This document shows, piece after piece, positions 1-57,366 of a stretch of DNA of 57,366 nucleotides. This DNA comes from Bacteroidetes bacterium GWF2_33_38 (GTDB lineage: Bacteria > Bacteroidota > Bacteroidia > Bacteroidales > GWF2-33-38): assembly GCA_001769505.1 (NCBI GenBank), contig MEOF01000059.1, positions 1-57,366 on the forward strand. The letters run 5' to 3'. Numbering within the stretch: position 1 is the first letter of the stretch; each line of letters starts with the position of its first letter. The notes beneath the pieces were generated by a model that was given only the letters and a program-made list of their open reading frames with translations, had not been told where the DNA came from and did no database searches. A program made the position numbers and the translations under genes.

Positions 1-2
1 GC

Positions 3-3000
3 GTGCTGACTACTCAAGATTTATCCGCTCTTGCTGCTAATACTTACGAAGTGACTGTTACTGATGCTAGAGCTTGTACAACAACTGCTAATGCAACCGT
101 TGCAGAACCAATTATACTTACTGCGACTGCAATCGTTACAGATATTACTTGCAACGGATTATCCGATGGTGAAATTTTAATTACTCCTGCTGATGGAACG
201 GCTCCATATACTTACGAATGGGACAATGTGCTTTCAACTTCTAACAATCCTACAGGATTAGACGAAGGAAACTATTTTGTTACCGTTACCGATGCTAATG
301 GTTGTACTACAACAACCAGCGGTACTGTTACTGAACCTGATATCATATCTGCTAGTTTTGTAATAACCAATGTTAGTTGTATTGGAGACTCTGATGGAGA
401 AATTGATTTATCAGTTAGTGGAGGTACAGTTGTTGCTGATTACACCTACTTATGGAATGTCGGCGGAGAAATTACTCAAGATATTACAGGACAAGCTATT
501 GGAATATACACAGTTGATATTACCGATGACAATGGCTGTAGCATAAGCAGCAGTGCAACAATTAGCAATCCGACTCCTATTTCCGCTACATTCTCCTCAA
601 CATTACCAGAGTGTTATGGAGATAGTACTGGCGTTATTAATATTAGTGTTGTTGGAGGAAGTTTACCATATACTTTTGAATGGTCAAACGATTCTACTAC
701 AGAAGATTTGACAAATGTTGCAGCTGGAATTTATGATGTTACAATTACCGATGCAAATGGTTGCGAATTAATTGAATCATCTTTACTTCAAAATCCACAG
801 CAAATCTCATTGTTACTTCAACCAACAAATGCAAGTTGTAGCGGTAATATTGACGCAGGTATTGACTTAACTGTAATTAATGGAACTTGGCCGTATACTT
901 ATAATTGGTCAAACTTGGCTTTAACCGAAGATTTAACTGGATTAAATACAGGAACTTATTTTGTTACTGTAACCGACTTCAATGGTTGTCAAAAAACAGG
1001 AACAACCTCAGTTTCAAGCCCTCAACCAATATCTCAAATTTTAAATGTTACCTCTCCTTCATGTAATGGAAATGCTGATGGAGCAATTAATTTAATAGTA
1101 TATGGAGGAACTCCAAGTTATTCATACGAATGGTCAAATCTTGAGATAACTCAAAATATTTCAAATCTTGTTGCAGGGCATTATATTGTTACCATAACAG
1201 ACAATAATGGATGTGAATCAATAGATTCTATTGATATCAGCGATCCTGAATTATTGAGTGTAACATTAGTTAAATCTGACATTTCTTGTTTTGGCGAAGT
1301 TGATGGAACAGCATCTTTAACTGTTAGTGGAGGTACTACACCGTATGCATTTGCATGGACAGGCGGACAAGCAACTCAAAACGTTTCTGGTCTTGCTGAA
1401 GGAACACATTATGTTACCATTACCGATGCAAATTTATGCGAACTTATTGATAGTGCAGTAATTGCAGAACCAACAATTTTAGATTTAACAGCAACAATTT
1501 CCGATGTTTCTTGTTTTGGATTTAACGATGGAAATATTGACATAACAACTCTTGGTGGAATAAGTCCATATACTTATGCTTGGTCAAATAGCGAAAGTAC
1601 GGAGGATAATGCAGGATTAGTTTCTGATAGTTATTCTATTACCATTACCGATGCAAATCTTTGTACATTAGATTCAATATTTACAGTAAACCAACCTTCT
1701 GAATTAGATGCAAATTTTGCAATATTAAATGTAACTTGTAACGGAAATGCTGACGGAGCAATCAACATGACTATCAGTGGTGGCACAACGGCTTACAATA
1801 TTGATTGGGAGACTTTAGAAACTACTGAAGATATTTCAGGTTTAATTGCCGATACTTACACGGTTGATATTTCTGATGTAAATGGCTGCACTCTAACCGA
1901 TAGCGTTACTATTACAGAACCAAACATATTAGCGGTTACCGTTTCTACTACAGACATTATTTGTTTTGGCGAAATTGACGGAACGGCATCATTGAGTGTT
2001 ACTGGCGGAACTACTCCTTATACGTATGCATGGACTGGTGGGCAAATAACTCAAAACATTTCAAGTCTTGCCGAAGGTGTACATTATGTTACCATTACCG
2101 ATGCAAATTTATGCGAACTTATCGATAGTGCTGTAATTGCAGAACCAAATGAAATGTTAATTTCTTATTCAAGTTCTGACATAAGTTGTTACAATGATTC
2201 AGACGGAGGAATTGACTTGAATATAACAAACGGAATTGCACCATTAGCGTTTGCTTGGTCAAACGATTCTACTACTGAAGATTTGGCAAATATCGTTGCA
2301 GGAATTTACCATGTTACTGTAACTGATTTCACAGGTTGCACAAAAGATACAAGCATTACAATTTCGCAACCAACCGAGCTTTCGGTTGCACTTTCAGCTA
2401 CCAATGTAGATTGCAACAGCGGAACAGATGGAGCAATTAATGCTACTGTTTCAGGAGGAACAACTCCTTATTCATTTGCTTGGTCAAATGGAACAATCTT
2501 CGAAGACTTAACAAACATTTTTGCAGGAACTTATGTTATAACTGTTACCGACAATAATTCGTGTTCTAAAATTGAGTCTATTCAAGTTACTGAACCGAAT
2601 GCACCAACAATCGTTTTATCGTCTTCAAATGCAGATTGCGGAACGGCTAACGGTTCTGTTTGGATAGAAAGTTACAATGGATTTAGCGAACCTGTTTCTA
2701 TTTCGTGGAATACAAGTCCGGTACAAACAAACGATACCGTCATTAATCTTATTGCCGGAATTTACCAAGTTGTAATTGAAGATGTTAATGGATGTTCTGA
2801 TTCAACTTCGGTAACAATAGATAATACCGACGGACCTACGTTGGATTCATTGATTCAAACCAATGTTTCATGCTACGGAGGTTTTGATGGAACGGCTGAA
2901 GTTATTGTTTCAGGTGGAACTTCTCCATATTCTTACTTTTGGTCGAGTGGAGAAATCACAAGCAATATTTCAAATATTTTTGCCGGAAATTATTCAGTAA

Positions 3001-5366
3001 CAATACTTGATGCTAACAGTTGTCAATTAATCGAGTCTGTTGAAATTACTCAACAAGCAGCCATGAACATCAATTACACAATTACTGATGTTACTTGTTA
3101 CGGAGGAAACAATGGAGCTATTAGCATTGCCGTTTCAGGAGGAACAAGTCCATATACATATTTATGGAACAACGCTGAGACTCTTGACAGTATTGCAAAT
3201 TTATCGGCCGATACATATGATGTTACCGTTTTTGACAGCAATGGTTGTGAAACCGGAGGCTCAACAACCATTTCAGAACCGGAGCAGATAATCATTTCGA
3301 CATCATCGACAAATGCAACATGTAACGCAGCTGACGGTTCAGCATGGATTACAGATGTTACAAACGCAACACTTCCATACACTATTTTGTGGAACACAAA
3401 TCCGACTCAATCAACAAGTTTAATCTCTGATTTGTCGGTTGGTTTGTACCAAGTTGTTGTTACCGGAAACGACGGATGTGCCGACTCTACATTGGTTAAT
3501 GTTTCAAACATTGGCGCCCCAACTCTTACTGATTCAGTTACAAGTGTTAGTTGTTTCGGTTATGCTGATGGAGCTATCGACCTTACTATTTCAGGAGGCA
3601 CAACTCCTTACACTATATTTTGGTCGAACGAAGAAAACACTGAAGATGTCAGTAATTTAACTGCTGGAGATTATTATATCACCGTTGAAGATGCAAGTGC
3701 TTGTCAAAGTATAGAAATTATAACTGTTTCTGAACCTGAAAACCTAACATTTGATTTTGCGACAACCGATAATGTTTGCTTTGGCGAAAGCAATGGAATT
3801 ATTAGTTTAGCTGTATCAGGAGGAACATCTCCATACACATATGCATGGGGGGGAGGAGAAACAAGCAATGTTATCTCAAATCTATCAGCCGGAGATTATT
3901 ACATTACTGTAACCGACTCGTTAGCTTGTATATATTCAACCGCCGAAACTGTTTCTGAACCAACTATATTGGCAACAATATTGAACTTTACTGATACAGT
4001 TTGCTATGGAACAACTACCGACATTACATCAATTGTTTCGGGCGGAACATTCCCATACTCATACGTGTGGTCAAATTCATCAACATTATCGTATTTATCT
4101 GATGTTTCGGTAGGAACTTATTATGTGACAATTACCGATAATCTTGGTTGCGAAAACATTGACTCTTTAACTATTTATGAAAACGATTCAATGCTTATAA
4201 CAGACATCACAACTAATTTGACTTGTAACAACGATAATTCAGGTGCAGTAAGCGTAACTGTTTCGGGAGGAACAAGTCCATACACATATTTGTGGTCTAA
4301 CGGTTCATCGACTCAAATTGTTTCCTCACTAAATGCTGGAACATACATTGTAACCGCATCTGACAATAATGGATGCAGTGTAATTGGAACTTACGTTGTA
4401 AACGAACCCTCAGCATTTGCGATTGACGATTCAATTAATGATGTAATGTGTTATGGACAACGAACAGGAAGTATATTCATAAACCTTACAGGAGGAACTC
4501 CTCCATACTCTTACTTATGGTCTGATGGAAATACAATTTCGGATACATTAATGAACGTTCAAGCCGGAGATTATGCAGTAACCATTATCGACAGTTTGTT
4601 CTGCTCTTATGCAAAAACATACACCATCACACAACCTCAATTCCCAATGGTAATTACATCTGAAGTAACTCAAAATTCTTGTTATCAAGATGGAATTGGT
4701 GCAATTGATGTTATTGCTTTTGGAGGAACAACTCCATACACTTATTGGTGGTCAGATAGCAGCACAACTTCGGGAATAAACAAGCTTTATGAAGGAGAAT
4801 ATTCTGTTACAATTTCTGACGCAATTGGTTGTGCTGATTCTTTAGATTTCACAATTATAGGCTCAGAACCTCTTCAAGCAAATGCAAAAATTACAAATGC
4901 TTCTTGTCCTGAAACCGAAGATGGACAAGTCGACATCAGCGTTGTTAATGGAGCGTCACCTTACACATTTAATTGGTCGAATAGCGAAATTACCGAAGAC
5001 ATTGCAAATGTGGTTTCTGGTGATTATTTACTTATTGTTACCGATGCAAACAATTGTACCGACACGCTTGATATAACTGTTGCTAACAACAGTTTATCGT
5101 GCATCGAAATTTACAATGCATTTTCGCCTAACGAAGATGGTGTTAACGAAGTTTGGAACATCAAGGGAATCGAAAATTACCCATCTTGTATTGTAAATGT
5201 TTACAATCAATGGGGTAAAAATGTGTACTCTTCTGAAGGTTACGATACTCCTTGGGACGGAATCGGGACAAACGGAAAAGCGTTACCGGCAGATACCTAT
5301 TTCTATGTCATAGACATTGGAAACGGCGATAAACCATACAAAGGTTCGATATCAATTGTTAAGTAA
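3..5366 (+). CDS. Giant SprB-repeat surface/secreted protein with CHU_C (T9SS) C-terminal domain, 5'-partial
   Basis: The reading frame is open at the left edge, so the N-terminus and signal peptide lie outside the window; 1787 residues are visible. The protein is an array of 22 SprB-type modules of about 75 residues. Each starts with a Cys-x-Gly-x-x-Asp-Gly core, continues with GGTxPYxYxWSN and xxLxAGxYxVTVTDxNGC, and ends near an xEP boundary. Every module carries two cysteines about 45-50 residues apart. The last ~85 residues (from CIEIYNAFSPNEDGVNEVW) match the gliding-motility-associated type-B C-terminal domain that directs secretion by the type IX system. Family knowledge: SprB is the mobile adhesin of gliding Flavobacterium; related repeat proteins occur in non-gliders, so motility is not implied. 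The PorP/SprF gene follows after 22 bp, the usual partner arrangement. Role as adhesin is inferred; the module and sorting-domain calls are strong. Confidence 0.9.
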   Translation: MLTTQDLSALAANTYEVTVTDARACTTTANATVAEPIILTATAIVTDITCNGLSDGEILITPADGTAPYTYEWDNVLSTSNNPTGLDEGNYFVTVTDANGCTTTTSGTVTEPDIISASFVITNVSCIGDSDGEIDLSVSGGTVVADYTYLWNVGGEITQDITGQAIGIYTVDITDDNGCSISSSATISNPTPISATFSSTLPECYGDSTGVINISVVGGSLPYTFEWSNDSTTEDLTNVAAGIYDVTITDANGCELIESSLLQNPQQISLLLQPTNASCSGNIDAGIDLTVINGTWPYTYNWSNLALTEDLTGLNTGTYFVTVTDFNGCQKTGTTSVSSPQPISQILNVTSPSCNGNADGAINLIVYGGTPSYSYEWSNLEITQNISNLVAGHYIVTITDNNGCESIDSIDISDPELLSVTLVKSDISCFGEVDGTASLTVSGGTTPYAFAWTGGQATQNVSGLAEGTHYVTITDANLCELIDSAVIAEPTILDLTATISDVSCFGFNDGNIDITTLGGISPYTYAWSNSESTEDNAGLVSDSYSITITDANLCTLDSIFTVNQPSELDANFAILNVTCNGNADGAINMTISGGTTAYNIDWETLETTEDISGLIADTYTVDISDVNGCTLTDSVTITEPNILAVTVSTTDIICFGEIDGTASLSVTGGTTPYTYAWTGGQITQNISSLAEGVHYVTITDANLCELIDSAVIAEPNEMLISYSSSDISCYNDSDGGIDLNITNGIAPLAFAWSNDSTTEDLANIVAGIYHVTVTDFTGCTKDTSITISQPTELSVALSATNVDCNSGTDGAINATVSGGTTPYSFAWSNGTIFEDLTNIFAGTYVITVTDNNSCSKIESIQVTEPNAPTIVLSSSNADCGTANGSVWIESYNGFSEPVSISWNTSPVQTNDTVINLIAGIYQVVIEDVNGCSDSTSVTIDNTDGPTLDSLIQTNVSCYGGFDGTAEVIVSGGTSPYSYFWSSGEITSNISNIFAGNYSVTILDANSCQLIESVEITQQAAMNINYTITDVTCYGGNNGAISIAVSGGTSPYTYLWNNAETLDSIANLSADTYDVTVFDSNGCETGGSTTISEPEQIIISTSSTNATCNAADGSAWITDVTNATLPYTILWNTNPTQSTSLISDLSVGLYQVVVTGNDGCADSTLVNVSNIGAPTLTDSVTSVSCFGYADGAIDLTISGGTTPYTIFWSNEENTEDVSNLTAGDYYITVEDASACQSIEIITVSEPENLTFDFATTDNVCFGESNGIISLAVSGGTSPYTYAWGGGETSNVISNLSAGDYYITVTDSLACIYSTAETVSEPTILATILNFTDTVCYGTTTDITSIVSGGTFPYSYVWSNSSTLSYLSDVSVGTYYVTITDNLGCENIDSLTIYENDSMLITDITTNLTCNNDNSGAVSVTVSGGTSPYTYLWSNGSSTQIVSSLNAGTYIVTASDNNGCSVIGTYVVNEPSAFAIDDSINDVMCYGQRTGSIFINLTGGTPPYSYLWSDGNTISDTLMNVQAGDYAVTIIDSLFCSYAKTYTITQPQFPMVITSEVTQNSCYQDGIGAIDVIAFGGTTPYTYWWSDSSTTSGINKLYEGEYSVTISDAIGCADSLDFTIIGSEPLQANAKITNASCPETEDGQVDISVVNGASPYTFNWSNSEITEDIANVVSGDYLLIVTDANNCTDTLDITVANNSLSCIEIYNAFSPNEDGVNEVWNIKGIENYPSCIVNVYNQWGKNVYSSEGYDTPWDGIGTNGKALPADTYFYVIDIGNGDKPYKGSISIVK
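135..5090 (+). repeat. Tandem array of ~225-bp coding repeats (22 SprB modules)
   Basis: The repeat unit is about 75 codons (225 bp) and is mostly diverged at DNA level. Some copies are much closer. DNA around 1406-1473 recurs almost identically at 2081-2148, a lag of 675 bp (three units); the segment starting at 1062 recurs at 1737 with the same lag; and the segment at 681 resembles 2256 at a lag of 1575 bp (seven units). Modules 12 and 15 (cysteine codons near 2637 and 3321) form a variant subclass, again three units apart. This points to past expansion by multi-unit duplication. Confidence 0.85.
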
Positions 5367-5388
5367 TAACCTGTAAAAATTAGAAGCT

Positions 5389-6318
5389 ATGAAAAATATA
5401 ATTATAACAACAGCAATCATTTTGACAGTAAGTTTTGCCTTTGCACAACAACTACCTGTTCAAAGTCAGTTTTCAAATAATTTATATTCTATTAATCCGG
5501 CTGTCGCAGGTTCATTGCCTTACAATCCGATTAATATGTCGTATAAAAAATTGTGGAATGGAATCGACGAAGCTCCTCAACTTGCTTATTTGAGCTCGAA
5601 TGTAGCTATAAGTCCTAAAGTTGGACTTGGTGGTAAAATGTACAGTTACACTTCTGGACCAATATCAAAAACCGGAATGGAAGCTTCGTATGCATATCAT
5701 TTAAACATTGGAAGTTCAACCAAGCTTTCGCTTGGAATATCTGCATTTATGTATCAATTTACACTCGACCAAGCTAGTTTAAATTTTGAAGATCCAAACG
5801 ACCCGATTGTATTTGGAGCATCTGATAAATTAATTGTTCCCGATGCAGCTTTTGGAGCATTAGCTTATGGAAAAAACTGGTATGGCGGATTTTCGATTTA
5901 TCAATTGTTTAACCGCAAAATAAGCATGACTTCGGAGGATTTGGAGCAACGTCAGGTTCGACATTACAATGTTCACGGAGGATATATTTACGAAATAAAT
6001 CCAAACTATGTTTTACAAGGCGACCTACTTTTGAAAATCTCGGAAGCTTCTGATTTTCAAGCAGAAGTTTCGGCAAAATGCTTTGTAATGCAAACAGCTT
6101 GGGCTGGTGTTTCGTATCAATCGGGGAATGCCTTATCGCTAATGGTTGGCGTTGGAAAAGAGCGTTTTGCGATTGGATATGCCTACGATATTGCTCTTAC
6201 CGAAATTAAAAAACAAACATCTGGTTCGCACGAAATTATGTTGATATACACATTGCCTCAAAACAAATGGCAACGACGCTCGTTTATTCCGACAGGAGCA
6301 AGCGATTCGAAATTGTAA
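5389..6318 (+). CDS. PorP/SprF family outer-membrane protein (type IX secretion partner)
   Basis: 309 residues with an N-terminal signal peptide (MKNIIITTAIILTVSFAFAQ). The mature start resembles the PorP/SprF family: QLPVQSQFSNNLYSINPAVAGS, then repeated glycine/aromatic beta-strand segments fitting an outer-membrane barrel. The family is about 300-340 residues, so this is full length. In Bacteroidota these proteins are commonly encoded directly after large T9SS adhesins with type-B C-terminal domains and are needed for secretion or surface anchoring of that partner. The 22-bp gap to the SprB-like gene and the terminator 21 bp after this stop indicate a two-gene transcription unit. The C-terminal 'SDSKL' tail is not diagnostic. 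Confidence 0.88.
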   Translation: MKNIIITTAIILTVSFAFAQQLPVQSQFSNNLYSINPAVAGSLPYNPINMSYKKLWNGIDEAPQLAYLSSNVAISPKVGLGGKMYSYTSGPISKTGMEASYAYHLNIGSSTKLSLGISAFMYQFTLDQASLNFEDPNDPIVFGASDKLIVPDAAFGALAYGKNWYGGFSIYQLFNRKISMTSEDLEQRQVRHYNVHGGYIYEINPNYVLQGDLLLKISEASDFQAEVSAKCFVMQTAWAGVSYQSGNALSLMVGVGKERFAIGYAYDIALTEIKKQTSGSHEIMLIYTLPQNKWQRRSFIPTGASDSKL

Positions 6319-6339
6319 AATTAACTCACAACAAAAAAT

Positions 6340-6367
6340 GGAAGCTCAAAAGGCTTCCGTTTTTTTT
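6340..6367 (+). terminator. Rho-independent terminator after SprB/PorP unit
   Basis: The 6-bp stem GGAAGC/GCTTCC (6340-6345 and 6353-6358) with a 7-nt loop is followed by eight T residues at 6360-6367. It lies 21 bp past the PorP/SprF stop. Confidence 0.85.
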
Positions 6368-6690
6368 AACAAGCAATTATGACAATCTAAAACCTACAAA
6401 GTGAACACAAATTATTTGAGATTGTTTCGTTGTGTACTATTTTTAGATTACAAATCCCAACAAGCCAATGATTCACACACCTTACTTTCTTAGTTTGAAA
6501 ACTTAAAAATTGAAGTCCTCAAACTTTTTTACATATATTTGCAATAATAAAATTTTGTTGGCTCAAACTCAAAGTAAGAATACATTATGAAATAGCCATG
6601 ATTGAGAATAAAACAACAACCGATATGATTATTGTTGGTAAAACGGAGTTCGACAACACAAATAAAATTTAAAAATAAGTTGTCAATTCT
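6368..6690. other. Gene-poor gap with candidate promoter and a 24-codon ORF
   Basis: About 320 bp without a convincing gene. It holds a candidate promoter (6509-6541). A 24-codon ATG frame at 6598-6672 lies in what would be the leader of the DUF4395 gene. It has no recognisable sequence, and I do not call it a gene. Confidence 0.4.
6509..6541 (+). promoter_or_regulatory. Candidate Bacteroidota promoter (ATTG-N21-TAtaTTTG)
   Basis: The -7 element TATATTTG (6534-6541) matches the TAnnTTTG consensus of Bacteroidota primary-sigma promoters. ATTG at 6509-6512 is an imperfect -33 (TTTG) element at a spacing of 21. It would give a leader of about 175 nt for the DUF4395 gene. Confidence 0.4.
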
Positions 6691-6723
6691 ATGTGGCAAC
6701 TGAAAAACATAAAAAATAAACAC

Positions 6724-7257
6724 ATGAAATTAATCAGTTTTGGAGAATACATCGACGGAAAAAGTTTTAAAGTTGTTGACGAACGACAAATGCGAGGAAG
6801 TGCAGGTATTATGCTTTTGCTGGGAATTATTGCGTTTATAAATGGATTCATTATTAAAAATTACAGTATTATTCCATATATATCAGGTTTTTTAGCATTG
6901 AATTTTATGATAGGAATTTTTGTAAATCCTAAATTTTCGCCAACAATTTTACTTGCTCGATTATTTACTTGGGAACAATCGGCAATGCCGATTGGAGCTG
7001 TTCAAAAGAAATTTGCATGGAGTTTAGGACTTTCATTATCGATCGGCATTTTTATCCTTTCGCTCTATTTATTAAACGATGTAAAGTTTTTTGAACCCGT
7101 ATGTATGTTGTGTTTGATTTGTCTGTTGTTTCTGTATCTCGAAACAGCATTTGGTATTTGCGTAGGTTGCAAACTTTATTTTTGGTCAATTCGATTAAAA
7201 TTAATTCCAAAACCTACCGAAAGACCAAATTGTATGGGGAATTCATGCGAAGTGTAA
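6724..7257 (+). CDS. DUF4395 family integral membrane protein
   Basis: 177 residues from the ATG at 6724; an in-frame ATG lies 33 bp upstream at 6691, but the conserved sequence begins around MKLISFGEYIDG and nothing supports the extension. Features typical of DUF4395 are the VDERQMRGSAG segment, four hydrophobic membrane-spanning stretches, a NPKFSPT loop after the second span, and a terminal cysteine cluster (CVGC, then NCMGNSC). The family has no established biochemical function. The Cys-x-x-Cys motif in the last membrane segment suggests a thiol-redox or metal role, but that is inference. It is monocistronic as far as visible and converges on the LutA-like gene. Confidence 0.75.
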   Translation: MKLISFGEYIDGKSFKVVDERQMRGSAGIMLLLGIIAFINGFIIKNYSIIPYISGFLALNFMIGIFVNPKFSPTILLARLFTWEQSAMPIGAVQKKFAWSLGLSLSIGIFILSLYLLNDVKFFEPVCMLCLICLLFLYLETAFGICVGCKLYFWSIRLKLIPKPTERPNCMGNSCEV

Positions 7258-7303
7258 CATTCAAGTTTACTTGTAATTTAGAAATATTAATGAAATTCCA
7301 TTT

Positions 7304-8023
7304 TTAAATCCCACTTGCAAGAATATTTGCTATGTGCATGGTTTTAATCGAGAGTTTTTGTTTTTTTATGTACGATTCCATGTTCATTAAACAAGAAGCT
7401 TCAGTCGAAACAATATATTCTGCTCCGGTTTTAATAGCATTATTTACTTTTCGCTCGACCATGGCAGTTGAGATAGCATCGAACTTTGCCGAAAAAGCAC
7501 CTCCAAATCCGCAACAAACATCAGATTCTTCCATTTCAATTATTTCAAGTCCTTTAACATTGTTCAAAAGGGTTCGAGCTTCGTTTTTTAATCCATATTC
7601 TCTGATAGCTGAGCAGGCATCGTGAAAAGTAATTCTCGCTGAAAATTCTGAGTCTGTATTGTTTATTTTACATTTGTTTACCAAAAAGTCAGTCAGTTCA
7701 AATACTCTTGTCGAAAATTTTACAGCTTCTTCGTGTTTCTCCGACTCTTTAAAAAGTACGGGATATTTATTTTTGATAAATCCTCCACAAGAGGCCGACA
7801 ACGAAACTATTATCCGTTCGCCGGCAAAATCGCTCATGAATTTTGTGGCAACTTCACGACTTTCGCTCCAAAAACCCGAATTGAAAGCAGGTTGACCACA
7901 ACAAGTCTGTTCTGGATTGTACTCAACATCAATCATTAACTTTTTAAACAATTTCATTGTGTTAAAAGCTATTTCAGGATACAACTGATCAATAAAGCAG
8001 GGAACAAATAAATCAATTTTCAT
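7304..8023 (-). CDS. LutA/YkgE-type (Fe-S)-binding CCG-domain protein
   Basis: 239 residues from the ATG at 8023. An upstream in-frame ATG at 8044 would lie inside the promoter -7 element, so I reject it. It has two CCG domains: the first around PCFIDQLYP...CCGQPAFNSG, the second around FHDACSAIREYG...CCGFGGAFS. This is the heterodisulfide-reductase-like cysteine domain found in LutA, GlpC and HdrB-type proteins. In Bacillus, LutA works with LutB and LutC in L-lactate oxidation to pyruvate. Here no lutB or lutC is adjacent, so partners would be elsewhere and the substrate is not certain. It converges on the DUF4395 gene with a 46-bp gap. Confidence 0.82.
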   Translation of the reverse strand: MKIDLFVPCFIDQLYPEIAFNTMKLFKKLMIDVEYNPEQTCCGQPAFNSGFWSESREVATKFMSDFAGERIIVSLSASCGGFIKNKYPVLFKESEKHEEAVKFSTRVFELTDFLVNKCKINNTDSEFSARITFHDACSAIREYGLKNEARTLLNNVKGLEIIEMEESDVCCGFGGAFSAKFDAISTAMVERKVNNAIKTGAEYIVSTEASCLMNMESYIKKQKLSIKTMHIANILASGI

Positions 8024-8041
8024 TATTGTATAGATTATAGG

Positions 8042-8049
8042 CAAAGATA
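8042..8049 (-). promoter_or_regulatory. -7 promoter element (TATCTTTG) of the LutA-like gene
   Basis: On the minus strand this reads TATCTTTG, matching TAnnTTTG, and predicts a start of transcription about 10-15 nt before the ATG at 8023. No clear TTTG -33 element is present at the usual spacing. It decides the start codon of the gene. Confidence 0.5.
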
Positions 8050-8200
8050 AAAAACAATTCTCTTGGTAAAATTAATGTTAAATAAATCTTTGTGTTAAAA
8101 ACCGTGGTTTAATTGCTAGATAAATAGAGGAATAAAACAGTTTTGCTAAAATTAGCTGAATAATTGTTTGATAAAACAGTGCAAAAAAACGACCGCTTCG

Positions 8201-8232
8201 TTTGTGAAATTAGTAAAAATCATGTACGTTTG
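8201..8232 (+). promoter_or_regulatory. Bacteroidota promoter of gmhA-comM (TTTG-N20-TAcgTTTG)
   Basis: TTTG at 8201-8204 and TACGTTTG at 8225-8232 are separated by 20 bp, a full match to both elements of the Bacteroidota consensus. It lies 28 bp before the gmhA start. This is the best promoter in the window. Confidence 0.75.
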
Positions 8233-8260
8233 ATATAATAAAAAAAACATAACATTAATC

Positions 8261-8839
8261 ATGGCAATTAATATAGTCAAGAATAATTTTAAAGAAGCTC
8301 AACGATTACTCGAAGAATTTATTAACGACCCAAAAAGTTGGGGCTCGATTGAAAAAGCAGGAGGCGAGCTAGTTAAAGCCTTCCAACAAGGAAATAAAGT
8401 TATTGCTTGTGGAAATGGAGGTTCAATGGCTGATGCCATTCATTTTTGCGAAGAACTAACGAGTAATTTTCGTCGAAAACGAAAAGGGCTTCCAGCAATT
8501 GCAGTATCTGACCCAGGTTATTTGTCATGTGCATCAAACGACTTTGGATTCGAAAATGTTTTTTCGAGATATGTAGATACCTTGGGACAAAAAGGAGATA
8601 TTTTATTTGCCATAAGTACCAGCGGAAATTCAGAAAATATTCTTCGAGCCGTAAATCAAGCCAAACAAAAAGGGATGAAAGTCGTCGCACTTACAGGAAA
8701 AGGAGGAGGGAAACTTTCTACGCTTTGCGACTTCGAAGTTCGAGCACCATACTCAGATTATTCAGACAGAACACAAGAAATACACATAAAAATTATTCAT
8801 TCGCTCATTCACTATATTGAGCTTAGCATGAAATTATAA
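8261..8839 (+). CDS. gmhA: Phosphoheptose isomerase (sedoheptulose-7-phosphate isomerase), SIS domain
   Basis: 192 residues, the usual GmhA length. The SIS fold is recognisable: [10 protein letters not shown] (50-59), the substrate-binding [10 protein letters not shown] loop, and [13 protein letters not shown] near the C-terminus carrying the conserved His; the active-site Glu is in HFCEEL. The enzyme isomerises sedoheptulose 7-phosphate to D-glycero-D-manno-heptose 7-phosphate in the cytoplasm, the first step of ADP-heptose synthesis for LPS core. A full promoter lies just upstream, and comM starts one base after the stop, so the two are surely co-transcribed. The other heptose genes are not in view. 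DiaA-like paralogs exist, but the match is to GmhA. Confidence 0.87.
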
Positions 8840-8840
8840 A

Positions 8841-10379
8841 ATGTTGGTCAAAACCTTTGGTTCGGCAGTTTACGGAATTGATGCTACAACCATCACAATT
8901 GAAGTTAATGTTACCCAAGGCATTAATTTTTATTTGGTCGGTTTGCCCGACAGTGCTGTTAAAGAGAGTCAACAACGAATTGAATCTGCCCTTAAAACCA
9001 ACGATTATAAAATGCCGGGGAGAAAAGTCATTATCAATATGGCTCCTGCAGATATCCGTAAAGAGGGTTCTGCTTACGACCTTCCTCTTGCTATTGGAAT
9101 TTTAGCCGCATCGGAACAAATAAACAACGATAAATTAGCCGATTTTGTGATTATGGGTGAACTCTCGCTTGATGGAACCATTCAGCCAATAAAAGGAGTA
9201 TTACCCATTGCTATTCAAGCCAGAAAAGAAAAATTTAAAGGACTGATTGTCCCGAAAAGTAATGCTCGTGAAGCTGCTGTAGTAAACGATGTTGATGTCT
9301 TTGGGGTTAACAATATTGTTGAGGTAATCGATATCTTGAACGGAAATAGCAAATTAAGTCCAACAGAAGTTAACACTCGAGAAGAATTTTTTGCAGGAAT
9401 AAATAATTTCGAGCTTGATTTTTCAGATGTAAAAGGGCAGGAAAGTGTTAAACGAGCATTAGAAGTTGCAGCAGCCGGAGGACATAATATTATCTTAATT
9501 GGACCTCCTGGAGCAGGCAAGACCATGTTGGCAAAACGAATTCCTACAATTCTACCCCCATTAACCTTACACGAAGCGTTAGAAACAACAAAAATACATT
9601 CAGTTGCAGGTAAAATTGATGGCAATACATCGTTAATGACGACTCGCCCATTTCGTTCTCCTCATCACACAATTAGTGATGTTGCTTTAGTCGGAGGAGG
9701 TACTTTTCCTCAACCCGGCGAAATTTCTCTATCGCACAACGGAGTATTATTTTTAGATGAACTTCCCGAATTTAAGCGAACCGTTTTAGAAGTAATGAGA
9801 CAACCACTAGAAGATAGAGTGGTAACAATTTCGAGAGCAAAATTTACAATTGAATTTCCTGCAAGTTTTATGCTCATAGCTTCGATGAATCCTTGTCCAT
9901 GCGGATACTATAATCATCCTGAACGAGAGTGCGTTTGCTCACCAGGAATTGTTCAAAAATATTTGAACAAAATTTCAGGTCCTCTCTTAGACCGAATTGA
10001 CATTCACCTTGAAGTGGTTCCTGTTTCATACGAACAACTTTCGGAAATTAGAGAAAACGAAACAAGTCAAAAAATTAGAGAACGTGTTATTCAAGCTCGT
10101 CTTTTGCAACATAAACGATTCGAAAATGTTTCGGAAATTCATAGCAATGCACAAATGTCGTCGAAAATGATCCGAGAATATTGTAAAATTGATAAACCTG
10201 GTGAATTATTAATGAAAAAAGCGATGGAGAAGCTAGGTTTGTCAGCGAGAGCTTATGATAGAATTCTAAAAGTTTCGAGAACCATCGCCGATTTAGCAAA
10301 TTCCGAGAATATCGAAGCTCATCACCTAGCCGAAGCCATACAGTATCGAAGTTTAGATAGAGAAAGTTGGGCTGGTTAA
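8841..10379 (+). CDS. comM: YifB/ComM family Mg-chelatase-like AAA+ ATPase
   Basis: 512 residues, typical of ComM/YifB. An N-terminal Lon-protease-like S16 fold (about 1-170) with the [13 protein letters not shown] motif is followed by an AAA+ module: Walker A GPPGAGKT at 221-228, Walker [10 protein letters not shown], the Mg-chelatase stretch RPFRSPHHT, a cysteine cluster ([12 protein letters not shown]...CVCSPG), and a C-terminal helical domain ([19 protein letters not shown]). ComM is known as a hexameric helicase that promotes branch migration during natural transformation; the family is widespread in non-competent bacteria as well. It starts one base after the gmhA stop, so transcription is coupled, but no functional link to gmhA is known. 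Confidence 0.9.
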
Positions 10380-10398
10380 ATATTCCCGCTTTTAAATT

Positions 10399-11145
10399 TT
10401 ATCCTTTTATTTGATTAAAGAAAACTAAAAGAGCCATCCAATATTCTTTGCTCGAATCGTAGTCTGATTTACCGGTATCCGCTTTTTCCCAAAGAGATTT
10501 TGCTCCGTGTTCGCCAGGTCCATCTTGAGGCTTAAAAAATACTTTTTGCTTTGAATTAATCACGCTCTCATACTCTTGTGCATATGGAAATTCGCGTTGC
10601 GAACAACCCACAAAAACGGGCTTTGTTAAACCTGTAATTTCCTGCTTCACGTCAAGTAATGGTTTAAAAAACTCACCAGGGCTTAATGCAACTATTGCCT
10701 TAACTTTATCGTTTGTTTTTCCAATAACCAAACTTAAAGACGCAGAATACGAACTTCCAACCAAAACAACTTTTTGATTGCTTTTTTTGTAAGCATATTC
10801 TACTGCGGCTTCAATATCTTTTTTTGTTTCCAAATAATTGTTGGGGAATCCCATTGTTATCGCTTTCTTAGCTGTTTCGTTTGGAACAAAATTTTCTTCT
10901 CCGCCTGAACGTAAATCAACCGCTAAACAATTATATCCTAATTTTTGAAATCTTTTTGCGACATCTCGATATTCGCCTCTACTTGAACCAGCTTGGTGAA
11001 ATAACAAAACATAAGGAAACTCCGCTTTTGCTTCATAAAAATCGGCTGTAATTTCTAAACTGTCTGACGAAAAAAATGTAACAGTCTCTTGCGAAAAACT
11101 CAAGGTTGATGCAAAAATTAAAACAAAAGCTAAGAAGTTTCTCAT
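10399..11145 (-). CDS. Secreted alpha/beta hydrolase (dienelactone-hydrolase-like)
   Basis: 248 residues with a signal peptide (MRNFLAFVLIFASTLSFSQ), so likely periplasmic. The alpha/beta hydrolase layout is visible: strand-loop LLFHQAGSSRGEY (oxyanion region), VGSSYSASLS carrying the nucleophile Ser, VALSPG, and a late GEHGAKSLW with the probable catalytic His. The acid residue is not obvious. The substrate is unknown; carboxylester or small lactone hydrolysis is only a family-level guess. It starts 17 bp after atpC on the same strand and may be transcribed with the ATP synthase genes. It converges on comM, 19 bp away. Confidence 0.7.
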   Translation of the reverse strand: MRNFLAFVLIFASTLSFSQETVTFFSSDSLEITADFYEAKAEFPYVLLFHQAGSSRGEYRDVAKRFQKLGYNCLAVDLRSGGEENFVPNETAKKAITMGFPNNYLETKKDIEAAVEYAYKKSNQKVVLVGSSYSASLSLVIGKTNDKVKAIVALSPGEFFKPLLDVKQEITGLTKPVFVGCSQREFPYAQEYESVINSKQKVFFKPQDGPGEHGAKSLWEKADTGKSDYDSSKEYWMALLVFFNQIKG

Positions 11146-11162
11146 AATCGTTTGTGTTTAGG

Positions 11163-11408
11163 TTAATAATACATTTCGGCCAAAACTATAATCTTATCAT
11201 TTGTCATTTCAATTACACCTCCGTCAATTTGGAAAAAAATTTCGTCTTGGTCTTGAGTAACAACTTTAATGCTTCCTCGTTGAAGAACCGATACTATAGG
11301 TGCATGGCTTTTTAATATTTCAAATGAGCCGGTCGAGCCAGGAAGTTGAATAAGCTCAATGTTTCCCTCGTAAACTTTTTTTTCAGGTGTAACGATTTCT
11401 AAATACAT
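11163..11408 (-). CDS. atpC: F1F0 ATP synthase epsilon subunit (short form)
   Basis: 81 residues: the N-terminal beta-sandwich only (MYLEIVTPEKKVYEGNIE..., SFEILKSHAPIVSVL, a GGVIEM strand). The C-terminal helical hairpin of the ~135-residue E. coli-type subunit, which mediates ATPase inhibition, is absent; short epsilon chains are common in Bacteroidota. It sits 41 bp downstream of atpD. The epsilon subunit connects the gamma stalk to the c-ring in F1. Confidence 0.9.
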   Translation of the reverse strand: MYLEIVTPEKKVYEGNIELIQLPGSTGSFEILKSHAPIVSVLQRGSIKVVTQDQDEIFFQIDGGVIEMTNDKIIVLAEMYY

Positions 11409-11449
11409 GAAATAATTTTTAGAACATTTTTACTAAAACTATGCCGAAT

Positions 11450-12973
<1,524 letters not shown>

Positions 12974-12986
12974 TCAAGTTATGTTA

Positions 12987-13017
12987 CAAAAATAAAACTT
13001 TTTAACTATTTCGCAAT
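12987..13017 (-). promoter_or_regulatory. Candidate promoter of atpD-atpC (ATTG-N19-TATTTTTG)
   Basis: Minus-strand -7 element TATTTTTG (12987-12994) matches TAnnTTTG. ATTG (13014-13017) sits 19 bp further upstream as an imperfect -33 element. The atpD start is about 28 bp downstream. Confidence 0.6.
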
Positions 13018-13089
13018 TTAAATCAGGATATAAAAACAATGTTATGAAAAAGGATTTATAAACAATCTGAATTTAAAAATTTTAAATTT

Positions 13090-13890
13090 TTATTCGAAAA
13101 TTTGTTTTCGGCTTAAATTGTAAGGATTTTTTCGTTTAAATTCAGATGCTAAATGTCGTTTTATTACTGGATGATTTTTATGCTTCTCATCTACAAAAAA
13201 CTCTTTAAGAATGGTATCAACTTCATAATATGATGAAGCTTGAATTTGATCTAAATCGGAATTTGTAATTCCAAGTCCGTCGGTTGGAACGGCATCTACA
13301 CTTCGCTTTAGTGCATTTTTTTGTGCGGTTGTTTCTAACTCATTTTCGATTAGGAATTCAGACATTTCATATACTTCTGTTTTCCACAAAGGCTGAATCA
13401 TTCCGTAGTCACCGACATCTCCGTGGAGTGTCCAGAATCCCAATAGAAGTTCGGTATAATTATCCGTTGACAAAACCATTCCTTTGTATTTTTGAGCCAA
13501 GTTATACAAATATATCATGCGAATTCGAACCTTAATGTTTCCTAATCTTATTTTCTTCTCTCTTTCGTTCTCGTCTGCAATATCTGATTCTTCAATTGAA
13601 TTTTTTAATTCGAAATAAGCTTGAGTTAGGTCTATTTCGGCGAAATCGTCGCAAAAATTTTCACCAATAATCCGACCTCTATGAATTTCATCGGGTTTAT
13701 TTGTCTCTATTGTGAGGCTTCGTCCAATTAACTTAATTCCAAGTTTTCGACAAACAGGTGCTGCTAAAACTGTACACAAAGACGAATCAATACCTCCCGA
13801 CAAACCTATTACCAACGATTTAAGTTTGTTCTCGACAAGATAATTTTCAAGTTGTTGTCGAATATTAAATATAGCTTTACTGTAGTCCAT
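13090..13890 (-). CDS. nadE: NH3-dependent NAD+ synthetase
   Basis: 266 residues, the size of the ammonia-dependent, single-domain form (no nitrilase/glutaminase domain). The ATP-pyrophosphatase loop SGGIDSS is at 31-37. The conserved STDNYTELLLGFWTLHGD and GMIQPLWKTEVYE segments bind deamido-NAD and ATP, and VPTDGLGITNSDLDQI is the usual C-terminal signature. It converts nicotinate adenine dinucleotide to NAD+ in the cytoplasm. It stands alone: a 131-bp gap separates it from atpD, and a repeat-rich gap lies upstream. Confidence 0.93.
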   Translation of the reverse strand: MDYSKAIFNIRQQLENYLVENKLKSLVIGLSGGIDSSLCTVLAAPVCRKLGIKLIGRSLTIETNKPDEIHRGRIIGENFCDDFAEIDLTQAYFELKNSIEESDIADENEREKKIRLGNIKVRIRMIYLYNLAQKYKGMVLSTDNYTELLLGFWTLHGDVGDYGMIQPLWKTEVYEMSEFLIENELETTAQKNALKRSVDAVPTDGLGITNSDLDQIQASSYYEVDTILKEFFVDEKHKNHPVIKRHLASEFKRKNPYNLSRKQIFE

Positions 13891-13940
13891 AATTTTTGTG
13901 TAAAAATAGAATTTTAATCCTTAAAATTAAAATTTATCAA

Positions 13941-13962
13941 TTGTTGGAAAGGATTCCAACAA
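13941..13962. repeat. Hairpin repeat, copy 1 (9-bp stem, AGGA loop)
   Basis: TTGTTGGAA (13941-13949), loop AGGA, TTCCAACAA (13954-13962). The identical hairpin recurs at 14319-14340, and both copies are followed by a similar AGGGC/AGAGC-type purine stretch. It has no T-run, so it is not a typical terminator. Confidence 0.8.
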
Positions 13963-14014
13963 GGGCAGAATTTTTATTATTAAGTGTAGCAAATGCAACA
14001 ATAATAAAGATTGA

Positions 14015-14030
14015 CGAAGCAGATGCTTCG
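14015..14030. repeat. Small inverted repeat CGAAGC-AGAT-GCTTCG
   Basis: The 6-bp stem with a 4-nt loop sits inside the repeat-rich gap between the two TTGTTGGAA hairpins. It is probably part of the same composite intergenic element. Confidence 0.45.
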
Positions 14031-14110
14031 CCAAACGGCAACGACTATGCTTGGGATATACTACGGAGAACGAGGGTTTCTTGCGAAAATCTCTATTCAT
14101 TAATTGTCAT

Positions 14111-14190
14111 AGATTTCTCAATCGCTATCGCTCATTTCGAAATGACAGCCCACTTTCAATTTGTCATTTCGAACTTGCTGTGAGAAATCT
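14111..14190. repeat. Long imperfect palindrome (REP/MITE-like)
   Basis: Outer arms AGATTTCTCA (14111-14120) and TGAGAAATCT (14181-14190) are exact inverted complements. Inner arms TCGAAATGACA (14137-14147) and TGTCATTTCGA (14162-14172) also pair. The motif 'agatttctc...cgaaatgaca' is a type of intergenic palindrome I have seen in Bacteroidota genomes. It has no coding content. Confidence 0.65.
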
Positions 14191-14318
14191 GTTTTGTCCC
14201 ACTTATCGAAGAAAAAAAACACTTGCTTGATGCTTTGTGGCTCAGATATTCCTGTCCTAGTTTTTGTTTTTATCGGACAAGAATGTCCGAGTTACGTTAT
14301 AACACGTTATTCAATAAA

Positions 14319-14340
14319 TTGTTGGAAAGGATTCCAACAA
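14319..14340. repeat. Hairpin repeat, copy 2 (9-bp stem, AGGA loop)
   Basis: Identical to the hairpin at 13941-13962, 378 bp downstream of it. The two copies bracket the long palindrome at 14111-14190, so 13941-14340 looks like one composite element. The rest of the 13891-14604 gap shows no gene I can support. Confidence 0.8.
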
Positions 14341-14572
14341 GAGCGGAGATGATTTGTGAATAGAAGCAAAGCTTTTTGGAAAAGCCTTGCTTGTTTGATG
14401 ATTTGTAACCGCAGTAAAGACTATATTTTGTTAAAAATTAAAACATTACGATTTCTAACATTCGTTCGAAACAACAATTTTAATACTTTTTAAACAGCCT
14501 CTTTTTTATTTCCATCATAAAGTAATAAGAACTAAAATTTTCAGTTTATTACATATTCACATTTTATTATTA

Positions 14573-14580
14573 TAAATTTG
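14573..14580 (+). promoter_or_regulatory. -7 promoter element (TAAATTTG) before the barrel protein gene
   Basis: TAAATTTG matches TAnnTTTG. Transcription would begin around 14586, leaving a short leader to the ATG at 14605. This rules out the in-frame TTG at 14578, which overlaps the element. No clean -33 TTTG is visible. Confidence 0.5.
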
Positions 14581-14604
14581 CCGACAATAGATTTTACTCG
14601 TTAC

Positions 14605-15348
14605 ATGAAAAAAACTCTAATAGTTGCTATTCTGCTAACATGCACTGTTATTGCCAAAGCAATAAAAGATTCAGCAATGGTAGTTCCTATGTTTTCGGGC
14701 GGAATTGCATTTCAAATTCCCAAAGGAGATATTGCTAAACGATTTGGTTTTAATAATTCAACCGGAGCATCATTTACTCTGAAAACTCGGAATAATTTTC
14801 TTTTAGGAGCCGATTTTGAATTTATTTTTGGGAACAATCTTAATGACACTTCAATTTTTCAAAATATTTTAACTTCAAACGGCTATTTAATAAATACGTA
14901 CGGAGAATACGCAAAAGTAGTTCTATCTGAAAGGGGACTTTATATTGGCGGCAGTATTGGAAAACAGTTTCCTATTCTAGCCCCCAATCCCAATTCAGGA
15001 CCGTTCTTTACACTTGGAGCTGGATTACTGCAATATAAAACAAGAATTGAAAACGACGGAAATAATACGCCCTATATCTTAGATGAATATAAAAAAGGAT
15101 ACGACAAACTAACCAATGGGCTTTGTTTTAAAGAGTTTATCGGGTATCGTTATTTAGGAAACAAACAAGCCGTTAATTTTTATTTTGGGATGGAATTTTA
15201 TCAAGCATGGACACAAAATCGGCGAAGCATTGATTTCGACACTATGACAAAGGATATTTCTGTTAAAGAAGACTATTTATATTCATTCCGTTTTGGTTGG
15301 ATTATTCCAATTTATAAACGAATGCCTCAAGAATTTTACTTCGATTAA
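14605..15348 (+). CDS. Predicted outer-membrane beta-barrel protein, unknown function
   Basis: 247 residues from the ATG at 14605, with a signal peptide (MKKTLIVAILLTCTVIAKA). The mature chain alternates hydrophobic/aromatic beta-strands with turns (FLLGADFEFIFGNN, GLYIGGSIGKQF, FFTLGAGLLQY, AVNFYFGMEFYQAW, YLYSFRFGWIIPIY), as expected of a small outer-membrane barrel. I do not recognise a named family. It ends 2 bp before waaA and is surely co-transcribed with it, which makes a role at the outer membrane or in LPS plausible but unproven. Confidence 0.65.
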   Translation: MKKTLIVAILLTCTVIAKAIKDSAMVVPMFSGGIAFQIPKGDIAKRFGFNNSTGASFTLKTRNNFLLGADFEFIFGNNLNDTSIFQNILTSNGYLINTYGEYAKVVLSERGLYIGGSIGKQFPILAPNPNSGPFFTLGAGLLQYKTRIENDGNNTPYILDEYKKGYDKLTNGLCFKEFIGYRYLGNKQAVNFYFGMEFYQAWTQNRRSIDFDTMTKDISVKEDYLYSFRFGWIIPIYKRMPQEFYFD

Positions 15349-15350
15349 AA

Positions 15351-16577
15351 ATGCTTTTCATATATAATACAGGTATAAAAATATATTTTTTCAGCATTCT
15401 CATTGCTTCATTATTTAATGAAAAAGCAAAGCAATGGATTCAAGGTCGAAAACAAATTTTCCACCAAATTCAATTTCTCGAAAACAAAAATGAAATTCGA
15501 TATTGGTTTCACTGTGCTTCGCTTGGCGAATTTGAACAAGGCAGACCGTTGATTGAACAAATCAAAAAATCGAATCCCGAAATAAAAATTGTATTAACTT
15601 TTTTCTCACCATCGGGATATTTAATCCGAAAAGACTACGAATTTGCCGATTACATATTTTACTTACCTTCTGACAGTAAGCAAAATGCAATAAAATTCAT
15701 TGAGTTGGTAAATCCACAAAAAGTTTTTTTTGTAAAATATGAGTTTTGGTATTACTACTTAGCTCGTTTACACAACAAAAAAATTCCAAGCTATTTGATT
15801 TCTGCAATTTTTCGTAAGAATCAGTTATTTTTTAAATGGTATGGTGGTTGGTACAGAAATTTGCTTCAATATTTTTCGATAATATTTGTACAAAATATAG
15901 AATCTCAAAAATTACTAGCAAATATTGGATGTAAAAACACAATCGTTTCTGGCGATACCCGTTTCGACAGAGTTTTAGAAATAGCACAACAAGACAAAAA
16001 AATTACTTTGTTAGACAAATATTTAACATCAAAAAAAGTATTCGTAGCTGGTAGCACTTGGCAAAAGGACGAAGAAATACTTATAAATTTCATTAATCAA
16101 AATCCGAGCGATTTCGTTTATGTAATTGTTCCTCATAATGTTGATAATACAAACATCAAAAGTGTTGAACGTAAACTAAATGTTCCACATATAAAATATT
16201 CTAGCATTATAGCTGGACAAGAAGTAAACGAGGAAAAAGTAATAATTATCGATTCAATTGGAGTGTTGTCGTCGCTTTACAAATACGCAACTATTACTTA
16301 TGTAGGAGGTGGATTTGGAGCAGGAATTCACAATATTTTAGAAGCATGTGTATTCGGGTCTCCAGTCATTTTTGGTCCCAATTATCACAAGTTTTCGGAA
16401 GCAAATGATGCAATTCGATTAGAATTTGGATTTTCAATTCAAAATAAATCCGATTTTGAAAAAATTATGAACTCGTTAGCTAATAATCAGCTTCGACTTT
16501 TAACCCTCAAAAGCATCATTAATAAATACTTCGTCAATCAAAAAGGAGCATCTGAAACCATACTTAAAATAATTTAA
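15351..16577 (+). CDS. waaA: 3-deoxy-D-manno-octulosonic acid transferase (Kdo transferase)
   Basis: 408 residues, the usual WaaA/KdtA length; GT30 family, GT-B fold. An N-terminal hydrophobic anchor is followed by the signature HCASLGEFEQGRPLIE with its catalytic Glu, TFFSPSGY, VFFVKYEFW, VSGDTRFDRV, and the C-terminal YVGGGFGAGIHNILEACVFGSPVIFGPNY donor-binding stretch. The enzyme transfers Kdo from CMP-Kdo to lipid IVA on the inner leaflet of the cytoplasmic membrane. With gmhA nearby it shows that the organism builds a standard LPS core. It is preceded by the barrel protein gene with a 2-bp gap. Confidence 0.93.
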   Translation: MLFIYNTGIKIYFFSILIASLFNEKAKQWIQGRKQIFHQIQFLENKNEIRYWFHCASLGEFEQGRPLIEQIKKSNPEIKIVLTFFSPSGYLIRKDYEFADYIFYLPSDSKQNAIKFIELVNPQKVFFVKYEFWYYYLARLHNKKIPSYLISAIFRKNQLFFKWYGGWYRNLLQYFSIIFVQNIESQKLLANIGCKNTIVSGDTRFDRVLEIAQQDKKITLLDKYLTSKKVFVAGSTWQKDEEILINFINQNPSDFVYVIVPHNVDNTNIKSVERKLNVPHIKYSSIIAGQEVNEEKVIIIDSIGVLSSLYKYATITYVGGGFGAGIHNILEACVFGSPVIFGPNYHKFSEANDAIRLEFGFSIQNKSDFEKIMNSLANNQLRLLTLKSIINKYFVNQKGASETILKII

Positions 16578-16604
16578 TACAAATTCAATTTTAACCTATG
16601 CGAC

Positions 16605-16648
16605 TTGTTAACAAATATTGTTTATAAAACGACAATTATCACATTGTC
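16605..16648. promoter_or_regulatory. Cluster of palindromes upstream of nrdJ (candidate operator)
   Basis: A perfect palindrome TTGTTAACAA (16605-16614), an overlapping AACAA-ATA-TTGTT (16610-16622) and a GACAAT-TATCAC-ATTGTC inverted repeat (16631-16648) lie in the 279-bp gap between waaA and nrdJ. They are not terminator-like (no T-run). A repressor such as NrdR could bind here, but spacing and consensus do not match well enough to name it. Confidence 0.3.
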
Positions 16649-16856
16649 AACAAAATAATAAATAAAGCATATAAGAACTTAATTCTCGTGTTAATGTTTA
16701 AGTTCCAATAAATCAATGTTTTATTTTAAAACCCTCCCTCTCTGTTAATTCTCTGTTAATAACTAGATTCAAAAAAAAGTTTCAAAATTTCTAACTTGCG
16801 ATACTTCATTACAACAATGAAGAAATCCTTGTAAATAGTTAATAATCAAAGGAAAA

Positions 16857-19427
16857 ATGTTTAAGGAAGAGATGACAATTGAAACAAAAAAAACAAAAAC
16901 GACCTACACGTTTGATGAAGCATTCAAAAGTTCGTTGGAATATTTTAAAGGCGACGAATTAGCGGCTAAGGTTTGGGTAAATAAATATGCTCTAAAAGAT
17001 TCATATGGATATATTTATGAGAAAAATCCGAACGATATGCACCTTCGTATTGCTAAGGAAATTGCACGAATTGAGAAGCGTTACCCAAATCCAATGAGCG
17101 AAGATGATGTGTTAGAAGTTTTAAAAGATTTTAAATACATTGTTCCACAAGGAAGCCCAATGTCAGGAATTGGAAATACATATCAAATTGCATCGCTATC
17201 GAATTGTTTTGTTATTGGTCAAGACAAACCTGCCGATTCGTATGGTGGAATTATGAGAACCGACGAAGAGCAAGTTCAACTTATGAAAAGAAGAGGTGGA
17301 GTTGGTCACGATTTATCTCACATTCGTCCAGGAGGAAGTGCCGTACTTAACAGTGCTTTAACTTCGACAGGAATTGTCCCATTTATGGAGCGATACTCTA
17401 ATTCAACTCGAGAAGTTGCTCAAGACGGAAGAAGAGGAGCTTTAATGCTAAGCGTTTCTATTAAACACCCCGATTCAGAAAATTTCATTAACGCAAAAAT
17501 GGAACAAGGAAAAGTTACTGGAGCAAATGTTTCGGTAAAAATTGACGATGAGTTTATGAATGCTGTTGTAAACGACACAAACTATACGCACCAATACCCT
17601 GTTTATTCAAAAAATCCGACTGTTACAAAAGAAATAAAAGCCCGTACACTTTGGAATAAAATTATTCATAATGCATGGAAATCGGCTGAACCTGGAATTT
17701 TGTTTTGGGACACTGTAATTCGCGAATCTGTTCCCGACTGTTATTCTGACGAAGGATACAGAACAGTTTCAACAAATCCTTGCGGAGAAATTCCATTATG
17801 CCCATACGACAGTTGTCGATTGTTGGCAATAAATTTATACGGATACGTTGTAAATCCATTTACTCCGGAAGCAAAATTTGATTTTGATTTATTCAAGAAA
17901 CATGCAGCTGTTGCTCAACGGATAATGGACGATATTATCGATTTAGAATTAGAAAAAATTGATGCCATTTTAGGAAAAATAAATGCTGACCCAGAAGACA
18001 TTGATATTAAGCGTGTTGAACGAAAATTATGGGAAAATATACGAATTAAAGCCGAAGAAGGAAGACGTACTGGGATTGGTATTACCGCCGAAGGAGACAT
18101 GCTTGCCGCACTCGGACTCACATACGGCTCGGATAACGCAACTGATTTTTCGGTTGAGGTTCACAAAACATTAGCCGTTGAAGCATATCGTTCATCAGTT
18201 GAAGTCGCCAAAGAAAGAGGGCCATTCGGTATTTACGATTCACAAAAAGAAAAAGACAATCCTTTTATTTTAAGATTAAAAGATGCCGATCCTAAACTTT
18301 ACCGCGATATGGTAAAATACGGACGAAGAAACATCGCCTTACTTACCATTGCACCAACTGGAACAACAAGCTTGATGACTCAAACAACATCGGGAATTGA
18401 ACCAGTATTCAGACCATTTTATAAACGCCGCCGTAAAGTAAATCCAAACGATTCGGACGTTAAAATTTCATTTGTTGATGAAGTTGGCGACACATGGGAA
18501 GAATTCAAAGTATTCCACCATAAATTTTTAACCATGTTGGAAGTAAACGGACATACTGCAGAGCAAGTTAAAAATTACGACGATAAAATAATTGAAGAAT
18601 TAATCGAACTTTCACCATATCACAAAGCAACCGCAAACGATATCGATTGGGTTAGCAAAGTACACATGCAAGGGGCCATTCAAAAATGGGTTGACCATTC
18701 AATTAGTGTAACCGTAAACTTGCCCGAAGAAGCAACCGAAGAAATGGTCGCTAAAGTTTATGAAACGGCATGGCAAACCGGCTGCAAGGGAGTTACCGTT
18801 TATCGCGAAGGCTCACGTTCTGGCGTGTTAATTTCGAACGATAAAAAAGCTAAAAACACAATAGGAACATTTATCGAAGAACCTCCAAAACGTCCTGAAA
18901 GATTGAATGCAGAAATTATTCGATTCCAAAATAATAAAGAAAAATGGATTGCATTTGTAGGATTATTAGACGATAGACCATACGAAATTTTTACGGGTAT
19001 GGTTGATGAAGATGTTCTTGCTATTCCAAAAGCAATTGATAAAGGAATTATCATTAAAAATAAAGAAAAAGACGGAGTTAGTCGTTACGACTTTCAATAT
19101 ATTGATAAACATGGATATAGAACAACGTTCGAAGGACTTTCGAGAATGTTTAACCAAGAATTTTGGAATTATGCAAAATTAATTTCCGGCGTTTTACGAC
19201 ACGGAATGCCAATACCTCAAGCCGTAAACCTTATTTCAAGTTTACAACTCGACAGCGAAACCATAAACACATGGAGAAGTGGCGTTGAACGAGCATTGAA
19301 ACGTTTTATTCCCGATGGAACAAAAGCCGAAAAGGGACAAAAATGTACTCATTGTGGCTCCGAAGCCCTCATTTATCAGGAGGGTTGCTTAATATGCAAA
19401 AGTTGCGGACATTCAAAATGTGGATGA
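16857..19427 (+). CDS. nrdJ: Adenosylcobalamin-dependent (class II) ribonucleotide reductase
   Basis: 856 residues. It has the class II barrel signatures: SNCFVIG in the N-terminal third, RRGGVGHDLSHIRPGGS, the active-site NPCGEIPL with its cysteine, and PTGTTSLMTQTTSGIEPVF near residues 500-520. The TSCSCO-type tail is a Cys-rich module (CTHCGSEALIYQEGCLICKSCGHSKCG) that fits redox-active or zinc-ribbon ends of NrdJ. It reduces ribonucleotides to deoxyribonucleotides using B12 instead of oxygen or a glycyl radical. A second in-frame ATG at 16872 is a possible start. It is monocistronic with a strong terminator right behind it. No cobalamin riboswitch is recognisable upstream. Confidence 0.93.
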   Translation: MFKEEMTIETKKTKTTYTFDEAFKSSLEYFKGDELAAKVWVNKYALKDSYGYIYEKNPNDMHLRIAKEIARIEKRYPNPMSEDDVLEVLKDFKYIVPQGSPMSGIGNTYQIASLSNCFVIGQDKPADSYGGIMRTDEEQVQLMKRRGGVGHDLSHIRPGGSAVLNSALTSTGIVPFMERYSNSTREVAQDGRRGALMLSVSIKHPDSENFINAKMEQGKVTGANVSVKIDDEFMNAVVNDTNYTHQYPVYSKNPTVTKEIKARTLWNKIIHNAWKSAEPGILFWDTVIRESVPDCYSDEGYRTVSTNPCGEIPLCPYDSCRLLAINLYGYVVNPFTPEAKFDFDLFKKHAAVAQRIMDDIIDLELEKIDAILGKINADPEDIDIKRVERKLWENIRIKAEEGRRTGIGITAEGDMLAALGLTYGSDNATDFSVEVHKTLAVEAYRSSVEVAKERGPFGIYDSQKEKDNPFILRLKDADPKLYRDMVKYGRRNIALLTIAPTGTTSLMTQTTSGIEPVFRPFYKRRRKVNPNDSDVKISFVDEVGDTWEEFKVFHHKFLTMLEVNGHTAEQVKNYDDKIIEELIELSPYHKATANDIDWVSKVHMQGAIQKWVDHSISVTVNLPEEATEEMVAKVYETAWQTGCKGVTVYREGSRSGVLISNDKKAKNTIGTFIEEPPKRPERLNAEIIRFQNNKEKWIAFVGLLDDRPYEIFTGMVDEDVLAIPKAIDKGIIIKNKEKDGVSRYDFQYIDKHGYRTTFEGLSRMFNQEFWNYAKLISGVLRHGMPIPQAVNLISSLQLDSETINTWRSGVERALKRFIPDGTKAEKGQKCTHCGSEALIYQEGCLICKSCGHSKCG

Positions 19428-19433
19428 TAAAAA

Positions 19434-19459
19434 AGAGGTTTAAAAAACCTCTTTTTTTT
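19434..19459 (+). terminator. Rho-independent terminator after nrdJ
   Basis: Stem AGAGGTTT (19434-19441) and AAACCTCT (19445-19452) with a 3-nt loop and a run of T to 19459. It lies 7 bp after the nrdJ stop. Confidence 0.88.
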
Positions 19460-19485
19460 GCTAAAAAAACAAATGCGTTAAGAAA

Positions 19486-20475
19486 ATGGAATTTTTTAGA
19501 ATCTTAATAAAACTTAATTTTTATAAACTATTCAATATATTTATTGCATATTCGTCGTATGGGATTTCTTCTGTTTTTAAAAAAGTGATTGTATGGGGAA
19601 AACCATTTACATTGAGCATTGAACCTATAAATTCATGTAATTTGCAATGTCTTGAATGTCCTACAGGCAACGATTCACTGTTAAGGCAAAAACAATCGTT
19701 TGACGTAAATTTATATCAAAAAATTATAGATGAAAATAAAACTTCGTTGATTTATTTGTTGCTTTACTTTCAGGGTGAACCATTCATGAATAAAAATATT
19801 TTTGAAATAATTTCATACGCTTCAAAATCAGGCATTTACACAATGACCTCGACCAATGGACATTTTATAACCGTAGAAAATGCAAAAAAAATAGTTGATT
19901 CGAAACTTGATAAAATAATTATTTCGCTTGATGGCACTACTCAAGAAACCTATGAACAATATCGAAAAAATGGTTCATTTGAAACCGTAATAAGTGGAAT
20001 AGAAGCCTTGGTCGCTGAAAAAAAAATGCAAAAATCGAAGCGTCCTTTTATTGAACTTCAGTTTTTAGTTTTGAAGACAAATGAACATCAGATTTCTGCA
20101 ATTAAACAACTTGGCAAAAGATTAGAAGTTGATTCGGTTCGATTAAAAACTGCTCAAATATATGATTATAAAAATGGAAATCCGTTAATTCCAACGATTG
20201 ACAAATACTCTCGATATCGAAAAAATAATGATGGGACATATTCATTTAAACGAAACCCAGCCAATACCTGTTGGCGATTATGGAGTTCGGCTGTAGTTTC
20301 AGTAAATGGAAGTGTTGTGCCATGTTGCTACGACAAAGATACTCGGCATGTTATGGGAAGTTTAGAAAACTCTAGCATGACTCAAATATGGAAAAATGCA
20401 AATTATCAAGCATTTAGAAAGCAAATCATAACGAGTAAAAAAGATGTTATGATTTGTGAGGAATGTATTGTTTGA
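19486..20475 (+). CDS. Radical SAM protein with SPASM-type C-terminal domain
   Basis: 329 residues. The radical SAM CxxxCxxC motif is CNLQCLEC (Cys51, 55, 58), binding the 4Fe-4S cluster, followed by the usual FQGEPFMN and ISLDGTTQETYEQYR segments of the barrel. The C-terminal third has NTCWRLWSSAVVSVNGSVVPCC and a final CEEC, a SPASM-like auxiliary cluster site. Relatives are often annotated as MoaA-like or SPASM oxidoreductases and occur beside glycan clusters. The substrate is unknown. It is the first gene of the polysaccharide region and the only plus-strand gene at its left side; its 3' end overlaps the convergent membrane glycosyltransferase gene by 29 bp. Confidence 0.83.
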   Translation: MEFFRILIKLNFYKLFNIFIAYSSYGISSVFKKVIVWGKPFTLSIEPINSCNLQCLECPTGNDSLLRQKQSFDVNLYQKIIDENKTSLIYLLLYFQGEPFMNKNIFEIISYASKSGIYTMTSTNGHFITVENAKKIVDSKLDKIIISLDGTTQETYEQYRKNGSFETVISGIEALVAEKKMQKSKRPFIELQFLVLKTNEHQISAIKQLGKRLEVDSVRLKTAQIYDYKNGNPLIPTIDKYSRYRKNNDGTYSFKRNPANTCWRLWSSAVVSVNGSVVPCCYDKDTRHVMGSLENSSMTQIWKNANYQAFRKQIITSKKDVMICEECIV

Positions 20476-21859
20476 TCTTCTCGAAAAGACCATTTAATAC
20501 GTATGCCGCTGGAAATAATAATAAAATATCGGCATGTAAAAAGTATCGCATTTCAATATTTCGAAATTGAGGACTGGTGCCAAAACACAATGCAATGTAA
20601 AGCAAAAATGGAAATAATAATAGAATTAACCAATTGTAGTTTTTTTTGAACAATAGAACTAATCCTCCCAAAAATCCCAATAAAATCAACATTGTTCGGT
20701 ATAGAAATAAACTCGAAGCTAGCTTTCGTATTAATGTTTTAGTATCGTTTAACGAAATTTTAAAAATTGCCTTTTTAAGATTTTGAAGCGGAAGGATTAA
20801 ATAAAAATTCAAGGGATTATTCTTAATTTGATTTTCTCTTAGCTCATCAAAAATTGCTTTGATTTCGTCGTTGCAATTATTTCCGGTAATTGGCTCTTTC
20901 CAATATCCTCGCCAATGACTAAAACCGCTACCACAATTTTGTGCTAGATAAATGGCACGTAAAAGTTTTATAGAGTCTTCTTTATTTTCGTATGCGATAG
21001 CTGGGAATTTTACATCTTTATTTTGAATAATATTTGAGAACTGAGGTTCCCATTCGGCTTTTACCGAATATATATATTGTAAAAATGCAAGTACATCAAC
21101 ATTCCAATTTGGAATTCCACGCAAATCTTGAGTTAGTATAATTTTATTGTGATTTATGTAATTTCGTATTGGCCACGAACCGTAAACAATTATTATTACA
21201 AATCCATAAATAAATAAATTTTTAATAGTATTTACAACTCCTAATTTGTAATTCTGATAAAATATTAACATTGCAAATATTGGAATCAAAATTGAAACTT
21301 GCGGACGAAACAATACTGCCAAACTAATAAAAACTGCGGATAAAAAATATTTATATTTTCGATTTCCAGCAATATAATTCAGCGAAAAAAGCATAAAAAA
21401 TACACTCAACGATTCAGAATATGCAACCGGATTCCATACAATGATAAAAGGATAGAATGCATACAAAAAAGAAGTAACTAAAGATATTTTGTTGTTTTTG
21501 AATATTTTATCGCTGATTTTATAAACTAAATAAATACTTACAACATCGACAATTATTTGAATCCATGCTACAATAGGGAAGGTTAAATCGGCATTTTGTC
21601 CGGTCAAGTAGTAAACAAAACCTAAAAAGAATGAATAGCCGGGCATTCTACCAAAATAGCCATATTCATGAGCCAAATTTCTTGAATAAGTACCACTTTC
21701 AATTAAATTTTTATAGCATTCTATCCATGCATAAGTATCTCCATCTACATATATGTTTTCACGACCAAAATAAGCTTCCGCAATAAAAAAAGTAAAAATT
21801 ATACGAAGAATAAAACCAATGAAGATTATAATTATTGGAATATTCTCTTTTTTTAGCAT
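20447..21859 (-). CDS. Polytopic membrane glycosyltransferase, GT39/PMT-like (GT-C)
   Basis: About 470 residues. Start taken at the ATG at 21859 (MLKKENIPIIII); a GTG at 21868, 9 bp upstream, is also in frame. Roughly ten hydrophobic spans. After the first span there is a periplasmic-type loop with DGDTYAW and GRMPGYSFFLGFVYYLTG, the arrangement seen in GT39/ArnT-like GT-C enzymes, which use lipid-phosphate sugars as donors outside the membrane. Acidic residues in that first loop would be the catalytic candidates. The specific sugar and acceptor are unknown. It is the last gene of the minus-strand polysaccharide operon. Confidence 0.65.
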   Translation of the reverse strand: MLKKENIPIIIIFIGFILRIIFTFFIAEAYFGRENIYVDGDTYAWIECYKNLIESGTYSRNLAHEYGYFGRMPGYSFFLGFVYYLTGQNADLTFPIVAWIQIIVDVVSIYLVYKISDKIFKNNKISLVTSFLYAFYPFIIVWNPVAYSESLSVFFMLFSLNYIAGNRKYKYFLSAVFISLAVLFRPQVSILIPIFAMLIFYQNYKLGVVNTIKNLFIYGFVIIIVYGSWPIRNYINHNKIILTQDLRGIPNWNVDVLAFLQYIYSVKAEWEPQFSNIIQNKDVKFPAIAYENKEDSIKLLRAIYLAQNCGSGFSHWRGYWKEPITGNNCNDEIKAIFDELRENQIKNNPLNFYLILPLQNLKKAIFKISLNDTKTLIRKLASSLFLYRTMLILLGFLGGLVLLFKKNYNWLILLLFPFLLYIALCFGTSPQFRNIEMRYFLHADILLLFPAAYVLNGLFEKIKQYIPHKS

Positions 21860-21871
21860 ATCAGCCACATA

Positions 21872-22957
21872 TTAAAAGTTTAAATCATCATCAGAAAAAA
21901 CAAAATTAATTTTATCGGGAGGAATTATTCCATTAGGCTTATAATAAACTCTTTTATCAATCGCTTTTTTGATTGATTTAAAATTTTGGAGTATTATATT
22001 GCTATAAATTTCTTCTATTCCAAAGAACATTAATGAGTTATATCCGATTTGATTTATCGTTTTTAAGGTACTGTAAATTAAACTGTTAATAATTTCGTCT
22101 CGATTGACCTCAACAGTCTGAATATCTGAGATAATAAATCGCTTATAATTTCTTACTTTTTTTATTACAATGCTCCCAACTATTTTTCTGTTAAAATTGA
22201 AAGTAGCTATATGAAGAATCTCATTTTCTCTAATATTGTCTTTTAGTAAGCTAACTTTATTTCCAAATTTATTATTGAGAACACTTCTAGACCAAGCAGA
22301 AACAAAATAATCAGACATTCTTCTATTATAAACATCTTCAATAAGACTATAATCATTATTAAAATCTGTCATTATTTCACAAGAATACGTTTTGAATTTA
22401 TTTCTGTTTAAATTGTTTTTAGGAACTATGAGTGCAAAAAGATTTGAGAATCTTTGAAGTAACTTCTTATGTCTTAATAAATCTTTTGAAAAAGAATGTG
22501 GCTTAACAACTAAATAATACTGTGCTTTAAACCTTTCAACATTTACCTCTACAAATCCGCATTTTTCAAAACTAGAGAATATTTTTGGAGTAGGAAAATT
22601 TGTAAAAATAACCTTGTCTTTATTTTCATCAACATAATGAGCAATCATCTTCCTAAAATTTCCGGGATAATTTTTATCTACAAAAGCTGAAGTAGTTTGA
22701 ACTGCTAATAATTCTTGATTCTTATACTTTGCGGGAAAAGCTAGACATCCTAAAAATCCAACAATATTATTATTTTCATTCGTTAGAACTGAGCCTAATT
22801 GCCTCCCATAATTATCGGTTTTTTGTTGATAATCAAGGATACTTGCTATTACGCTATCTCTTGGAGAGCTTGACGTATCCATAAAGTCATCATTACTGAG
22901 AAACTTTAATAATTCATCATGAGTATTTGATATATAACTCTTAATTTTAAGCATCAA
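21872..22957 (-). CDS. GNAT-like acyltransferase, putative
   Basis: 361 residues. The N-terminal half (residues ~1-145) resembles a GNAT acyltransferase fold: strand NNNIVGFLGCLAFP, then LLAVQTTSAFVDKNYPGNFRKMIAHYVDEN in the place of the acyl-CoA-binding strand and helix, then FSSFEKCGFVEV. The C-terminal half (about 200-355) looks like a second, diverged copy (FNRKIVGSIVIKKVRN). I do not recognise a named subfamily. It ends 12 bp before the next start and begins 1 bp after the deacetylase gene, so it is in the operon. N-acylation of an amino sugar is the natural guess, but a peptide or lipid acceptor is possible. Confidence 0.5.
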   Translation of the reverse strand: MMLKIKSYISNTHDELLKFLSNDDFMDTSSSPRDSVIASILDYQQKTDNYGRQLGSVLTNENNNIVGFLGCLAFPAKYKNQELLAVQTTSAFVDKNYPGNFRKMIAHYVDENKDKVIFTNFPTPKIFSSFEKCGFVEVNVERFKAQYYLVVKPHSFSKDLLRHKKLLQRFSNLFALIVPKNNLNRNKFKTYSCEIMTDFNNDYSLIEDVYNRRMSDYFVSAWSRSVLNNKFGNKVSLLKDNIRENEILHIATFNFNRKIVGSIVIKKVRNYKRFIISDIQTVEVNRDEIINSLIYSTLKTINQIGYNSLMFFGIEEIYSNIILQNFKSIKKAIDKRVYYKPNGIIPPDKINFVFSDDDLNF

Positions 22958-22958
22958 T

Positions 22959-23867
22959 TTATAGTAAGTTATGTAGGTTCTTAATTCTAAAAATATTTTT
23001 ATAATGATTATTAGAATAAATTAATGTTCTCCCTAAAATCTTAACATTATTATCCTCACATATGGGCAAATTTGAAGTTGTGCCTAACATAATATACTTG
23101 TATCCAGCCTTCTGAACATATTTAACAGAATACTCTGAATATAATCCATTTGGAAAAGTAAAAATATCAATCTCCTTCTCAATAATATTTTGAATGAGTG
23201 TACGAGAATTCTCAATTTCATACTTAAGCTCATTATCATGCATTTTTACTTTATTAAGAATTGAATGACTCATACTATGACAGCCTATTGCAAATCCGGC
23301 ATTTGAAACATCCTTTAACTGGTTTTTGTCCATCATTTTTGTACTCACAAGTTTTCCTTTTAAATCCTCTTTTAATTTTGAGATAAATGATATTCTCCTT
23401 TCTTCATCAACTTCAATTAATTTAAGAAACAAATTAAGAGTTTGCTTTTCTGCTTCATTTTCTGAAATATGTTTACTGATTTTAAAGTTGTCGATATCAA
23501 CACAAATCTTTTGATTATTTTTTATATATGAATCTATAATATCATTTAGTTGCTGTGTCCAGATTACATATCCTTCGCTAATAGACTTTGCCACCACATT
23601 TAGAACAGCTGGGATATTCTGTTTTTTCAATAATGGAAAAGCATTCAAATAAAAATCTTCAAAACCGTCATCAAAAGTTAGAATTAGTTTAGGTTTTTTA
23701 TACTTTTCATCGATTTGATTAGGAAATATTACTGTATAATTTCTATTAATATATCTTAGTAAGCGTTCAAAAGTTTTTAATGACATTCCCGGCCAAGAAG
23801 GAAACTTCTCATCCGTAATTTTGTGTAAGCATAAAACTTTTACGTCTTTCATTTCATTAATTAACAT
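22959..23867 (-). CDS. Polysaccharide deacetylase (NodB homology domain)
   Basis: 302 residues. Carbohydrate esterase 4 motifs: TFDDGFEDF with the catalytic and metal-binding Asp66/67, and the zinc-binding HSMSH (His197 and His201). The early KVLCLHKI segment is also typical. There is no signal peptide, so a cytoplasmic or membrane-face action on a lipid-linked or nucleotide sugar is likely. The enzymes remove N- or O-acetyl groups. It is 4 bp from the preceding GT4 gene and 1 bp from the GNAT-like gene, which suggests deacetylation followed by re-acylation. Confidence 0.85.
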   Translation of the reverse strand: MLINEMKDVKVLCLHKITDEKFPSWPGMSLKTFERLLRYINRNYTVIFPNQIDEKYKKPKLILTFDDGFEDFYLNAFPLLKKQNIPAVLNVVAKSISEGYVIWTQQLNDIIDSYIKNNQKICVDIDNFKISKHISENEAEKQTLNLFLKLIEVDEERRISFISKLKEDLKGKLVSTKMMDKNQLKDVSNAGFAIGCHSMSHSILNKVKMHDNELKYEIENSRTLIQNIIEKEIDIFTFPNGLYSEYSVKYVQKAGYKYIMLGTTSNLPICEDNNVKILGRTLIYSNNHYKNIFRIKNLHNLL

Positions 23868-23871
23868 TTAT

Positions 23872-25185
23872 TTACAATTGTAAAATTCTTTCAGCGAGTT
23901 TTTTAACACTATTTCTACGAGAATATATCTCAATATTATTTAATGACTGTTCTACTCTCCTATATTTATTAAATTCTTTTTCAATTTTTTTCAATTCCTC
24001 AAAAAGCTGCTCACTATCTTTAACAACATCCCCTGCTCTCAACTTGTCAATTAAAACCTCTTGTTCCTTTTCGAACATAAGAGCAGATTTATCATTGTAA
24101 TAAGGATAAGACTTGTACTTCTCAGATTTCTCTTCACTATAACACAATAATATCTTCCTATTAATAGCAATATAATCAAAGATTTTTGTTCCAATTAGAT
24201 TATAATCATTAAAAAGTAAAAAAACATTATTTTCTGCTAAACTTTTAAACAATTCTCTATTAGTAGTCTTATTAAAAAAACGAACTTTATTTGCTAGATG
24301 CACGCACTCTTTCTGGACAAATACTTTCACTTCATCCTCCTTATTAATTCCATAAAAATTTAAATAAGCCGTTCCTCCTTCACATATAAATTTATCAATT
24401 GTTTTTAAAACGCTTTTGTATGAATGCCAACCATATATTGTTCCAATATATGCAAAATTTAATTCTTCATTATTTTGATCAATCTTTGATACATCATCCA
24501 AAAAATTTGCATCATATCCATTAGGAACTAATATTATTTCTTTTTTAATAAGCTCTGAGATTTTCTTTTTTGTAAACTCTGAAACGGTTGAAATTAAAGA
24601 AGTATTTTTAGTAAATTTTTTCTCAAAGTAATGATTCCAATATCTAAGAAATAGATTTTTGCTTCGGGAACGACTTTGTGTCCAAGGGTCTCTATAATCT
24701 GCAATCCATTTGATATTATACTTACTGCTCAATTTTGAAGCATATTTAAACAGTATATGTGGCGAGCCTGTTGCTATAATATAATCAATTTTATTATCAA
24801 TAATATATTTCTCAGCAGCTTTATATAATTCAGACTTTGTTCCATTAATAAATATGAATTGTGAAAACTCGTAGTATGCTGTTATTAATTTTCTTACAGT
24901 CTTAAACTTATTTTCTCCGTATTTGATTAAGATTTTATTTGCTAAGTTAGGAATATATGGTGTTCTTATAATCACACCTTTATCTGTTTGCTCAATCAAA
25001 ATCTCATTAGATTCACTAGAAACAACATAGTCTAAACTATTTCCATAATTATTTCCCCATTGACGTGTGACTATAATTGGGTATAAACCATATTCTTTAA
25101 AATAATTATACCAACCCAAAGGTCTAAGACCTCCAACTGAAATATAAGGAGGAAAATCATATGCTAAAATCAAAACCTGTTTCAT
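23872..25185 (-). CDS. GT4-like glycosyltransferase, sister of the one at 41073
   Basis: 437 residues, GT-B fold. It starts with LILAYDFPPYISVGGLRP, the glycine-rich loop of GT4 enzymes, then WIADYRDPW in the N-terminal domain, VPNGYDANF and FAYIGTIYGWHS in the donor domain, and KIFDYIAINRKILLC as the nucleotide-sugar region (the EX7E motif is diverged). It shares the start motif, TRQWGN, NLANK-like and KIFDYxAINR segments with the 442-residue gene at 41073, so the two are clear paralogs within the locus. It overlaps the upstream amidotransferase gene by 4 bp (ATGA), implying translational coupling. Confidence 0.8.
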   Translation of the reverse strand: MKQVLILAYDFPPYISVGGLRPLGWYNYFKEYGLYPIIVTRQWGNNYGNSLDYVVSSESNEILIEQTDKGVIIRTPYIPNLANKILIKYGENKFKTVRKLITAYYEFSQFIFINGTKSELYKAAEKYIIDNKIDYIIATGSPHILFKYASKLSSKYNIKWIADYRDPWTQSRSRSKNLFLRYWNHYFEKKFTKNTSLISTVSEFTKKKISELIKKEIILVPNGYDANFLDDVSKIDQNNEELNFAYIGTIYGWHSYKSVLKTIDKFICEGGTAYLNFYGINKEDEVKVFVQKECVHLANKVRFFNKTTNRELFKSLAENNVFLLFNDYNLIGTKIFDYIAINRKILLCYSEEKSEKYKSYPYYNDKSALMFEKEQEVLIDKLRAGDVVKDSEQLFEELKKIEKEFNKYRRVEQSLNNIEIYSRRNSVKKLAERILQL

Positions 25186-26309
25186 GAATTATCGCCTTTT
25201 TTCTTATAAAACTTTAGATATGTTCTATATATAAAGCCAAGAAATTTTTTATTATTTGGATAATCTCGGTACCACTTTGGAGGAGTGTGCATTATATCTT
25301 CAAATATTTCTTTTGTTATGCCTAATTTTTTAATTAGAAATTCTTTTTCTTTCTCAATATCAACATTAGCATATGGTGTTTTTTTCAATTCTTCAATCGC
25401 GTATTCACGAGTCATTTCCCCAGCACAAATCTGAGTTGAAAAAGTTGCTTTACGATAGTCAATATCAAATTTCACAGGAAGAATATACGATTGAACAAAT
25501 CCTGTAAACTTGGATTCATAGTGTTTTCCTCCATAATATTTCCATTCTAATTCTTCTTCGAGGAGTTTCATTGCATCTTCTTTAGAGAAAGGAACATAAT
25601 TTAAAATGTATATAATTTTTATTCCTTTGACTATCTTATAATAGATTTCTTGAATGAAACCAAAGGTTGGAAAATTTTTCAATTTCATTTTCCCAAACTG
25701 TTTATGAATGGAGTTAATATATTTTACATCTTTTGCGTCATAATGCCATATTTTAGGTAAAATGCCTTCTGTTGCGAAATTTCCTCCGCTTATTACATAT
25801 TTTACATTATATTTTGCTGCAATTTTATGGAGTGATGCCGGAATTGCAATATCAGTTGGGGTTTCCATTTCCGGAATAGATGCTTTTAAAAAAGAAAGTT
25901 GTAAATCTTTAAACTCATGCCAATCTAAGACGTAACTTTCGTAATCAAACTCCAACTTATTTGCTATGTTTTTAATATTTTTTACAGCCGCTTCAGAATT
26001 CCAGCCATTATCCATATGAACTAATAAAGATCTTAACCCTAATTGTTTAGCAATATAAGCAGTATAACAACTATCAATTCCGCCACTAATTCCTATAACA
26101 CAATCATATTTTTTAGATTTGCCTTTTTGTTTAATTTTTTTGATTAATTGATCTAACTTTTTATTTGTTTCTTCACCAATATAAACCCTTTTAGCGGTTT
26201 TTTCTAAAAATTCTGAACAATGATTACAAAATCCATTTTCATCAAAATAAATATCGGGATCGGTAGTATCCATTACACATCTAATACATTGTTTATACTC
26301 TTGTCCCAT
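25182..26309 (-). CDS. N-acetyl sugar amidotransferase, WbpG/WbuX family (copy 1)
   Basis: 375 residues. The N-terminus has two CxxC pairs (Cys8/11, Cys28/31), probable zinc site, and an ATP-pyrophosphatase loop SGGIDS at 75-80. In P. aeruginosa, WbpG with HisH2 and HisF2 turns a sugar N-acetyl group into an acetamidino group, the HisH/HisF-like pair delivering ammonia. Here no HisF/HisH is directly adjacent: the gene is followed by a GT4 gene (4-bp overlap) and preceded by a candidate promoter. A second family member lies at 28449. Family assignment is strong; the sugar is unknown. Confidence 0.85.
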   Translation of the reverse strand: MGQEYKQCIRCVMDTTDPDIYFDENGFCNHCSEFLEKTAKRVYIGEETNKKLDQLIKKIKQKGKSKKYDCVIGISGGIDSCYTAYIAKQLGLRSLLVHMDNGWNSEAAVKNIKNIANKLEFDYESYVLDWHEFKDLQLSFLKASIPEMETPTDIAIPASLHKIAAKYNVKYVISGGNFATEGILPKIWHYDAKDVKYINSIHKQFGKMKLKNFPTFGFIQEIYYKIVKGIKIIYILNYVPFSKEDAMKLLEEELEWKYYGGKHYESKFTGFVQSYILPVKFDIDYRKATFSTQICAGEMTREYAIEELKKTPYANVDIEKEKEFLIKKLGITKEIFEDIMHTPPKWYRDYPNNKKFLGFIYRTYLKFYKKKGDNS

Positions 26310-26341
26310 CTATTCAATCATATATTTTTACTAAAAAAATT

Positions 26342-26349
26342 CAAAAGTA
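26342..26349 (-). promoter_or_regulatory. -7 promoter element (TACTTTTG) inside the polysaccharide locus
   Basis: The minus strand reads TACTTTTG, matching TAnnTTTG, about 33 bp before the start of the amidotransferase gene at 26309, in one of the larger gaps (70 bp) of the operon. No good -33 element is seen. It could be an internal promoter. Confidence 0.4.
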
Positions 26350-26379
26350 AATTTAAGAATTTATTTACATTAAATAATA

Positions 26380-27219
26380 TTAACCAAATTTAAAATTACT
26401 TACCAAAGATCTTTTTGTAAAAATCCTTATCCCCCATTTTCGTATATAATCTCTAAAATCGTCTGTTTCTACGCCCTCTTCCCCCCAAAAATCTAATGTC
26501 TCAAAATTTACAAAAAATTTATTGTTTACTGAAACTATCGGATAGTTAATATTAATAACAGGAGAAAGTTCGTGGTAATTTGCAATTTTTAAATATTCTT
26601 CTACAATATGTTTTGTTTTTTCTATCTTCTCTCCTAAGTTCAAAGGAATAATTTTTTTTATAAATCGTGCTGGATTTCCCGCATATACCCCATGTTCAAT
26701 AAGATTTTTTGTTACGGTTGAATTTGCTCCAACTACAATTTTATCAGCAATTTCCACACCCATCATTAAAGTAGTTCTATATCCGACTACGACTCCATTC
26801 CCAATTTTTATTCCAGCAAATTTTGCAGGATATCCCTCAAGTACATTTAACCAAAATCCGTGTGTTATAAGAGAAACATCTTCAGATAAAGCAACATCAT
26901 TTCCGACCTCAACAGGTTCACAAACATTTATAAAATCATTGTTACAGAATGTACACCTATCGCCAACGGTAAGATTTGCATTCGGGTGTTGTCTTCCGCC
27001 ACCTCCAACTCTCAATCCAGATGAACAATAAAAGTCAGTTCCAATTTTAATATTATTCCCTCTCATTTCAATATTTGAGCCTAAATAGCCTCTATCGCCA
27101 ATTGAAAAAAGACCTTTGACCGAGATATTAATATTATTACCAAAATTTACATTTTCGCCTATTTCTAATTTCTCGGCAACGATTCGTATATTTTTGTTTT
27201 TTTCTTCAAATATTTCCAT
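26380..27219 (-). CDS. Hexapeptide-repeat (left-handed beta-helix) acyltransferase with C-terminal extension
   Basis: 279 residues. Isoleucine-patch hexapeptide repeats run from about 15 to 185: VNFGNNINI, IGDRGYLGSNIEM, VGDRCTFCNN, then ITHGFW with the catalytic His, IGNGVVVGYRTTL, VVGANSTVTKNL and the closing YAGNPARFIKK. The family transfers acetyl or other acyl groups from CoA to sugar hydroxyl or amino groups. About 90 further residues follow the usual end and are not typical of the short acetyltransferases; their role is unknown. The gene sits between a GT4 gene and the first WbuX-like gene in the operon. Confidence 0.82.
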   Translation of the reverse strand: MEIFEEKNKNIRIVAEKLEIGENVNFGNNINISVKGLFSIGDRGYLGSNIEMRGNNIKIGTDFYCSSGLRVGGGGRQHPNANLTVGDRCTFCNNDFINVCEPVEVGNDVALSEDVSLITHGFWLNVLEGYPAKFAGIKIGNGVVVGYRTTLMMGVEIADKIVVGANSTVTKNLIEHGVYAGNPARFIKKIIPLNLGEKIEKTKHIVEEYLKIANYHELSPVININYPIVSVNNKFFVNFETLDFWGEEGVETDDFRDYIRKWGIRIFTKRSLVSNFKFG

Positions 27220-27256
27220 ATAAGGTAATTTTTTGATTCTGGAATCGTAAATATTT

Positions 27257-28435
27257 CTATACTATTATGGATTTTATAATTTCAACTTGATTATCCCAAT
27301 TATAAACTTTTGTAGCTTCAATTGCTTGATTTTTAAACTTATCGATAGGCTCAGAAAATAGCAGATTTATCGCTTGTGCAATTTGCTTAACATCATTTAT
27401 CGGGTCAATTAATTCGCAAACGGGATATTGGTTATAAATAATTCTATTTTCTGGGGCATCGGTTGCTACAAAAGGTATTCCTGCATGTATGTATTCAAAA
27501 AATTTGTTTGCTATTCCATACTTTTTACTGAGATTTTTATTTACATCTTGTAAAATTATTCCAGCATCAACCGATCTAGTATATTTTAATAATTCGGAAG
27601 AGGGAACCCGATTAATGAAAAAAATCTTGTTGTCAAGCCCTTCTTTTTTGGTGAGTTCCATTAATTGCTTTTTAAGCGTTCCGTCACCCATCATGATTAA
27701 TTTTACATAATCAAAAGTATATTTTTGTGCTTTAATAATTTGCTCGAGTGCTCGTCCAGGATTCATCACTCCTTGGTAAATTATTAGTCTATTTTCAGGA
27801 AAAAGACCTAATTGATTTCTCAAATTTACTTTTTCATTTGAGGATTGTATGTATGGACAGTTATATATGATTTTTATATCTGAACGAGAAAATTGTAGCT
27901 CTAAGTATTCTTTTACATATTTTCCAACAGTTATACATGTGTCAACATCTTTAACCAGTCTTTTTTCTGCTTTACGCCCTAGCCAAATCATTAATTTAAG
28001 AATTCCTCCCAAGATAATTTTTTTTATACCATACATTTTCTCAGGAAAAAACTGATTCAATGTTTCAATATAAATTTCATGGCAATCGTAAATGACTTTT
28101 GACCCAATTTTTTTCTTTAGTTTTATTGCTGGTTTTAATACTGGCAAATCGTGAACCCATATATAGTCATATTTTACACCAGTGCTTACTATTGTTTTGA
28201 CAGCACTATTATAAATATCATAAAAAAAAGAGTGGTTTTGGAGTTTTTTGACAAAATCATTGCGTTTTTTGATACCAAATAATCGAGTATTTGAATTGAA
28301 ATAATTAATGTCATTTGGGTCAAAATCAGGGTAAAAAACATCAACTTTGCAATATGAACTTAATACATTTATTGTTTTAATTGAACGAGAATCATGCATT
28401 AAGCGAAACGGCATTAAAATACAAACACTAATCAT
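27257..28435 (-). CDS. GT4 family glycosyltransferase
   Basis: 392 residues, GT-B fold. The N-terminal domain carries VIYDCHEIYIETL, and the C-terminal domain has IIYQGVMNPGRALEQIIKA (donor phosphate loop), LIMMGDGTLKK, and GIPFVATDAPENR at the nucleotide-binding edge; the second glutamate of EX7E is weak. It probably adds one sugar to the lipid-linked repeat unit at the cytoplasmic face. It sits 13 bp after the second WbuX-like gene and 37 bp before the acyltransferase gene. Confidence 0.8.
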   Translation of the reverse strand: MISVCILMPFRLMHDSRSIKTINVLSSYCKVDVFYPDFDPNDINYFNSNTRLFGIKKRNDFVKKLQNHSFFYDIYNSAVKTIVSTGVKYDYIWVHDLPVLKPAIKLKKKIGSKVIYDCHEIYIETLNQFFPEKMYGIKKIILGGILKLMIWLGRKAEKRLVKDVDTCITVGKYVKEYLELQFSRSDIKIIYNCPYIQSSNEKVNLRNQLGLFPENRLIIYQGVMNPGRALEQIIKAQKYTFDYVKLIMMGDGTLKKQLMELTKKEGLDNKIFFINRVPSSELLKYTRSVDAGIILQDVNKNLSKKYGIANKFFEYIHAGIPFVATDAPENRIIYNQYPVCELIDPINDVKQIAQAINLLFSEPIDKFKNQAIEATKVYNWDNQVEIIKSIIV

Positions 28436-28448
28436 AAGTAATGTTTTT

Positions 28449-29573
28449 TTACATTTTTTTCCAAAATTTGATAGTCCTTTTTATTTTGCTTAAAAATAGT
28501 AAATATTTAACAATTGATGGATATTTCAAATGACTGATTTGTTTTTGTTTAAGATATTCATCAAATTGGTCTGAGCTAAAGCCTAATTTTTTTAAAACAT
28601 ATTCTTTGTCTTGTTTTTTGAGCAGTTCTGAAGCGTACAAAGGTTCTTGCATTAAAACTAAAGCTTGAGCTCTAGTCATTTGATTTGCACAGATTAATGT
28701 GGAATAGTGAGACTTTCTCTTATCAACATTAAATTTTTCGGGTAATATATATGCCTGATAAAATCGAGTAAATACAGATTCGTAGTGCTTCCCTCCGTAA
28801 TCTTTCCAATAAAATTCTTTTTTAATTAGCTCTTTTGCTTCTGTTTTGACATAATTAACGTAATTTAGAATATCAATACTTTTTATGCCATATATTTTAT
28901 CTTTCAATATTCTGTATAAGTATCCTTGAATAGGATATGTTTTCATTTTCATAGAACCATATCGTTTATGAATTGCTTTAATGTTTAAACTATCTAACTT
29001 CATAAAAACCCATGGTTTCGGCAATCGACCTTCGGTAGTAATGCTGGTACCTGATAAAATAAATTTAATATTTTCTTTAATGGCTACTTTTCTTAATACT
29101 GAGCTAATAGCATGATCCGAAATAGCCTCAATATCAATAACATTTGCTTTAAAATATGATTTCTGTATATCTCTAAATTCCGCCCAATTAATAACGTATG
29201 TGTATAAGTCATATTTGGTTTTTTTCAAAATGTTTTTAATATTTATAGCCGAGATTTCCGAATTCCATCCGTTATCGATGTGAACTGCCAATATTCTTAA
29301 ATTATATTGATAACATAAATATGCAACATAAGTACTATCGACACCTCCGCTTAATCCAATTATTGCGTCGTACTTTTTTCCTTTTCCTTTTTCTTTAATT
29401 TCGAATATAATACGATTAAACATTTTTAATTCAGAATCATTTCCATAATAATATTTTAAAATATTGGCATCATAAATATTACAGTATGTGCATACTCCTT
29501 TTTCGTCGAATGTAATTTCGGGGTCATCATTTGAATCAAGAATACATTTTGCACATGTTTTTATTTTTGTCAT
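28449..29573 (-). CDS. N-acetyl sugar amidotransferase, WbpG/WbuX family (copy 2)
   Basis: 374 residues, a paralog of the protein at 25182 with the same layout: CxxC pairs Cys7/10 and Cys28/31, ATP-pyrophosphatase loop SGGVDS at 75-80, and the shared KDYGGKHYES and CANQMTRA segments. This copy is the intact one: it overlaps the HisF-like gene by 4 bp (ATGA), which in turn is 5 bp from the HisH-like gene, reproducing the WbuX-WbuZ-WbuY set that makes acetamidino sugars. The predicted reaction is ATP-dependent amidation of an N-acetyl group on a nucleotide- or lipid-linked sugar with ammonia from the HisH subunit. Confidence 0.87.
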   Translation of the reverse strand: MTKIKTCAKCILDSNDDPEITFDEKGVCTYCNIYDANILKYYYGNDSELKMFNRIIFEIKEKGKGKKYDAIIGLSGGVDSTYVAYLCYQYNLRILAVHIDNGWNSEISAINIKNILKKTKYDLYTYVINWAEFRDIQKSYFKANVIDIEAISDHAISSVLRKVAIKENIKFILSGTSITTEGRLPKPWVFMKLDSLNIKAIHKRYGSMKMKTYPIQGYLYRILKDKIYGIKSIDILNYVNYVKTEAKELIKKEFYWKDYGGKHYESVFTRFYQAYILPEKFNVDKRKSHYSTLICANQMTRAQALVLMQEPLYASELLKKQDKEYVLKKLGFSSDQFDEYLKQKQISHLKYPSIVKYLLFLSKIKRTIKFWKKM

Positions 29574-30322
29574 CTTTCTAGTCCCATTTTATCGAAATCG
29601 TCGTTGTCAAAATAATTTATTAATATTCCCTTTTTTTTGGTATAATAAACAAAAAGGCTTCCAGCTGCACATGCATTAACACCATATCGAAACGCCGTTT
29701 CGATGTCGTTGTTATCTCTACATCCTCCAGCAATTACGATTGGGTTTTTAACATTCTTTCTAATCTCTTCTAGTAAAGTTAAATCGTAACCCGAATAGGT
29801 TCCATCTCTATCAATTGATTGAATTATTATTTCGCCAACATTAAGTGTTAATATAGCCGAAATAACATTTAGAATGTTTTTTCGGCTATTTTTTGTTCCA
29901 TTTTTGAAATAAACAATGGGAATTTCATTTACATTTTTGTAATCAATGCAGACACTGATAGTAGAAGTTCCAAACTTTTTTACGGCTTCTGATACAAATT
30001 CGACATCATTTATGGCTGAATTAATGCACACTTTTTCAATTCCTATCTTTAATAAATTTTCAATTTTGTTAAGACTATTTACGCTCCCTCCATATGATAT
30101 TGGTATAAAACACTCTGATGTTACTTCTTTTAAAAAATCGTAATCTAGGTCGCTTTTTTGATGTGCAGTAATATCGAAAAGCATTAATTCATCTGCCCCA
30201 AATTCATTAAATATTTTAACGGCATTTATGACGTCTCCAATATATCTATGTTTTGAAAATTGGATTGATTTTACTAACTCTCGGTTCTTAATTGTTAATA
30301 TAGGGATGATTCTATTAAGCAT
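29570..30322 (-). CDS. HisF-like ammonia-channel subunit (WbuZ type, copy 1)
   Basis: 250 residues, a (beta/alpha)8 barrel of the HisF family: RYIGDVINAVKIFNE, ELMLFDITAHQ, IISYGGSVN-type phosphate loop, VCIDYKN, IIIQSIDRDGTYSGYD and VIAGGCRD. In histidine HisF, Asp11 in the first strand is an essential acid/base residue; here the strand reads IIPILTIKN and the position is Thr. The equivalent of Asp130 is kept (CIDYK). So it is unlikely to make imidazole glycerol phosphate and more likely guides ammonia to the amidotransferase. It overlaps that gene by 4 bp. Confidence 0.87.
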   Translation of the reverse strand: MLNRIIPILTIKNRELVKSIQFSKHRYIGDVINAVKIFNEFGADELMLFDITAHQKSDLDYDFLKEVTSECFIPISYGGSVNSLNKIENLLKIGIEKVCINSAINDVEFVSEAVKKFGTSTISVCIDYKNVNEIPIVYFKNGTKNSRKNILNVISAILTLNVGEIIIQSIDRDGTYSGYDLTLLEEIRKNVKNPIVIAGGCRDNNDIETAFRYGVNACAAGSLFVYYTKKKGILINYFDNDDFDKMGLER

Positions 30323-30327
30323 ATGTT

Positions 30328-30927
30328 TTACATTTCACAAAATTTTCGAAAAAGATTTTTTCCATAATTGTGACTTTTTTCTGGATGAAATTGCACTCCA
30401 AAAATATTTTCTTTTTGAAACGCAGCACAATAGTCTATCCCTACATTTGCAATTGCTATAGACTCTTTTGTCTCTTTTGGGAAATAATAACTATGTGCAA
30501 AATAATATCGTTGTTTTTCTTGAAAAATTAACGTATTTGGCTTAATATTTTCAATATAGTTCCATCCCATTACAGGAATGCTTGTCGTACAGCTTTCTTT
30601 TTCGAATTGTTTTACAGTTGCATCTATCCAACCAAAACCCGTCTGTTCTCCCTCTTCGCTATTATTTGCCATTAATTGCATCCCCAAACAAATTCCTAAA
30701 ATAGGAGTTTTATCAATGAGTACTTTTTTTTCAATTAACTCAAATAAATTCAATTTTTTTAAGTTATTAATTCCATTATCATATGCACCAACACCCGATA
30801 AGATTAATTTAGATGCAAGACTAATATCTTTAATGTTATTCGATATTAATGCTTCGTGTCCAATGTTGGCTATAATATTTTTAATAGCCAACATATTACC
30901 TATTTTATAATCAATTATCACAATCAT
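30328..30927 (-). CDS. HisH-like glutamine amidotransferase (WbuY type, copy 1)
   Basis: 199 residues from the ATG at 30927 (MIVIIDYKIGN); an in-frame ATG 18 bp upstream is less typical. Class I glutaminase triad visible: nucleophile Cys80 in GICLGMQ, and His181 with Glu183 in QFHPEKSH. It hydrolyses glutamine to ammonia, which passes through the HisF-like barrel to the WbuX-like enzyme. The gene order HisH, HisF, WbuX is contiguous here. It is not part of a histidine operon; no other his gene is in the window. Confidence 0.87.
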   Translation of the reverse strand: MIVIIDYKIGNMLAIKNIIANIGHEALISNNIKDISLASKLILSGVGAYDNGINNLKKLNLFELIEKKVLIDKTPILGICLGMQLMANNSEEGEQTGFGWIDATVKQFEKESCTTSIPVMGWNYIENIKPNTLIFQEKQRYYFAHSYYFPKETKESIAIANVGIDYCAAFQKENIFGVQFHPEKSHNYGKNLFRKFCEM

Positions 30928-30977
30928 AAACGTTTCTTTTTTCAATTACAGAAAGATATAGAATTACGATTTAAGGC

Positions 30978-31616
30978 TTAAAAATCGATAACTAATCTAA
31001 TAACTTCAAATGCCTCTGCATAATTGCACCCTATTTGCAATCCTCTTGTTTGTGCTTGTGAATAAATAAGGTTTTCTTTTACATATTCTTTCGTGGACTG
31101 TGTTTTATATTCTTTAATTGCGTTGCATTTTTGTTGAACATGATGTTGTTTAAGTTTAACAAAAGACGTGGTGTCAAAAGTTAAATTGTTCCAAATCAAT
31201 TCATAGCCTAAAATAGTTTTATCTTTAAATGCCCTTAATCCTTCGTTTGCAATTGTTGAATGGTCTTGATGAATATCATGTAAACTCGGCATTAAAATGA
31301 TATCGGGATTAATATCTTTTTTCAATTGAACCATTTTTTCAAGAATGTCTTGTCTGAAAAAGTTAAGTTTACGAACTTCGAAATCGAATATTATAAGATT
31401 TTCAGGTTTTATTCCCAAAACACGTGTTGCTCTTTTTACTTCAATTGCTAGCGTCCCTTTAGAAAATTCTTTTGGCAACGACTGATCTGCCGTAGAAAAA
31501 GCGACATAATAAACCTCTGATCCTTCTTCAATAAACCTAGCAATGCTTCCTCCTGCTCCTATTTCGCCATCATCTGTATGAGGGGCTAAAACGATTATTT
31601 TTTTATTTCTAATCAT
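30978..31616 (-). CDS. PIG-L/LmbE family deacetylase
   Basis: 212 residues. The zinc-site motif APHTDDGEIG (His13, Asp15/16) is the family's APHPDDE variant, with a second metal-ligand region SLHDIHQDHST around 110-118. These enzymes remove the N-acetyl group from GlcNAc-type sugars on lipid, thiol or nucleotide carriers. There is no signal peptide. It lies 50 bp before the HisH-like gene and 58 bp after asnB; a free amine made here could feed later amidino or acyl transfer. The exact substrate is unknown. Confidence 0.83.
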   Translation of the reverse strand: MIRNKKIIVLAPHTDDGEIGAGGSIARFIEEGSEVYYVAFSTADQSLPKEFSKGTLAIEVKRATRVLGIKPENLIIFDFEVRKLNFFRQDILEKMVQLKKDINPDIILMPSLHDIHQDHSTIANEGLRAFKDKTILGYELIWNNLTFDTTSFVKLKQHHVQQKCNAIKEYKTQSTKEYVKENLIYSQAQTRGLQIGCNYAEAFEVIRLVIDF

Positions 31617-31634
31617 GTTTTTATCTTTCTACTA

Positions 31635-31642
31635 CAAATTTA
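31635..31642 (-). promoter_or_regulatory. -7 promoter element (TAAATTTG) before the PIG-L gene
   Basis: The minus strand reads TAAATTTG, matching TAnnTTTG, 19 bp before the PIG-L start, in the 58-bp gap after asnB. No -33 element is seen at 19-21 bp. It may serve as an internal promoter for the HisH-HisF-WbuX group. Confidence 0.4.
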
Positions 31643-31674
31643 CGAAATAATCTCCAAAAAATATTATTAGATAA

Positions 31675-33498
31675 TTATTTTGTTAGATTAATGAAAACAC
31701 CTGCCATAAATCCATTCCAGATAAAATTCGCATTTGGTTTTATATATTTATTTTCTACTGCAATTTGTTGGTAATACTTCGCTTTCTTAATAAACTCAGA
31801 ATCTGTCTCCCATTCTTTTTGTGGAGGTTGAAACCCAAGTTTATTTTTTCGCCAAGCAATTTCATCGGGCAATATATCATTTAACCCATGACGTATTATA
31901 GCTTTTGTCCACCCCTCTCGAATTTTATATTCAGACGGCAAAGTGAATGCAAATTCGACCAATTCGTGAGATAAAAACGGAAGCCTAACTTCAACGGAAT
32001 GAGCCATAGAATTTCGATCGGCAAAACGCAAAAGCTTATCAAGCCCTGAATTTGATGTATAATGTTCTAAAGAAGCGTTTAGGTCAACATACGTGTTGAA
32101 TGGAGCTAAATTATTTTTAAACGCATTTTTTAAATCGGGATGAATATGTGCTGAAGAATTAACCCCAACTAATTTTTGTTTTAAAATTCTTAATTCATAA
32201 AATGCCTTGTGAAATTTTGTTTCAAATAAAAATTGCTTATTTATCTTAATATCTTCCTTGACAATATTGCAATTTAAATAGTTATTATAAGCAACATTCA
32301 ATGCTTTTCTCCCATTTTTTAAATAAATTTCCCTAAAATAAGTTTTAAAAAAATGTGTATATCCTGCAAAAACCTCATCAGCTCCTTGTCCATCTAATAA
32401 AACTGTAACACCATTTTCTTTTGCAAGTTTGAATACTTCCCATTGCGCTGAAATACTAGCTCCGGCAAATGGTTCTTCCTGATGATATATAATTTTTTCT
32501 ATATCTTTTACTAAATTCGATATTTGGGGATAAACTGAAAAATGTTCGATATTTCTGTTCTCAACTACTTTATTCATATAGAATCCTTCATCAAGAGAGG
32601 CATCATCAAATCTAGCCGAAAAGCTTTTTTGCAAAATACTATTCTTATTTATTTGATTCATTACTAATGCAACAGATGAAGAATCAAGCCCGCCACTCAA
32701 ACTAGTTCCTATTGCAACATCTGAGCGTAGTCGAAGTTTTATAGATGAAAAGAGCATTTCTTTAAACTTCAAACATGCTTCATCGAATGAGATATAAGTA
32801 TTAATTTCTTGCTTTATTTCCCAGTATTTTTCTTGTTTTATTTCTTTTCCTCTTTGATAAATGAAATAATGCCCGGGTTTTAATCTTTTTATGTGTTTAA
32901 AAAATGTTCTTGTTTTATCTGTTGGATCTTCATGAAGTTCAAAGTTCAAAAATAAATACATTGAATAATCGTCAATAGTCTTATCAACGCCTGCAGCCCA
33001 AAGAGACTTCATTTCGGAGCCAAACATAAATAAATTTTTATTTATTGCATAATGAAATGGTTTTTCTCCAAATCTATCACGAGCACAAAATATTAGATCC
33101 TTTTCATTGTCGTACAAACAAAAAGCGAACATACCATCAAAATATTTAAGGCATTGTATCCCCCAAAAATCGTATGCCGCCATAATAACTTCCGTATCGG
33201 TTGCTGTAAAAAAACGATACCCTTTTTTAGTCAACAAATCTTTTAATTCAAGATAATTATATATTTCGCCATTGTATGTGATAACATACCTGCTTCGATA
33301 TTTCATCGGTTGACTTCCGTTAATAGAAAGGTCAATAATTGAAAGTCTTCTGTGACCTAAAAGCAAACCGTTATCTTCGGAATACCAAAACCCATCTCCA
33401 TCAGGACCGCGATGAACAATAGCATCGGTCATCTTTTTAATGACAGTTTTATCTGCATAAATAGATGTATTGTACCAAACCCCTGCTATTCCGCACAT
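31675..33498 (-). CDS. asnB: Glutamine-dependent asparagine synthase family protein (AsnB type)
   Basis: 607 residues. The N-terminal glutaminase has Cys2 directly after Met (MCGIAGVWYN) and the RLSIIDLS and GEIYNY motifs. The C-terminal synthetase has the ATP-pyrophosphatase loop SGGLDSS at 268-274 and LPFLSHELVEFAF near the end. In surface-glycan loci such enzymes commonly amidate the carboxylate of a uronic acid or an amino-acid substituent rather than make free asparagine (WbpS-like). I favour that here from context, but the sequence alone cannot separate it from true asparagine synthetase. It is 5 bp downstream of a methyltransferase gene. Confidence 0.82.
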   Translation of the reverse strand: MCGIAGVWYNTSIYADKTVIKKMTDAIVHRGPDGDGFWYSEDNGLLLGHRRLSIIDLSINGSQPMKYRSRYVITYNGEIYNYLELKDLLTKKGYRFFTATDTEVIMAAYDFWGIQCLKYFDGMFAFCLYDNEKDLIFCARDRFGEKPFHYAINKNLFMFGSEMKSLWAAGVDKTIDDYSMYLFLNFELHEDPTDKTRTFFKHIKRLKPGHYFIYQRGKEIKQEKYWEIKQEINTYISFDEACLKFKEMLFSSIKLRLRSDVAIGTSLSGGLDSSSVALVMNQINKNSILQKSFSARFDDASLDEGFYMNKVVENRNIEHFSVYPQISNLVKDIEKIIYHQEEPFAGASISAQWEVFKLAKENGVTVLLDGQGADEVFAGYTHFFKTYFREIYLKNGRKALNVAYNNYLNCNIVKEDIKINKQFLFETKFHKAFYELRILKQKLVGVNSSAHIHPDLKNAFKNNLAPFNTYVDLNASLEHYTSNSGLDKLLRFADRNSMAHSVEVRLPFLSHELVEFAFTLPSEYKIREGWTKAIIRHGLNDILPDEIAWRKNKLGFQPPQKEWETDSEFIKKAKYYQQIAVENKYIKPNANFIWNGFMAGVFINLTK

Positions 33499-33503
33499 AA
33501 GTC

Positions 33504-34613
33504 TTATGTTGTAATTTTGGTGCCTACGAGATTGAAACCGCTTAAATTATCAATATCCGTTAACACTAAATCTGTAAATTTTTGTTCTTTAAACCAACTT
33601 TCAACTTCTTCAATGCTTTGTTTATGGGCATAGGGTGGAGCCAAAGCATCAAAAATACTTGTAGCTCTTTCTTTTATTGTCTGTGTATGTTTTACATGTC
33701 TGACGACTGAATTAATTTTATAAAAAATATGAAAAAAAAGACTATATGAAAAAATTATGGCGTACAAAAAACTAGGATTTAACGTAGTTGTGTATTTTCT
33801 AATTTTTGAGCCTTTGATTATAAATTTTTTGTGATTAATAAAAGGGAGCAATGGCAAACTTATGTCTTCACTTCCAAGCCTATATAACCAAACGCCTAGC
33901 TTTCCATTCTTCTTAACAAATTCAGATGTTTTTGAGAATGCTTTTTTTGTATTTGGGGTGTGATGAAGAACTCCAGAGGCATGAATATAGTCAAAAAAAT
34001 CATTTTTAAAGGGTAATTTCATCAAATCTGCTTGTATAAAATAACAATTGTATTTTTGGTCTTTAATAAAGCCTATTGCTTTTTCAATTCCAGGTGCCAA
34101 ATCAACGCCAATAAATGTGCCTTTAAGTTCTTTTGCTAAAGTTGATGTAAGTTGTCCAGTTCCAGCTCCCAAATCAAGAAATAACTTTTCTTCATATGAT
34201 TTTTCAAATAGTTGCATATACTCTCGATACTTTAATGTTCTTTCATCTTGGTTTAGCCCCCACGTCTTATTTGAAGTTGAGTGCTTTTCCCATTCTTTTT
34301 GAAATCTAACAAGAGTGGGGAGAATGTTTTTTTTAAACTCGTATGAAGGTTGATTAATAATTGGGTTGATATTTATTTCTTTTAATTCTTTCTCAAAAGT
34401 TTTAAATTTATTTTTATAAAAATCCCAAGAGCCATCAAAAACTCTTGGGATTTGATTGATAATAGGATAAATGATTCCTTGACTGGAAAATAAAACGCCT
34501 GTTTTAATAATTGTTCTATCAAAACTATCGGAATATGATTCTAAAATTTTAAGGGTCAATTTCTCTTTTGATTTTGGACAAATCAAATTATTTAAGAATT
34601 CAAGATGGTTCAT
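33504..34613 (-). CDS. SAM-dependent methyltransferase with Trm112-like N-terminus
   Basis: 369 residues. An N-terminal Trm112p-like stretch (FLNNLICPKSKEKL... SSQGIIYPIINQIPRVF) is followed by a class I methyltransferase core: LDLGAGTGQLTSTLA (SAM-binding motif I, around 142-155), IGVDLAPG and FDYIHASGVLHHTPNTKKAF. The C-terminal region includes a hydrophobic stretch (FLYAIIFSYSLFFHIFY) that may rest on the membrane. Methyl acceptor unknown: a sugar hydroxyl is the obvious candidate. It overlaps the upstream GT4 gene by 14 bp and precedes asnB by 5 bp. Confidence 0.8.
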   Translation of the reverse strand: MNHLEFLNNLICPKSKEKLTLKILESYSDSFDRTIIKTGVLFSSQGIIYPIINQIPRVFDGSWDFYKNKFKTFEKELKEININPIINQPSYEFKKNILPTLVRFQKEWEKHSTSNKTWGLNQDERTLKYREYMQLFEKSYEEKLFLDLGAGTGQLTSTLAKELKGTFIGVDLAPGIEKAIGFIKDQKYNCYFIQADLMKLPFKNDFFDYIHASGVLHHTPNTKKAFSKTSEFVKKNGKLGVWLYRLGSEDISLPLLPFINHKKFIIKGSKIRKYTTTLNPSFLYAIIFSYSLFFHIFYKINSVVRHVKHTQTIKERATSIFDALAPPYAHKQSIEEVESWFKEQKFTDLVLTDIDNLSGFNLVGTKITT

Positions 34614-35769
34614 TTATAATTTTTTTGAATAAAATATATGAGTTTCTGATGCTGTGATTTTTTTCCACTGTATTTCGTCCATTTATGCCAATATTTTTTC
34701 TTAGTTTTTCATTTTCAGATAACAATATTAACAAATCAATCCATTCTTGTTCGGAAGTTGCAAAATAAATATTTTCCATATTAACGGCATAAGGAGTAAT
34801 CCCAATAGGTGTTGCAATGCATGGTAGTCCAGAAGACATATAATCTAAAACTTTCATTGCCATTTTACCTCGCATTTCGTCGTTGTCCTCTACGGCATAA
34901 ATTCCAATGTCAGAATTCGCCATAATTTCAAAAAATGTGGACTCATCAAAATCGTGATATTCAATATCAATTCCATGTATTAAATATCTAGCTCTTGATA
35001 CAATAATGAGCTTAAAGTTAATAAAATCGTTCAATCTTTTTAAAATGTTTTTCATAACATTTAAGAAATGCTCAACATTTCCTGGCAGTCCAGTATAAAA
35101 AAGGGTAATTTTACCTTTTGTTGAATAGCTCGATTTTACTTTGTATTTGCTAAAGTCAATTCCTATTGGAAAAATAATTTTTTTTGTCGAAAATTTATCA
35201 AAATACTCTTTTATATAATTGTTGACAACGCTTATTTTATCGCAATTTTCTGTCGTTATTTTTAACAATTTTGAATTACTATGACACCATACCGAATCCC
35301 AAAAATCAATTGTAATATTTGAATTTAATCTCCGGAGTAGTTTTTCTAAACTAGCATTTTTATAATCAGGGTAATAAGGAAAAAGTCCTCTTTGAACGAA
35401 TGCGGACTTGTAATTTTTTGCTTTTAAAATTTGACATATTCGTTTCCAAATAATTTGTTGATACAAAAAATAATGACTTGATTTATTTTTTGAAAGTTCT
35501 TTTAAAATATAAGATTCTGAAAATATATCACATACGTAATATTTAATATTATCTTTTTCTAAATATTCAAAATAGCATGAAATTCTTACGGTGTAACCAT
35601 TGCTTCCTTTTTGAGCATAAGGAAAAATAATTAAATCGTATTTTTTCTTTTTTGGTATTAAGAAACTGAATATTGTCAAAATAGAAATTGAAAAATATGC
35701 CAACCCAATTGAGAGTTTCATAAATATGTATACTGCTCTTTCGGAGTTTTTGTATATAATATTTTTCAA
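34600..35769 (-). CDS. GT4-like glycosyltransferase with N-terminal hydrophobic anchor
   Basis: 389 residues. A hydrophobic segment near the start (FSISILTIFSFLI) may anchor it to the membrane. GT-B features: TIDFWDSVW, IIFPIGIDF, ITLFYTGLPGNVEH in the donor domain, and the acidic DIGIYAVEDNDEMRGKMAMKVLDYMSSGLPCIATPIG near residues 290-325, where the conserved E-x7-E is partly replaced (D/M positions). It follows the GDP-mannose epimerase-like gene by 11 bp and overlaps the methyltransferase gene. Confidence 0.77.
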   Translation of the reverse strand: MKNIIYKNSERAVYIFMKLSIGLAYFSISILTIFSFLIPKKKKYDLIIFPYAQKGSNGYTVRISCYFEYLEKDNIKYYVCDIFSESYILKELSKNKSSHYFLYQQIIWKRICQILKAKNYKSAFVQRGLFPYYPDYKNASLEKLLRRLNSNITIDFWDSVWCHSNSKLLKITTENCDKISVVNNYIKEYFDKFSTKKIIFPIGIDFSKYKVKSSYSTKGKITLFYTGLPGNVEHFLNVMKNILKRLNDFINFKLIIVSRARYLIHGIDIEYHDFDESTFFEIMANSDIGIYAVEDNDEMRGKMAMKVLDYMSSGLPCIATPIGITPYAVNMENIYFATSEQEWIDLLILLSENEKLRKNIGINGRNTVEKNHSIRNSYILFKKIINEPS

Positions 35770-35780
35770 AATAAAACTTA

Positions 35781-36749
35781 TTATATGGTTTTATTTTTTA
35801 TTTGTTCGAGAATCCAATTATATGTGATTTCCATTCCTTTCAATAGAGGCCAATTTGGTTTCCAGTATAATTTTGATTCGATTAATTTATTATCCGAGTT
35901 TCTTCCTCTAACCCCAAGAGGCCCTGAAATATTATTTATGGTTAAATTCTTACCTGAAATATTAATTGTCATTTGTGCTAAATCATTGATGCTTATCATT
36001 TCGTCGGATCCAATGTTAACTGGTCCCGTGAAGTCGGAATTCATTAATCGACGAACTCCTTCTAAGCACTCGTCAATGTACAAAAATGAACGAGTTTGTT
36101 TTCCATCTCCCCATACTTCTATTTCTCCTCCGTTAACAGCTTCTGCAACTTTACGACACATCGCTGCAGGAGCTTTTTCTTTTCCTCCAGTCCATGTTCC
36201 TTTGGGACCGAATATATTATGAAACCGAGCTATTCGGACATTCAATTTGTAATTTCGACTAAAGGACAAAAACAATCTCTCACTAAATAATTTTTCCCAA
36301 CCATATTCGCTATCAGGTTGTGCTGGATATGCAGAATCCTCTGCACAGTTTGGACTTTCGGGGTCAAGTTGGTTAAACTCTGGATAAATACACGCTGACG
36401 ATGAATAAAAAATTTTTCCAATTTTATGTTTTACTGCCCGTTCAACAATATTTATGTTAATTAGAGCAGAATTGTGCATTACATTTGCATCGTTTTCTCC
36501 AGTAAAAATATAGCCAGCTCCTCCCATATCAGCGGCCAATTGGTAAACTTCGTCAAAATATTGATTTAAAACAATATCGCATATTTTTTGTTCTCTTAAA
36601 TCGCCAATAATAAATTCATCTGCCTCAGTTTTGCTATACTCTGGATACTTTAAATCAGAACCTTTAACCCAAAAACCTTCGTGCTTTAATTTTTTAACCA
36701 AATGTGAGCCGATAAAACCTCCGGCACCTAGTACTAGTGCTTTTTTCAT
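35781..36749 (-). CDS. GDP-mannose 3,5-epimerase-like extended SDR
   Basis: 322 residues from the ATG at 36749; an in-frame ATG at 36794 lies upstream of the promoter element and is rejected. The nucleotide motif GAGGFIGS is at 8-15. Residues known in plant GDP-mannose 3,5-epimerase keep the same spacing: Cys120 in SSSACIYP, Tyr149 and Lys153 in YGWEK, Lys192 in GGKEKAPAA. Other hallmarks are ADMGGAGYI, RFHNIFGP, QTRSF and RGRNSDN. The enzyme converts GDP-D-mannose to GDP-L-galactose (and GDP-L-gulose). It would supply L-galactose or L-gulose to the glycan made here. A related GDP-sugar epimerase is the alternative. It heads a long minus-strand operon. Confidence 0.85.
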   Translation of the reverse strand: MKKALVLGAGGFIGSHLVKKLKHEGFWVKGSDLKYPEYSKTEADEFIIGDLREQKICDIVLNQYFDEVYQLAADMGGAGYIFTGENDANVMHNSALININIVERAVKHKIGKIFYSSSACIYPEFNQLDPESPNCAEDSAYPAQPDSEYGWEKLFSERLFLSFSRNYKLNVRIARFHNIFGPKGTWTGGKEKAPAAMCRKVAEAVNGGEIEVWGDGKQTRSFLYIDECLEGVRRLMNSDFTGPVNIGSDEMISINDLAQMTINISGKNLTINNISGPLGVRGRNSDNKLIESKLYWKPNWPLLKGMEITYNWILEQIKNKTI

Positions 36750-36768
36750 TTTAAAAAGATTTAATATA

Positions 36769-36776
36769 CAAAGATA
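36769..36776 (-). promoter_or_regulatory. -7 element (TATCTTTG) of the 36749-20447 operon
   Basis: The minus strand reads TATCTTTG, a TAnnTTTG match, 19 bp before the epimerase ATG. With the plus-strand element at 36814-36821 it forms a divergent promoter region. No clean -33 TTTG at standard spacing. Confidence 0.55.
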
Positions 36777-36813
36777 TATATTTATTTTCATCAATTTAAT
36801 ACTAAAGTTTTAC

Positions 36814-36821
36814 TAGATTTG
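36814..36821 (+). promoter_or_regulatory. -7 element (TAGATTTG) of the flippase gene
   Basis: TAGATTTG matches TAnnTTTG. Transcription would start around 36828, downstream of the possible TTG start at 36824, so the GTG at 36848 is the likelier start. Confidence 0.5.
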
Positions 36822-36847
36822 CCTTGAAATATATAGTTTTTCAATTA

Positions 36848-38296
36848 GTGAATTCTTTAAAAACTTCCTCTATTAATGCAGCAAAATGGAATTTTTTTGC
36901 CAATATTGGCAGTTATTTCATAAGCTTTTTTTTGTCTATTATTCTAGCAAGGATACTTGAGCCTAAAGAATTTGGAATGACGGGCATGTTAGCCGTTTTT
37001 ATTGCTATTGCTGTCGTATTTATAAATTCAGGGATTTCTGTGGCTATTGTCCGCTCAAAAGATATTACTGAAGACGATTACTCCACGGCTTTCTATTTTA
37101 ATGTTGTAGTTGGATTATTTTTTTATTCTTTATTCTTTATTCTTTCGCCTCTAATTGCTGATTTTTTTAATGAGCCAATTTTAGTTCCGCTTACAAAATT
37201 ATTATCCTTGGTATTTGTTATCAATTCTTTTGGAATAATTCAAAACACAATCCTTATAAAAGAAATAAATTTAAAAAAACAGTCTATCTGTTATTTGCTT
37301 GGGATGCTTGTTTCTGCTATTGTTTCTGCCATTATGGCGTTTAATAATTATGGTGTTTATAGCATTGTTGGACAGTCGATTTCACAAGCATTAACGACAA
37401 ATATATTATTTTGGCTCACCTCAAAATGGAAGCCTAGCGGACGATTCAAATTTAATTCTTTTAGAAAAATATGGTCTTTTGGATCAAAAGTATTAGCAAC
37501 AAATCTTGTTTCTACTTTTGTGGATAATATTGATAATTTTTTAATCGGAAAAATTTTCTATGCTAATCAGTTAGGATATTATGTAAGAGCAAAGAGTTCG
37601 AAAATAATGCCTGAGCAAATATTAACCAACACTTTGCAAGCCACAATATTTCCTATTTTATCAAAAGTTAATGACAATGACAATTTGTTTCTGCAATATC
37701 ATTTAAAATTTTATAATTTAGCAGTATACATTTTTCTTCCGGTTGTTTTTGGATTTATAGCAGTTGCAAAAGCATTTACCATTGTTTTATATACCGAGAA
37801 ATGGTTGCCTTCGGTTCCGTTCTTGCAGATTATTATTTTATCAAGCATCTCTATTTTCCTAAGTGCATTTTTTAATCAAACCATAATGGCTAAAGGCGAA
37901 GGAAATTTATATATGAAACTTAATACTATAAAAAAATTAATTGGTCTATTTTCAATTCCTTTTGGCGTTTTTTGGGGTTTAATTCCATTTTTGTGGGCAT
38001 TTGTATTTATTAGTGTTGTATCTCTTTCCATTGATTATTACTTTGTTTCAAAACTATTGAAAATTTCTATGAAATATTATTTCATAAAGCTTTTTAAACC
38101 CTTAGTTTTATCTATTGCCATGTTTTTATGTGCTTACGCTATTTTATTTTTGCCAATTGCTAATTATTATGTCGTATTTTTAACTCAGATATTTACTGGT
38201 GTTTTTGTTTACATATTTCTGTCATCAATATTTAGAATTGAAGAATTTCTTTATCTAAAGGAAATCGTATTCGGAAAATCGCATCATTTCTTTTAA
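36848..38296 (+). CDS. Wzx/WzxC-type polysaccharide flippase (copy 1)
   Basis: About 482 residues from the GTG at 36848. The alternative TTG start at 36824 sits too close to the promoter element. MOP superfamily: the opening KTSSINAAKWNFFANIGSYFISF, then ILARILEPKEFGMTGM and SGISVAIVRSKDITEDDY, are typical of the WzxC/lipopolysaccharide-flippase group; about 12-14 hydrophobic spans follow, with WSFGSKVLATNLVSTF at mid-length. It would move the lipid-linked repeat unit across the inner membrane. It is the only plus-strand gene inside the locus, divergent from the epimerase-like gene. Confidence 0.87.
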   Translation: MNSLKTSSINAAKWNFFANIGSYFISFFLSIILARILEPKEFGMTGMLAVFIAIAVVFINSGISVAIVRSKDITEDDYSTAFYFNVVVGLFFYSLFFILSPLIADFFNEPILVPLTKLLSLVFVINSFGIIQNTILIKEINLKKQSICYLLGMLVSAIVSAIMAFNNYGVYSIVGQSISQALTTNILFWLTSKWKPSGRFKFNSFRKIWSFGSKVLATNLVSTFVDNIDNFLIGKIFYANQLGYYVRAKSSKIMPEQILTNTLQATIFPILSKVNDNDNLFLQYHLKFYNLAVYIFLPVVFGFIAVAKAFTIVLYTEKWLPSVPFLQIIILSSISIFLSAFFNQTIMAKGEGNLYMKLNTIKKLIGLFSIPFGVFWGLIPFLWAFVFISVVSLSIDYYFVSKLLKISMKYYFIKLFKPLVLSIAMFLCAYAILFLPIANYYVVFLTQIFTGVFVYIFLSSIFRIEEFLYLKEIVFGKSHHFF

Positions 38297-38640
38297 ATTA
38301 TACATGAAATTATCGCATAAAATAATATTATATATATACGGTAAATCAAAGTTCATGAGAAAAATGAAAATTTGAAACACGCTTAAAAAATTTGAAACAA
38401 AGTCAAGCAAAAACTCGGAAAACGGAATGAAAAAAACATCAAATATCGGATTTTTGAAACCAGATGAAAAAACAGGCAAAAAATATCTGAAAATTCCTGT
38501 GACGGATGGAAACTTTTATCAAAAATTGGCGAAGGAACTGGAGCATTTTTGGAGGTATTGAGGAAGTAAAAAGGATTAACTCAAACTCTCTTTCACCTGC
38601 TAGCATTATGAAAAGCTCAGTTTAAAATTTCAAAACGGAG
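38297..38640. other. 344-bp gap between convergent flippase and HisF-like genes
   Basis: It contains a 13-nt direct repeat (AAAATTTGAAACA) at a 20-bp lag around 38368-38400 and a short ATG frame (listed separately). Composition around 38400-38560 is somewhat richer in G than its surroundings. No terminator-like hairpin with a T-run was found. Confidence 0.4.
38427..38561 (+). pseudogene. Short 44-codon ORF, possible gene remnant
   Basis: ATG at 38427 to TGA at 38559-38561. The peptide begins MKKTSNIGFLKPDEKTG and ends ELEHFWRY, with a KKYLKIPV stretch; the same frame is open further upstream to about 38372. The even, charged composition looks like coding sequence rather than noise, but I cannot name a family. 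It may be the 3' remnant of a lost gene or a small real gene. Nothing similar occurs elsewhere in the window. Confidence 0.3.
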
Positions 38641-39402
38641 TTATAATATATTTAATGTAATTTCCGATTTTTCAGGATAATTTATTAAAACACCCTTGTT
38701 TTTTCCGTGGTAAACAAAAATACTTCCTGCGGCTAGCCCATTTGCAAATCCTTGTATGTATGCTTGTTTTAAATGATTCAAATTTCCTGCACCTCCTAAT
38801 GCAACAATGGGAATTTTAACTGCTTCAGAAATTTGTTTAATTAATTCAATATCATAACCTTCCATCATTCCATCTTTTTCAATTGATTGAATAATAATTT
38901 CACCAGCTCCTTTTTCTTCCATCAATTTAGCAAATTCAACGGGCGAATATCCTGTTGATTTTGTCCCTGAGACGGTCCAAGTTTGAATTTTACCAAACAT
39001 TTTTTTCTTAACATCGATGCAAACAACGATTGTTGAAGACCCAAAGGTTTCGCTTGCTTCTCGAATAAAATCAGGATTATCAACTGCATAAGAATTGATG
39101 ATTACTTTTTCTGCTCCAGCTCCAATTATATCTTGAATATCTTTTTTTGTTCTTATTCCTCCGCCAACAGCAAAGGGCATATTTGCTTCTTCTCCAACAT
39201 TTTTAACAAAGTCTAATGATATTAATCGTTTTTCTTTTGTTGCTGTAATATCTAAAAAAACTAATTCATCGGCTTTTAAATCGTTAAAAATACGAACGGC
39301 ATTAATCGGGTCTCCGATATATCTGTAATTTTTGAATTCTTTAGACTTTACCAAGGATTGTCCACTCAGTAGAAGTATGGGGATTATTCTAGGTCTAAAC
39401 AT
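38641..39402 (-). CDS. HisF-like ammonia-channel subunit (WbuZ type, copy 2)
   Basis: 253 residues, HisF family barrel: RYIGDPINAVRIFND, ELVFLDITATKEKR, PFAVGGGIRT, VVCIDVKK, IIIQSIEKDGMMEGYD, VALGGAGNLNH and GLAAGSIFVY. The first strand reads RIIPILLLSG, so the catalytic Asp11 of histidine HisF is replaced by Leu; Asp130 is retained (CIDVK). This again argues against imidazole glycerol phosphate synthesis. It pairs with the HisH-like gene at 40442, from which it is separated by a methyltransferase gene, and would serve one of the two WbuX-like enzymes. It is the last gene of the right-hand minus-strand operon. Confidence 0.87.
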   Translation of the reverse strand: MFRPRIIPILLLSGQSLVKSKEFKNYRYIGDPINAVRIFNDLKADELVFLDITATKEKRLISLDFVKNVGEEANMPFAVGGGIRTKKDIQDIIGAGAEKVIINSYAVDNPDFIREASETFGSSTIVVCIDVKKKMFGKIQTWTVSGTKSTGYSPVEFAKLMEEKGAGEIIIQSIEKDGMMEGYDIELIKQISEAVKIPIVALGGAGNLNHLKQAYIQGFANGLAAGSIFVYHGKNKGVLINYPEKSEITLNIL

Positions 39403-39407
39403 TTAAT

Positions 39408-40319
39408 TTATATTTTTTTCAACCAAACATACAATTCCATACCTGTGTTTGTCTTTTTCATTAAAGGCTTTAATATTATATCTATAATTTTCGGCATAAA
39501 TGTTTGACAAACTGCATATTCGTGAAAAATAATTTCATAATTTTTTGATGAAGAATTTATTTTAAAAGAATTAAGCGAAAATTCATACAAATGATACGGT
39601 TCGTGCATTGGGCTAATATTGCATACATAATCTTTCATAAGCACTTTATACGTCCAATTTATTAACTTTGCAATTAACCAATTAGAAGAAGGAACTTGGA
39701 TTAGAATTAAGCCATTTGGTTTGAGCCATTCAAGAGCCTTTTTAATTGCATCGGATGGGGAATATAAATGTTCTAAAACTGCATTAAATACGATAAAATC
39801 AAAATAATTGTTTTCGTAATTAGCATCTTCAATTGTAGAAAGGCTTAATTTATCAGGAGAAATATTCATTATTGAAATAGCTTTTTCATAAAATGTATTA
39901 GAAGGTTCAATTCCATAAGAATCAAAGCCTGCATTTTTTAAAGCTTTCATCTCAAAACCAATTCCTGCACCAACATCTAAAGCTTTCATTCCATCCTTAA
40001 AATTGAGCAATTCCTTTGCTTTAATAATTGTTGTAACAAAATAGTTATCTCCCTTTTGAAAATATTCTTCTTCCCAATATTCTTCTGATAATACTCCGTA
40101 ATGGTCTTGTATATCTACTGGAATCGGTAAAGGATTTGAAAAAATTAATCCACAAATTGTACATCTACAAATCGTGGTTGTTATTCCTTTTTTCTTATTT
40201 GGTCTAATACCTTGTGATTTGTTTAATCTCTTTCCTATTACTATATGTTTGTCTTCACTTGAACCACACATATTGCAATTTTCAATTTGACGGAAAGTAT
40301 ATAAAAGATTTTTTTTCAT
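39408..40319 (-). CDS. SAM-dependent methyltransferase with zinc-ribbon-like N-terminus
   Basis: 303 residues. The N-terminus has two CxxC pairs (CNMC near 16-19 and CRCTICG near 54-59), a likely structural zinc site seen in sugar C-methyltransferase and related families. The class I core follows: ALDVGAGIGFEMKAL (motif I), YGIEPS, and FDFIVFNAVLEHLYSPSDAI. The acceptor is unknown; O- or C-methylation of a sugar is the family-level guess. Unusually, it splits the HisF-like and HisH-like genes: 5 bp from the former, a 122-bp gap to the latter. Confidence 0.8.
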   Translation of the reverse strand: MKKNLLYTFRQIENCNMCGSSEDKHIVIGKRLNKSQGIRPNKKKGITTTICRCTICGLIFSNPLPIPVDIQDHYGVLSEEYWEEEYFQKGDNYFVTTIIKAKELLNFKDGMKALDVGAGIGFEMKALKNAGFDSYGIEPSNTFYEKAISIMNISPDKLSLSTIEDANYENNYFDFIVFNAVLEHLYSPSDAIKKALEWLKPNGLILIQVPSSNWLIAKLINWTYKVLMKDYVCNISPMHEPYHLYEFSLNSFKINSSSKNYEIIFHEYAVCQTFMPKIIDIILKPLMKKTNTGMELYVWLKKI

Positions 40320-40441
40320 CTGTTTGCAGTTTTATATATCGTTGACATTTAATCAATTACCCGATTTTAAAATTTTATCATTTTCGATTGGACTGCTTTA
40401 CTTTTTTAATCATAGATATTTCATAATTACTATTTAAAATA

Positions 40442-41062
40442 CTATAACTCAATAAAGTTTTTCAACAATCTTTCCCCATCATCATGACTTTTTTCGGGGT
40501 GATATTGTACTCCAAATATATTATTTTTTTCGATTGCAGATATAAATTTATACTCGTATTCGGTTTCGTTTAAAATATCTTCGTTATTGTTAACTAAAAA
40601 ATGATATGAATGAACAAAGTAAAATTCTGATAAATCAGAAATGTTTTTCATTAATAAACTATCTTTTGTTTTAATAATTTGATTCCAACCCGTATGTGGA
40701 ATCTTATATTTCAAAGTATCTTTAACTATAAATTTAACCACTTCAGCATCAATCCAACCTAATCCATTCGCATTTCCTTCTTCACTTTTATTTGCCATAA
40801 GTTGCATTCCAAGACAAATTCCCAAAATAGGTTTTTGTTTAATAAGTACAATTTCATTTAAAGCATCAATCAAGTTGAGTTTTTGTAAGTTTTCCATTGC
40901 TTTTTGAAAATGTCCAACGCCTGGTAAAATAATTTTATCGGCAGATTCAATTTCATTTGGATTTGATGAAATTATCGGATTAACATTCAGTCGAAGAAGT
41001 TTTTTCTTAACTGAATGTAGGTTTCCCATTCCATAATCTACAATTATGATATTGTTTGGCAT
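40442..41062 (-). CDS. HisH-like glutamine amidotransferase (WbuY type, copy 2)
   Basis: 206 residues. Class I glutaminase triad: Cys83 in GICLGMQ, His188 and Glu190 in QYHPEKSH. The N-terminal IIIVDYGMGNLHSV matches HisH. As with copy 1, it would release ammonia from glutamine for sugar amidation, with the HisF-like protein at 38641 as barrel partner. It starts 10 bp after the GT4 gene at 41073 ends, on the same strand. Confidence 0.87.
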   Translation of the reverse strand: MPNNIIIVDYGMGNLHSVKKKLLRLNVNPIISSNPNEIESADKIILPGVGHFQKAMENLQKLNLIDALNEIVLIKQKPILGICLGMQLMANKSEEGNANGLGWIDAEVVKFIVKDTLKYKIPHTGWNQIIKTKDSLLMKNISDLSEFYFVHSYHFLVNNNEDILNETEYEYKFISAIEKNNIFGVQYHPEKSHDDGERLLKNFIEL

Positions 41063-41072
41063 CGTTCCCTTT

Positions 41073-42401
41073 TTAAGTAATTTTTTTGATGATTTCTGCT
41101 AATTTTTGGGTTTGTATTTTGCGAGAAAATTGCTCAACATTTTGAGAATTACATTGAATATACCCATTCATTTCAAATTCATTTAGCAATTCATTTAACG
41201 TATTTTTTAAGTGTTTGCTATTTTCAATAATTATCCCTCCATTTGTTTGCTCAAGAACATCCTTTTGCAAATATTCGCATTCAGAATCGTAGGGAAAATG
41301 TTTATAGAATTTATTTTTTAATAGAATGGCATCAGCATCATTATTATAACAAAATAATATCATTCTATTAATTGCCAAATAATCAAAAATTTTTGTTCCT
41401 AAATATGAATAATCATTGAATAGTAAAAATAGATTGTTTTTTGCGATTTCTTTTACCAAAATATTATTTGCCATCTTGGGATAAATATTAATATCTGTGA
41501 GGATATTCTTATATTTAGATTCTATAATATCAGTGATATTTGTATTTGATTTGACTCCATAAAAGTTAATTAAAAGTCGTCTGTTGCTATTTTCACTTTT
41601 CAGTCCACTGCATACATTAAGAAAACTTTCGATGGGGTGATAATTATAAATTGTTCCAATAAATGCAATGCACAAATTTTTATTTGTTTGTTTTATTTCT
41701 TTAGTACTTTCGACAATTTCGGGATCAAATCCATTCGTGGTTATTTGAATGTTTTTATTCGAAATAATTGAAGAAATATGATTTTTCAAAGTATCCGAAA
41801 CTGTTGTAACAACTAACGCTTTATTTACCACTCTTTTTTCAAGATACTGATTCAATGACTTGAATATTAATTTATTTTGCATTTGGATATCCTGAGACCA
41901 TAAATCTCGATAATCAGCAATCCAAGGGATGTTGTGTTTTTTGCTTAAAATGTTAGCATATCTAAATAAAATAAAAGGATCTCCGGTTGCAATTATTGCA
42001 TCAACTTTATTCGTCTTTAAATACTTTTTGGCTTCAAGGTATATTTGAGATTTTGGTCCAATTAAAAAAAACCATTGAAAAAATTCATAAAAAGCAGATA
42101 TTATTTTTCTTAAAGTTCTATATTTTGATTCGCCATATTTTATCATTAATCTATTGGCTAAATTAGGAAAGAATGGTGTTTTAATTAGCTCTCCTTGTTC
42201 TGTTTTTTCAAAAATTGTTTTTGAGCTTTCACTTGGTACAATATAATCTAAATGATTGCCATAAGTATTCCCCCATTGGCGAGTTACAACAATAGGATAA
42301 ATGTTATATTCTTTTAAATATTTGTACCAACTATAAGGTCTTAAGCCTCCTACCGAAATATATGGAGGAAAATCATATGCTAGAATTAAGAGTTTTTTCA
42401 T
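41073..42401 (-). CDS. GT4-like glycosyltransferase, sister of the one at 23872
   Basis: 442 residues. Same architecture as the 437-residue gene at 23872: LILAYDFPPYISVGGLRP at the start, TRQWGNTYGNHLDY, WIADYRDLWSQD, TTNGFDPEIV, IAFIGTIYNYHP, and KIFDYLAINRMILF in the C-terminal domain. Both sisters are next to an amidotransferase-related gene (here HisH-like, there WbuX-like), so they may transfer the amidinated sugars. It overlaps the upstream GT4 gene by 4 bp (ATGA). Confidence 0.8.
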   Translation of the reverse strand: MKKLLILAYDFPPYISVGGLRPYSWYKYLKEYNIYPIVVTRQWGNTYGNHLDYIVPSESSKTIFEKTEQGELIKTPFFPNLANRLMIKYGESKYRTLRKIISAFYEFFQWFFLIGPKSQIYLEAKKYLKTNKVDAIIATGDPFILFRYANILSKKHNIPWIADYRDLWSQDIQMQNKLIFKSLNQYLEKRVVNKALVVTTVSDTLKNHISSIISNKNIQITTNGFDPEIVESTKEIKQTNKNLCIAFIGTIYNYHPIESFLNVCSGLKSENSNRRLLINFYGVKSNTNITDIIESKYKNILTDINIYPKMANNILVKEIAKNNLFLLFNDYSYLGTKIFDYLAINRMILFCYNNDADAILLKNKFYKHFPYDSECEYLQKDVLEQTNGGIIIENSKHLKNTLNELLNEFEMNGYIQCNSQNVEQFSRKIQTQKLAEIIKKIT

Positions 42402-43651
42402 TTCAATATGTTTTCGACAAATTTCGTATAGTTTTTTTCAGCATTATAATTTTCTTTCCAAAATTGATATGCATTTTGTCGGAATTTAATTTTGTTTTCA
42501 TCCGAACTTTTTAAATATCTTTCAATTATTCTAGCAATATTTTTTGCATTAAAATCTTTTTCAATCAAAAACCCATTATCACTATTGACAATCTCGTTGG
42601 TTCCTCCAACATTTGTTGCCAAAATGGGGATTCCTGCGGATAAAGCTTCCATTATACTTACCGGAATTCCTTCTGATTCGCTTACATTTATAAATAAATC
42701 AACATAATTTTCACTATAAAAATCTAAAATTTCATTATTATTTACATTTCCTTTAAATTGAAAATCAATATGTGAAATTTTCATTTTTGCATAATCGTAA
42801 AGTTTATTTTTATACTTTTCGAATACCTCATTAGGAAAATCTATTTCGCCAAAATGTACCCACCTTACATTATTGACATTAAGTTCACTTAAAATATCTA
42901 TTATAAGGTTAACTCTTTTTAAAGGAATTAAAATACTACAGCTACAAAAAAGCACTTCCGATTTATTTCCTTCTATTTTTAATTTACGTAAATTCTGTTT
43001 TCCTAATCTACTTAACCCTATTTTTTCTGATTTTTCTAGTCCGAGAATTTTTAAAAATTCTCTTTGTCCAACATTTGCGATACAAAGCGTTTTGTCCAGC
43101 GTTTTTAAAACGAATTTTTTTAAAGATAAGTATGGAGGATTTTGCCTATCCATAAAAACATCCCATCCGTGTGCCCTAGAGATACAATATAAATTATTGT
43201 TGTATTTTTTAAGTAAAGCTAACGAAAGTGCTTTATAATCGTGCCAATAGGAATAAAAAACAGTTTCTTTATCTGACAATTTTTCATCTACGATAATTTT
43301 TATTATGTTTTTTTTTAGATTAACAGCTGATAAAACATCAATTAAAAGAATTTTACATATCAAAGGGAATGACTTAATATTATTTTTTTGTAGGATTTGT
43401 ACAAAATCGAACTTAATTAATAGTATTAATGTCAATGGGAGCATTTTAATTTTATCTAAAAATGTTTTAGAGTCTTGATATAAGAATATTTCTGCATTAG
43501 ATGGAATAAACCGATTTAAACCAATATCTTCTTGTTTTTTTGTAAGCACAATTATTCTCTCAAAATGAGTAGAAATAATTTTCATTTCATCGTCAATGAA
43601 AAATTCTCCATAAGATAAAGGATAATTATGTGTTAATAAAATCAAATTCAT
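42398..43651 (-). CDS. GT4 family glycosyltransferase
   Basis: 417 residues. Start taken at the ATG at 43651, which gives an ATGA overlap with the stop of the radical SAM gene; an ATG 9 bp upstream is also in frame. GT-B fold: LILLTHNYPLSYGEFFIDDEM at the start, ISRAHGWDVF, EVLFCSCSILIPLKRVNLII in the donor domain, and ESEGIPVSIMEALSAGIPILATNVGGTNEIV carrying the EX7E motif. It probably extends the lipid-linked repeat unit at the cytoplasmic face. Translationally coupled at both ends. Confidence 0.83.
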   Translation of the reverse strand: MNLILLTHNYPLSYGEFFIDDEMKIISTHFERIIVLTKKQEDIGLNRFIPSNAEIFLYQDSKTFLDKIKMLPLTLILLIKFDFVQILQKNNIKSFPLICKILLIDVLSAVNLKKNIIKIIVDEKLSDKETVFYSYWHDYKALSLALLKKYNNNLYCISRAHGWDVFMDRQNPPYLSLKKFVLKTLDKTLCIANVGQREFLKILGLEKSEKIGLSRLGKQNLRKLKIEGNKSEVLFCSCSILIPLKRVNLIIDILSELNVNNVRWVHFGEIDFPNEVFEKYKNKLYDYAKMKISHIDFQFKGNVNNNEILDFYSENYVDLFINVSESEGIPVSIMEALSAGIPILATNVGGTNEIVNSDNGFLIEKDFNAKNIARIIERYLKSSDENKIKFRQNAYQFWKENYNAEKNYTKFVENILK

Positions 43652-45126
43652 TTTTTGCAATAATTTTTAAATATTCTAAAAGATCGTTTTATTTTTCTTA
43701 AAATATTCGTTGGAAAAAAACGCTTGAGCATTAAATAACGTCCGTATGTTAAATTTTTTTTATCAACAACTTTTTCTACTTCCGAAGCAATAGCTCTAAA
43801 TTTATCGTGTGTAATATTTAAGCAAAAACAATTTTCGGGGCTTTGATGATTATATTTTGAGACATCAAATATTTTAGGAATTAAACCATAAGATACGCAA
43901 TAATCATAAGCATCGGTTCCGATGTATGGCGTAAAAATACTGTATGTTACGTATCCATTAAATTTTTTAATAGCATTTATGGTATCGTTTAATGTTTCGA
44001 TTGTTTCTTGAGGAAATCCTACCATGAAAAAACCCATAGCATGAATCTTATACTTATTAATAAGTTTGCTTGCATTTATGGCTTCTTCTATGGTTATATT
44101 CTTTCGAATTTGTTTTAAAATTTCATTATTCCCCGATTCAATTCCTATTTTAATTAGGTCGCAACCAGCCTTTTTCATCAACGAAAGATGATTCGGAGTT
44201 ATTAATTTTACGTGAAGTTCGCAACTCCATTGTATGCCTCTACAGTTTTCGATTAAACTATTACAGAGTTCGACAATATATTTAGAAGTAGCTCCGAAGG
44301 TATCATCATCAAAATTAAAATAATTGACTCCTATTTTACGAAGTTCATTAATTTCATCGATAACATTTTTTACAGAGCGAAATCGGACTTTATGCCCCCA
44401 TATTTTCCCTGAGCCACAAAATGTGCAATTATATGGGCAACCTCTTGTTGCAAAAATGCTTCTAAACGAATTCAAGGGATATTTTTCGAAGTCTTTAAGA
44501 ATAGTTTTTGCATATTTATATGGAGACGTAAGTATGTCTAAGTCTTGTATTTGACCTCTCAAAATGTTTTTCGTTACATCTCCATTATTTTTAAAACTAA
44601 CTCCAGCAATATTATCAAATGGAAGATTGCTTTCAACGGCGTTGAGTATTTCAATAATTGTCAATTCTCCTTCTCCCTTAACCGTTATATCAATATTTTC
44701 CCTGTTTAAATCTTCGTCAGATGTTAGTGAAACATGCGGACCTCCAATAATTATTTTAATGCTAGGATTAATTTCTTTTATTATTTGAGCTGTATTACAA
44801 GCAGAACGATAATTTTGTGATTTTGTCGTAATTCCAACAACTTCAGGATTGTAATCTTTAACGTAATCTTTTATTTCGTTCCAAACTTTATAATCATTAT
44901 CGGTAAGATTTTTAATATAATTGCTAAAACCCGACCCAGTAAGAAATTCAGTAGAAGAGGAAATGCTGGGAGCATAAAAATCGGCATTGTATATTTTCAC
45001 TTCCCAATTTGTATTTTCTTTTATAGAACTTGCCAAATATCCAAGTGATAAAGGAAGTTTATCTAATGACATTCTCGGGTCATACAATCGATAAAAAGGA
45101 GGTTCAATTAATAGAATTTTGCTCAT
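43648..45126 (-). CDS. B12-binding-domain radical SAM protein (copy 1)
   Basis: 492 residues. N-terminal cobalamin-binding Rossmann domain (1-170: ILLIEPPFYRLYDPR, LPLSLGYLAS, VVGITTKSQNYRS, IIIGGPHVSLT, VKGEGELTI), then a radical SAM barrel with the 4Fe-4S motif CPYNCTFC (Cys230, 234, 237). Class B radical SAM proteins methylate unactivated carbons or phosphorus, or rearrange substrates, using methylcobalamin. No substrate can be read from the sequence; in this setting a C-methylation or other carbon modification of a sugar or of the lipid carrier is conceivable. It is 7 bp downstream of a GT4 gene and overlaps the next by 4 bp. Confidence 0.86.
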   Translation of the reverse strand: MSKILLIEPPFYRLYDPRMSLDKLPLSLGYLASSIKENTNWEVKIYNADFYAPSISSSTEFLTGSGFSNYIKNLTDNDYKVWNEIKDYVKDYNPEVVGITTKSQNYRSACNTAQIIKEINPSIKIIIGGPHVSLTSDEDLNRENIDITVKGEGELTIIEILNAVESNLPFDNIAGVSFKNNGDVTKNILRGQIQDLDILTSPYKYAKTILKDFEKYPLNSFRSIFATRGCPYNCTFCGSGKIWGHKVRFRSVKNVIDEINELRKIGVNYFNFDDDTFGATSKYIVELCNSLIENCRGIQWSCELHVKLITPNHLSLMKKAGCDLIKIGIESGNNEILKQIRKNITIEEAINASKLINKYKIHAMGFFMVGFPQETIETLNDTINAIKKFNGYVTYSIFTPYIGTDAYDYCVSYGLIPKIFDVSKYNHQSPENCFCLNITHDKFRAIASEVEKVVDKKNLTYGRYLMLKRFFPTNILRKIKRSFRIFKNYCKK

Positions 45127-45133
45127 ATTAGCT

Positions 45134-46288
45134 TTAGTTTTCTAATACTATTTGATATTGTTTGATTATTTTATTTACACATTCTTTGATATCGAATTGT
45201 TTAGCAAATGTAATGGCATTATTTGATAAATTTGAGTATACAGATTGATTATTAAGTAAATATATGATTTTTTCCGCAAATAACTTCGAGTTTTCATCAT
45301 TTATTAGATAGCCATTATAGTTTTCTAAAACAATGTCTTTATTTCCTTTTCCATTTAATGAAATAACTGGAAGTCCCGCGGCCATAGCCTCAATTATTAC
45401 AAGCCCGAATGGTTCATATTTAGCTGCATGTAAATAAATATCTGCATTTTTAAGATAGTCTTCTACATTCACAACATTTCCTATTAAAAATACTTTCTCA
45501 GATAAGTCTTTTTCAAGAATGCTTTTTTCAAGAAAATGTCTTTTGTTTCCTTCTCCTAAAATTTCCAATCTAAAATCGACATTTGATTTTTTTAAATGAA
45601 CCAACGCTTGTAATAATAATTCATGATTTTTCCGGTCGATTAAACTACCTACAGAAATAAGCCTAATTGGAATATCTGTATTTTTACGATGAATAGCAGA
45701 AAAATATCTTTCGAACGGAATGGCATTATGAACGAGTGTAATATTTTTTTGAAGTTGTTTTGGCAAGTGTTTCGAATAATAGTTCAGCGTGTTTTTTGAT
45801 ATTGCAAAAAAGTTATTGTTACACTTTTTATATCGATTTATTAACCATTCTTTCTCAAAATAATTTGTGATTTTTTCTTTTTTTAAAAGAGTTTTGATAG
45901 AAAAAGGAACAAAACGATCTTCAAATCCTTGTAAATGCGAAAAGTATTTTACCGTAGGAAATATCGTTGCCCTACTAGCTATTTCTGCTAAATAAAGGTG
46001 AGAATGTATAATGTCTGGCTGAAATGAATTTACAATTTTAACAAATTCTGCATCGTCAACTTCAGATTTTTTTTTAATCGATAGTCGAATAGGTACATTG
46101 CAATAAATCAAATTTAAGTCTTTGGAAATATCCTTATATTCATTTGTGCCATCAAGAGTAATAATAATAAATTCAATATTTTCTCTCGATTTCATTTCAT
46201 TGCAAATGTCAAGTAAAAATTTTTCTCCTCCTCCCTTTCTTAAATCAGGAACGACATGAATAATTTTAATTTTTCTTTGAATAGTCAT
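45134..46288 (-). CDS. GT4 family glycosyltransferase
   Basis: 384 residues, the most canonical GT4 in the locus. The opening IIHVVPDLRKGGGEKFLLDI is the glycine-rich acceptor-domain loop. LVHNAIPFERY and RLISVGSLIDRKNHELLLQAL begin the donor domain, and AKYEPFGLVIIEAMAAGLPVISLNGKGNKDIV carries a complete EX7E motif. It lies 6 bp after the DUF6625 gene and 7 bp before the radical SAM gene, within the operon. Confidence 0.87.
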   Translation of the reverse strand: MTIQRKIKIIHVVPDLRKGGGEKFLLDICNEMKSRENIEFIIITLDGTNEYKDISKDLNLIYCNVPIRLSIKKKSEVDDAEFVKIVNSFQPDIIHSHLYLAEIASRATIFPTVKYFSHLQGFEDRFVPFSIKTLLKKEKITNYFEKEWLINRYKKCNNNFFAISKNTLNYYSKHLPKQLQKNITLVHNAIPFERYFSAIHRKNTDIPIRLISVGSLIDRKNHELLLQALVHLKKSNVDFRLEILGEGNKRHFLEKSILEKDLSEKVFLIGNVVNVEDYLKNADIYLHAAKYEPFGLVIIEAMAAGLPVISLNGKGNKDIVLENYNGYLINDENSKLFAEKIIYLLNNQSVYSNLSNNAITFAKQFDIKECVNKIIKQYQIVLEN

Positions 46289-46294
46289 TGATAA

Positions 46295-47281
46295 TTATTT
46301 TTTAATAAAACCGGGTCTTGGGTATGTGTCAATTAGTATTTTAAAACCGAGTCTTCTCGAAGGAAAGTTTTTAAACCGTAAATAGTACCAATATAATATT
46401 CCCATGGTTTTTCTATAAAAGTTAATAACTGCATAATATTTGAATTGCTGTTCTGTATAAAAACCTGATGGCGAAATAAAATATTTGGTTGGGATTTTAG
46501 ACCATTTTGGATAGCTAAAATATGCAGCTCTTTTTTCTATAACCCAGTGATAAAAAGCATATTCTACATTTGTTTTATAGATAGATACCTTTCCATTATC
46601 GTATTTTATAATTTCATTTGTTTCAGAAATTTTTTCTTTACATAACAATTTCATGAATATCTTAATTTCTCCTTTTAATTTTGCTTTTAATGCAATAACA
46701 CTAATAGAATCATCGGGTAAATTGTCGAGAGTTTTATTCTTTTGCAAACGAAAATTATCTTTCCCGAATTCGTCGAAGGAAAGATAAATTTCGTTTTTAA
46801 AAATATCTAAGTAATCTGGAGAACATTTGAATAAATTGTTTATCAAACTAGTATTTCGATATATTGTAAATGGCCCATGTAAATGGTCGGGACGAAAACA
46901 TAAAATATCGTTTTCGTTTAAATTTTCAGATGAAATGAATTTTTTTAAATTCCCGAAAATTAAATCATTATCGGCATATCCCCAAAAATCGAAATCTTTA
47001 ACAATATCGCTAAATATTATGCCATATGCAGGCCTAAAGTCGCAGAGTTTATATGGTTTGTGATTAGGGATAGAAATATCAAAAATATTTCCAATTCTTT
47101 TTTTAAGTTCTTGAAACGATAGTTTGAAAAATGTAATATTTGATGAGGCGTTTTCAAATTTATCCAAATCTGTAATAAAACAAATGTTTATTAATGGGTT
47201 ATTCTTACAAGTATCGTTAAAAATTTGTATGTAGTTTGGCCAAGAGCCATAGTATGGAATTATAACTATAATCTTTTCCAT
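46295..47281 (-). CDS. DUF6625 family protein, putative glycosyltransferase
   Basis: 328 residues. The sequence follows the DUF6625 pattern: IIVIIPYYGSWPNYIQIFNDTCKNN at the start, ICFITDLD, LSFQELKKRI, PYKLCDFRPAYGIIF, then DFWGYADNDLIFGNLKKF with a DxD-like metal site, and HGPFTIYRN. These proteins cluster with GT-A glycosyltransferases in capsule and LPS loci and are thought to be glycosyltransferases, though activity has not been shown to my knowledge. It lies 69 bp after the second flippase gene and 6 bp before a GT4 gene. Confidence 0.78.
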   Translation of the reverse strand: MEKIIVIIPYYGSWPNYIQIFNDTCKNNPLINICFITDLDKFENASSNITFFKLSFQELKKRIGNIFDISIPNHKPYKLCDFRPAYGIIFSDIVKDFDFWGYADNDLIFGNLKKFISSENLNENDILCFRPDHLHGPFTIYRNTSLINNLFKCSPDYLDIFKNEIYLSFDEFGKDNFRLQKNKTLDNLPDDSISVIALKAKLKGEIKIFMKLLCKEKISETNEIIKYDNGKVSIYKTNVEYAFYHWVIEKRAAYFSYPKWSKIPTKYFISPSGFYTEQQFKYYAVINFYRKTMGILYWYYLRFKNFPSRRLGFKILIDTYPRPGFIKK

Positions 47282-47350
47282 TAAACGTCTCTTAAATAGT
47301 AAATAAGATTATCCCTTTGCAAATATGTTTCCCCAATTTAAAATGCATTA

Positions 47351-48685
47351 TTAAAGCTTTTTAAGAAAATTATTAAAATTTGATTTCATATATTTGATTT
47401 CTTGCAAATTAATAAAAAAGTAATTTCCAAAAGTTAAACCAAGTTTAAAATGAACATAATACATCATTGCTAAACAAATAGAAATATAGGTGATAGAACT
47501 TGCGATTGACGCTCCTATTAGACCAAAATGTTTTATTAATAAGCAATTTAGTACAATGTTGACAAAGGAACCAATTAGTGTAGCATATAAGTTATATAAT
47601 TGTTTGTTGTTTGCTCCAATATAGACTGCGAGTAATCTGCTAATGCTGGCAAATAAAATACCAGGAATCAATATTTGAAATAGTAACGATGCTGATGAAA
47701 ATTCCTCTCCATATAATAATGGAATCATAGTGCTGGATAAAAAGAATCCGATTATAGCGATGATAAATACTGTTGAAAAATTTAGTCTAGAATATTTGTA
47801 GAAAATTTCCTTTTTCTTTTTGCCATCCTCACTAGAAAGAAATGGCATTAAAACATTTCCAATGGGAGCAGAGATTAAAGAAAAAACAACAATCAAATTT
47901 GATGCTAAAGAAAAAAGACCAATAGCGACTTCATTTAAATAAAAATTTAAAATCCATAGACTTAATCGACTATTGAAAAAACTGACAAAAATCCCCAAAT
48001 GAGTATAAAGTGTAAAATTTAAAATAGGCTTAATATCGTTTGACATCGAAATGTTAAACGAGGGTTTTATATTGATTTTTTTTAGATACGGAATAATAAA
48101 TTGAATGGTGTTTAATAGTGTTAAAAGCAAAAGTCCATAAAGCAAATCCAATACATTTATTTCGCAGTAATTATATTTATCTAAAATAAAAACAGTTGAG
48201 AAAAACAGAACATTTATAATACTGTTTATAATTGACACTTTATTAATGACCCCAAATTCTTTTAATCCTTGGAAAAAACCTGTCGCAATTGTATTAATTA
48301 TCTGAAAAACAGAATAGAAAAAAATCCAACTTATATATAATAATCCACTGTATTTTATCGGAAACAGAAAGTCTTTAAACACAGTATAATTAAAAAAAAG
48401 TATAGCAAAAACGATACATATACTTCCTATTAAAGTAATTAATATTGATATTCCTAGCATTTTATTTGAACGAATTTTTCCAGATGGGATAAAATAGGTC
48501 AAGGCATATCCGAAACTTAATGAAAAAAAAGTAACTAAGAGTTGTGCATTTGCTTGATAAATAGCAAAAACCCCTTTTCCTTCGGGACCAATTAATCTAG
48601 CGATAAATATGCCTGACAAAATTCCTAAAAATTGGACGGAAATTTGCGAGAGAATTGTATTAAAAATATTTTTACCTATACTCAT
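47351..48685 (-). CDS. Wzx-type oligosaccharide flippase (copy 2)
   Basis: 444 residues, MOP superfamily. It opens with NIFNTILSQISVQFLGILSGIFIARLIGPEGKGVFAIY and has 12 or so hydrophobic spans. SLSFGYALTYFIPSGK and KFSSASLLFQILIPGILFA-like segments are typical of the oligosaccharide-flippase/MATE-like group. It differs from the WzxC-like flippase at 36848 in both start motif and length, so it is not a recent copy. Two flippases suggest that two different lipid-linked glycans are exported, or that two clusters have merged. Confidence 0.83.
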   Translation of the reverse strand: MSIGKNIFNTILSQISVQFLGILSGIFIARLIGPEGKGVFAIYQANAQLLVTFFSLSFGYALTYFIPSGKIRSNKMLGISILITLIGSICIVFAILFFNYTVFKDFLFPIKYSGLLYISWIFFYSVFQIINTIATGFFQGLKEFGVINKVSIINSIINVLFFSTVFILDKYNYCEINVLDLLYGLLLLTLLNTIQFIIPYLKKINIKPSFNISMSNDIKPILNFTLYTHLGIFVSFFNSRLSLWILNFYLNEVAIGLFSLASNLIVVFSLISAPIGNVLMPFLSSEDGKKKKEIFYKYSRLNFSTVFIIAIIGFFLSSTMIPLLYGEEFSSASLLFQILIPGILFASISRLLAVYIGANNKQLYNLYATLIGSFVNIVLNCLLIKHFGLIGASIASSITYISICLAMMYYVHFKLGLTFGNYFFINLQEIKYMKSNFNNFLKKL

Positions 48686-48793
48686 TTAGCTAATCTTAAG
48701 ACAATTATACAAAAGAATAAGAATCTATCCTAAATTTACAAATATCTTTAAACAAATGGTGTTCTTGATATTTGTACTCAACATGTGGTATAG

Positions 48794-50284
48794 TTAGTTG
48801 TATTGATTCCATTTTTTGTAGAGGACTATTCTCTTAAGCTTTTTATATATTTTATATAAAAAAACAGGGGTGTAAATAATTATTAAATCTTTAACCTTGC
48901 CCCTTTTACTAAAAGTATTAATTAATATTTTTTTCCTTTCTAAAACTTCCTTCTTGTCAAACAAAGGCGTTTTTAACCAAACTTTTTCAGGAGTCAATAA
49001 CTTAACATGCAAGTCTGAAACTTTTGAGAAAAAATCAAATGGCAAAAGACCTTCATCAACGCACCTTTGAAATATTTTTGTTTTTGGCATTGGTGTTAAC
49101 AAGAAAAATCTAAATTGAATATTGGGGTTGATTTTTTTAATGGTTTCATAATATTTGACAGCGTTTAGAAAATTTTCTTTCTTTTCTCCGGGGTATCCAT
49201 ATATTATAAAAACACTTGTGTTTATTTTATATTTTGCTAGAAGAGCTACTTTTTCTAAAACTACTTTCAGATCTAATTTTTTTCTCATTAAACTAAGAAT
49301 TTCATCATCTCCATTTTCAAGAGCTAAACATACAGATGTACAATTAGATTCTTTTATTTTAAGTATTAATTCTTCGGATAATTTGTCTATTCGAACACCG
49401 TTGGGTAAAGACCACGAAATAGACCACCCTTTATTTATTCTTTCTACAATTCCATCGAGGATTTCGATTGCTCGATTAATGTCTAGAGTAAAGTTACTAT
49501 CTTCAATTTCAAAATGAGAGATGTTATAGTTAAGGTATAGGTCATCAATTTCTCTCAAGACGTGTGAAGGCGAATATGAACGCCATTTGTATCCACTAAT
49601 AGGATGAATCTCACAAAACTCACAATCGTATGGACAGCCTCTTGATGTGATTAAACTGGCGGTTCCCCATCCATAGTGGGCATTATTACCTCTGGCAGAA
49701 AGACCACTATATAATCGCTTGGGTAATAAATCTCGAGCGGGAAAAGGCAATGTGTTGACATCTTTTGTATAATGACTTTTTGCATTCTTAATATCAGAAT
49801 ACTTGGTTATGATAGAATTTGATAATGTTTCAGATTTTTTATCTAAAAAATCTAAAATATTTAGCATTGGTTCTTCTCCATCTCCAAGAACTAGATAGTC
49901 TGCCCCTGATTGTATTGCTAATTCAGGCTGGGTACTTGGATATACTCCTCCTAAAACAATAGGGATATTAACAGTATTTTTAATTTCTTGGACCAGATTA
50001 TGAGTTATTTGAGCCATGTGCGAGAAGGGAACGGAAATTCCAATTAAATCGACGTTTGATTCAATTTTTGAAATAATACTCGCAGAATCTAATCCTATAA
50101 TAAAAAAATCTTTTTCTATCCTTCTGACTTTCTTTTTTCCTTCCGCAAAAGCATCAATTATTTGCACTTCGTGTCCATTTTCTCTTAAGTACCCAGCAAT
50201 ATATAATAAACCTAAACATTGGTACGGAAAATAACGGGGGTTCTTGAAAAAGATAAAAGGAGGATTAATTAGTACTATCTTCAT
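48794..50284 (-). CDS. B12-binding-domain radical SAM protein (copy 2)
   Basis: 496 residues. N-terminal cobalamin-binding domain (IVLINPPFIFFKNPR, QCLGLLYIAGYLRENGHEVQIIDAF, LIGISVPFSHM, IPIVLGGVYPSTQPE, LVLGDGEEPM), then radical SAM motif CPYDCEFC (Cys217, 221, 224) and SVFIIYGYPGEKKENF. Same family as the protein at 43648 but clearly diverged. Chemistry is probably methylcobalamin-dependent carbon modification; the substrate is unknown. It lies 108 bp before the second flippase gene and has a candidate -7 element upstream. Confidence 0.85.
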   Translation of the reverse strand: MKIVLINPPFIFFKNPRYFPYQCLGLLYIAGYLRENGHEVQIIDAFAEGKKKVRRIEKDFFIIGLDSASIISKIESNVDLIGISVPFSHMAQITHNLVQEIKNTVNIPIVLGGVYPSTQPELAIQSGADYLVLGDGEEPMLNILDFLDKKSETLSNSIITKYSDIKNAKSHYTKDVNTLPFPARDLLPKRLYSGLSARGNNAHYGWGTASLITSRGCPYDCEFCEIHPISGYKWRSYSPSHVLREIDDLYLNYNISHFEIEDSNFTLDINRAIEILDGIVERINKGWSISWSLPNGVRIDKLSEELILKIKESNCTSVCLALENGDDEILSLMRKKLDLKVVLEKVALLAKYKINTSVFIIYGYPGEKKENFLNAVKYYETIKKINPNIQFRFFLLTPMPKTKIFQRCVDEGLLPFDFFSKVSDLHVKLLTPEKVWLKTPLFDKKEVLERKKILINTFSKRGKVKDLIIIYTPVFLYKIYKKLKRIVLYKKWNQYN

Positions 50285-50315
50285 TCTGAATTTATAATAA
50301 GTATTATCAGTTATT

Positions 50316-50323
50316 CAAAGTTA
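50316..50323 (-). promoter_or_regulatory. -7 promoter element (TAACTTTG) before the radical SAM gene at 48794
   Basis: The minus strand reads TAACTTTG, matching TAnnTTTG, in the 98-bp gap upstream of the start at 50284 (leader about 25 nt). No -33 TTTG found. It may start an internal transcript. Confidence 0.45.
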
Positions 50324-50382
50324 ATAATTAATCTTTAACTATATAATTTATTCTTTTTATTGCAATAAAAATTCGTTGAAAA

Positions 50383-52281
50383 TTAATTCAAAAAAAATAA
50401 CGTCCCTTCAAATTCTTTAGATTCTATGAAGGAATCAATTCTTTTTTTAAGATTAAAGGGAATTTCAACTCCATCCTTCACATATAAATATTTGATGCCT
50501 TTATCATCAATGATGTTGTAATAATTTATGTCATTGTTTCTATTCTTATTAAATGGGAAAATGTATTTGTAATGCAACGAATCTGATGAGGAAACGTTGG
50601 CGTTTGAAAGAAAGTATAGTTCAGGATTTCCTAAAGAAAAAATAATGTCCTTATCAGAGTATTGAGTTAATGGTAACAAATCGTTTTTCGACTGCCAACA
50701 AACTAACATTATATCGCTAAAATCTTTTTCATTTAAAAAAACTAATATGTTTGATGTCTTCTCAAGTTTGGCGTCAATTTTTTTAAAAACCATATAATCA
50801 TGAGTACTTAAATATTGATTTTTAATAGAAAAGCTAGTAAATAAACTTAACGATAATGAAGAAATAAATATCGTAAAAACAAAAATACTTTTTTTTAGAT
50901 TAGTCTTCATTTTATCTAGCAATATAGATAAGCCTATCGCTATTAAAACGTTAAAAATAATATACGTGTTAGAAGCAAATTGTCCTGCATTTAGTGCATC
51001 AAAGAGGAATGTGGATGTGAGGATCCCAGATATAATAATAAATAGAAACAAAATCGATAATTGACGATTTTGCTTAACAGCATAAACAAGCAGTATCACA
51101 TACGGGAAATAAAAGATTAACGCTCGTATGATTCTGTAAACATTGTTTCCAATAAATATTTTCAAATCGGTCGAAGAAAAATTATTATTTAATATTTTTA
51201 TTAGAAAAATGTCATTGTCAATTATTTCATTTGAATATTTAGATTTAAATAATGAATAAAAAAGCAGAATAAACAAAATGACATATAATGCAGATAATAA
51301 GCCTCCAATATTTGATAATACTAGCCTCTCTTTCTTGATTATAAACGAATATAAATAATACAAGACGATGCCTCCTATAATACTAGGAGCAAAGTTAATC
51401 GAGAATATTGGAATTGTTGATAAGAAAATAATTCCAAGCTCTTTTTTCTCTTTAATAAAAAGTAACACTGAAAATAATATACATATATATATAAAGCAAA
51501 ATTTCTGAGAAAGAAAACTTAAAATGCCATTGTCAGATTGATGTATATAGCCTGTGATTTCCCAATTATCATAAAAACTAAAATATACTCCGCTGATAAA
51601 TAAAGACATATAAGTAAATATAAATTTAAATGAACGGTGTGTTTTTATATTTTCAACGAGAGAAAATAATCCAATTCCGTAAATTGTTGCACAAACAGGA
51701 ATAACAATTAGAAAATAACTGTTTACAGAAGAGATATTTAAAAGCATTGAGAAAAACGCTGTTATCCATAATTCTGAATAGTGATATGGGATTAATTGCA
51801 GATCAGAAGTAGAATAAAAGTTTAGGTCGGTAAATTTGGACTCAACGCCAAAAAGTTTTAAAGAATTTGAAAAATCACCATATAAATAATGATCAGTATG
51901 TAGATGTCTAATTGTGCCAGAAAAAAAATCAAAGAAAAAAAAGCTTTGATAAAGGTAAATAGGGGCAAAAAGTAAAAGCATCAGAAAAAGTTCTTTGTGA
52001 ATGTCTTTGAAAAATAAGCTAGGCTTAGAGAAGTTATCTCTAAATGAATATATAAGTAGTAATACAATTGGAATCAGACCGATATTAACTGATTGTAATT
52101 TTGCTCGAACTAAAGAATAAACAATTATGATAGTTATTATTCCAACTACGTTGTACAAGAAAAGCCTAAATCCTAATGATAAGTTAGTGGTAAAGAAAAT
52201 CAATATTATTTTACCAACAAGATAAATTAATATCATGGAAAATAATGAATACCCTAAAAGACTTAAATACAGAGTTGGCAT
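50383..52281 (-). CDS. Large polytopic membrane protein, GT-C-like (putative glycosyltransferase or polymerase)
   Basis: 632 residues with about twelve or more hydrophobic spans. After the first few spans there is a long outside loop (FSGTIRHLHTDHYLYGDFSNSL...IPYHYSELWITAF) with His/Asp/Glu residues, in the place where GT-C enzymes hold their catalytic acid, and a soluble C-terminal tail of about 130 residues. I do not recognise a named family. It follows a GtrB-like gene by 16 bp, the usual order for a lipid-phosphate-sugar synthase and the membrane enzyme that uses its product. An O-antigen polymerase (Wzy) role is an alternative. Confidence 0.55.
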   Translation of the reverse strand: MPTLYLSLLGYSLFSMILIYLVGKIILIFFTTNLSLGFRLFLYNVVGIITIIIVYSLVRAKLQSVNIGLIPIVLLLIYSFRDNFSKPSLFFKDIHKELFLMLLLFAPIYLYQSFFFFDFFSGTIRHLHTDHYLYGDFSNSLKLFGVESKFTDLNFYSTSDLQLIPYHYSELWITAFFSMLLNISSVNSYFLIVIPVCATIYGIGLFSLVENIKTHRSFKFIFTYMSLFISGVYFSFYDNWEITGYIHQSDNGILSFLSQKFCFIYICILFSVLLFIKEKKELGIIFLSTIPIFSINFAPSIIGGIVLYYLYSFIIKKERLVLSNIGGLLSALYVILFILLFYSLFKSKYSNEIIDNDIFLIKILNNNFSSTDLKIFIGNNVYRIIRALIFYFPYVILLVYAVKQNRQLSILFLFIIISGILTSTFLFDALNAGQFASNTYIIFNVLIAIGLSILLDKMKTNLKKSIFVFTIFISSLSLSLFTSFSIKNQYLSTHDYMVFKKIDAKLEKTSNILVFLNEKDFSDIMLVCWQSKNDLLPLTQYSDKDIIFSLGNPELYFLSNANVSSSDSLHYKYIFPFNKNRNNDINYYNIIDDKGIKYLYVKDGVEIPFNLKKRIDSFIESKEFEGTLFFLN

Positions 52282-52297
52282 AAATTAAATTATTTCA

Positions 52298-53233
52298 TTA
52301 ATCTTTTAACTCTTTTTCAATGACATATCCAAGTCGACCCCGTACCTGTTCTAAAACCCGCCATAAATACTCCCCTATAACGCCGAGCATTAGTAAAACT
52401 ACTCCAAAAAGGACGAGCATAATAATCATTATAGGAGCCCAGCCATTGAAAGGCACTTCTCCGAAAAAATATGTGGCGACAATTATTAATGCATATATAA
52501 TTCCGATAAAAAATAGAATTGCTCCTAAAATAGATATTGCTCTCAAAGGAAAATATGAATAGCTCAATACCCCGTCAATAAGATATTTTACTTTTTTACT
52601 AAAAGTCCATCTTGATTTGCCCGATTCTCTTTCACTACGTATATAAGGAATAAATTTAACGGGAAAACCTGTCCACAAAATCTGGCCTTGCCAAAAAGGG
52701 CTTGAGTCCTTATTGCTCAATATTACATCAACAACCTTTCTTCCTAAGAGAGCATAATCAAATCCTCCGACAGGCATATTCGGGAAACTTAACTTTTGTA
52801 TTAACTTATAAAAAAAATGTGAAGTTTTTTTTCTATATAAAGATTCTTTTCTATCTAATCGAGTTCCAATAATGATTTCTACATTTTCATTAAAAAAAGC
52901 ATAAATCATTTCGTTCATAAGCATAGGAGGATCCTGTAAATCCGCAGAAATATTTATTACACACTGTCCTTTAGCCATCTTATAGCCAGCCAGCATTGCT
53001 TGTACTTGACCAAAATTTCTTGAGAACTTAATAATTTTTAGAAGTTCTCGATTTTCAGAATAAAGTCTTTCTAGTACTTCAAATGAAGTATCTTCAGAAC
53101 CATCATCTATACAGATAATTTCAAATGTTCTATTTTTGTTTCTACCAATTACTTGTTCTTTGATGGCATTAATAGTTTTTTCAATGCTGGAGTCATTAAA
53201 ATAAACCGGAATAATAACGCTTATGTCTGTCAT
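52298..53233 (-). CDS. GT2 polyprenyl-phosphate glycosyltransferase (GtrB/DPM1-like)
   Basis: 311 residues. GT-A fold with IIPVYFNDSSIEKT, CIDDGSEDTS and the DxD-type ADLQDPP (Asp98, Asp101), then SRNFGQVQAMLAGY as in DPM1/GtrB/ArnC. Two C-terminal membrane spans (about 225-250 and 265-292) anchor it. It makes undecaprenyl-phosphate-sugar from a nucleotide sugar at the cytoplasmic face. The next gene encodes a polytopic GT-C-like protein that could use it. No GtrA flippase gene is seen. It follows the methyltransferase gene by 21 bp. Confidence 0.85.
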   Translation of the reverse strand: MTDISVIIPVYFNDSSIEKTINAIKEQVIGRNKNRTFEIICIDDGSEDTSFEVLERLYSENRELLKIIKFSRNFGQVQAMLAGYKMAKGQCVINISADLQDPPMLMNEMIYAFFNENVEIIIGTRLDRKESLYRKKTSHFFYKLIQKLSFPNMPVGGFDYALLGRKVVDVILSNKDSSPFWQGQILWTGFPVKFIPYIRSERESGKSRWTFSKKVKYLIDGVLSYSYFPLRAISILGAILFFIGIIYALIIVATYFFGEVPFNGWAPIMIIMLVLFGVVLLMLGVIGEYLWRVLEQVRGRLGYVIEKELKD

Positions 53234-53254
53234 ATTTTAGTTTTGCAGTATATT

Positions 53255-54013
53255 TTATTTCTTTTTTAAAACACATGTCAGACTTAAACCCAAAGGAAGG
53301 GGAATGAATTTTTCAAAAATTTCTTGAATAGGGATTAGGTACTTATCATAAATATTTCCTTGCTTTGATACAAGACGAGCTCCACTTTCACTATTAATTC
53401 TTGTTTTTTTTAATTTAAAATAATAGAATGAGCCTAATACTCCTATTATATCTTGATACCATATCCTTTTTAGTTCAAATTTATCTTCATCAATAATTCT
53501 TTTCATAATTTTTTTATTATATCTTCTATAATGTCCTAACTTTTCATCATGAATTGAATATAATTTTTGTAATGCTGGGACTTCAATTAATAAATGACCA
53601 CCATCGCATAATAAATTATACAAGTGATTTATTGCCCCTTTATCATCTTCGATATGTTCTAAAACGTGAATCATTATAATCGTATCAAATTTTCCATATT
53701 CTTGATTACTCATTTCAAATAAATCAATTTTTTTAAATGATACATTATCAGGAAAAAGGTATGAGTCTTTGTATATTTCAAATAATTTTTCAGAAGGTTC
53801 TATAGATAGGATGCTTTGAAATGGTTTTGCATTTAAAACAATTTGATTGGTAAATCCTCTGTCTCCACTTCCAACTTCTAATATGTTATTTCCAATATAT
53901 TTTCGTATTAAATTATATTGATATTTTCTATAATTTGATAATTTTTTTTTTGAAACATTTCCAATGTTAATTCCCCAATCCATTTCATGAACATATTTAT
54001 CTTCAGCTTCCAT
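53255..54013 (-). CDS. SAM-dependent methyltransferase (class I)
   Basis: 252 residues. SAM-binding motif I is NILEVGSGDRGFTNQI (about 43-57), followed by SIEPSEKLF and FDTIIMIHVLEHIEDDKGAI, the usual motif II/III region, and LLCDGGHLLIEVPAL. The C-terminal part after HYRRYNKK keeps the positions of Bacteroidota sugar or lipid methyltransferases, but the acceptor is unknown. It lies between the acyltransferase (54-bp gap) and the GtrB-like gene (21-bp gap). Confidence 0.8.
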   Translation of the reverse strand: MEAEDKYVHEMDWGINIGNVSKKKLSNYRKYQYNLIRKYIGNNILEVGSGDRGFTNQIVLNAKPFQSILSIEPSEKLFEIYKDSYLFPDNVSFKKIDLFEMSNQEYGKFDTIIMIHVLEHIEDDKGAINHLYNLLCDGGHLLIEVPALQKLYSIHDEKLGHYRRYNKKIMKRIIDEDKFELKRIWYQDIIGVLGSFYYFKLKKTRINSESGARLVSKQGNIYDKYLIPIQEIFEKFIPLPLGLSLTCVLKKK

Positions 54014-54067
54014 GCTTAATCTCTTTTTAGAATTGTATTAATTAGAGAATATCTTAACATAATAATT

Positions 54068-54739
54068 TTAACGAAGGTAATTTATTACTGGGATATTTTG
54101 CTTTACATATTTTGCGGGAATTCCAAACCAAACTTGATAATCAGGAACATCTCTTATTACAAGAGAGTGGGCTCCAACAATTGATTCTCTACCAATAGTA
54201 ATTTTTTCAATTATTGTTGTTCCAATACCAATAGCTGTTTTTTGATTAATAACTGTGTTCCCCCCCATTTTAACACCTGGAGCTATACTGGCAAAATCAC
54301 AAATCTGACAATCATGCTCAATCAATGATTGTGTATTGATGATACAATTACTTCCAATATTAGCATTTGAGTTAATGATTACCCCCGGCATAATAACGGT
54401 TCCATTGCCAATTGTAATATTGGGGCTAATGATTGCACTTTGGTGAATAATAGAAATAAAGTTGAATTCTGGAGTTATTTGGATTATTTTGTTGACCATT
54501 TTATATCGGTTCCAATTATTTCCAATAGCGACTACACCTCCCAATAGAATGTGTTTTTTATATAGCATGGGAAGATCTTCTTCGTTGCCAATAATCTCAT
54601 ATCCATTAATCTTTGTCCCTACCTCCTTATAGGAATCGATTAATCCAACGATATTATATTTTTTAATCGACTCAATCATGCTAATGATAACACGAGCATG
54701 TCCTGATGACCCTATAACAACTATGTTAAGCGGTTCCAT
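54068..54739 (-). CDS. NeuD/PglD-family sugar acyltransferase (VioB-like candidate)
   Basis: 223 residues. N-terminal PglD-type Rossmann domain (NIVVIGSSGHARVII, then GLIDS) followed by a left-handed beta-helix of hexapeptide repeats: GNGTVIMPGVIINSNANIGSN, LIEHDCQICDFASIAPGVKMGGN with the catalytic His, and VGAHSLVIRDVPDYQVWFGIPAKYVK. The family acetylates the 4-amine of nucleotide-linked 4-amino-4,6-dideoxy sugars. It overlaps the aminotransferase gene by 14 bp, so the two should act in sequence: amination, then N-acetylation, as VioA and VioB do for dTDP-Qui4NAc. Confidence 0.82.
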   Translation of the reverse strand: MEPLNIVVIGSSGHARVIISMIESIKKYNIVGLIDSYKEVGTKINGYEIIGNEEDLPMLYKKHILLGGVVAIGNNWNRYKMVNKIIQITPEFNFISIIHQSAIISPNITIGNGTVIMPGVIINSNANIGSNCIINTQSLIEHDCQICDFASIAPGVKMGGNTVINQKTAIGIGTTIIEKITIGRESIVGAHSLVIRDVPDYQVWFGIPAKYVKQNIPVINYLR

Positions 54740-55826
54740 TTATGATTTCAATAATTTGATTTTGATGTTCTTTTTCTAAATCAGGATACATAGGCAAACA
54801 TATAACTTGTTCAGAGATTTGCAATGCATTTTTGATGGAAGTTGAATTTACTAAGCTTCTATAGGGGCTAAACTTAGTAACTAAAGGATAAAAATATCTT
54901 CGTGCATAAATATTGTTGTCTTTCAGTTTTTGATAAAGATTGTCTCTGGTTATCGGATAGTTATTTTCGACAAATATTGGAAAATAGGAATAATTATAAT
55001 TAACGTCCTCGCTTTCTTTTAGTAAGCGAATCCCCTTGGTTTTTTTTAAATTTTCAATATAGTAGATAGACTTTTCTTTACAGGACGATATTAAATTATC
55101 AATGTTTTTTAACTGCAATATTCCTAAAGCGGATTGGAATTCATTCATCTTGGCATTAATTCCTGGAGCAACAACAGTTATTTCGTCTTCAAAACCAAAA
55201 TTTTTGATATAATCTATTCTCTTCTTCATTTCTTTATCGTGACAAACAATTGCTCCTCCTTCAAATGTGTTAAAAATTTTTGTTGCATGGAAACTCAGAA
55301 CAGACAAATCACCATAGTTTAAAATAGAGTCCCCATTTTCTTTCACTCCGAATGCATGGGCACTATCGTATATAACTTTTAAACCATAGGTTCTTGCAAT
55401 CTCATCTATTTTTTTCGTGTCACAAGGAGCTCCGTATACGTGTACGGGTAATATAGCCGTGGTTTCGGGAGTAATTAACGATTCTATTTTATTTACATCT
55501 ATGTTACAATCATTGGGGTTGATATCACAAAACACAGGTTTTATATTATTCCAATACAAAGAGTGTGGTGTAGCGACGAATGTGTAGGGGGTTGTAATAA
55601 CCTCGCCCTTTATTTTTAAGACTTGCAAAGAAGCAATTAATGCCAAAGTGCCATTTGAAAATAGTGAAACATATTTTACCCCTAAATATTTTGCTAATTC
55701 AACTTCAAATTGTTGGTGAAAAGGACCATTATTTGTCAACCACCTATTCTCCCAAATAGTTTCCAAATAAGGAATAAAATCTTCTAAAGAAGGTAATGAT
55801 GGTTGTGTTACATTTATTTTTTTCAC
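54726..55826 (-). CDS. DegT/DnrJ/EryC1/StrS aminotransferase (VioA-like)
   Basis: 366 residues with a GTG start at 55826 (no ATG in frame nearby). PLP-dependent sugar aminotransferase: PLP lysine Lys183 in SFHATKIFNT, Asp154 in YDSAHAFG, and the opening VTQPSLPSLEDFIPYLETIW with WLTNNGPFHQQ. From memory that opening resembles VioA, which aminates dTDP-4-keto-6-deoxyglucose to Qui4N. The dTDP-glucose dehydratase that would supply its substrate is not in the window. It is the first gene of the right-hand minus-strand operon and is followed by the VioB-like acyltransferase. Confidence 0.87.
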   Translation of the reverse strand: MKKINVTQPSLPSLEDFIPYLETIWENRWLTNNGPFHQQFEVELAKYLGVKYVSLFSNGTLALIASLQVLKIKGEVITTPYTFVATPHSLYWNNIKPVFCDINPNDCNIDVNKIESLITPETTAILPVHVYGAPCDTKKIDEIARTYGLKVIYDSAHAFGVKENGDSILNYGDLSVLSFHATKIFNTFEGGAIVCHDKEMKKRIDYIKNFGFEDEITVVAPGINAKMNEFQSALGILQLKNIDNLISSCKEKSIYYIENLKKTKGIRLLKESEDVNYNYSYFPIFVENNYPITRDNLYQKLKDNNIYARRYFYPLVTKFSPYRSLVNSTSIKNALQISEQVICLPMYPDLEKEHQNQIIEIINGTA

Positions 55827-55895
55827 GAAAATAAATTTTTAAATCCAAAATAATTGGTTCAAGTTCCTTTGATTTAGAATATAAATAAATCAATA

Positions 55896-55903
55896 CAAAT
55901 ATA
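55896..55903 (-). promoter_or_regulatory. -7 promoter element (TATATTTG) before the aminotransferase gene
   Basis: The minus strand reads TATATTTG, matching TAnnTTTG, 70 bp before the GTG start at 55826, at the head of the right-hand operon. No -33 TTTG at standard spacing. The rest of the 55827-56055 gap shows no gene. Confidence 0.4.
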
Positions 55904-56055
55904 AATAAAATTCACTAATAGGGACTCTTTTTGTAATAAAACTAGTTGGAGTTTACAATCACATTCTGTAAAAGTGTTCTTTTGGAATCAAGCTTGGGAA
56001 GTTTTTTACGATACTCTTTGGTTTTTATTAAAAATAGTGATAAATTGCTAGTATT

Positions 56056-57366
56056 ATGCAAATAAAAATGGGGGCTATTTTAAATTTAATTAAGAGATAC
56101 CTTACTGTAATAATTCTGTTTACTGCGTTTATGGGAAAAGCTCAAGTTATTTATCCTCCCACGATTGATAGTTTGGTTTTATGGCTTTCAGCAGATTCGT
56201 TGAGCCTTTCAAATGATAGTGTTAATCAATGGCAAGATGTAAGTGGAAGAGGAAATGATTTTTCTCAAGCAGTACTATCTTATCAGCCAAGATTGTTGGA
56301 GGCAGATTCAGTTTTGAACAATAAGCCAGTTGTGATATTTGATGGGATAAATGATTATCTAAATGGAGGAGATATATTAGATGTTGGGATTAATAGTAGG
56401 TCAATATTTATTATTGGAAGGTGTAACAGTAGTACTGGAACTTATTTGGCGAAATCAATTTATGCAGCAGGGAATAATCGATATGCGCTATGGTATTCAT
56501 CGCCCGATTTTTATAATTTTTATATAGAAACTGCAGATTTTGGAGTTACTTCGGCAAGAAGCAGTGGTCGTTACGAAATTATCACGTCTCTTATAAATAG
56601 AACAAATCGAACTCTTAAAACATTTTTTAACTCAAATTTGAGTGGAACATCAATAAATATATCAGATAGTGGTTATGACTTTAATTCCCCTTATCGTTTT
56701 TTAGTTGGTGCATATAACGATGGTTCAGATAATAATGGGGTAATGTTTCTTCAAGGGCTTATAGCAGAAATTATTATTTACAACAAAGCACTTTCCGATT
56801 CGGAAAGATTGGGAGTCGAACAATATCTCCGATATAAATATTCACCACCAATTAATCTAGGTTCTGATATCAATATAACTTACGGATTTTGTGATACGAC
56901 GATTTCTGCCGGCAAGAATTGGTTTACGAGTTATTTATGGAATACAGGAGAGACTACAGAGAGTATATCCGTATCGGAGTCAGGGACATATTCCGTTACC
57001 GTTACCGATATCTTTGGTTTTACATCAAGCGATAGCATTCAAGTAACTTATCCTGAATTAGTTTTTAACGTAACAGATACTACGATTTGTAAAGGAGATA
57101 CCGTAAATATTTCAACAAATTTGTCTTTACTTTCTAACTATACTTATCTTTGGAATAGCGGTTCTGCATCAGATTCAATAAATGTTTACGAAGATTCATC
57201 TATCAGCATATCTGTTACCGATAGCAATCTTTGTTCTATTGACTCAGATACAATACAAATCTCAATAGATAATTTTTCTGACTTAATCAGCCTAGGAGAA
57301 GATGTAAGTGTTTGTTCAGGCAATACCATTTCGCTAGACACATACCCTGATAATCCTGATAGTCTG
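56056..57366 (+). CDS. Secreted LamG-like / Ig-SprB-like domain protein, 3'-partial
   Basis: 437 codons are open to the window edge with no stop, so the gene continues outside. Start at the ATG at 56056; the in-frame ATG at 56068 is equally possible. A signal peptide (LTVIILFTAFMGKAQ) is followed by a LamG-like jelly-roll domain (about 35-265: LVLWLSADSLSLSN, VNQWQDVSGRGNDF, KPVVIFDGINDYLNG, IAEIIIYNKALSDSERLGVE) and then Ig/SprB-like modules (SYLWNTGETTESISVSESGTY..VTVTD; YTYLWNSG). This layout is common in large type IX-secreted proteins of Bacteroidota, and a C-terminal sorting domain is expected beyond the edge. It is divergent from the polysaccharide operon; nothing ties it to that pathway. 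Confidence 0.82.
   Translation, partial: MQIKMGAILNLIKRYLTVIILFTAFMGKAQVIYPPTIDSLVLWLSADSLSLSNDSVNQWQDVSGRGNDFSQAVLSYQPRLLEADSVLNNKPVVIFDGINDYLNGGDILDVGINSRSIFIIGRCNSSTGTYLAKSIYAAGNNRYALWYSSPDFYNFYIETADFGVTSARSSGRYEIITSLINRTNRTLKTFFNSNLSGTSINISDSGYDFNSPYRFLVGAYNDGSDNNGVMFLQGLIAEIIIYNKALSDSERLGVEQYLRYKYSPPINLGSDINITYGFCDTTISAGKNWFTSYLWNTGETTESISVSESGTYSVTVTDIFGFTSSDSIQVTYPELVFNVTDTTICKGDTVNISTNLSLLSNYTYLWNSGSASDSINVYEDSSISISVTDSNLCSIDSDTIQISIDNFSDLISLGEDVSVCSGNTISLDTYPDNPDSL

Follow-up and report, generated by a model that had tools for sequence, protein, structure and literature searches.

Two divergent sets of WbuX, HisF-like, and HisH genes, one split around the other, in a putative surface-glycan locus of Bacteroidetes bacterium GWF2_33_38

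Acetamidino sugars give bacterial surface glycans a positive charge. The amidotransferases WbpG and WbuX have two partners, HisH2 and HisF2. According to PMC10607449, WbpG of Pseudomonas aeruginosa O5 (ManNAc3NAmA) and WbuX of Escherichia coli O145 (L-FucNAm) belong to one family, with a PP-loop (SGGxDS) and a tetracysteine as family motifs; both of the WbuX proteins described here belong to this family as well. LpNASAT (PDB 8wex) also has the PP-loop and a zinc tetracysteine, and the text of its paper does not mention HisH or HisF. The papers considered here say little about where an acetamidino-sugar enzyme's ammonia comes from. With two intact, distantly related sets in one locus, it becomes possible to study which component determines the substrate, and if ammonia partners are exclusive.

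We analyzed a stretch of 57,366 nucleotides from Bacteroidetes bacterium GWF2_33_38 (contig MEOF01000059.1; "the window"). As a sequence-only reading had claimed, WbuX, HisF-like, and HisH-like genes are each present twice in the locus (Table 1); all six open reading frames are on the minus strand and have no internal stops. In the contiguous set (set C), the WbuX gene shares 4 bases with HisF, and a gap of 5 bases separates HisF from HisH. The other set (set S) does spread over 25182–41062, with 12.3 kb between its HisF and its WbuX, and this 12.3-kb block contains set C and eight other genes. In contrast to WbpG-HisH2-HisF2 and the E. coli WbuX system, there are two sets here, one of them split around the other. 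The two copies are 43.5–45.1% identical for each of four gene pairs (WbuX, HisF, HisH, and the glycosyltransferase GTx, with 45.1% for GTx). Both GTx copies belong with set S.

Table 1. Genes of the two sets and their neighbors (window positions)
Feature	Position	Strand	Evidence
Second GTx copy	23872..25185	-	4-base overlap with WbuX 25182
WbuX, set S (split set)	25182..26309	-	TIGR03573 283.3 bits; PP-loop SGGIDS and tetracysteine motif intact
WbuX, set C (contiguous set)	28449..29573	-	TIGR03573 254.7 bits; 1/22 conserved columns changed
HisF-like barrel, set C	29570..30322	-	NF038364 265.6 bits, under cut-off; long branch; D11 → T, E98, G82S
HisH, set C	30328..30945	-	TIGR01855 200.6 bits; triad intact; PGVG-loop Pro is Ser
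PIG-L type de-N-acetylase adjoining set C	30978..31616	-	Pfam PIG-L
AsnB-type amidotransferase in block	31675..33498	-	TIGR01536 469.7 bits
Methyltransferase, glycosyltransferase, and sugar epimerase	33504..36794	-	Family searches; relatives in G047.C18
Flippase between set S HisF and remaining block	36824..38296	+ (opposite strand)	Pfam Polysacc_synt_3, 276 bits
HisF2, set S	38641..39402	-	TIM barrel; NF038364 341.3 bits; D11 → L, E98, gate positions kept
Methyltransferase between set S HisH and HisF	39408..40319	-	Pfam Methyltransf_23
HisH, set S	40442..41062	-	Class I glutaminase; TIGR01855 237.8 bits; Cys-His-Glu triad intact
GTx upstream of set S HisH	41073..42401	-	Tree clade with G276, G389, G162 loci

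With moderate confidence, we propose that two N-acetyl-sugar amidotransferase complexes, independent of one another and both using glutamine, are encoded here. Within a complex, HisH would hydrolyze glutamine; the HisF2 barrel would conduct the ammonia onward, instead of cyclizing PrFAR; and WbuX would use ATP to activate an N-acetyl group, converting acetamido to acetamidino. Both sets probably add amidine groups to sugars. Two amidination steps, as the sequence-only reading suggested, would be the simplest interpretation of two intact and divergent sets. Sets S and C have long been separate and most likely amidinate different sugars or positions of the surface glycan(s), and all of the genes may feed one glycan. 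The arrangement would have arisen when the block carrying set C split an ancestral set S.

Both WbuX proteins and both HisH proteins score above the curated cut-offs for their families (203.2 bits for TIGR03573 and 105.4 bits for TIGR01855). HisF 38641 exceeds the cut-off for AglZ/HisF2 (NF038364, 310 bits); HisF 29570 does not, and we term it HisF2-like instead of filing it as a member. The PP-loop and the tetracysteine (CxxC...CxxC) are kept in both WbuX copies, contrary to a refuting outcome named by the sequence-only reading (a copy without conserved catalytic residues), and set S's WbuX has 0/22 conserved columns changed. Both HisH copies have the Cys-His-Glu triad and both HisF copies have the gate positions. 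The best fold match in the PDB for a model of set C's WbuX is 8wex (TM 0.65), at just 15% identity. By sequence, 8wex is the best PDB match for set S's WbuX and the second for set C's, behind a GMP synthase. A model of HisF 29570, which we used for its fold only (mean pLDDT 77; range across five models 57.6–77.2), matches HisF structures with TM of about 0.8.

We also considered that the HisF and HisH copies might be histidine-pathway enzymes, which the sequence-only reading had raised as a way to refute its proposal. The window proteins resemble Thermotoga maritima HisFH in the HisH triad, the HisF barrel, and what we take to be the gate positions, K19, and F23. However, both barrels score below the cut-off for canonical hisF (230.2 and 168.8 vs. 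294.55 bits), and D11, which is catalytic in HisF, is replaced by Leu (38641) or Thr (29570). Asp11 is present in 18/18 comparators that we took as canonical, among which five (L226–L229 and L241) are unannotated there, two (L225 and L238) show neither hisA nor hisIE in their stretch, and another two come from E. coli. The genome is 99% complete, and in contrast to T. maritima, neither HisB nor, at E = 1e-85, a canonical HisF was found in it (HisB, HisF, and HisH being the histidine genes searched for). Searches of the rest of the genome found no WbuX and no HisH over the cut-off. PF00977 has one more match that passes the cut-off, a partial one of 50.3 bits with an internal stop, and a fourth that falls below it; we read the extra open reading frame as a putative GGGP-synthase-like protein. 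Since there is no other WbuX, HisH, or HisF over the cut-off, apart from the partial match, and no HisB, we conclude from this and from the scores and the loss of D11 that the copies in the locus are not histidine enzymes.

The sequence-only reading described the genes of set S as scattered and saw in this a hint of a partner swap. Judging from trees and profiles, WbuX 25182, HisF 38641, HisH 40442, and both GTx instead represent one ancestral cognate gene group. WbuX is in a clade of 23 rows (support 99), HisF in a clade of 10 (99/99), HisH in a clade of 13 (100/95), and GTx in a clade of 5 (support 100; both window copies with G276, G389, and G162, which are our labels for other genomes), and these clades are made up of the same foreign loci. 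HisF 38641 is 78% identical to the HisF of G389. GTx is also upstream of HisH in G276, G389, and G162. Among the 12 further loci of this WbuX clade with a HisF or HisH gene, 8 carry HisH, HisF, and WbuX in a row. Distance profiles agree as well (0.88 for WbuX-HisF, 0.56 for WbuX-HisH, and 0.80 for HisF-HisH). With the split genes congruent in both respects, a swap within set S is not supported. Recent tandem duplication is rejected by the low identities of the pairs and because the copies of WbuX, HisF, and HisH do not pair in trees.

The presence of both GTx copies in one 5-row clade is a counterpoint as regards tandem duplication. The starts of the two GTx genes share a 174-nt repeat (77%), and protein similarity can account for it. 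In a search for insertion scars, the best WbuX match in the gaps tested had E = 0.005 over 14 residues (gap 40320–40441), and none of these gaps held a convincing WbuX remnant. GC and GC3 do not separate set S from set C, and promoter and terminator scans gave no more matches than in shuffles.

Both window barrels combine the loss of D11 with Glu98 in place of Asp98, unlike T. maritima HisF; we defined this feature here, and it is not from the curators of NF038364. Glu98 is found in 79/79 barrels of the clade that holds both window copies, and Asp98 in 41/41 others. In a tree built without columns 11 and 98, a single branch (support 99) splits the 79 from the 41, and D98 → E98 is one change. 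D98E in Thermotoga HisF reportedly hyperactivates HisFH by shifting HisH to its active state. Tentatively, the acetamidino HisF2 clade might have arisen from a histidine-type barrel via D11 loss and D98E, and E98 barrels might be pre-activated ammonia channels whose glutaminase is free of the need for PrFAR. If so, nature would have arrived at the laboratory's hyperactive mutant when a new pathway was born, and two long-separated versions of it would be present here. The Glu98 signature offers a concrete, testable link from HisFH, a well-studied allostery model, to an offshoot in nature that has seemingly shed its ligand's chemistry.

Instead of two independent complexes, the ammonia supply might be shared: either HisF/HisH pair would feed both WbuX proteins, WbuX alone would fix the substrate, and the second pair would be redundant or have a dosage effect. 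In a variant of this idea, set C's HisF may be a diverged S-type barrel that exchanged partners. We consider shared supply unlikely. The types of barrel and WbuX are never mixed: they match for 86/86 barrels that have a WbuX no more than 2 kb away (66 type A and 20 type B; 7 more barrels had none that near), with types taken from the WbuX tree and a quick HisF tree, except that 20 added rows and six plasmid rows were set to A by exclusion and three rows (L222–L224) were assigned to B after D98 was seen. Furthermore, the members of a contiguous set coevolve (Mantel r = 0.83, 0.62, and 0.80 in 70 sets, with 2 ambiguous ones left out; 0/999 permutations reach each value). The true partner ranked first in 31/70 sets for WbuX-HisF, 18/70 for WbuX-HisH, and 39/70 for HisF-HisH, and the right pairing beat the swapped one in 1,792, 1,787, and 1,857 of 2,000 draws, respectively.

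For set C itself, the picture is mixed. In the quick tree, HisF 29570 joins the S clade basally (SH-aLRT 95), as expected from exchange. The careful tree places it outside that clade, with G296/G250/G274 (69/84), although AU tests do not reject its union with S (p = 0.452) or with the G013/G208 group (p = 0.507). Since union with a distant group, included as a control, was not rejected either (p = 0.482), the AU test is without power for HisF 29570. The distance profile of HisF 29570 is closer to that of S-type HisH (0.78) than to that of its own HisH (-0.47), and the profile of set C's WbuX is closer to that of set S's HisF (0.71) than to that of its own HisF (-0.03). When both sets are considered together, S+S/C+C pairing beats the swap for WbuX-HisF (0.853 vs. 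0.769) and WbuX-HisH (0.882 vs. 0.608), but HisF-HisH favors the swap (0.33 vs. 0.897). So set S is backed by its own profiles and trees, and the pairwise contrast between S and C is not clean. Trees, AU tests, and profiles neither establish nor exclude a partner swap in set C.

Other genomes also bear on sharing. That one set is usual, as the sequence-only reading stated, is true of the majority, but among the matches listed, 39 of 135 WbuX-bearing genomes have at least two WbuX (with at most five scored candidates per genome), and two HisF/HisH pairs in one locus recur in 5 of the 38 other multi-WbuX genomes. In 34 of these 38, there are fewer HisF2 than WbuX (a hand count in draft genomes, with canonical and HisF2 matches told apart by HisH-HisF spacing and score, and a few, such as G298, uncertain), so a single HisF/HisH pair may feed more than one WbuX, and exclusive pairs are not required in this locus. 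Similarly, the fetched stretches of G793.C1 and G966.C99 each hold three WbuX with two HisF and a single HisH. Among the matches listed, 44 of 136 contigs have WbuX but neither HisF nor HisH in the stretch that was fetched, a rough share, as stretches were taken from the best-scoring WbuX matches and some from HisF matches. The five doubled loci (G005.C15, G281.C42, G232.C18, G146.C1, and G176.C51) are similar to ours in that two or more WbuX genes and two HisF/HisH pairs fall inside roughly 25 kb. They differ in that one pair is type B (D98), whereas both window pairs are type A; the assignment of their other pair to type A comes from the tree for G005 and G281, and from the score alone for G232, G146, and G176.

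It is rather improbable that set C is a decaying or inactive remnant in a locus with fast turnover. Its HisF and HisH have long branches; G82S in the barrel is the sole Ser among 120 rows, with Ala in a single further row; and the Pro → Ser change in the PGVG loop of HisH occurs in 1/115 rows. However, set C's reading frames are open and tightly packed, and the triad, PP-loop, tetracysteine, and gate positions are intact. Set C is changed at 3/27 and 3/32 conserved columns, and other homologs reach 4.

PIG-L and AsnB genes adjoin set C and are also near WbuX in other loci, and in Tannerella forsythia an AnsB-type protein was itself put forward as the source of the acetamidino group on Pse (PMC6120980), but a related yet different chemistry for set C, such as amidination coupled to deacetylation by PIG-L or with AsnB, is very improbable, given that its WbuX is above the family cut-off with the family motifs kept and that relatives of PIG-L and AsnB are also beside S-type sets (G276 and G162). 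Specifically, PIG-L has relatives (52–62% identity) near WbuX in G276 (the first, an S-type locus), G151, G003, G041, and G296; the best relatives of AsnB are in G162 (45%, an S-type locus) and G047.C18 (44%). The methyltransferase, glycosyltransferase, and epimerase of 33504..36794 have relatives beside a WbuX in G047.C18 (43%, 45%, and 77%); we take the epimerase, by its resemblance, to be a GDP-mannose 3,5-epimerase. The methyltransferase at 39408 has a 53% relative before HisH in G214.C10.

The sequence-only reading described a doubled acetamidino amidotransferase locus, with a contiguous set of genes (set C) and a scattered set (set S), each comprising an N-acetyl sugar amidotransferase (WbuX), a HisF-like barrel, and a HisH. 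As an observation this was correct: the two WbuX, two HisF-like, and two HisH genes are genuine, uninterrupted reading frames at the positions it gave, and lie on the - strand. Its interpretation was about half right, as we explain below. The doubling has precedents. What makes the locus interesting is that two old sets stand next to each other intact, and that their barrels carry the Glu98 signature.

Genes and other features of the locus, named by set where they belong to one (single numbers are the coordinate by which the gene is called here)
Feature	Position	Strand	Remarks
WbuX, set S	25182	-	TIGR03573, 283.3 bits
HisF, set S	38641-39402	-	341.3 bits, above the AglZ/HisF2 cut-off of 310
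HisH, set S	40442	-	TIGR01855, 237.8 bits
WbuX, set C	28449	-	TIGR03573, 254.7 bits
HisF, set C	29570-30322	-	265.6 bits, below the AglZ/HisF2 cut-off of 310
HisH, set C	30328	-	TIGR01855, 200.6 bits
Epimerase	35781-36794		NCBIfam matches all below cut-offs; presumably resembles GDP-mannose 3,5-epimerase; 77% relative beside WbuX in G047.C18
Flippase	36824-38296	+	In the block between HisF 38641 and WbuX 25182; opposite strand
Second flippase	47351-48685	-	
B12-binding radical SAM protein	43648-45126		Inside the sugar locus
B12-binding radical SAM protein	48794-50284		Inside the sugar locus

The HisF and HisH copies are not histidine enzymes: by family models both barrels miss the canonical HisF cut-off, and neither HisB nor (at E 1e-85) a canonical HisF was found in the draft genome (3.93 Mb, 99.12% complete). 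The window is its contig C59, and judging from the named relatives the phylum is probably Bacteroidota. One extra, partial PF00977 match is above the cut-off; we read its ORF as GGGP synthase. Genome-wide searches found no further WbuX and no further HisH above the cut-off. Two NeuB genes (G000:C45:64609-65316 and G000:C49:56338-57036, one of them followed, in our reading, by a NeuC-like epimerase) and two nucleotide-sugar dehydrogenases above the cut-off lie on other contigs of the genome, so several N-acetylated sugars are possible as substrates, with the NeuB-type synthases as possible sources.

A partner swap between barrels and synthetases was among the possibilities raised by the sequence-only reading. 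In a class sample of 395 genomes, 135 have WbuX at E 1e-40, and 39 of these, including the window's genome, have at least two. We fetched 120 stretches around the matches listed and annotated WbuX, HisF, HisH, and the associated glycosyltransferases (GTx) with profiles from the window genes. WbuX 25182 lies inside a 23-row clade (FastTree support 99), HisF 38641 inside a 10-row clade (99/99), HisH 40442 inside a 13-row clade (100/95), and both window GTx copies inside a 5-row clade (100). These clades share the same loci (G159, G276, G389, G091, G005, G214.C10, G289, and G379), and G162, G057, G198, and G070 join them in some trees only. For ten more rows of the WbuX clade, the fetched stretch has no HisF or HisH. 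The HisH of G087.C4 falls in the S-type clade, yet its WbuX comes from another. HisH-HisF-WbuX are consecutive in 8 of the 12 S-type loci, three of these eight having GTx-HisH-HisF-WbuX; G005 has WbuX-HisH-HisF, and three of the 12 lack one ORF in the scan. In the window, GTx-HisH-methyltransferase-HisF is separated from WbuX-GTx by a 12.3-kb block of eleven genes. The distance profiles of set S, compared with 70 contiguous sets, also agree (WbuX-HisF 0.88, WbuX-HisH 0.56, HisF-HisH 0.80). Judging from the trees and these profiles, the scattering is a rearrangement of a cognate set and gives no evidence of a partner swap.

Both sets look functional from their conserved residues and from structure models. 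Loss of catalytic residues from a WbuX copy, which the sequence-only reading had raised, is not seen: both copies have the PP-loop and tetracysteine motifs (as defined in the LpNASAT paper, PMC10607449), with 0 of 22 conserved columns changed in 25182 and 1 of 22 in 28449. The model of the C-set WbuX (pLDDT 88) best matches 8wex (TM 0.65), and that of the C-set HisF (pLDDT 77) matches HisF structures (TM about 0.8). Set S has no changes in conserved columns of HisF (0/27) or HisH (0/32); set C has three in each (3/27 and 3/32), and other homologues have up to 4. Position 82, in a Gly-rich loop that we take to be the first phosphate loop, is Ser in HisF 29570 (Gly in 118 of 120 rows, Ala in one). 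The HisH residues Cys, His, and Glu are retained in 115/115 rows. In HisH 30328, Ser replaces the Pro of the Pro49-Gly50-Val51-Gly52 loop (1/115 rows), which is at the glutaminase site and receives the allosteric signal, according to PMC5808140.

In the proposed mechanism, HisH would produce ammonia, the barrel would channel it, and WbuX would spend ATP to place it on the N-acetyl group. Four positions that we take to be the ammonia gate (Thermotoga HisF numbering) are retained in 93 barrels: R5 (92 R, one gap), E46 (93 E), K99 (90 K, 3 R), and E167 (93 E). In our trees, HisF-like barrels and WbuX form two classes, and both window barrels belong to type A. D11, which is catalytically essential in HisF (PMC8115485), is missing in all 78 type-A rows with a letter at that position; thus the channel has been conserved without the cyclase residue. 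Two ligand-contacting residues of HisFH (same paper), K19 and F23, are retained in 79/79 type-A rows, so these barrels may still bind a phosphorylated ligand.

Position 98 is Glu in 79/79 type-A barrels, including both from the window, and Asp in 23/23 type-B barrels and in 18/18 barrels taken as canonical (Bacteria and one archaeon). A tree of 120 barrels, built with columns 11 and 98 removed, places this difference as a single change (branch support 99). At a mean identity of 47%, only 19 of 249 columns are invariant in type A, E98 included. In the Thermotoga HisFH complex, D98E is hyperactive and shifts the complex toward the active conformation, as measured with ligand present (PMC8115485). 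The obvious reading would be that acetamidino barrels fixed an activating state upon loss of cyclase chemistry. A single change on a single branch does not prove a cause statistically; nine columns, including 98, split type A from the canonical barrels at a level of at least 85%. The accessible text of the D98E paper mentions neither HisF2 (the acetamidino-type barrel) nor acetamidino, which says little about novelty.

In set C, WbuX 28449 is in a separate 13-row clade (support 95), nearest by path to G047.C18 (a contig of a sampled genome) and to fused WbuX proteins. Around its WbuX, G047.C18 has relatives of epimerase 35781 (77%), glycosyltransferase 34600 (45%), methyltransferase 33504 (43%), and AsnB 31675 (44%), whose window counterparts all sit in the block. 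Reading the block as a neat foreign cassette is disfavoured: the G047.C18 WbuX is closer to the S-set WbuX by BLAST (53%), and S-type loci hold the best relatives of PIG-L 30978 (G276), AsnB (G162), and glycosyltransferase 27257 (G162); hence the block may be of mixed origin. In the HisF tree, the longest end branch (1.61) is that of HisF 29570. Constraining this barrel with set S, with the G013/G208 group, or with a far control was in no case rejected (p 0.45-0.51). The free tree groups it with G296/G250/G274 (support 69/84), whose WbuX fall in the 13-row clade. Its distance profile is -0.47 with its own HisH and 0.78 with S-type HisH; that of the C-set WbuX is 0.71 with the S-set HisF and -0.03 with its own. 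In the phylum sample (395 genomes, 23 matching at E 1e-45), no match outside the window is closer than 46%. The two flippases could mean two glycans instead of one.

Among the 38 other multi-WbuX genomes, 13 have at least two HisF2-type genes, and five (G005, G146, G176, G232, G281) carry two HisF/HisH pairs on one contig in a span of about 25 kb, always type A plus type B (in three of them, type A was assigned solely by score). In our samples, the window is the only locus to combine two type-A sets and two HisH; G214 and G087 each have two type-A HisF2 (by score) on different contigs. In 34 of the 38, HisF2 genes are outnumbered by WbuX genes, so one ammonia supply may often be shared, or some WbuX may do without it. 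Neither HisF nor HisH is on 44 of 136 WbuX contigs (window and named-relative loci included), an upper bound because the fetched stretches are short. Within the stretch fetched, G793.C1 and G966.C99 (L190-L193), which belong to a different class, contain three WbuX and two HisF but only one HisH; the glutaminase is possibly shared or replaced. An AsnB-type gene lies near the second HisF in both. Of 393 genomes from the order to which the window belongs, 63 have WbuX at E 1e-30 (38 above the cut-off), and its family has two matches, both below the cut-off; related genomes thus carry the locus only patchily.

We also noticed that WbuX often forms the C-terminal portion of a longer protein (590-1025 aa) with an N-terminal extension of 210-650 aa (G181.C22, G087.C1, G176.C57, G250.C35, G274.C1, G178.C138, and others). 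HisH likewise forms the C-terminal portion of a longer protein (658-669 aa) in G250, G274, and G178; for G250 and G274, the best window match of the entire protein is glycosyltransferase 42398 (29-30%).
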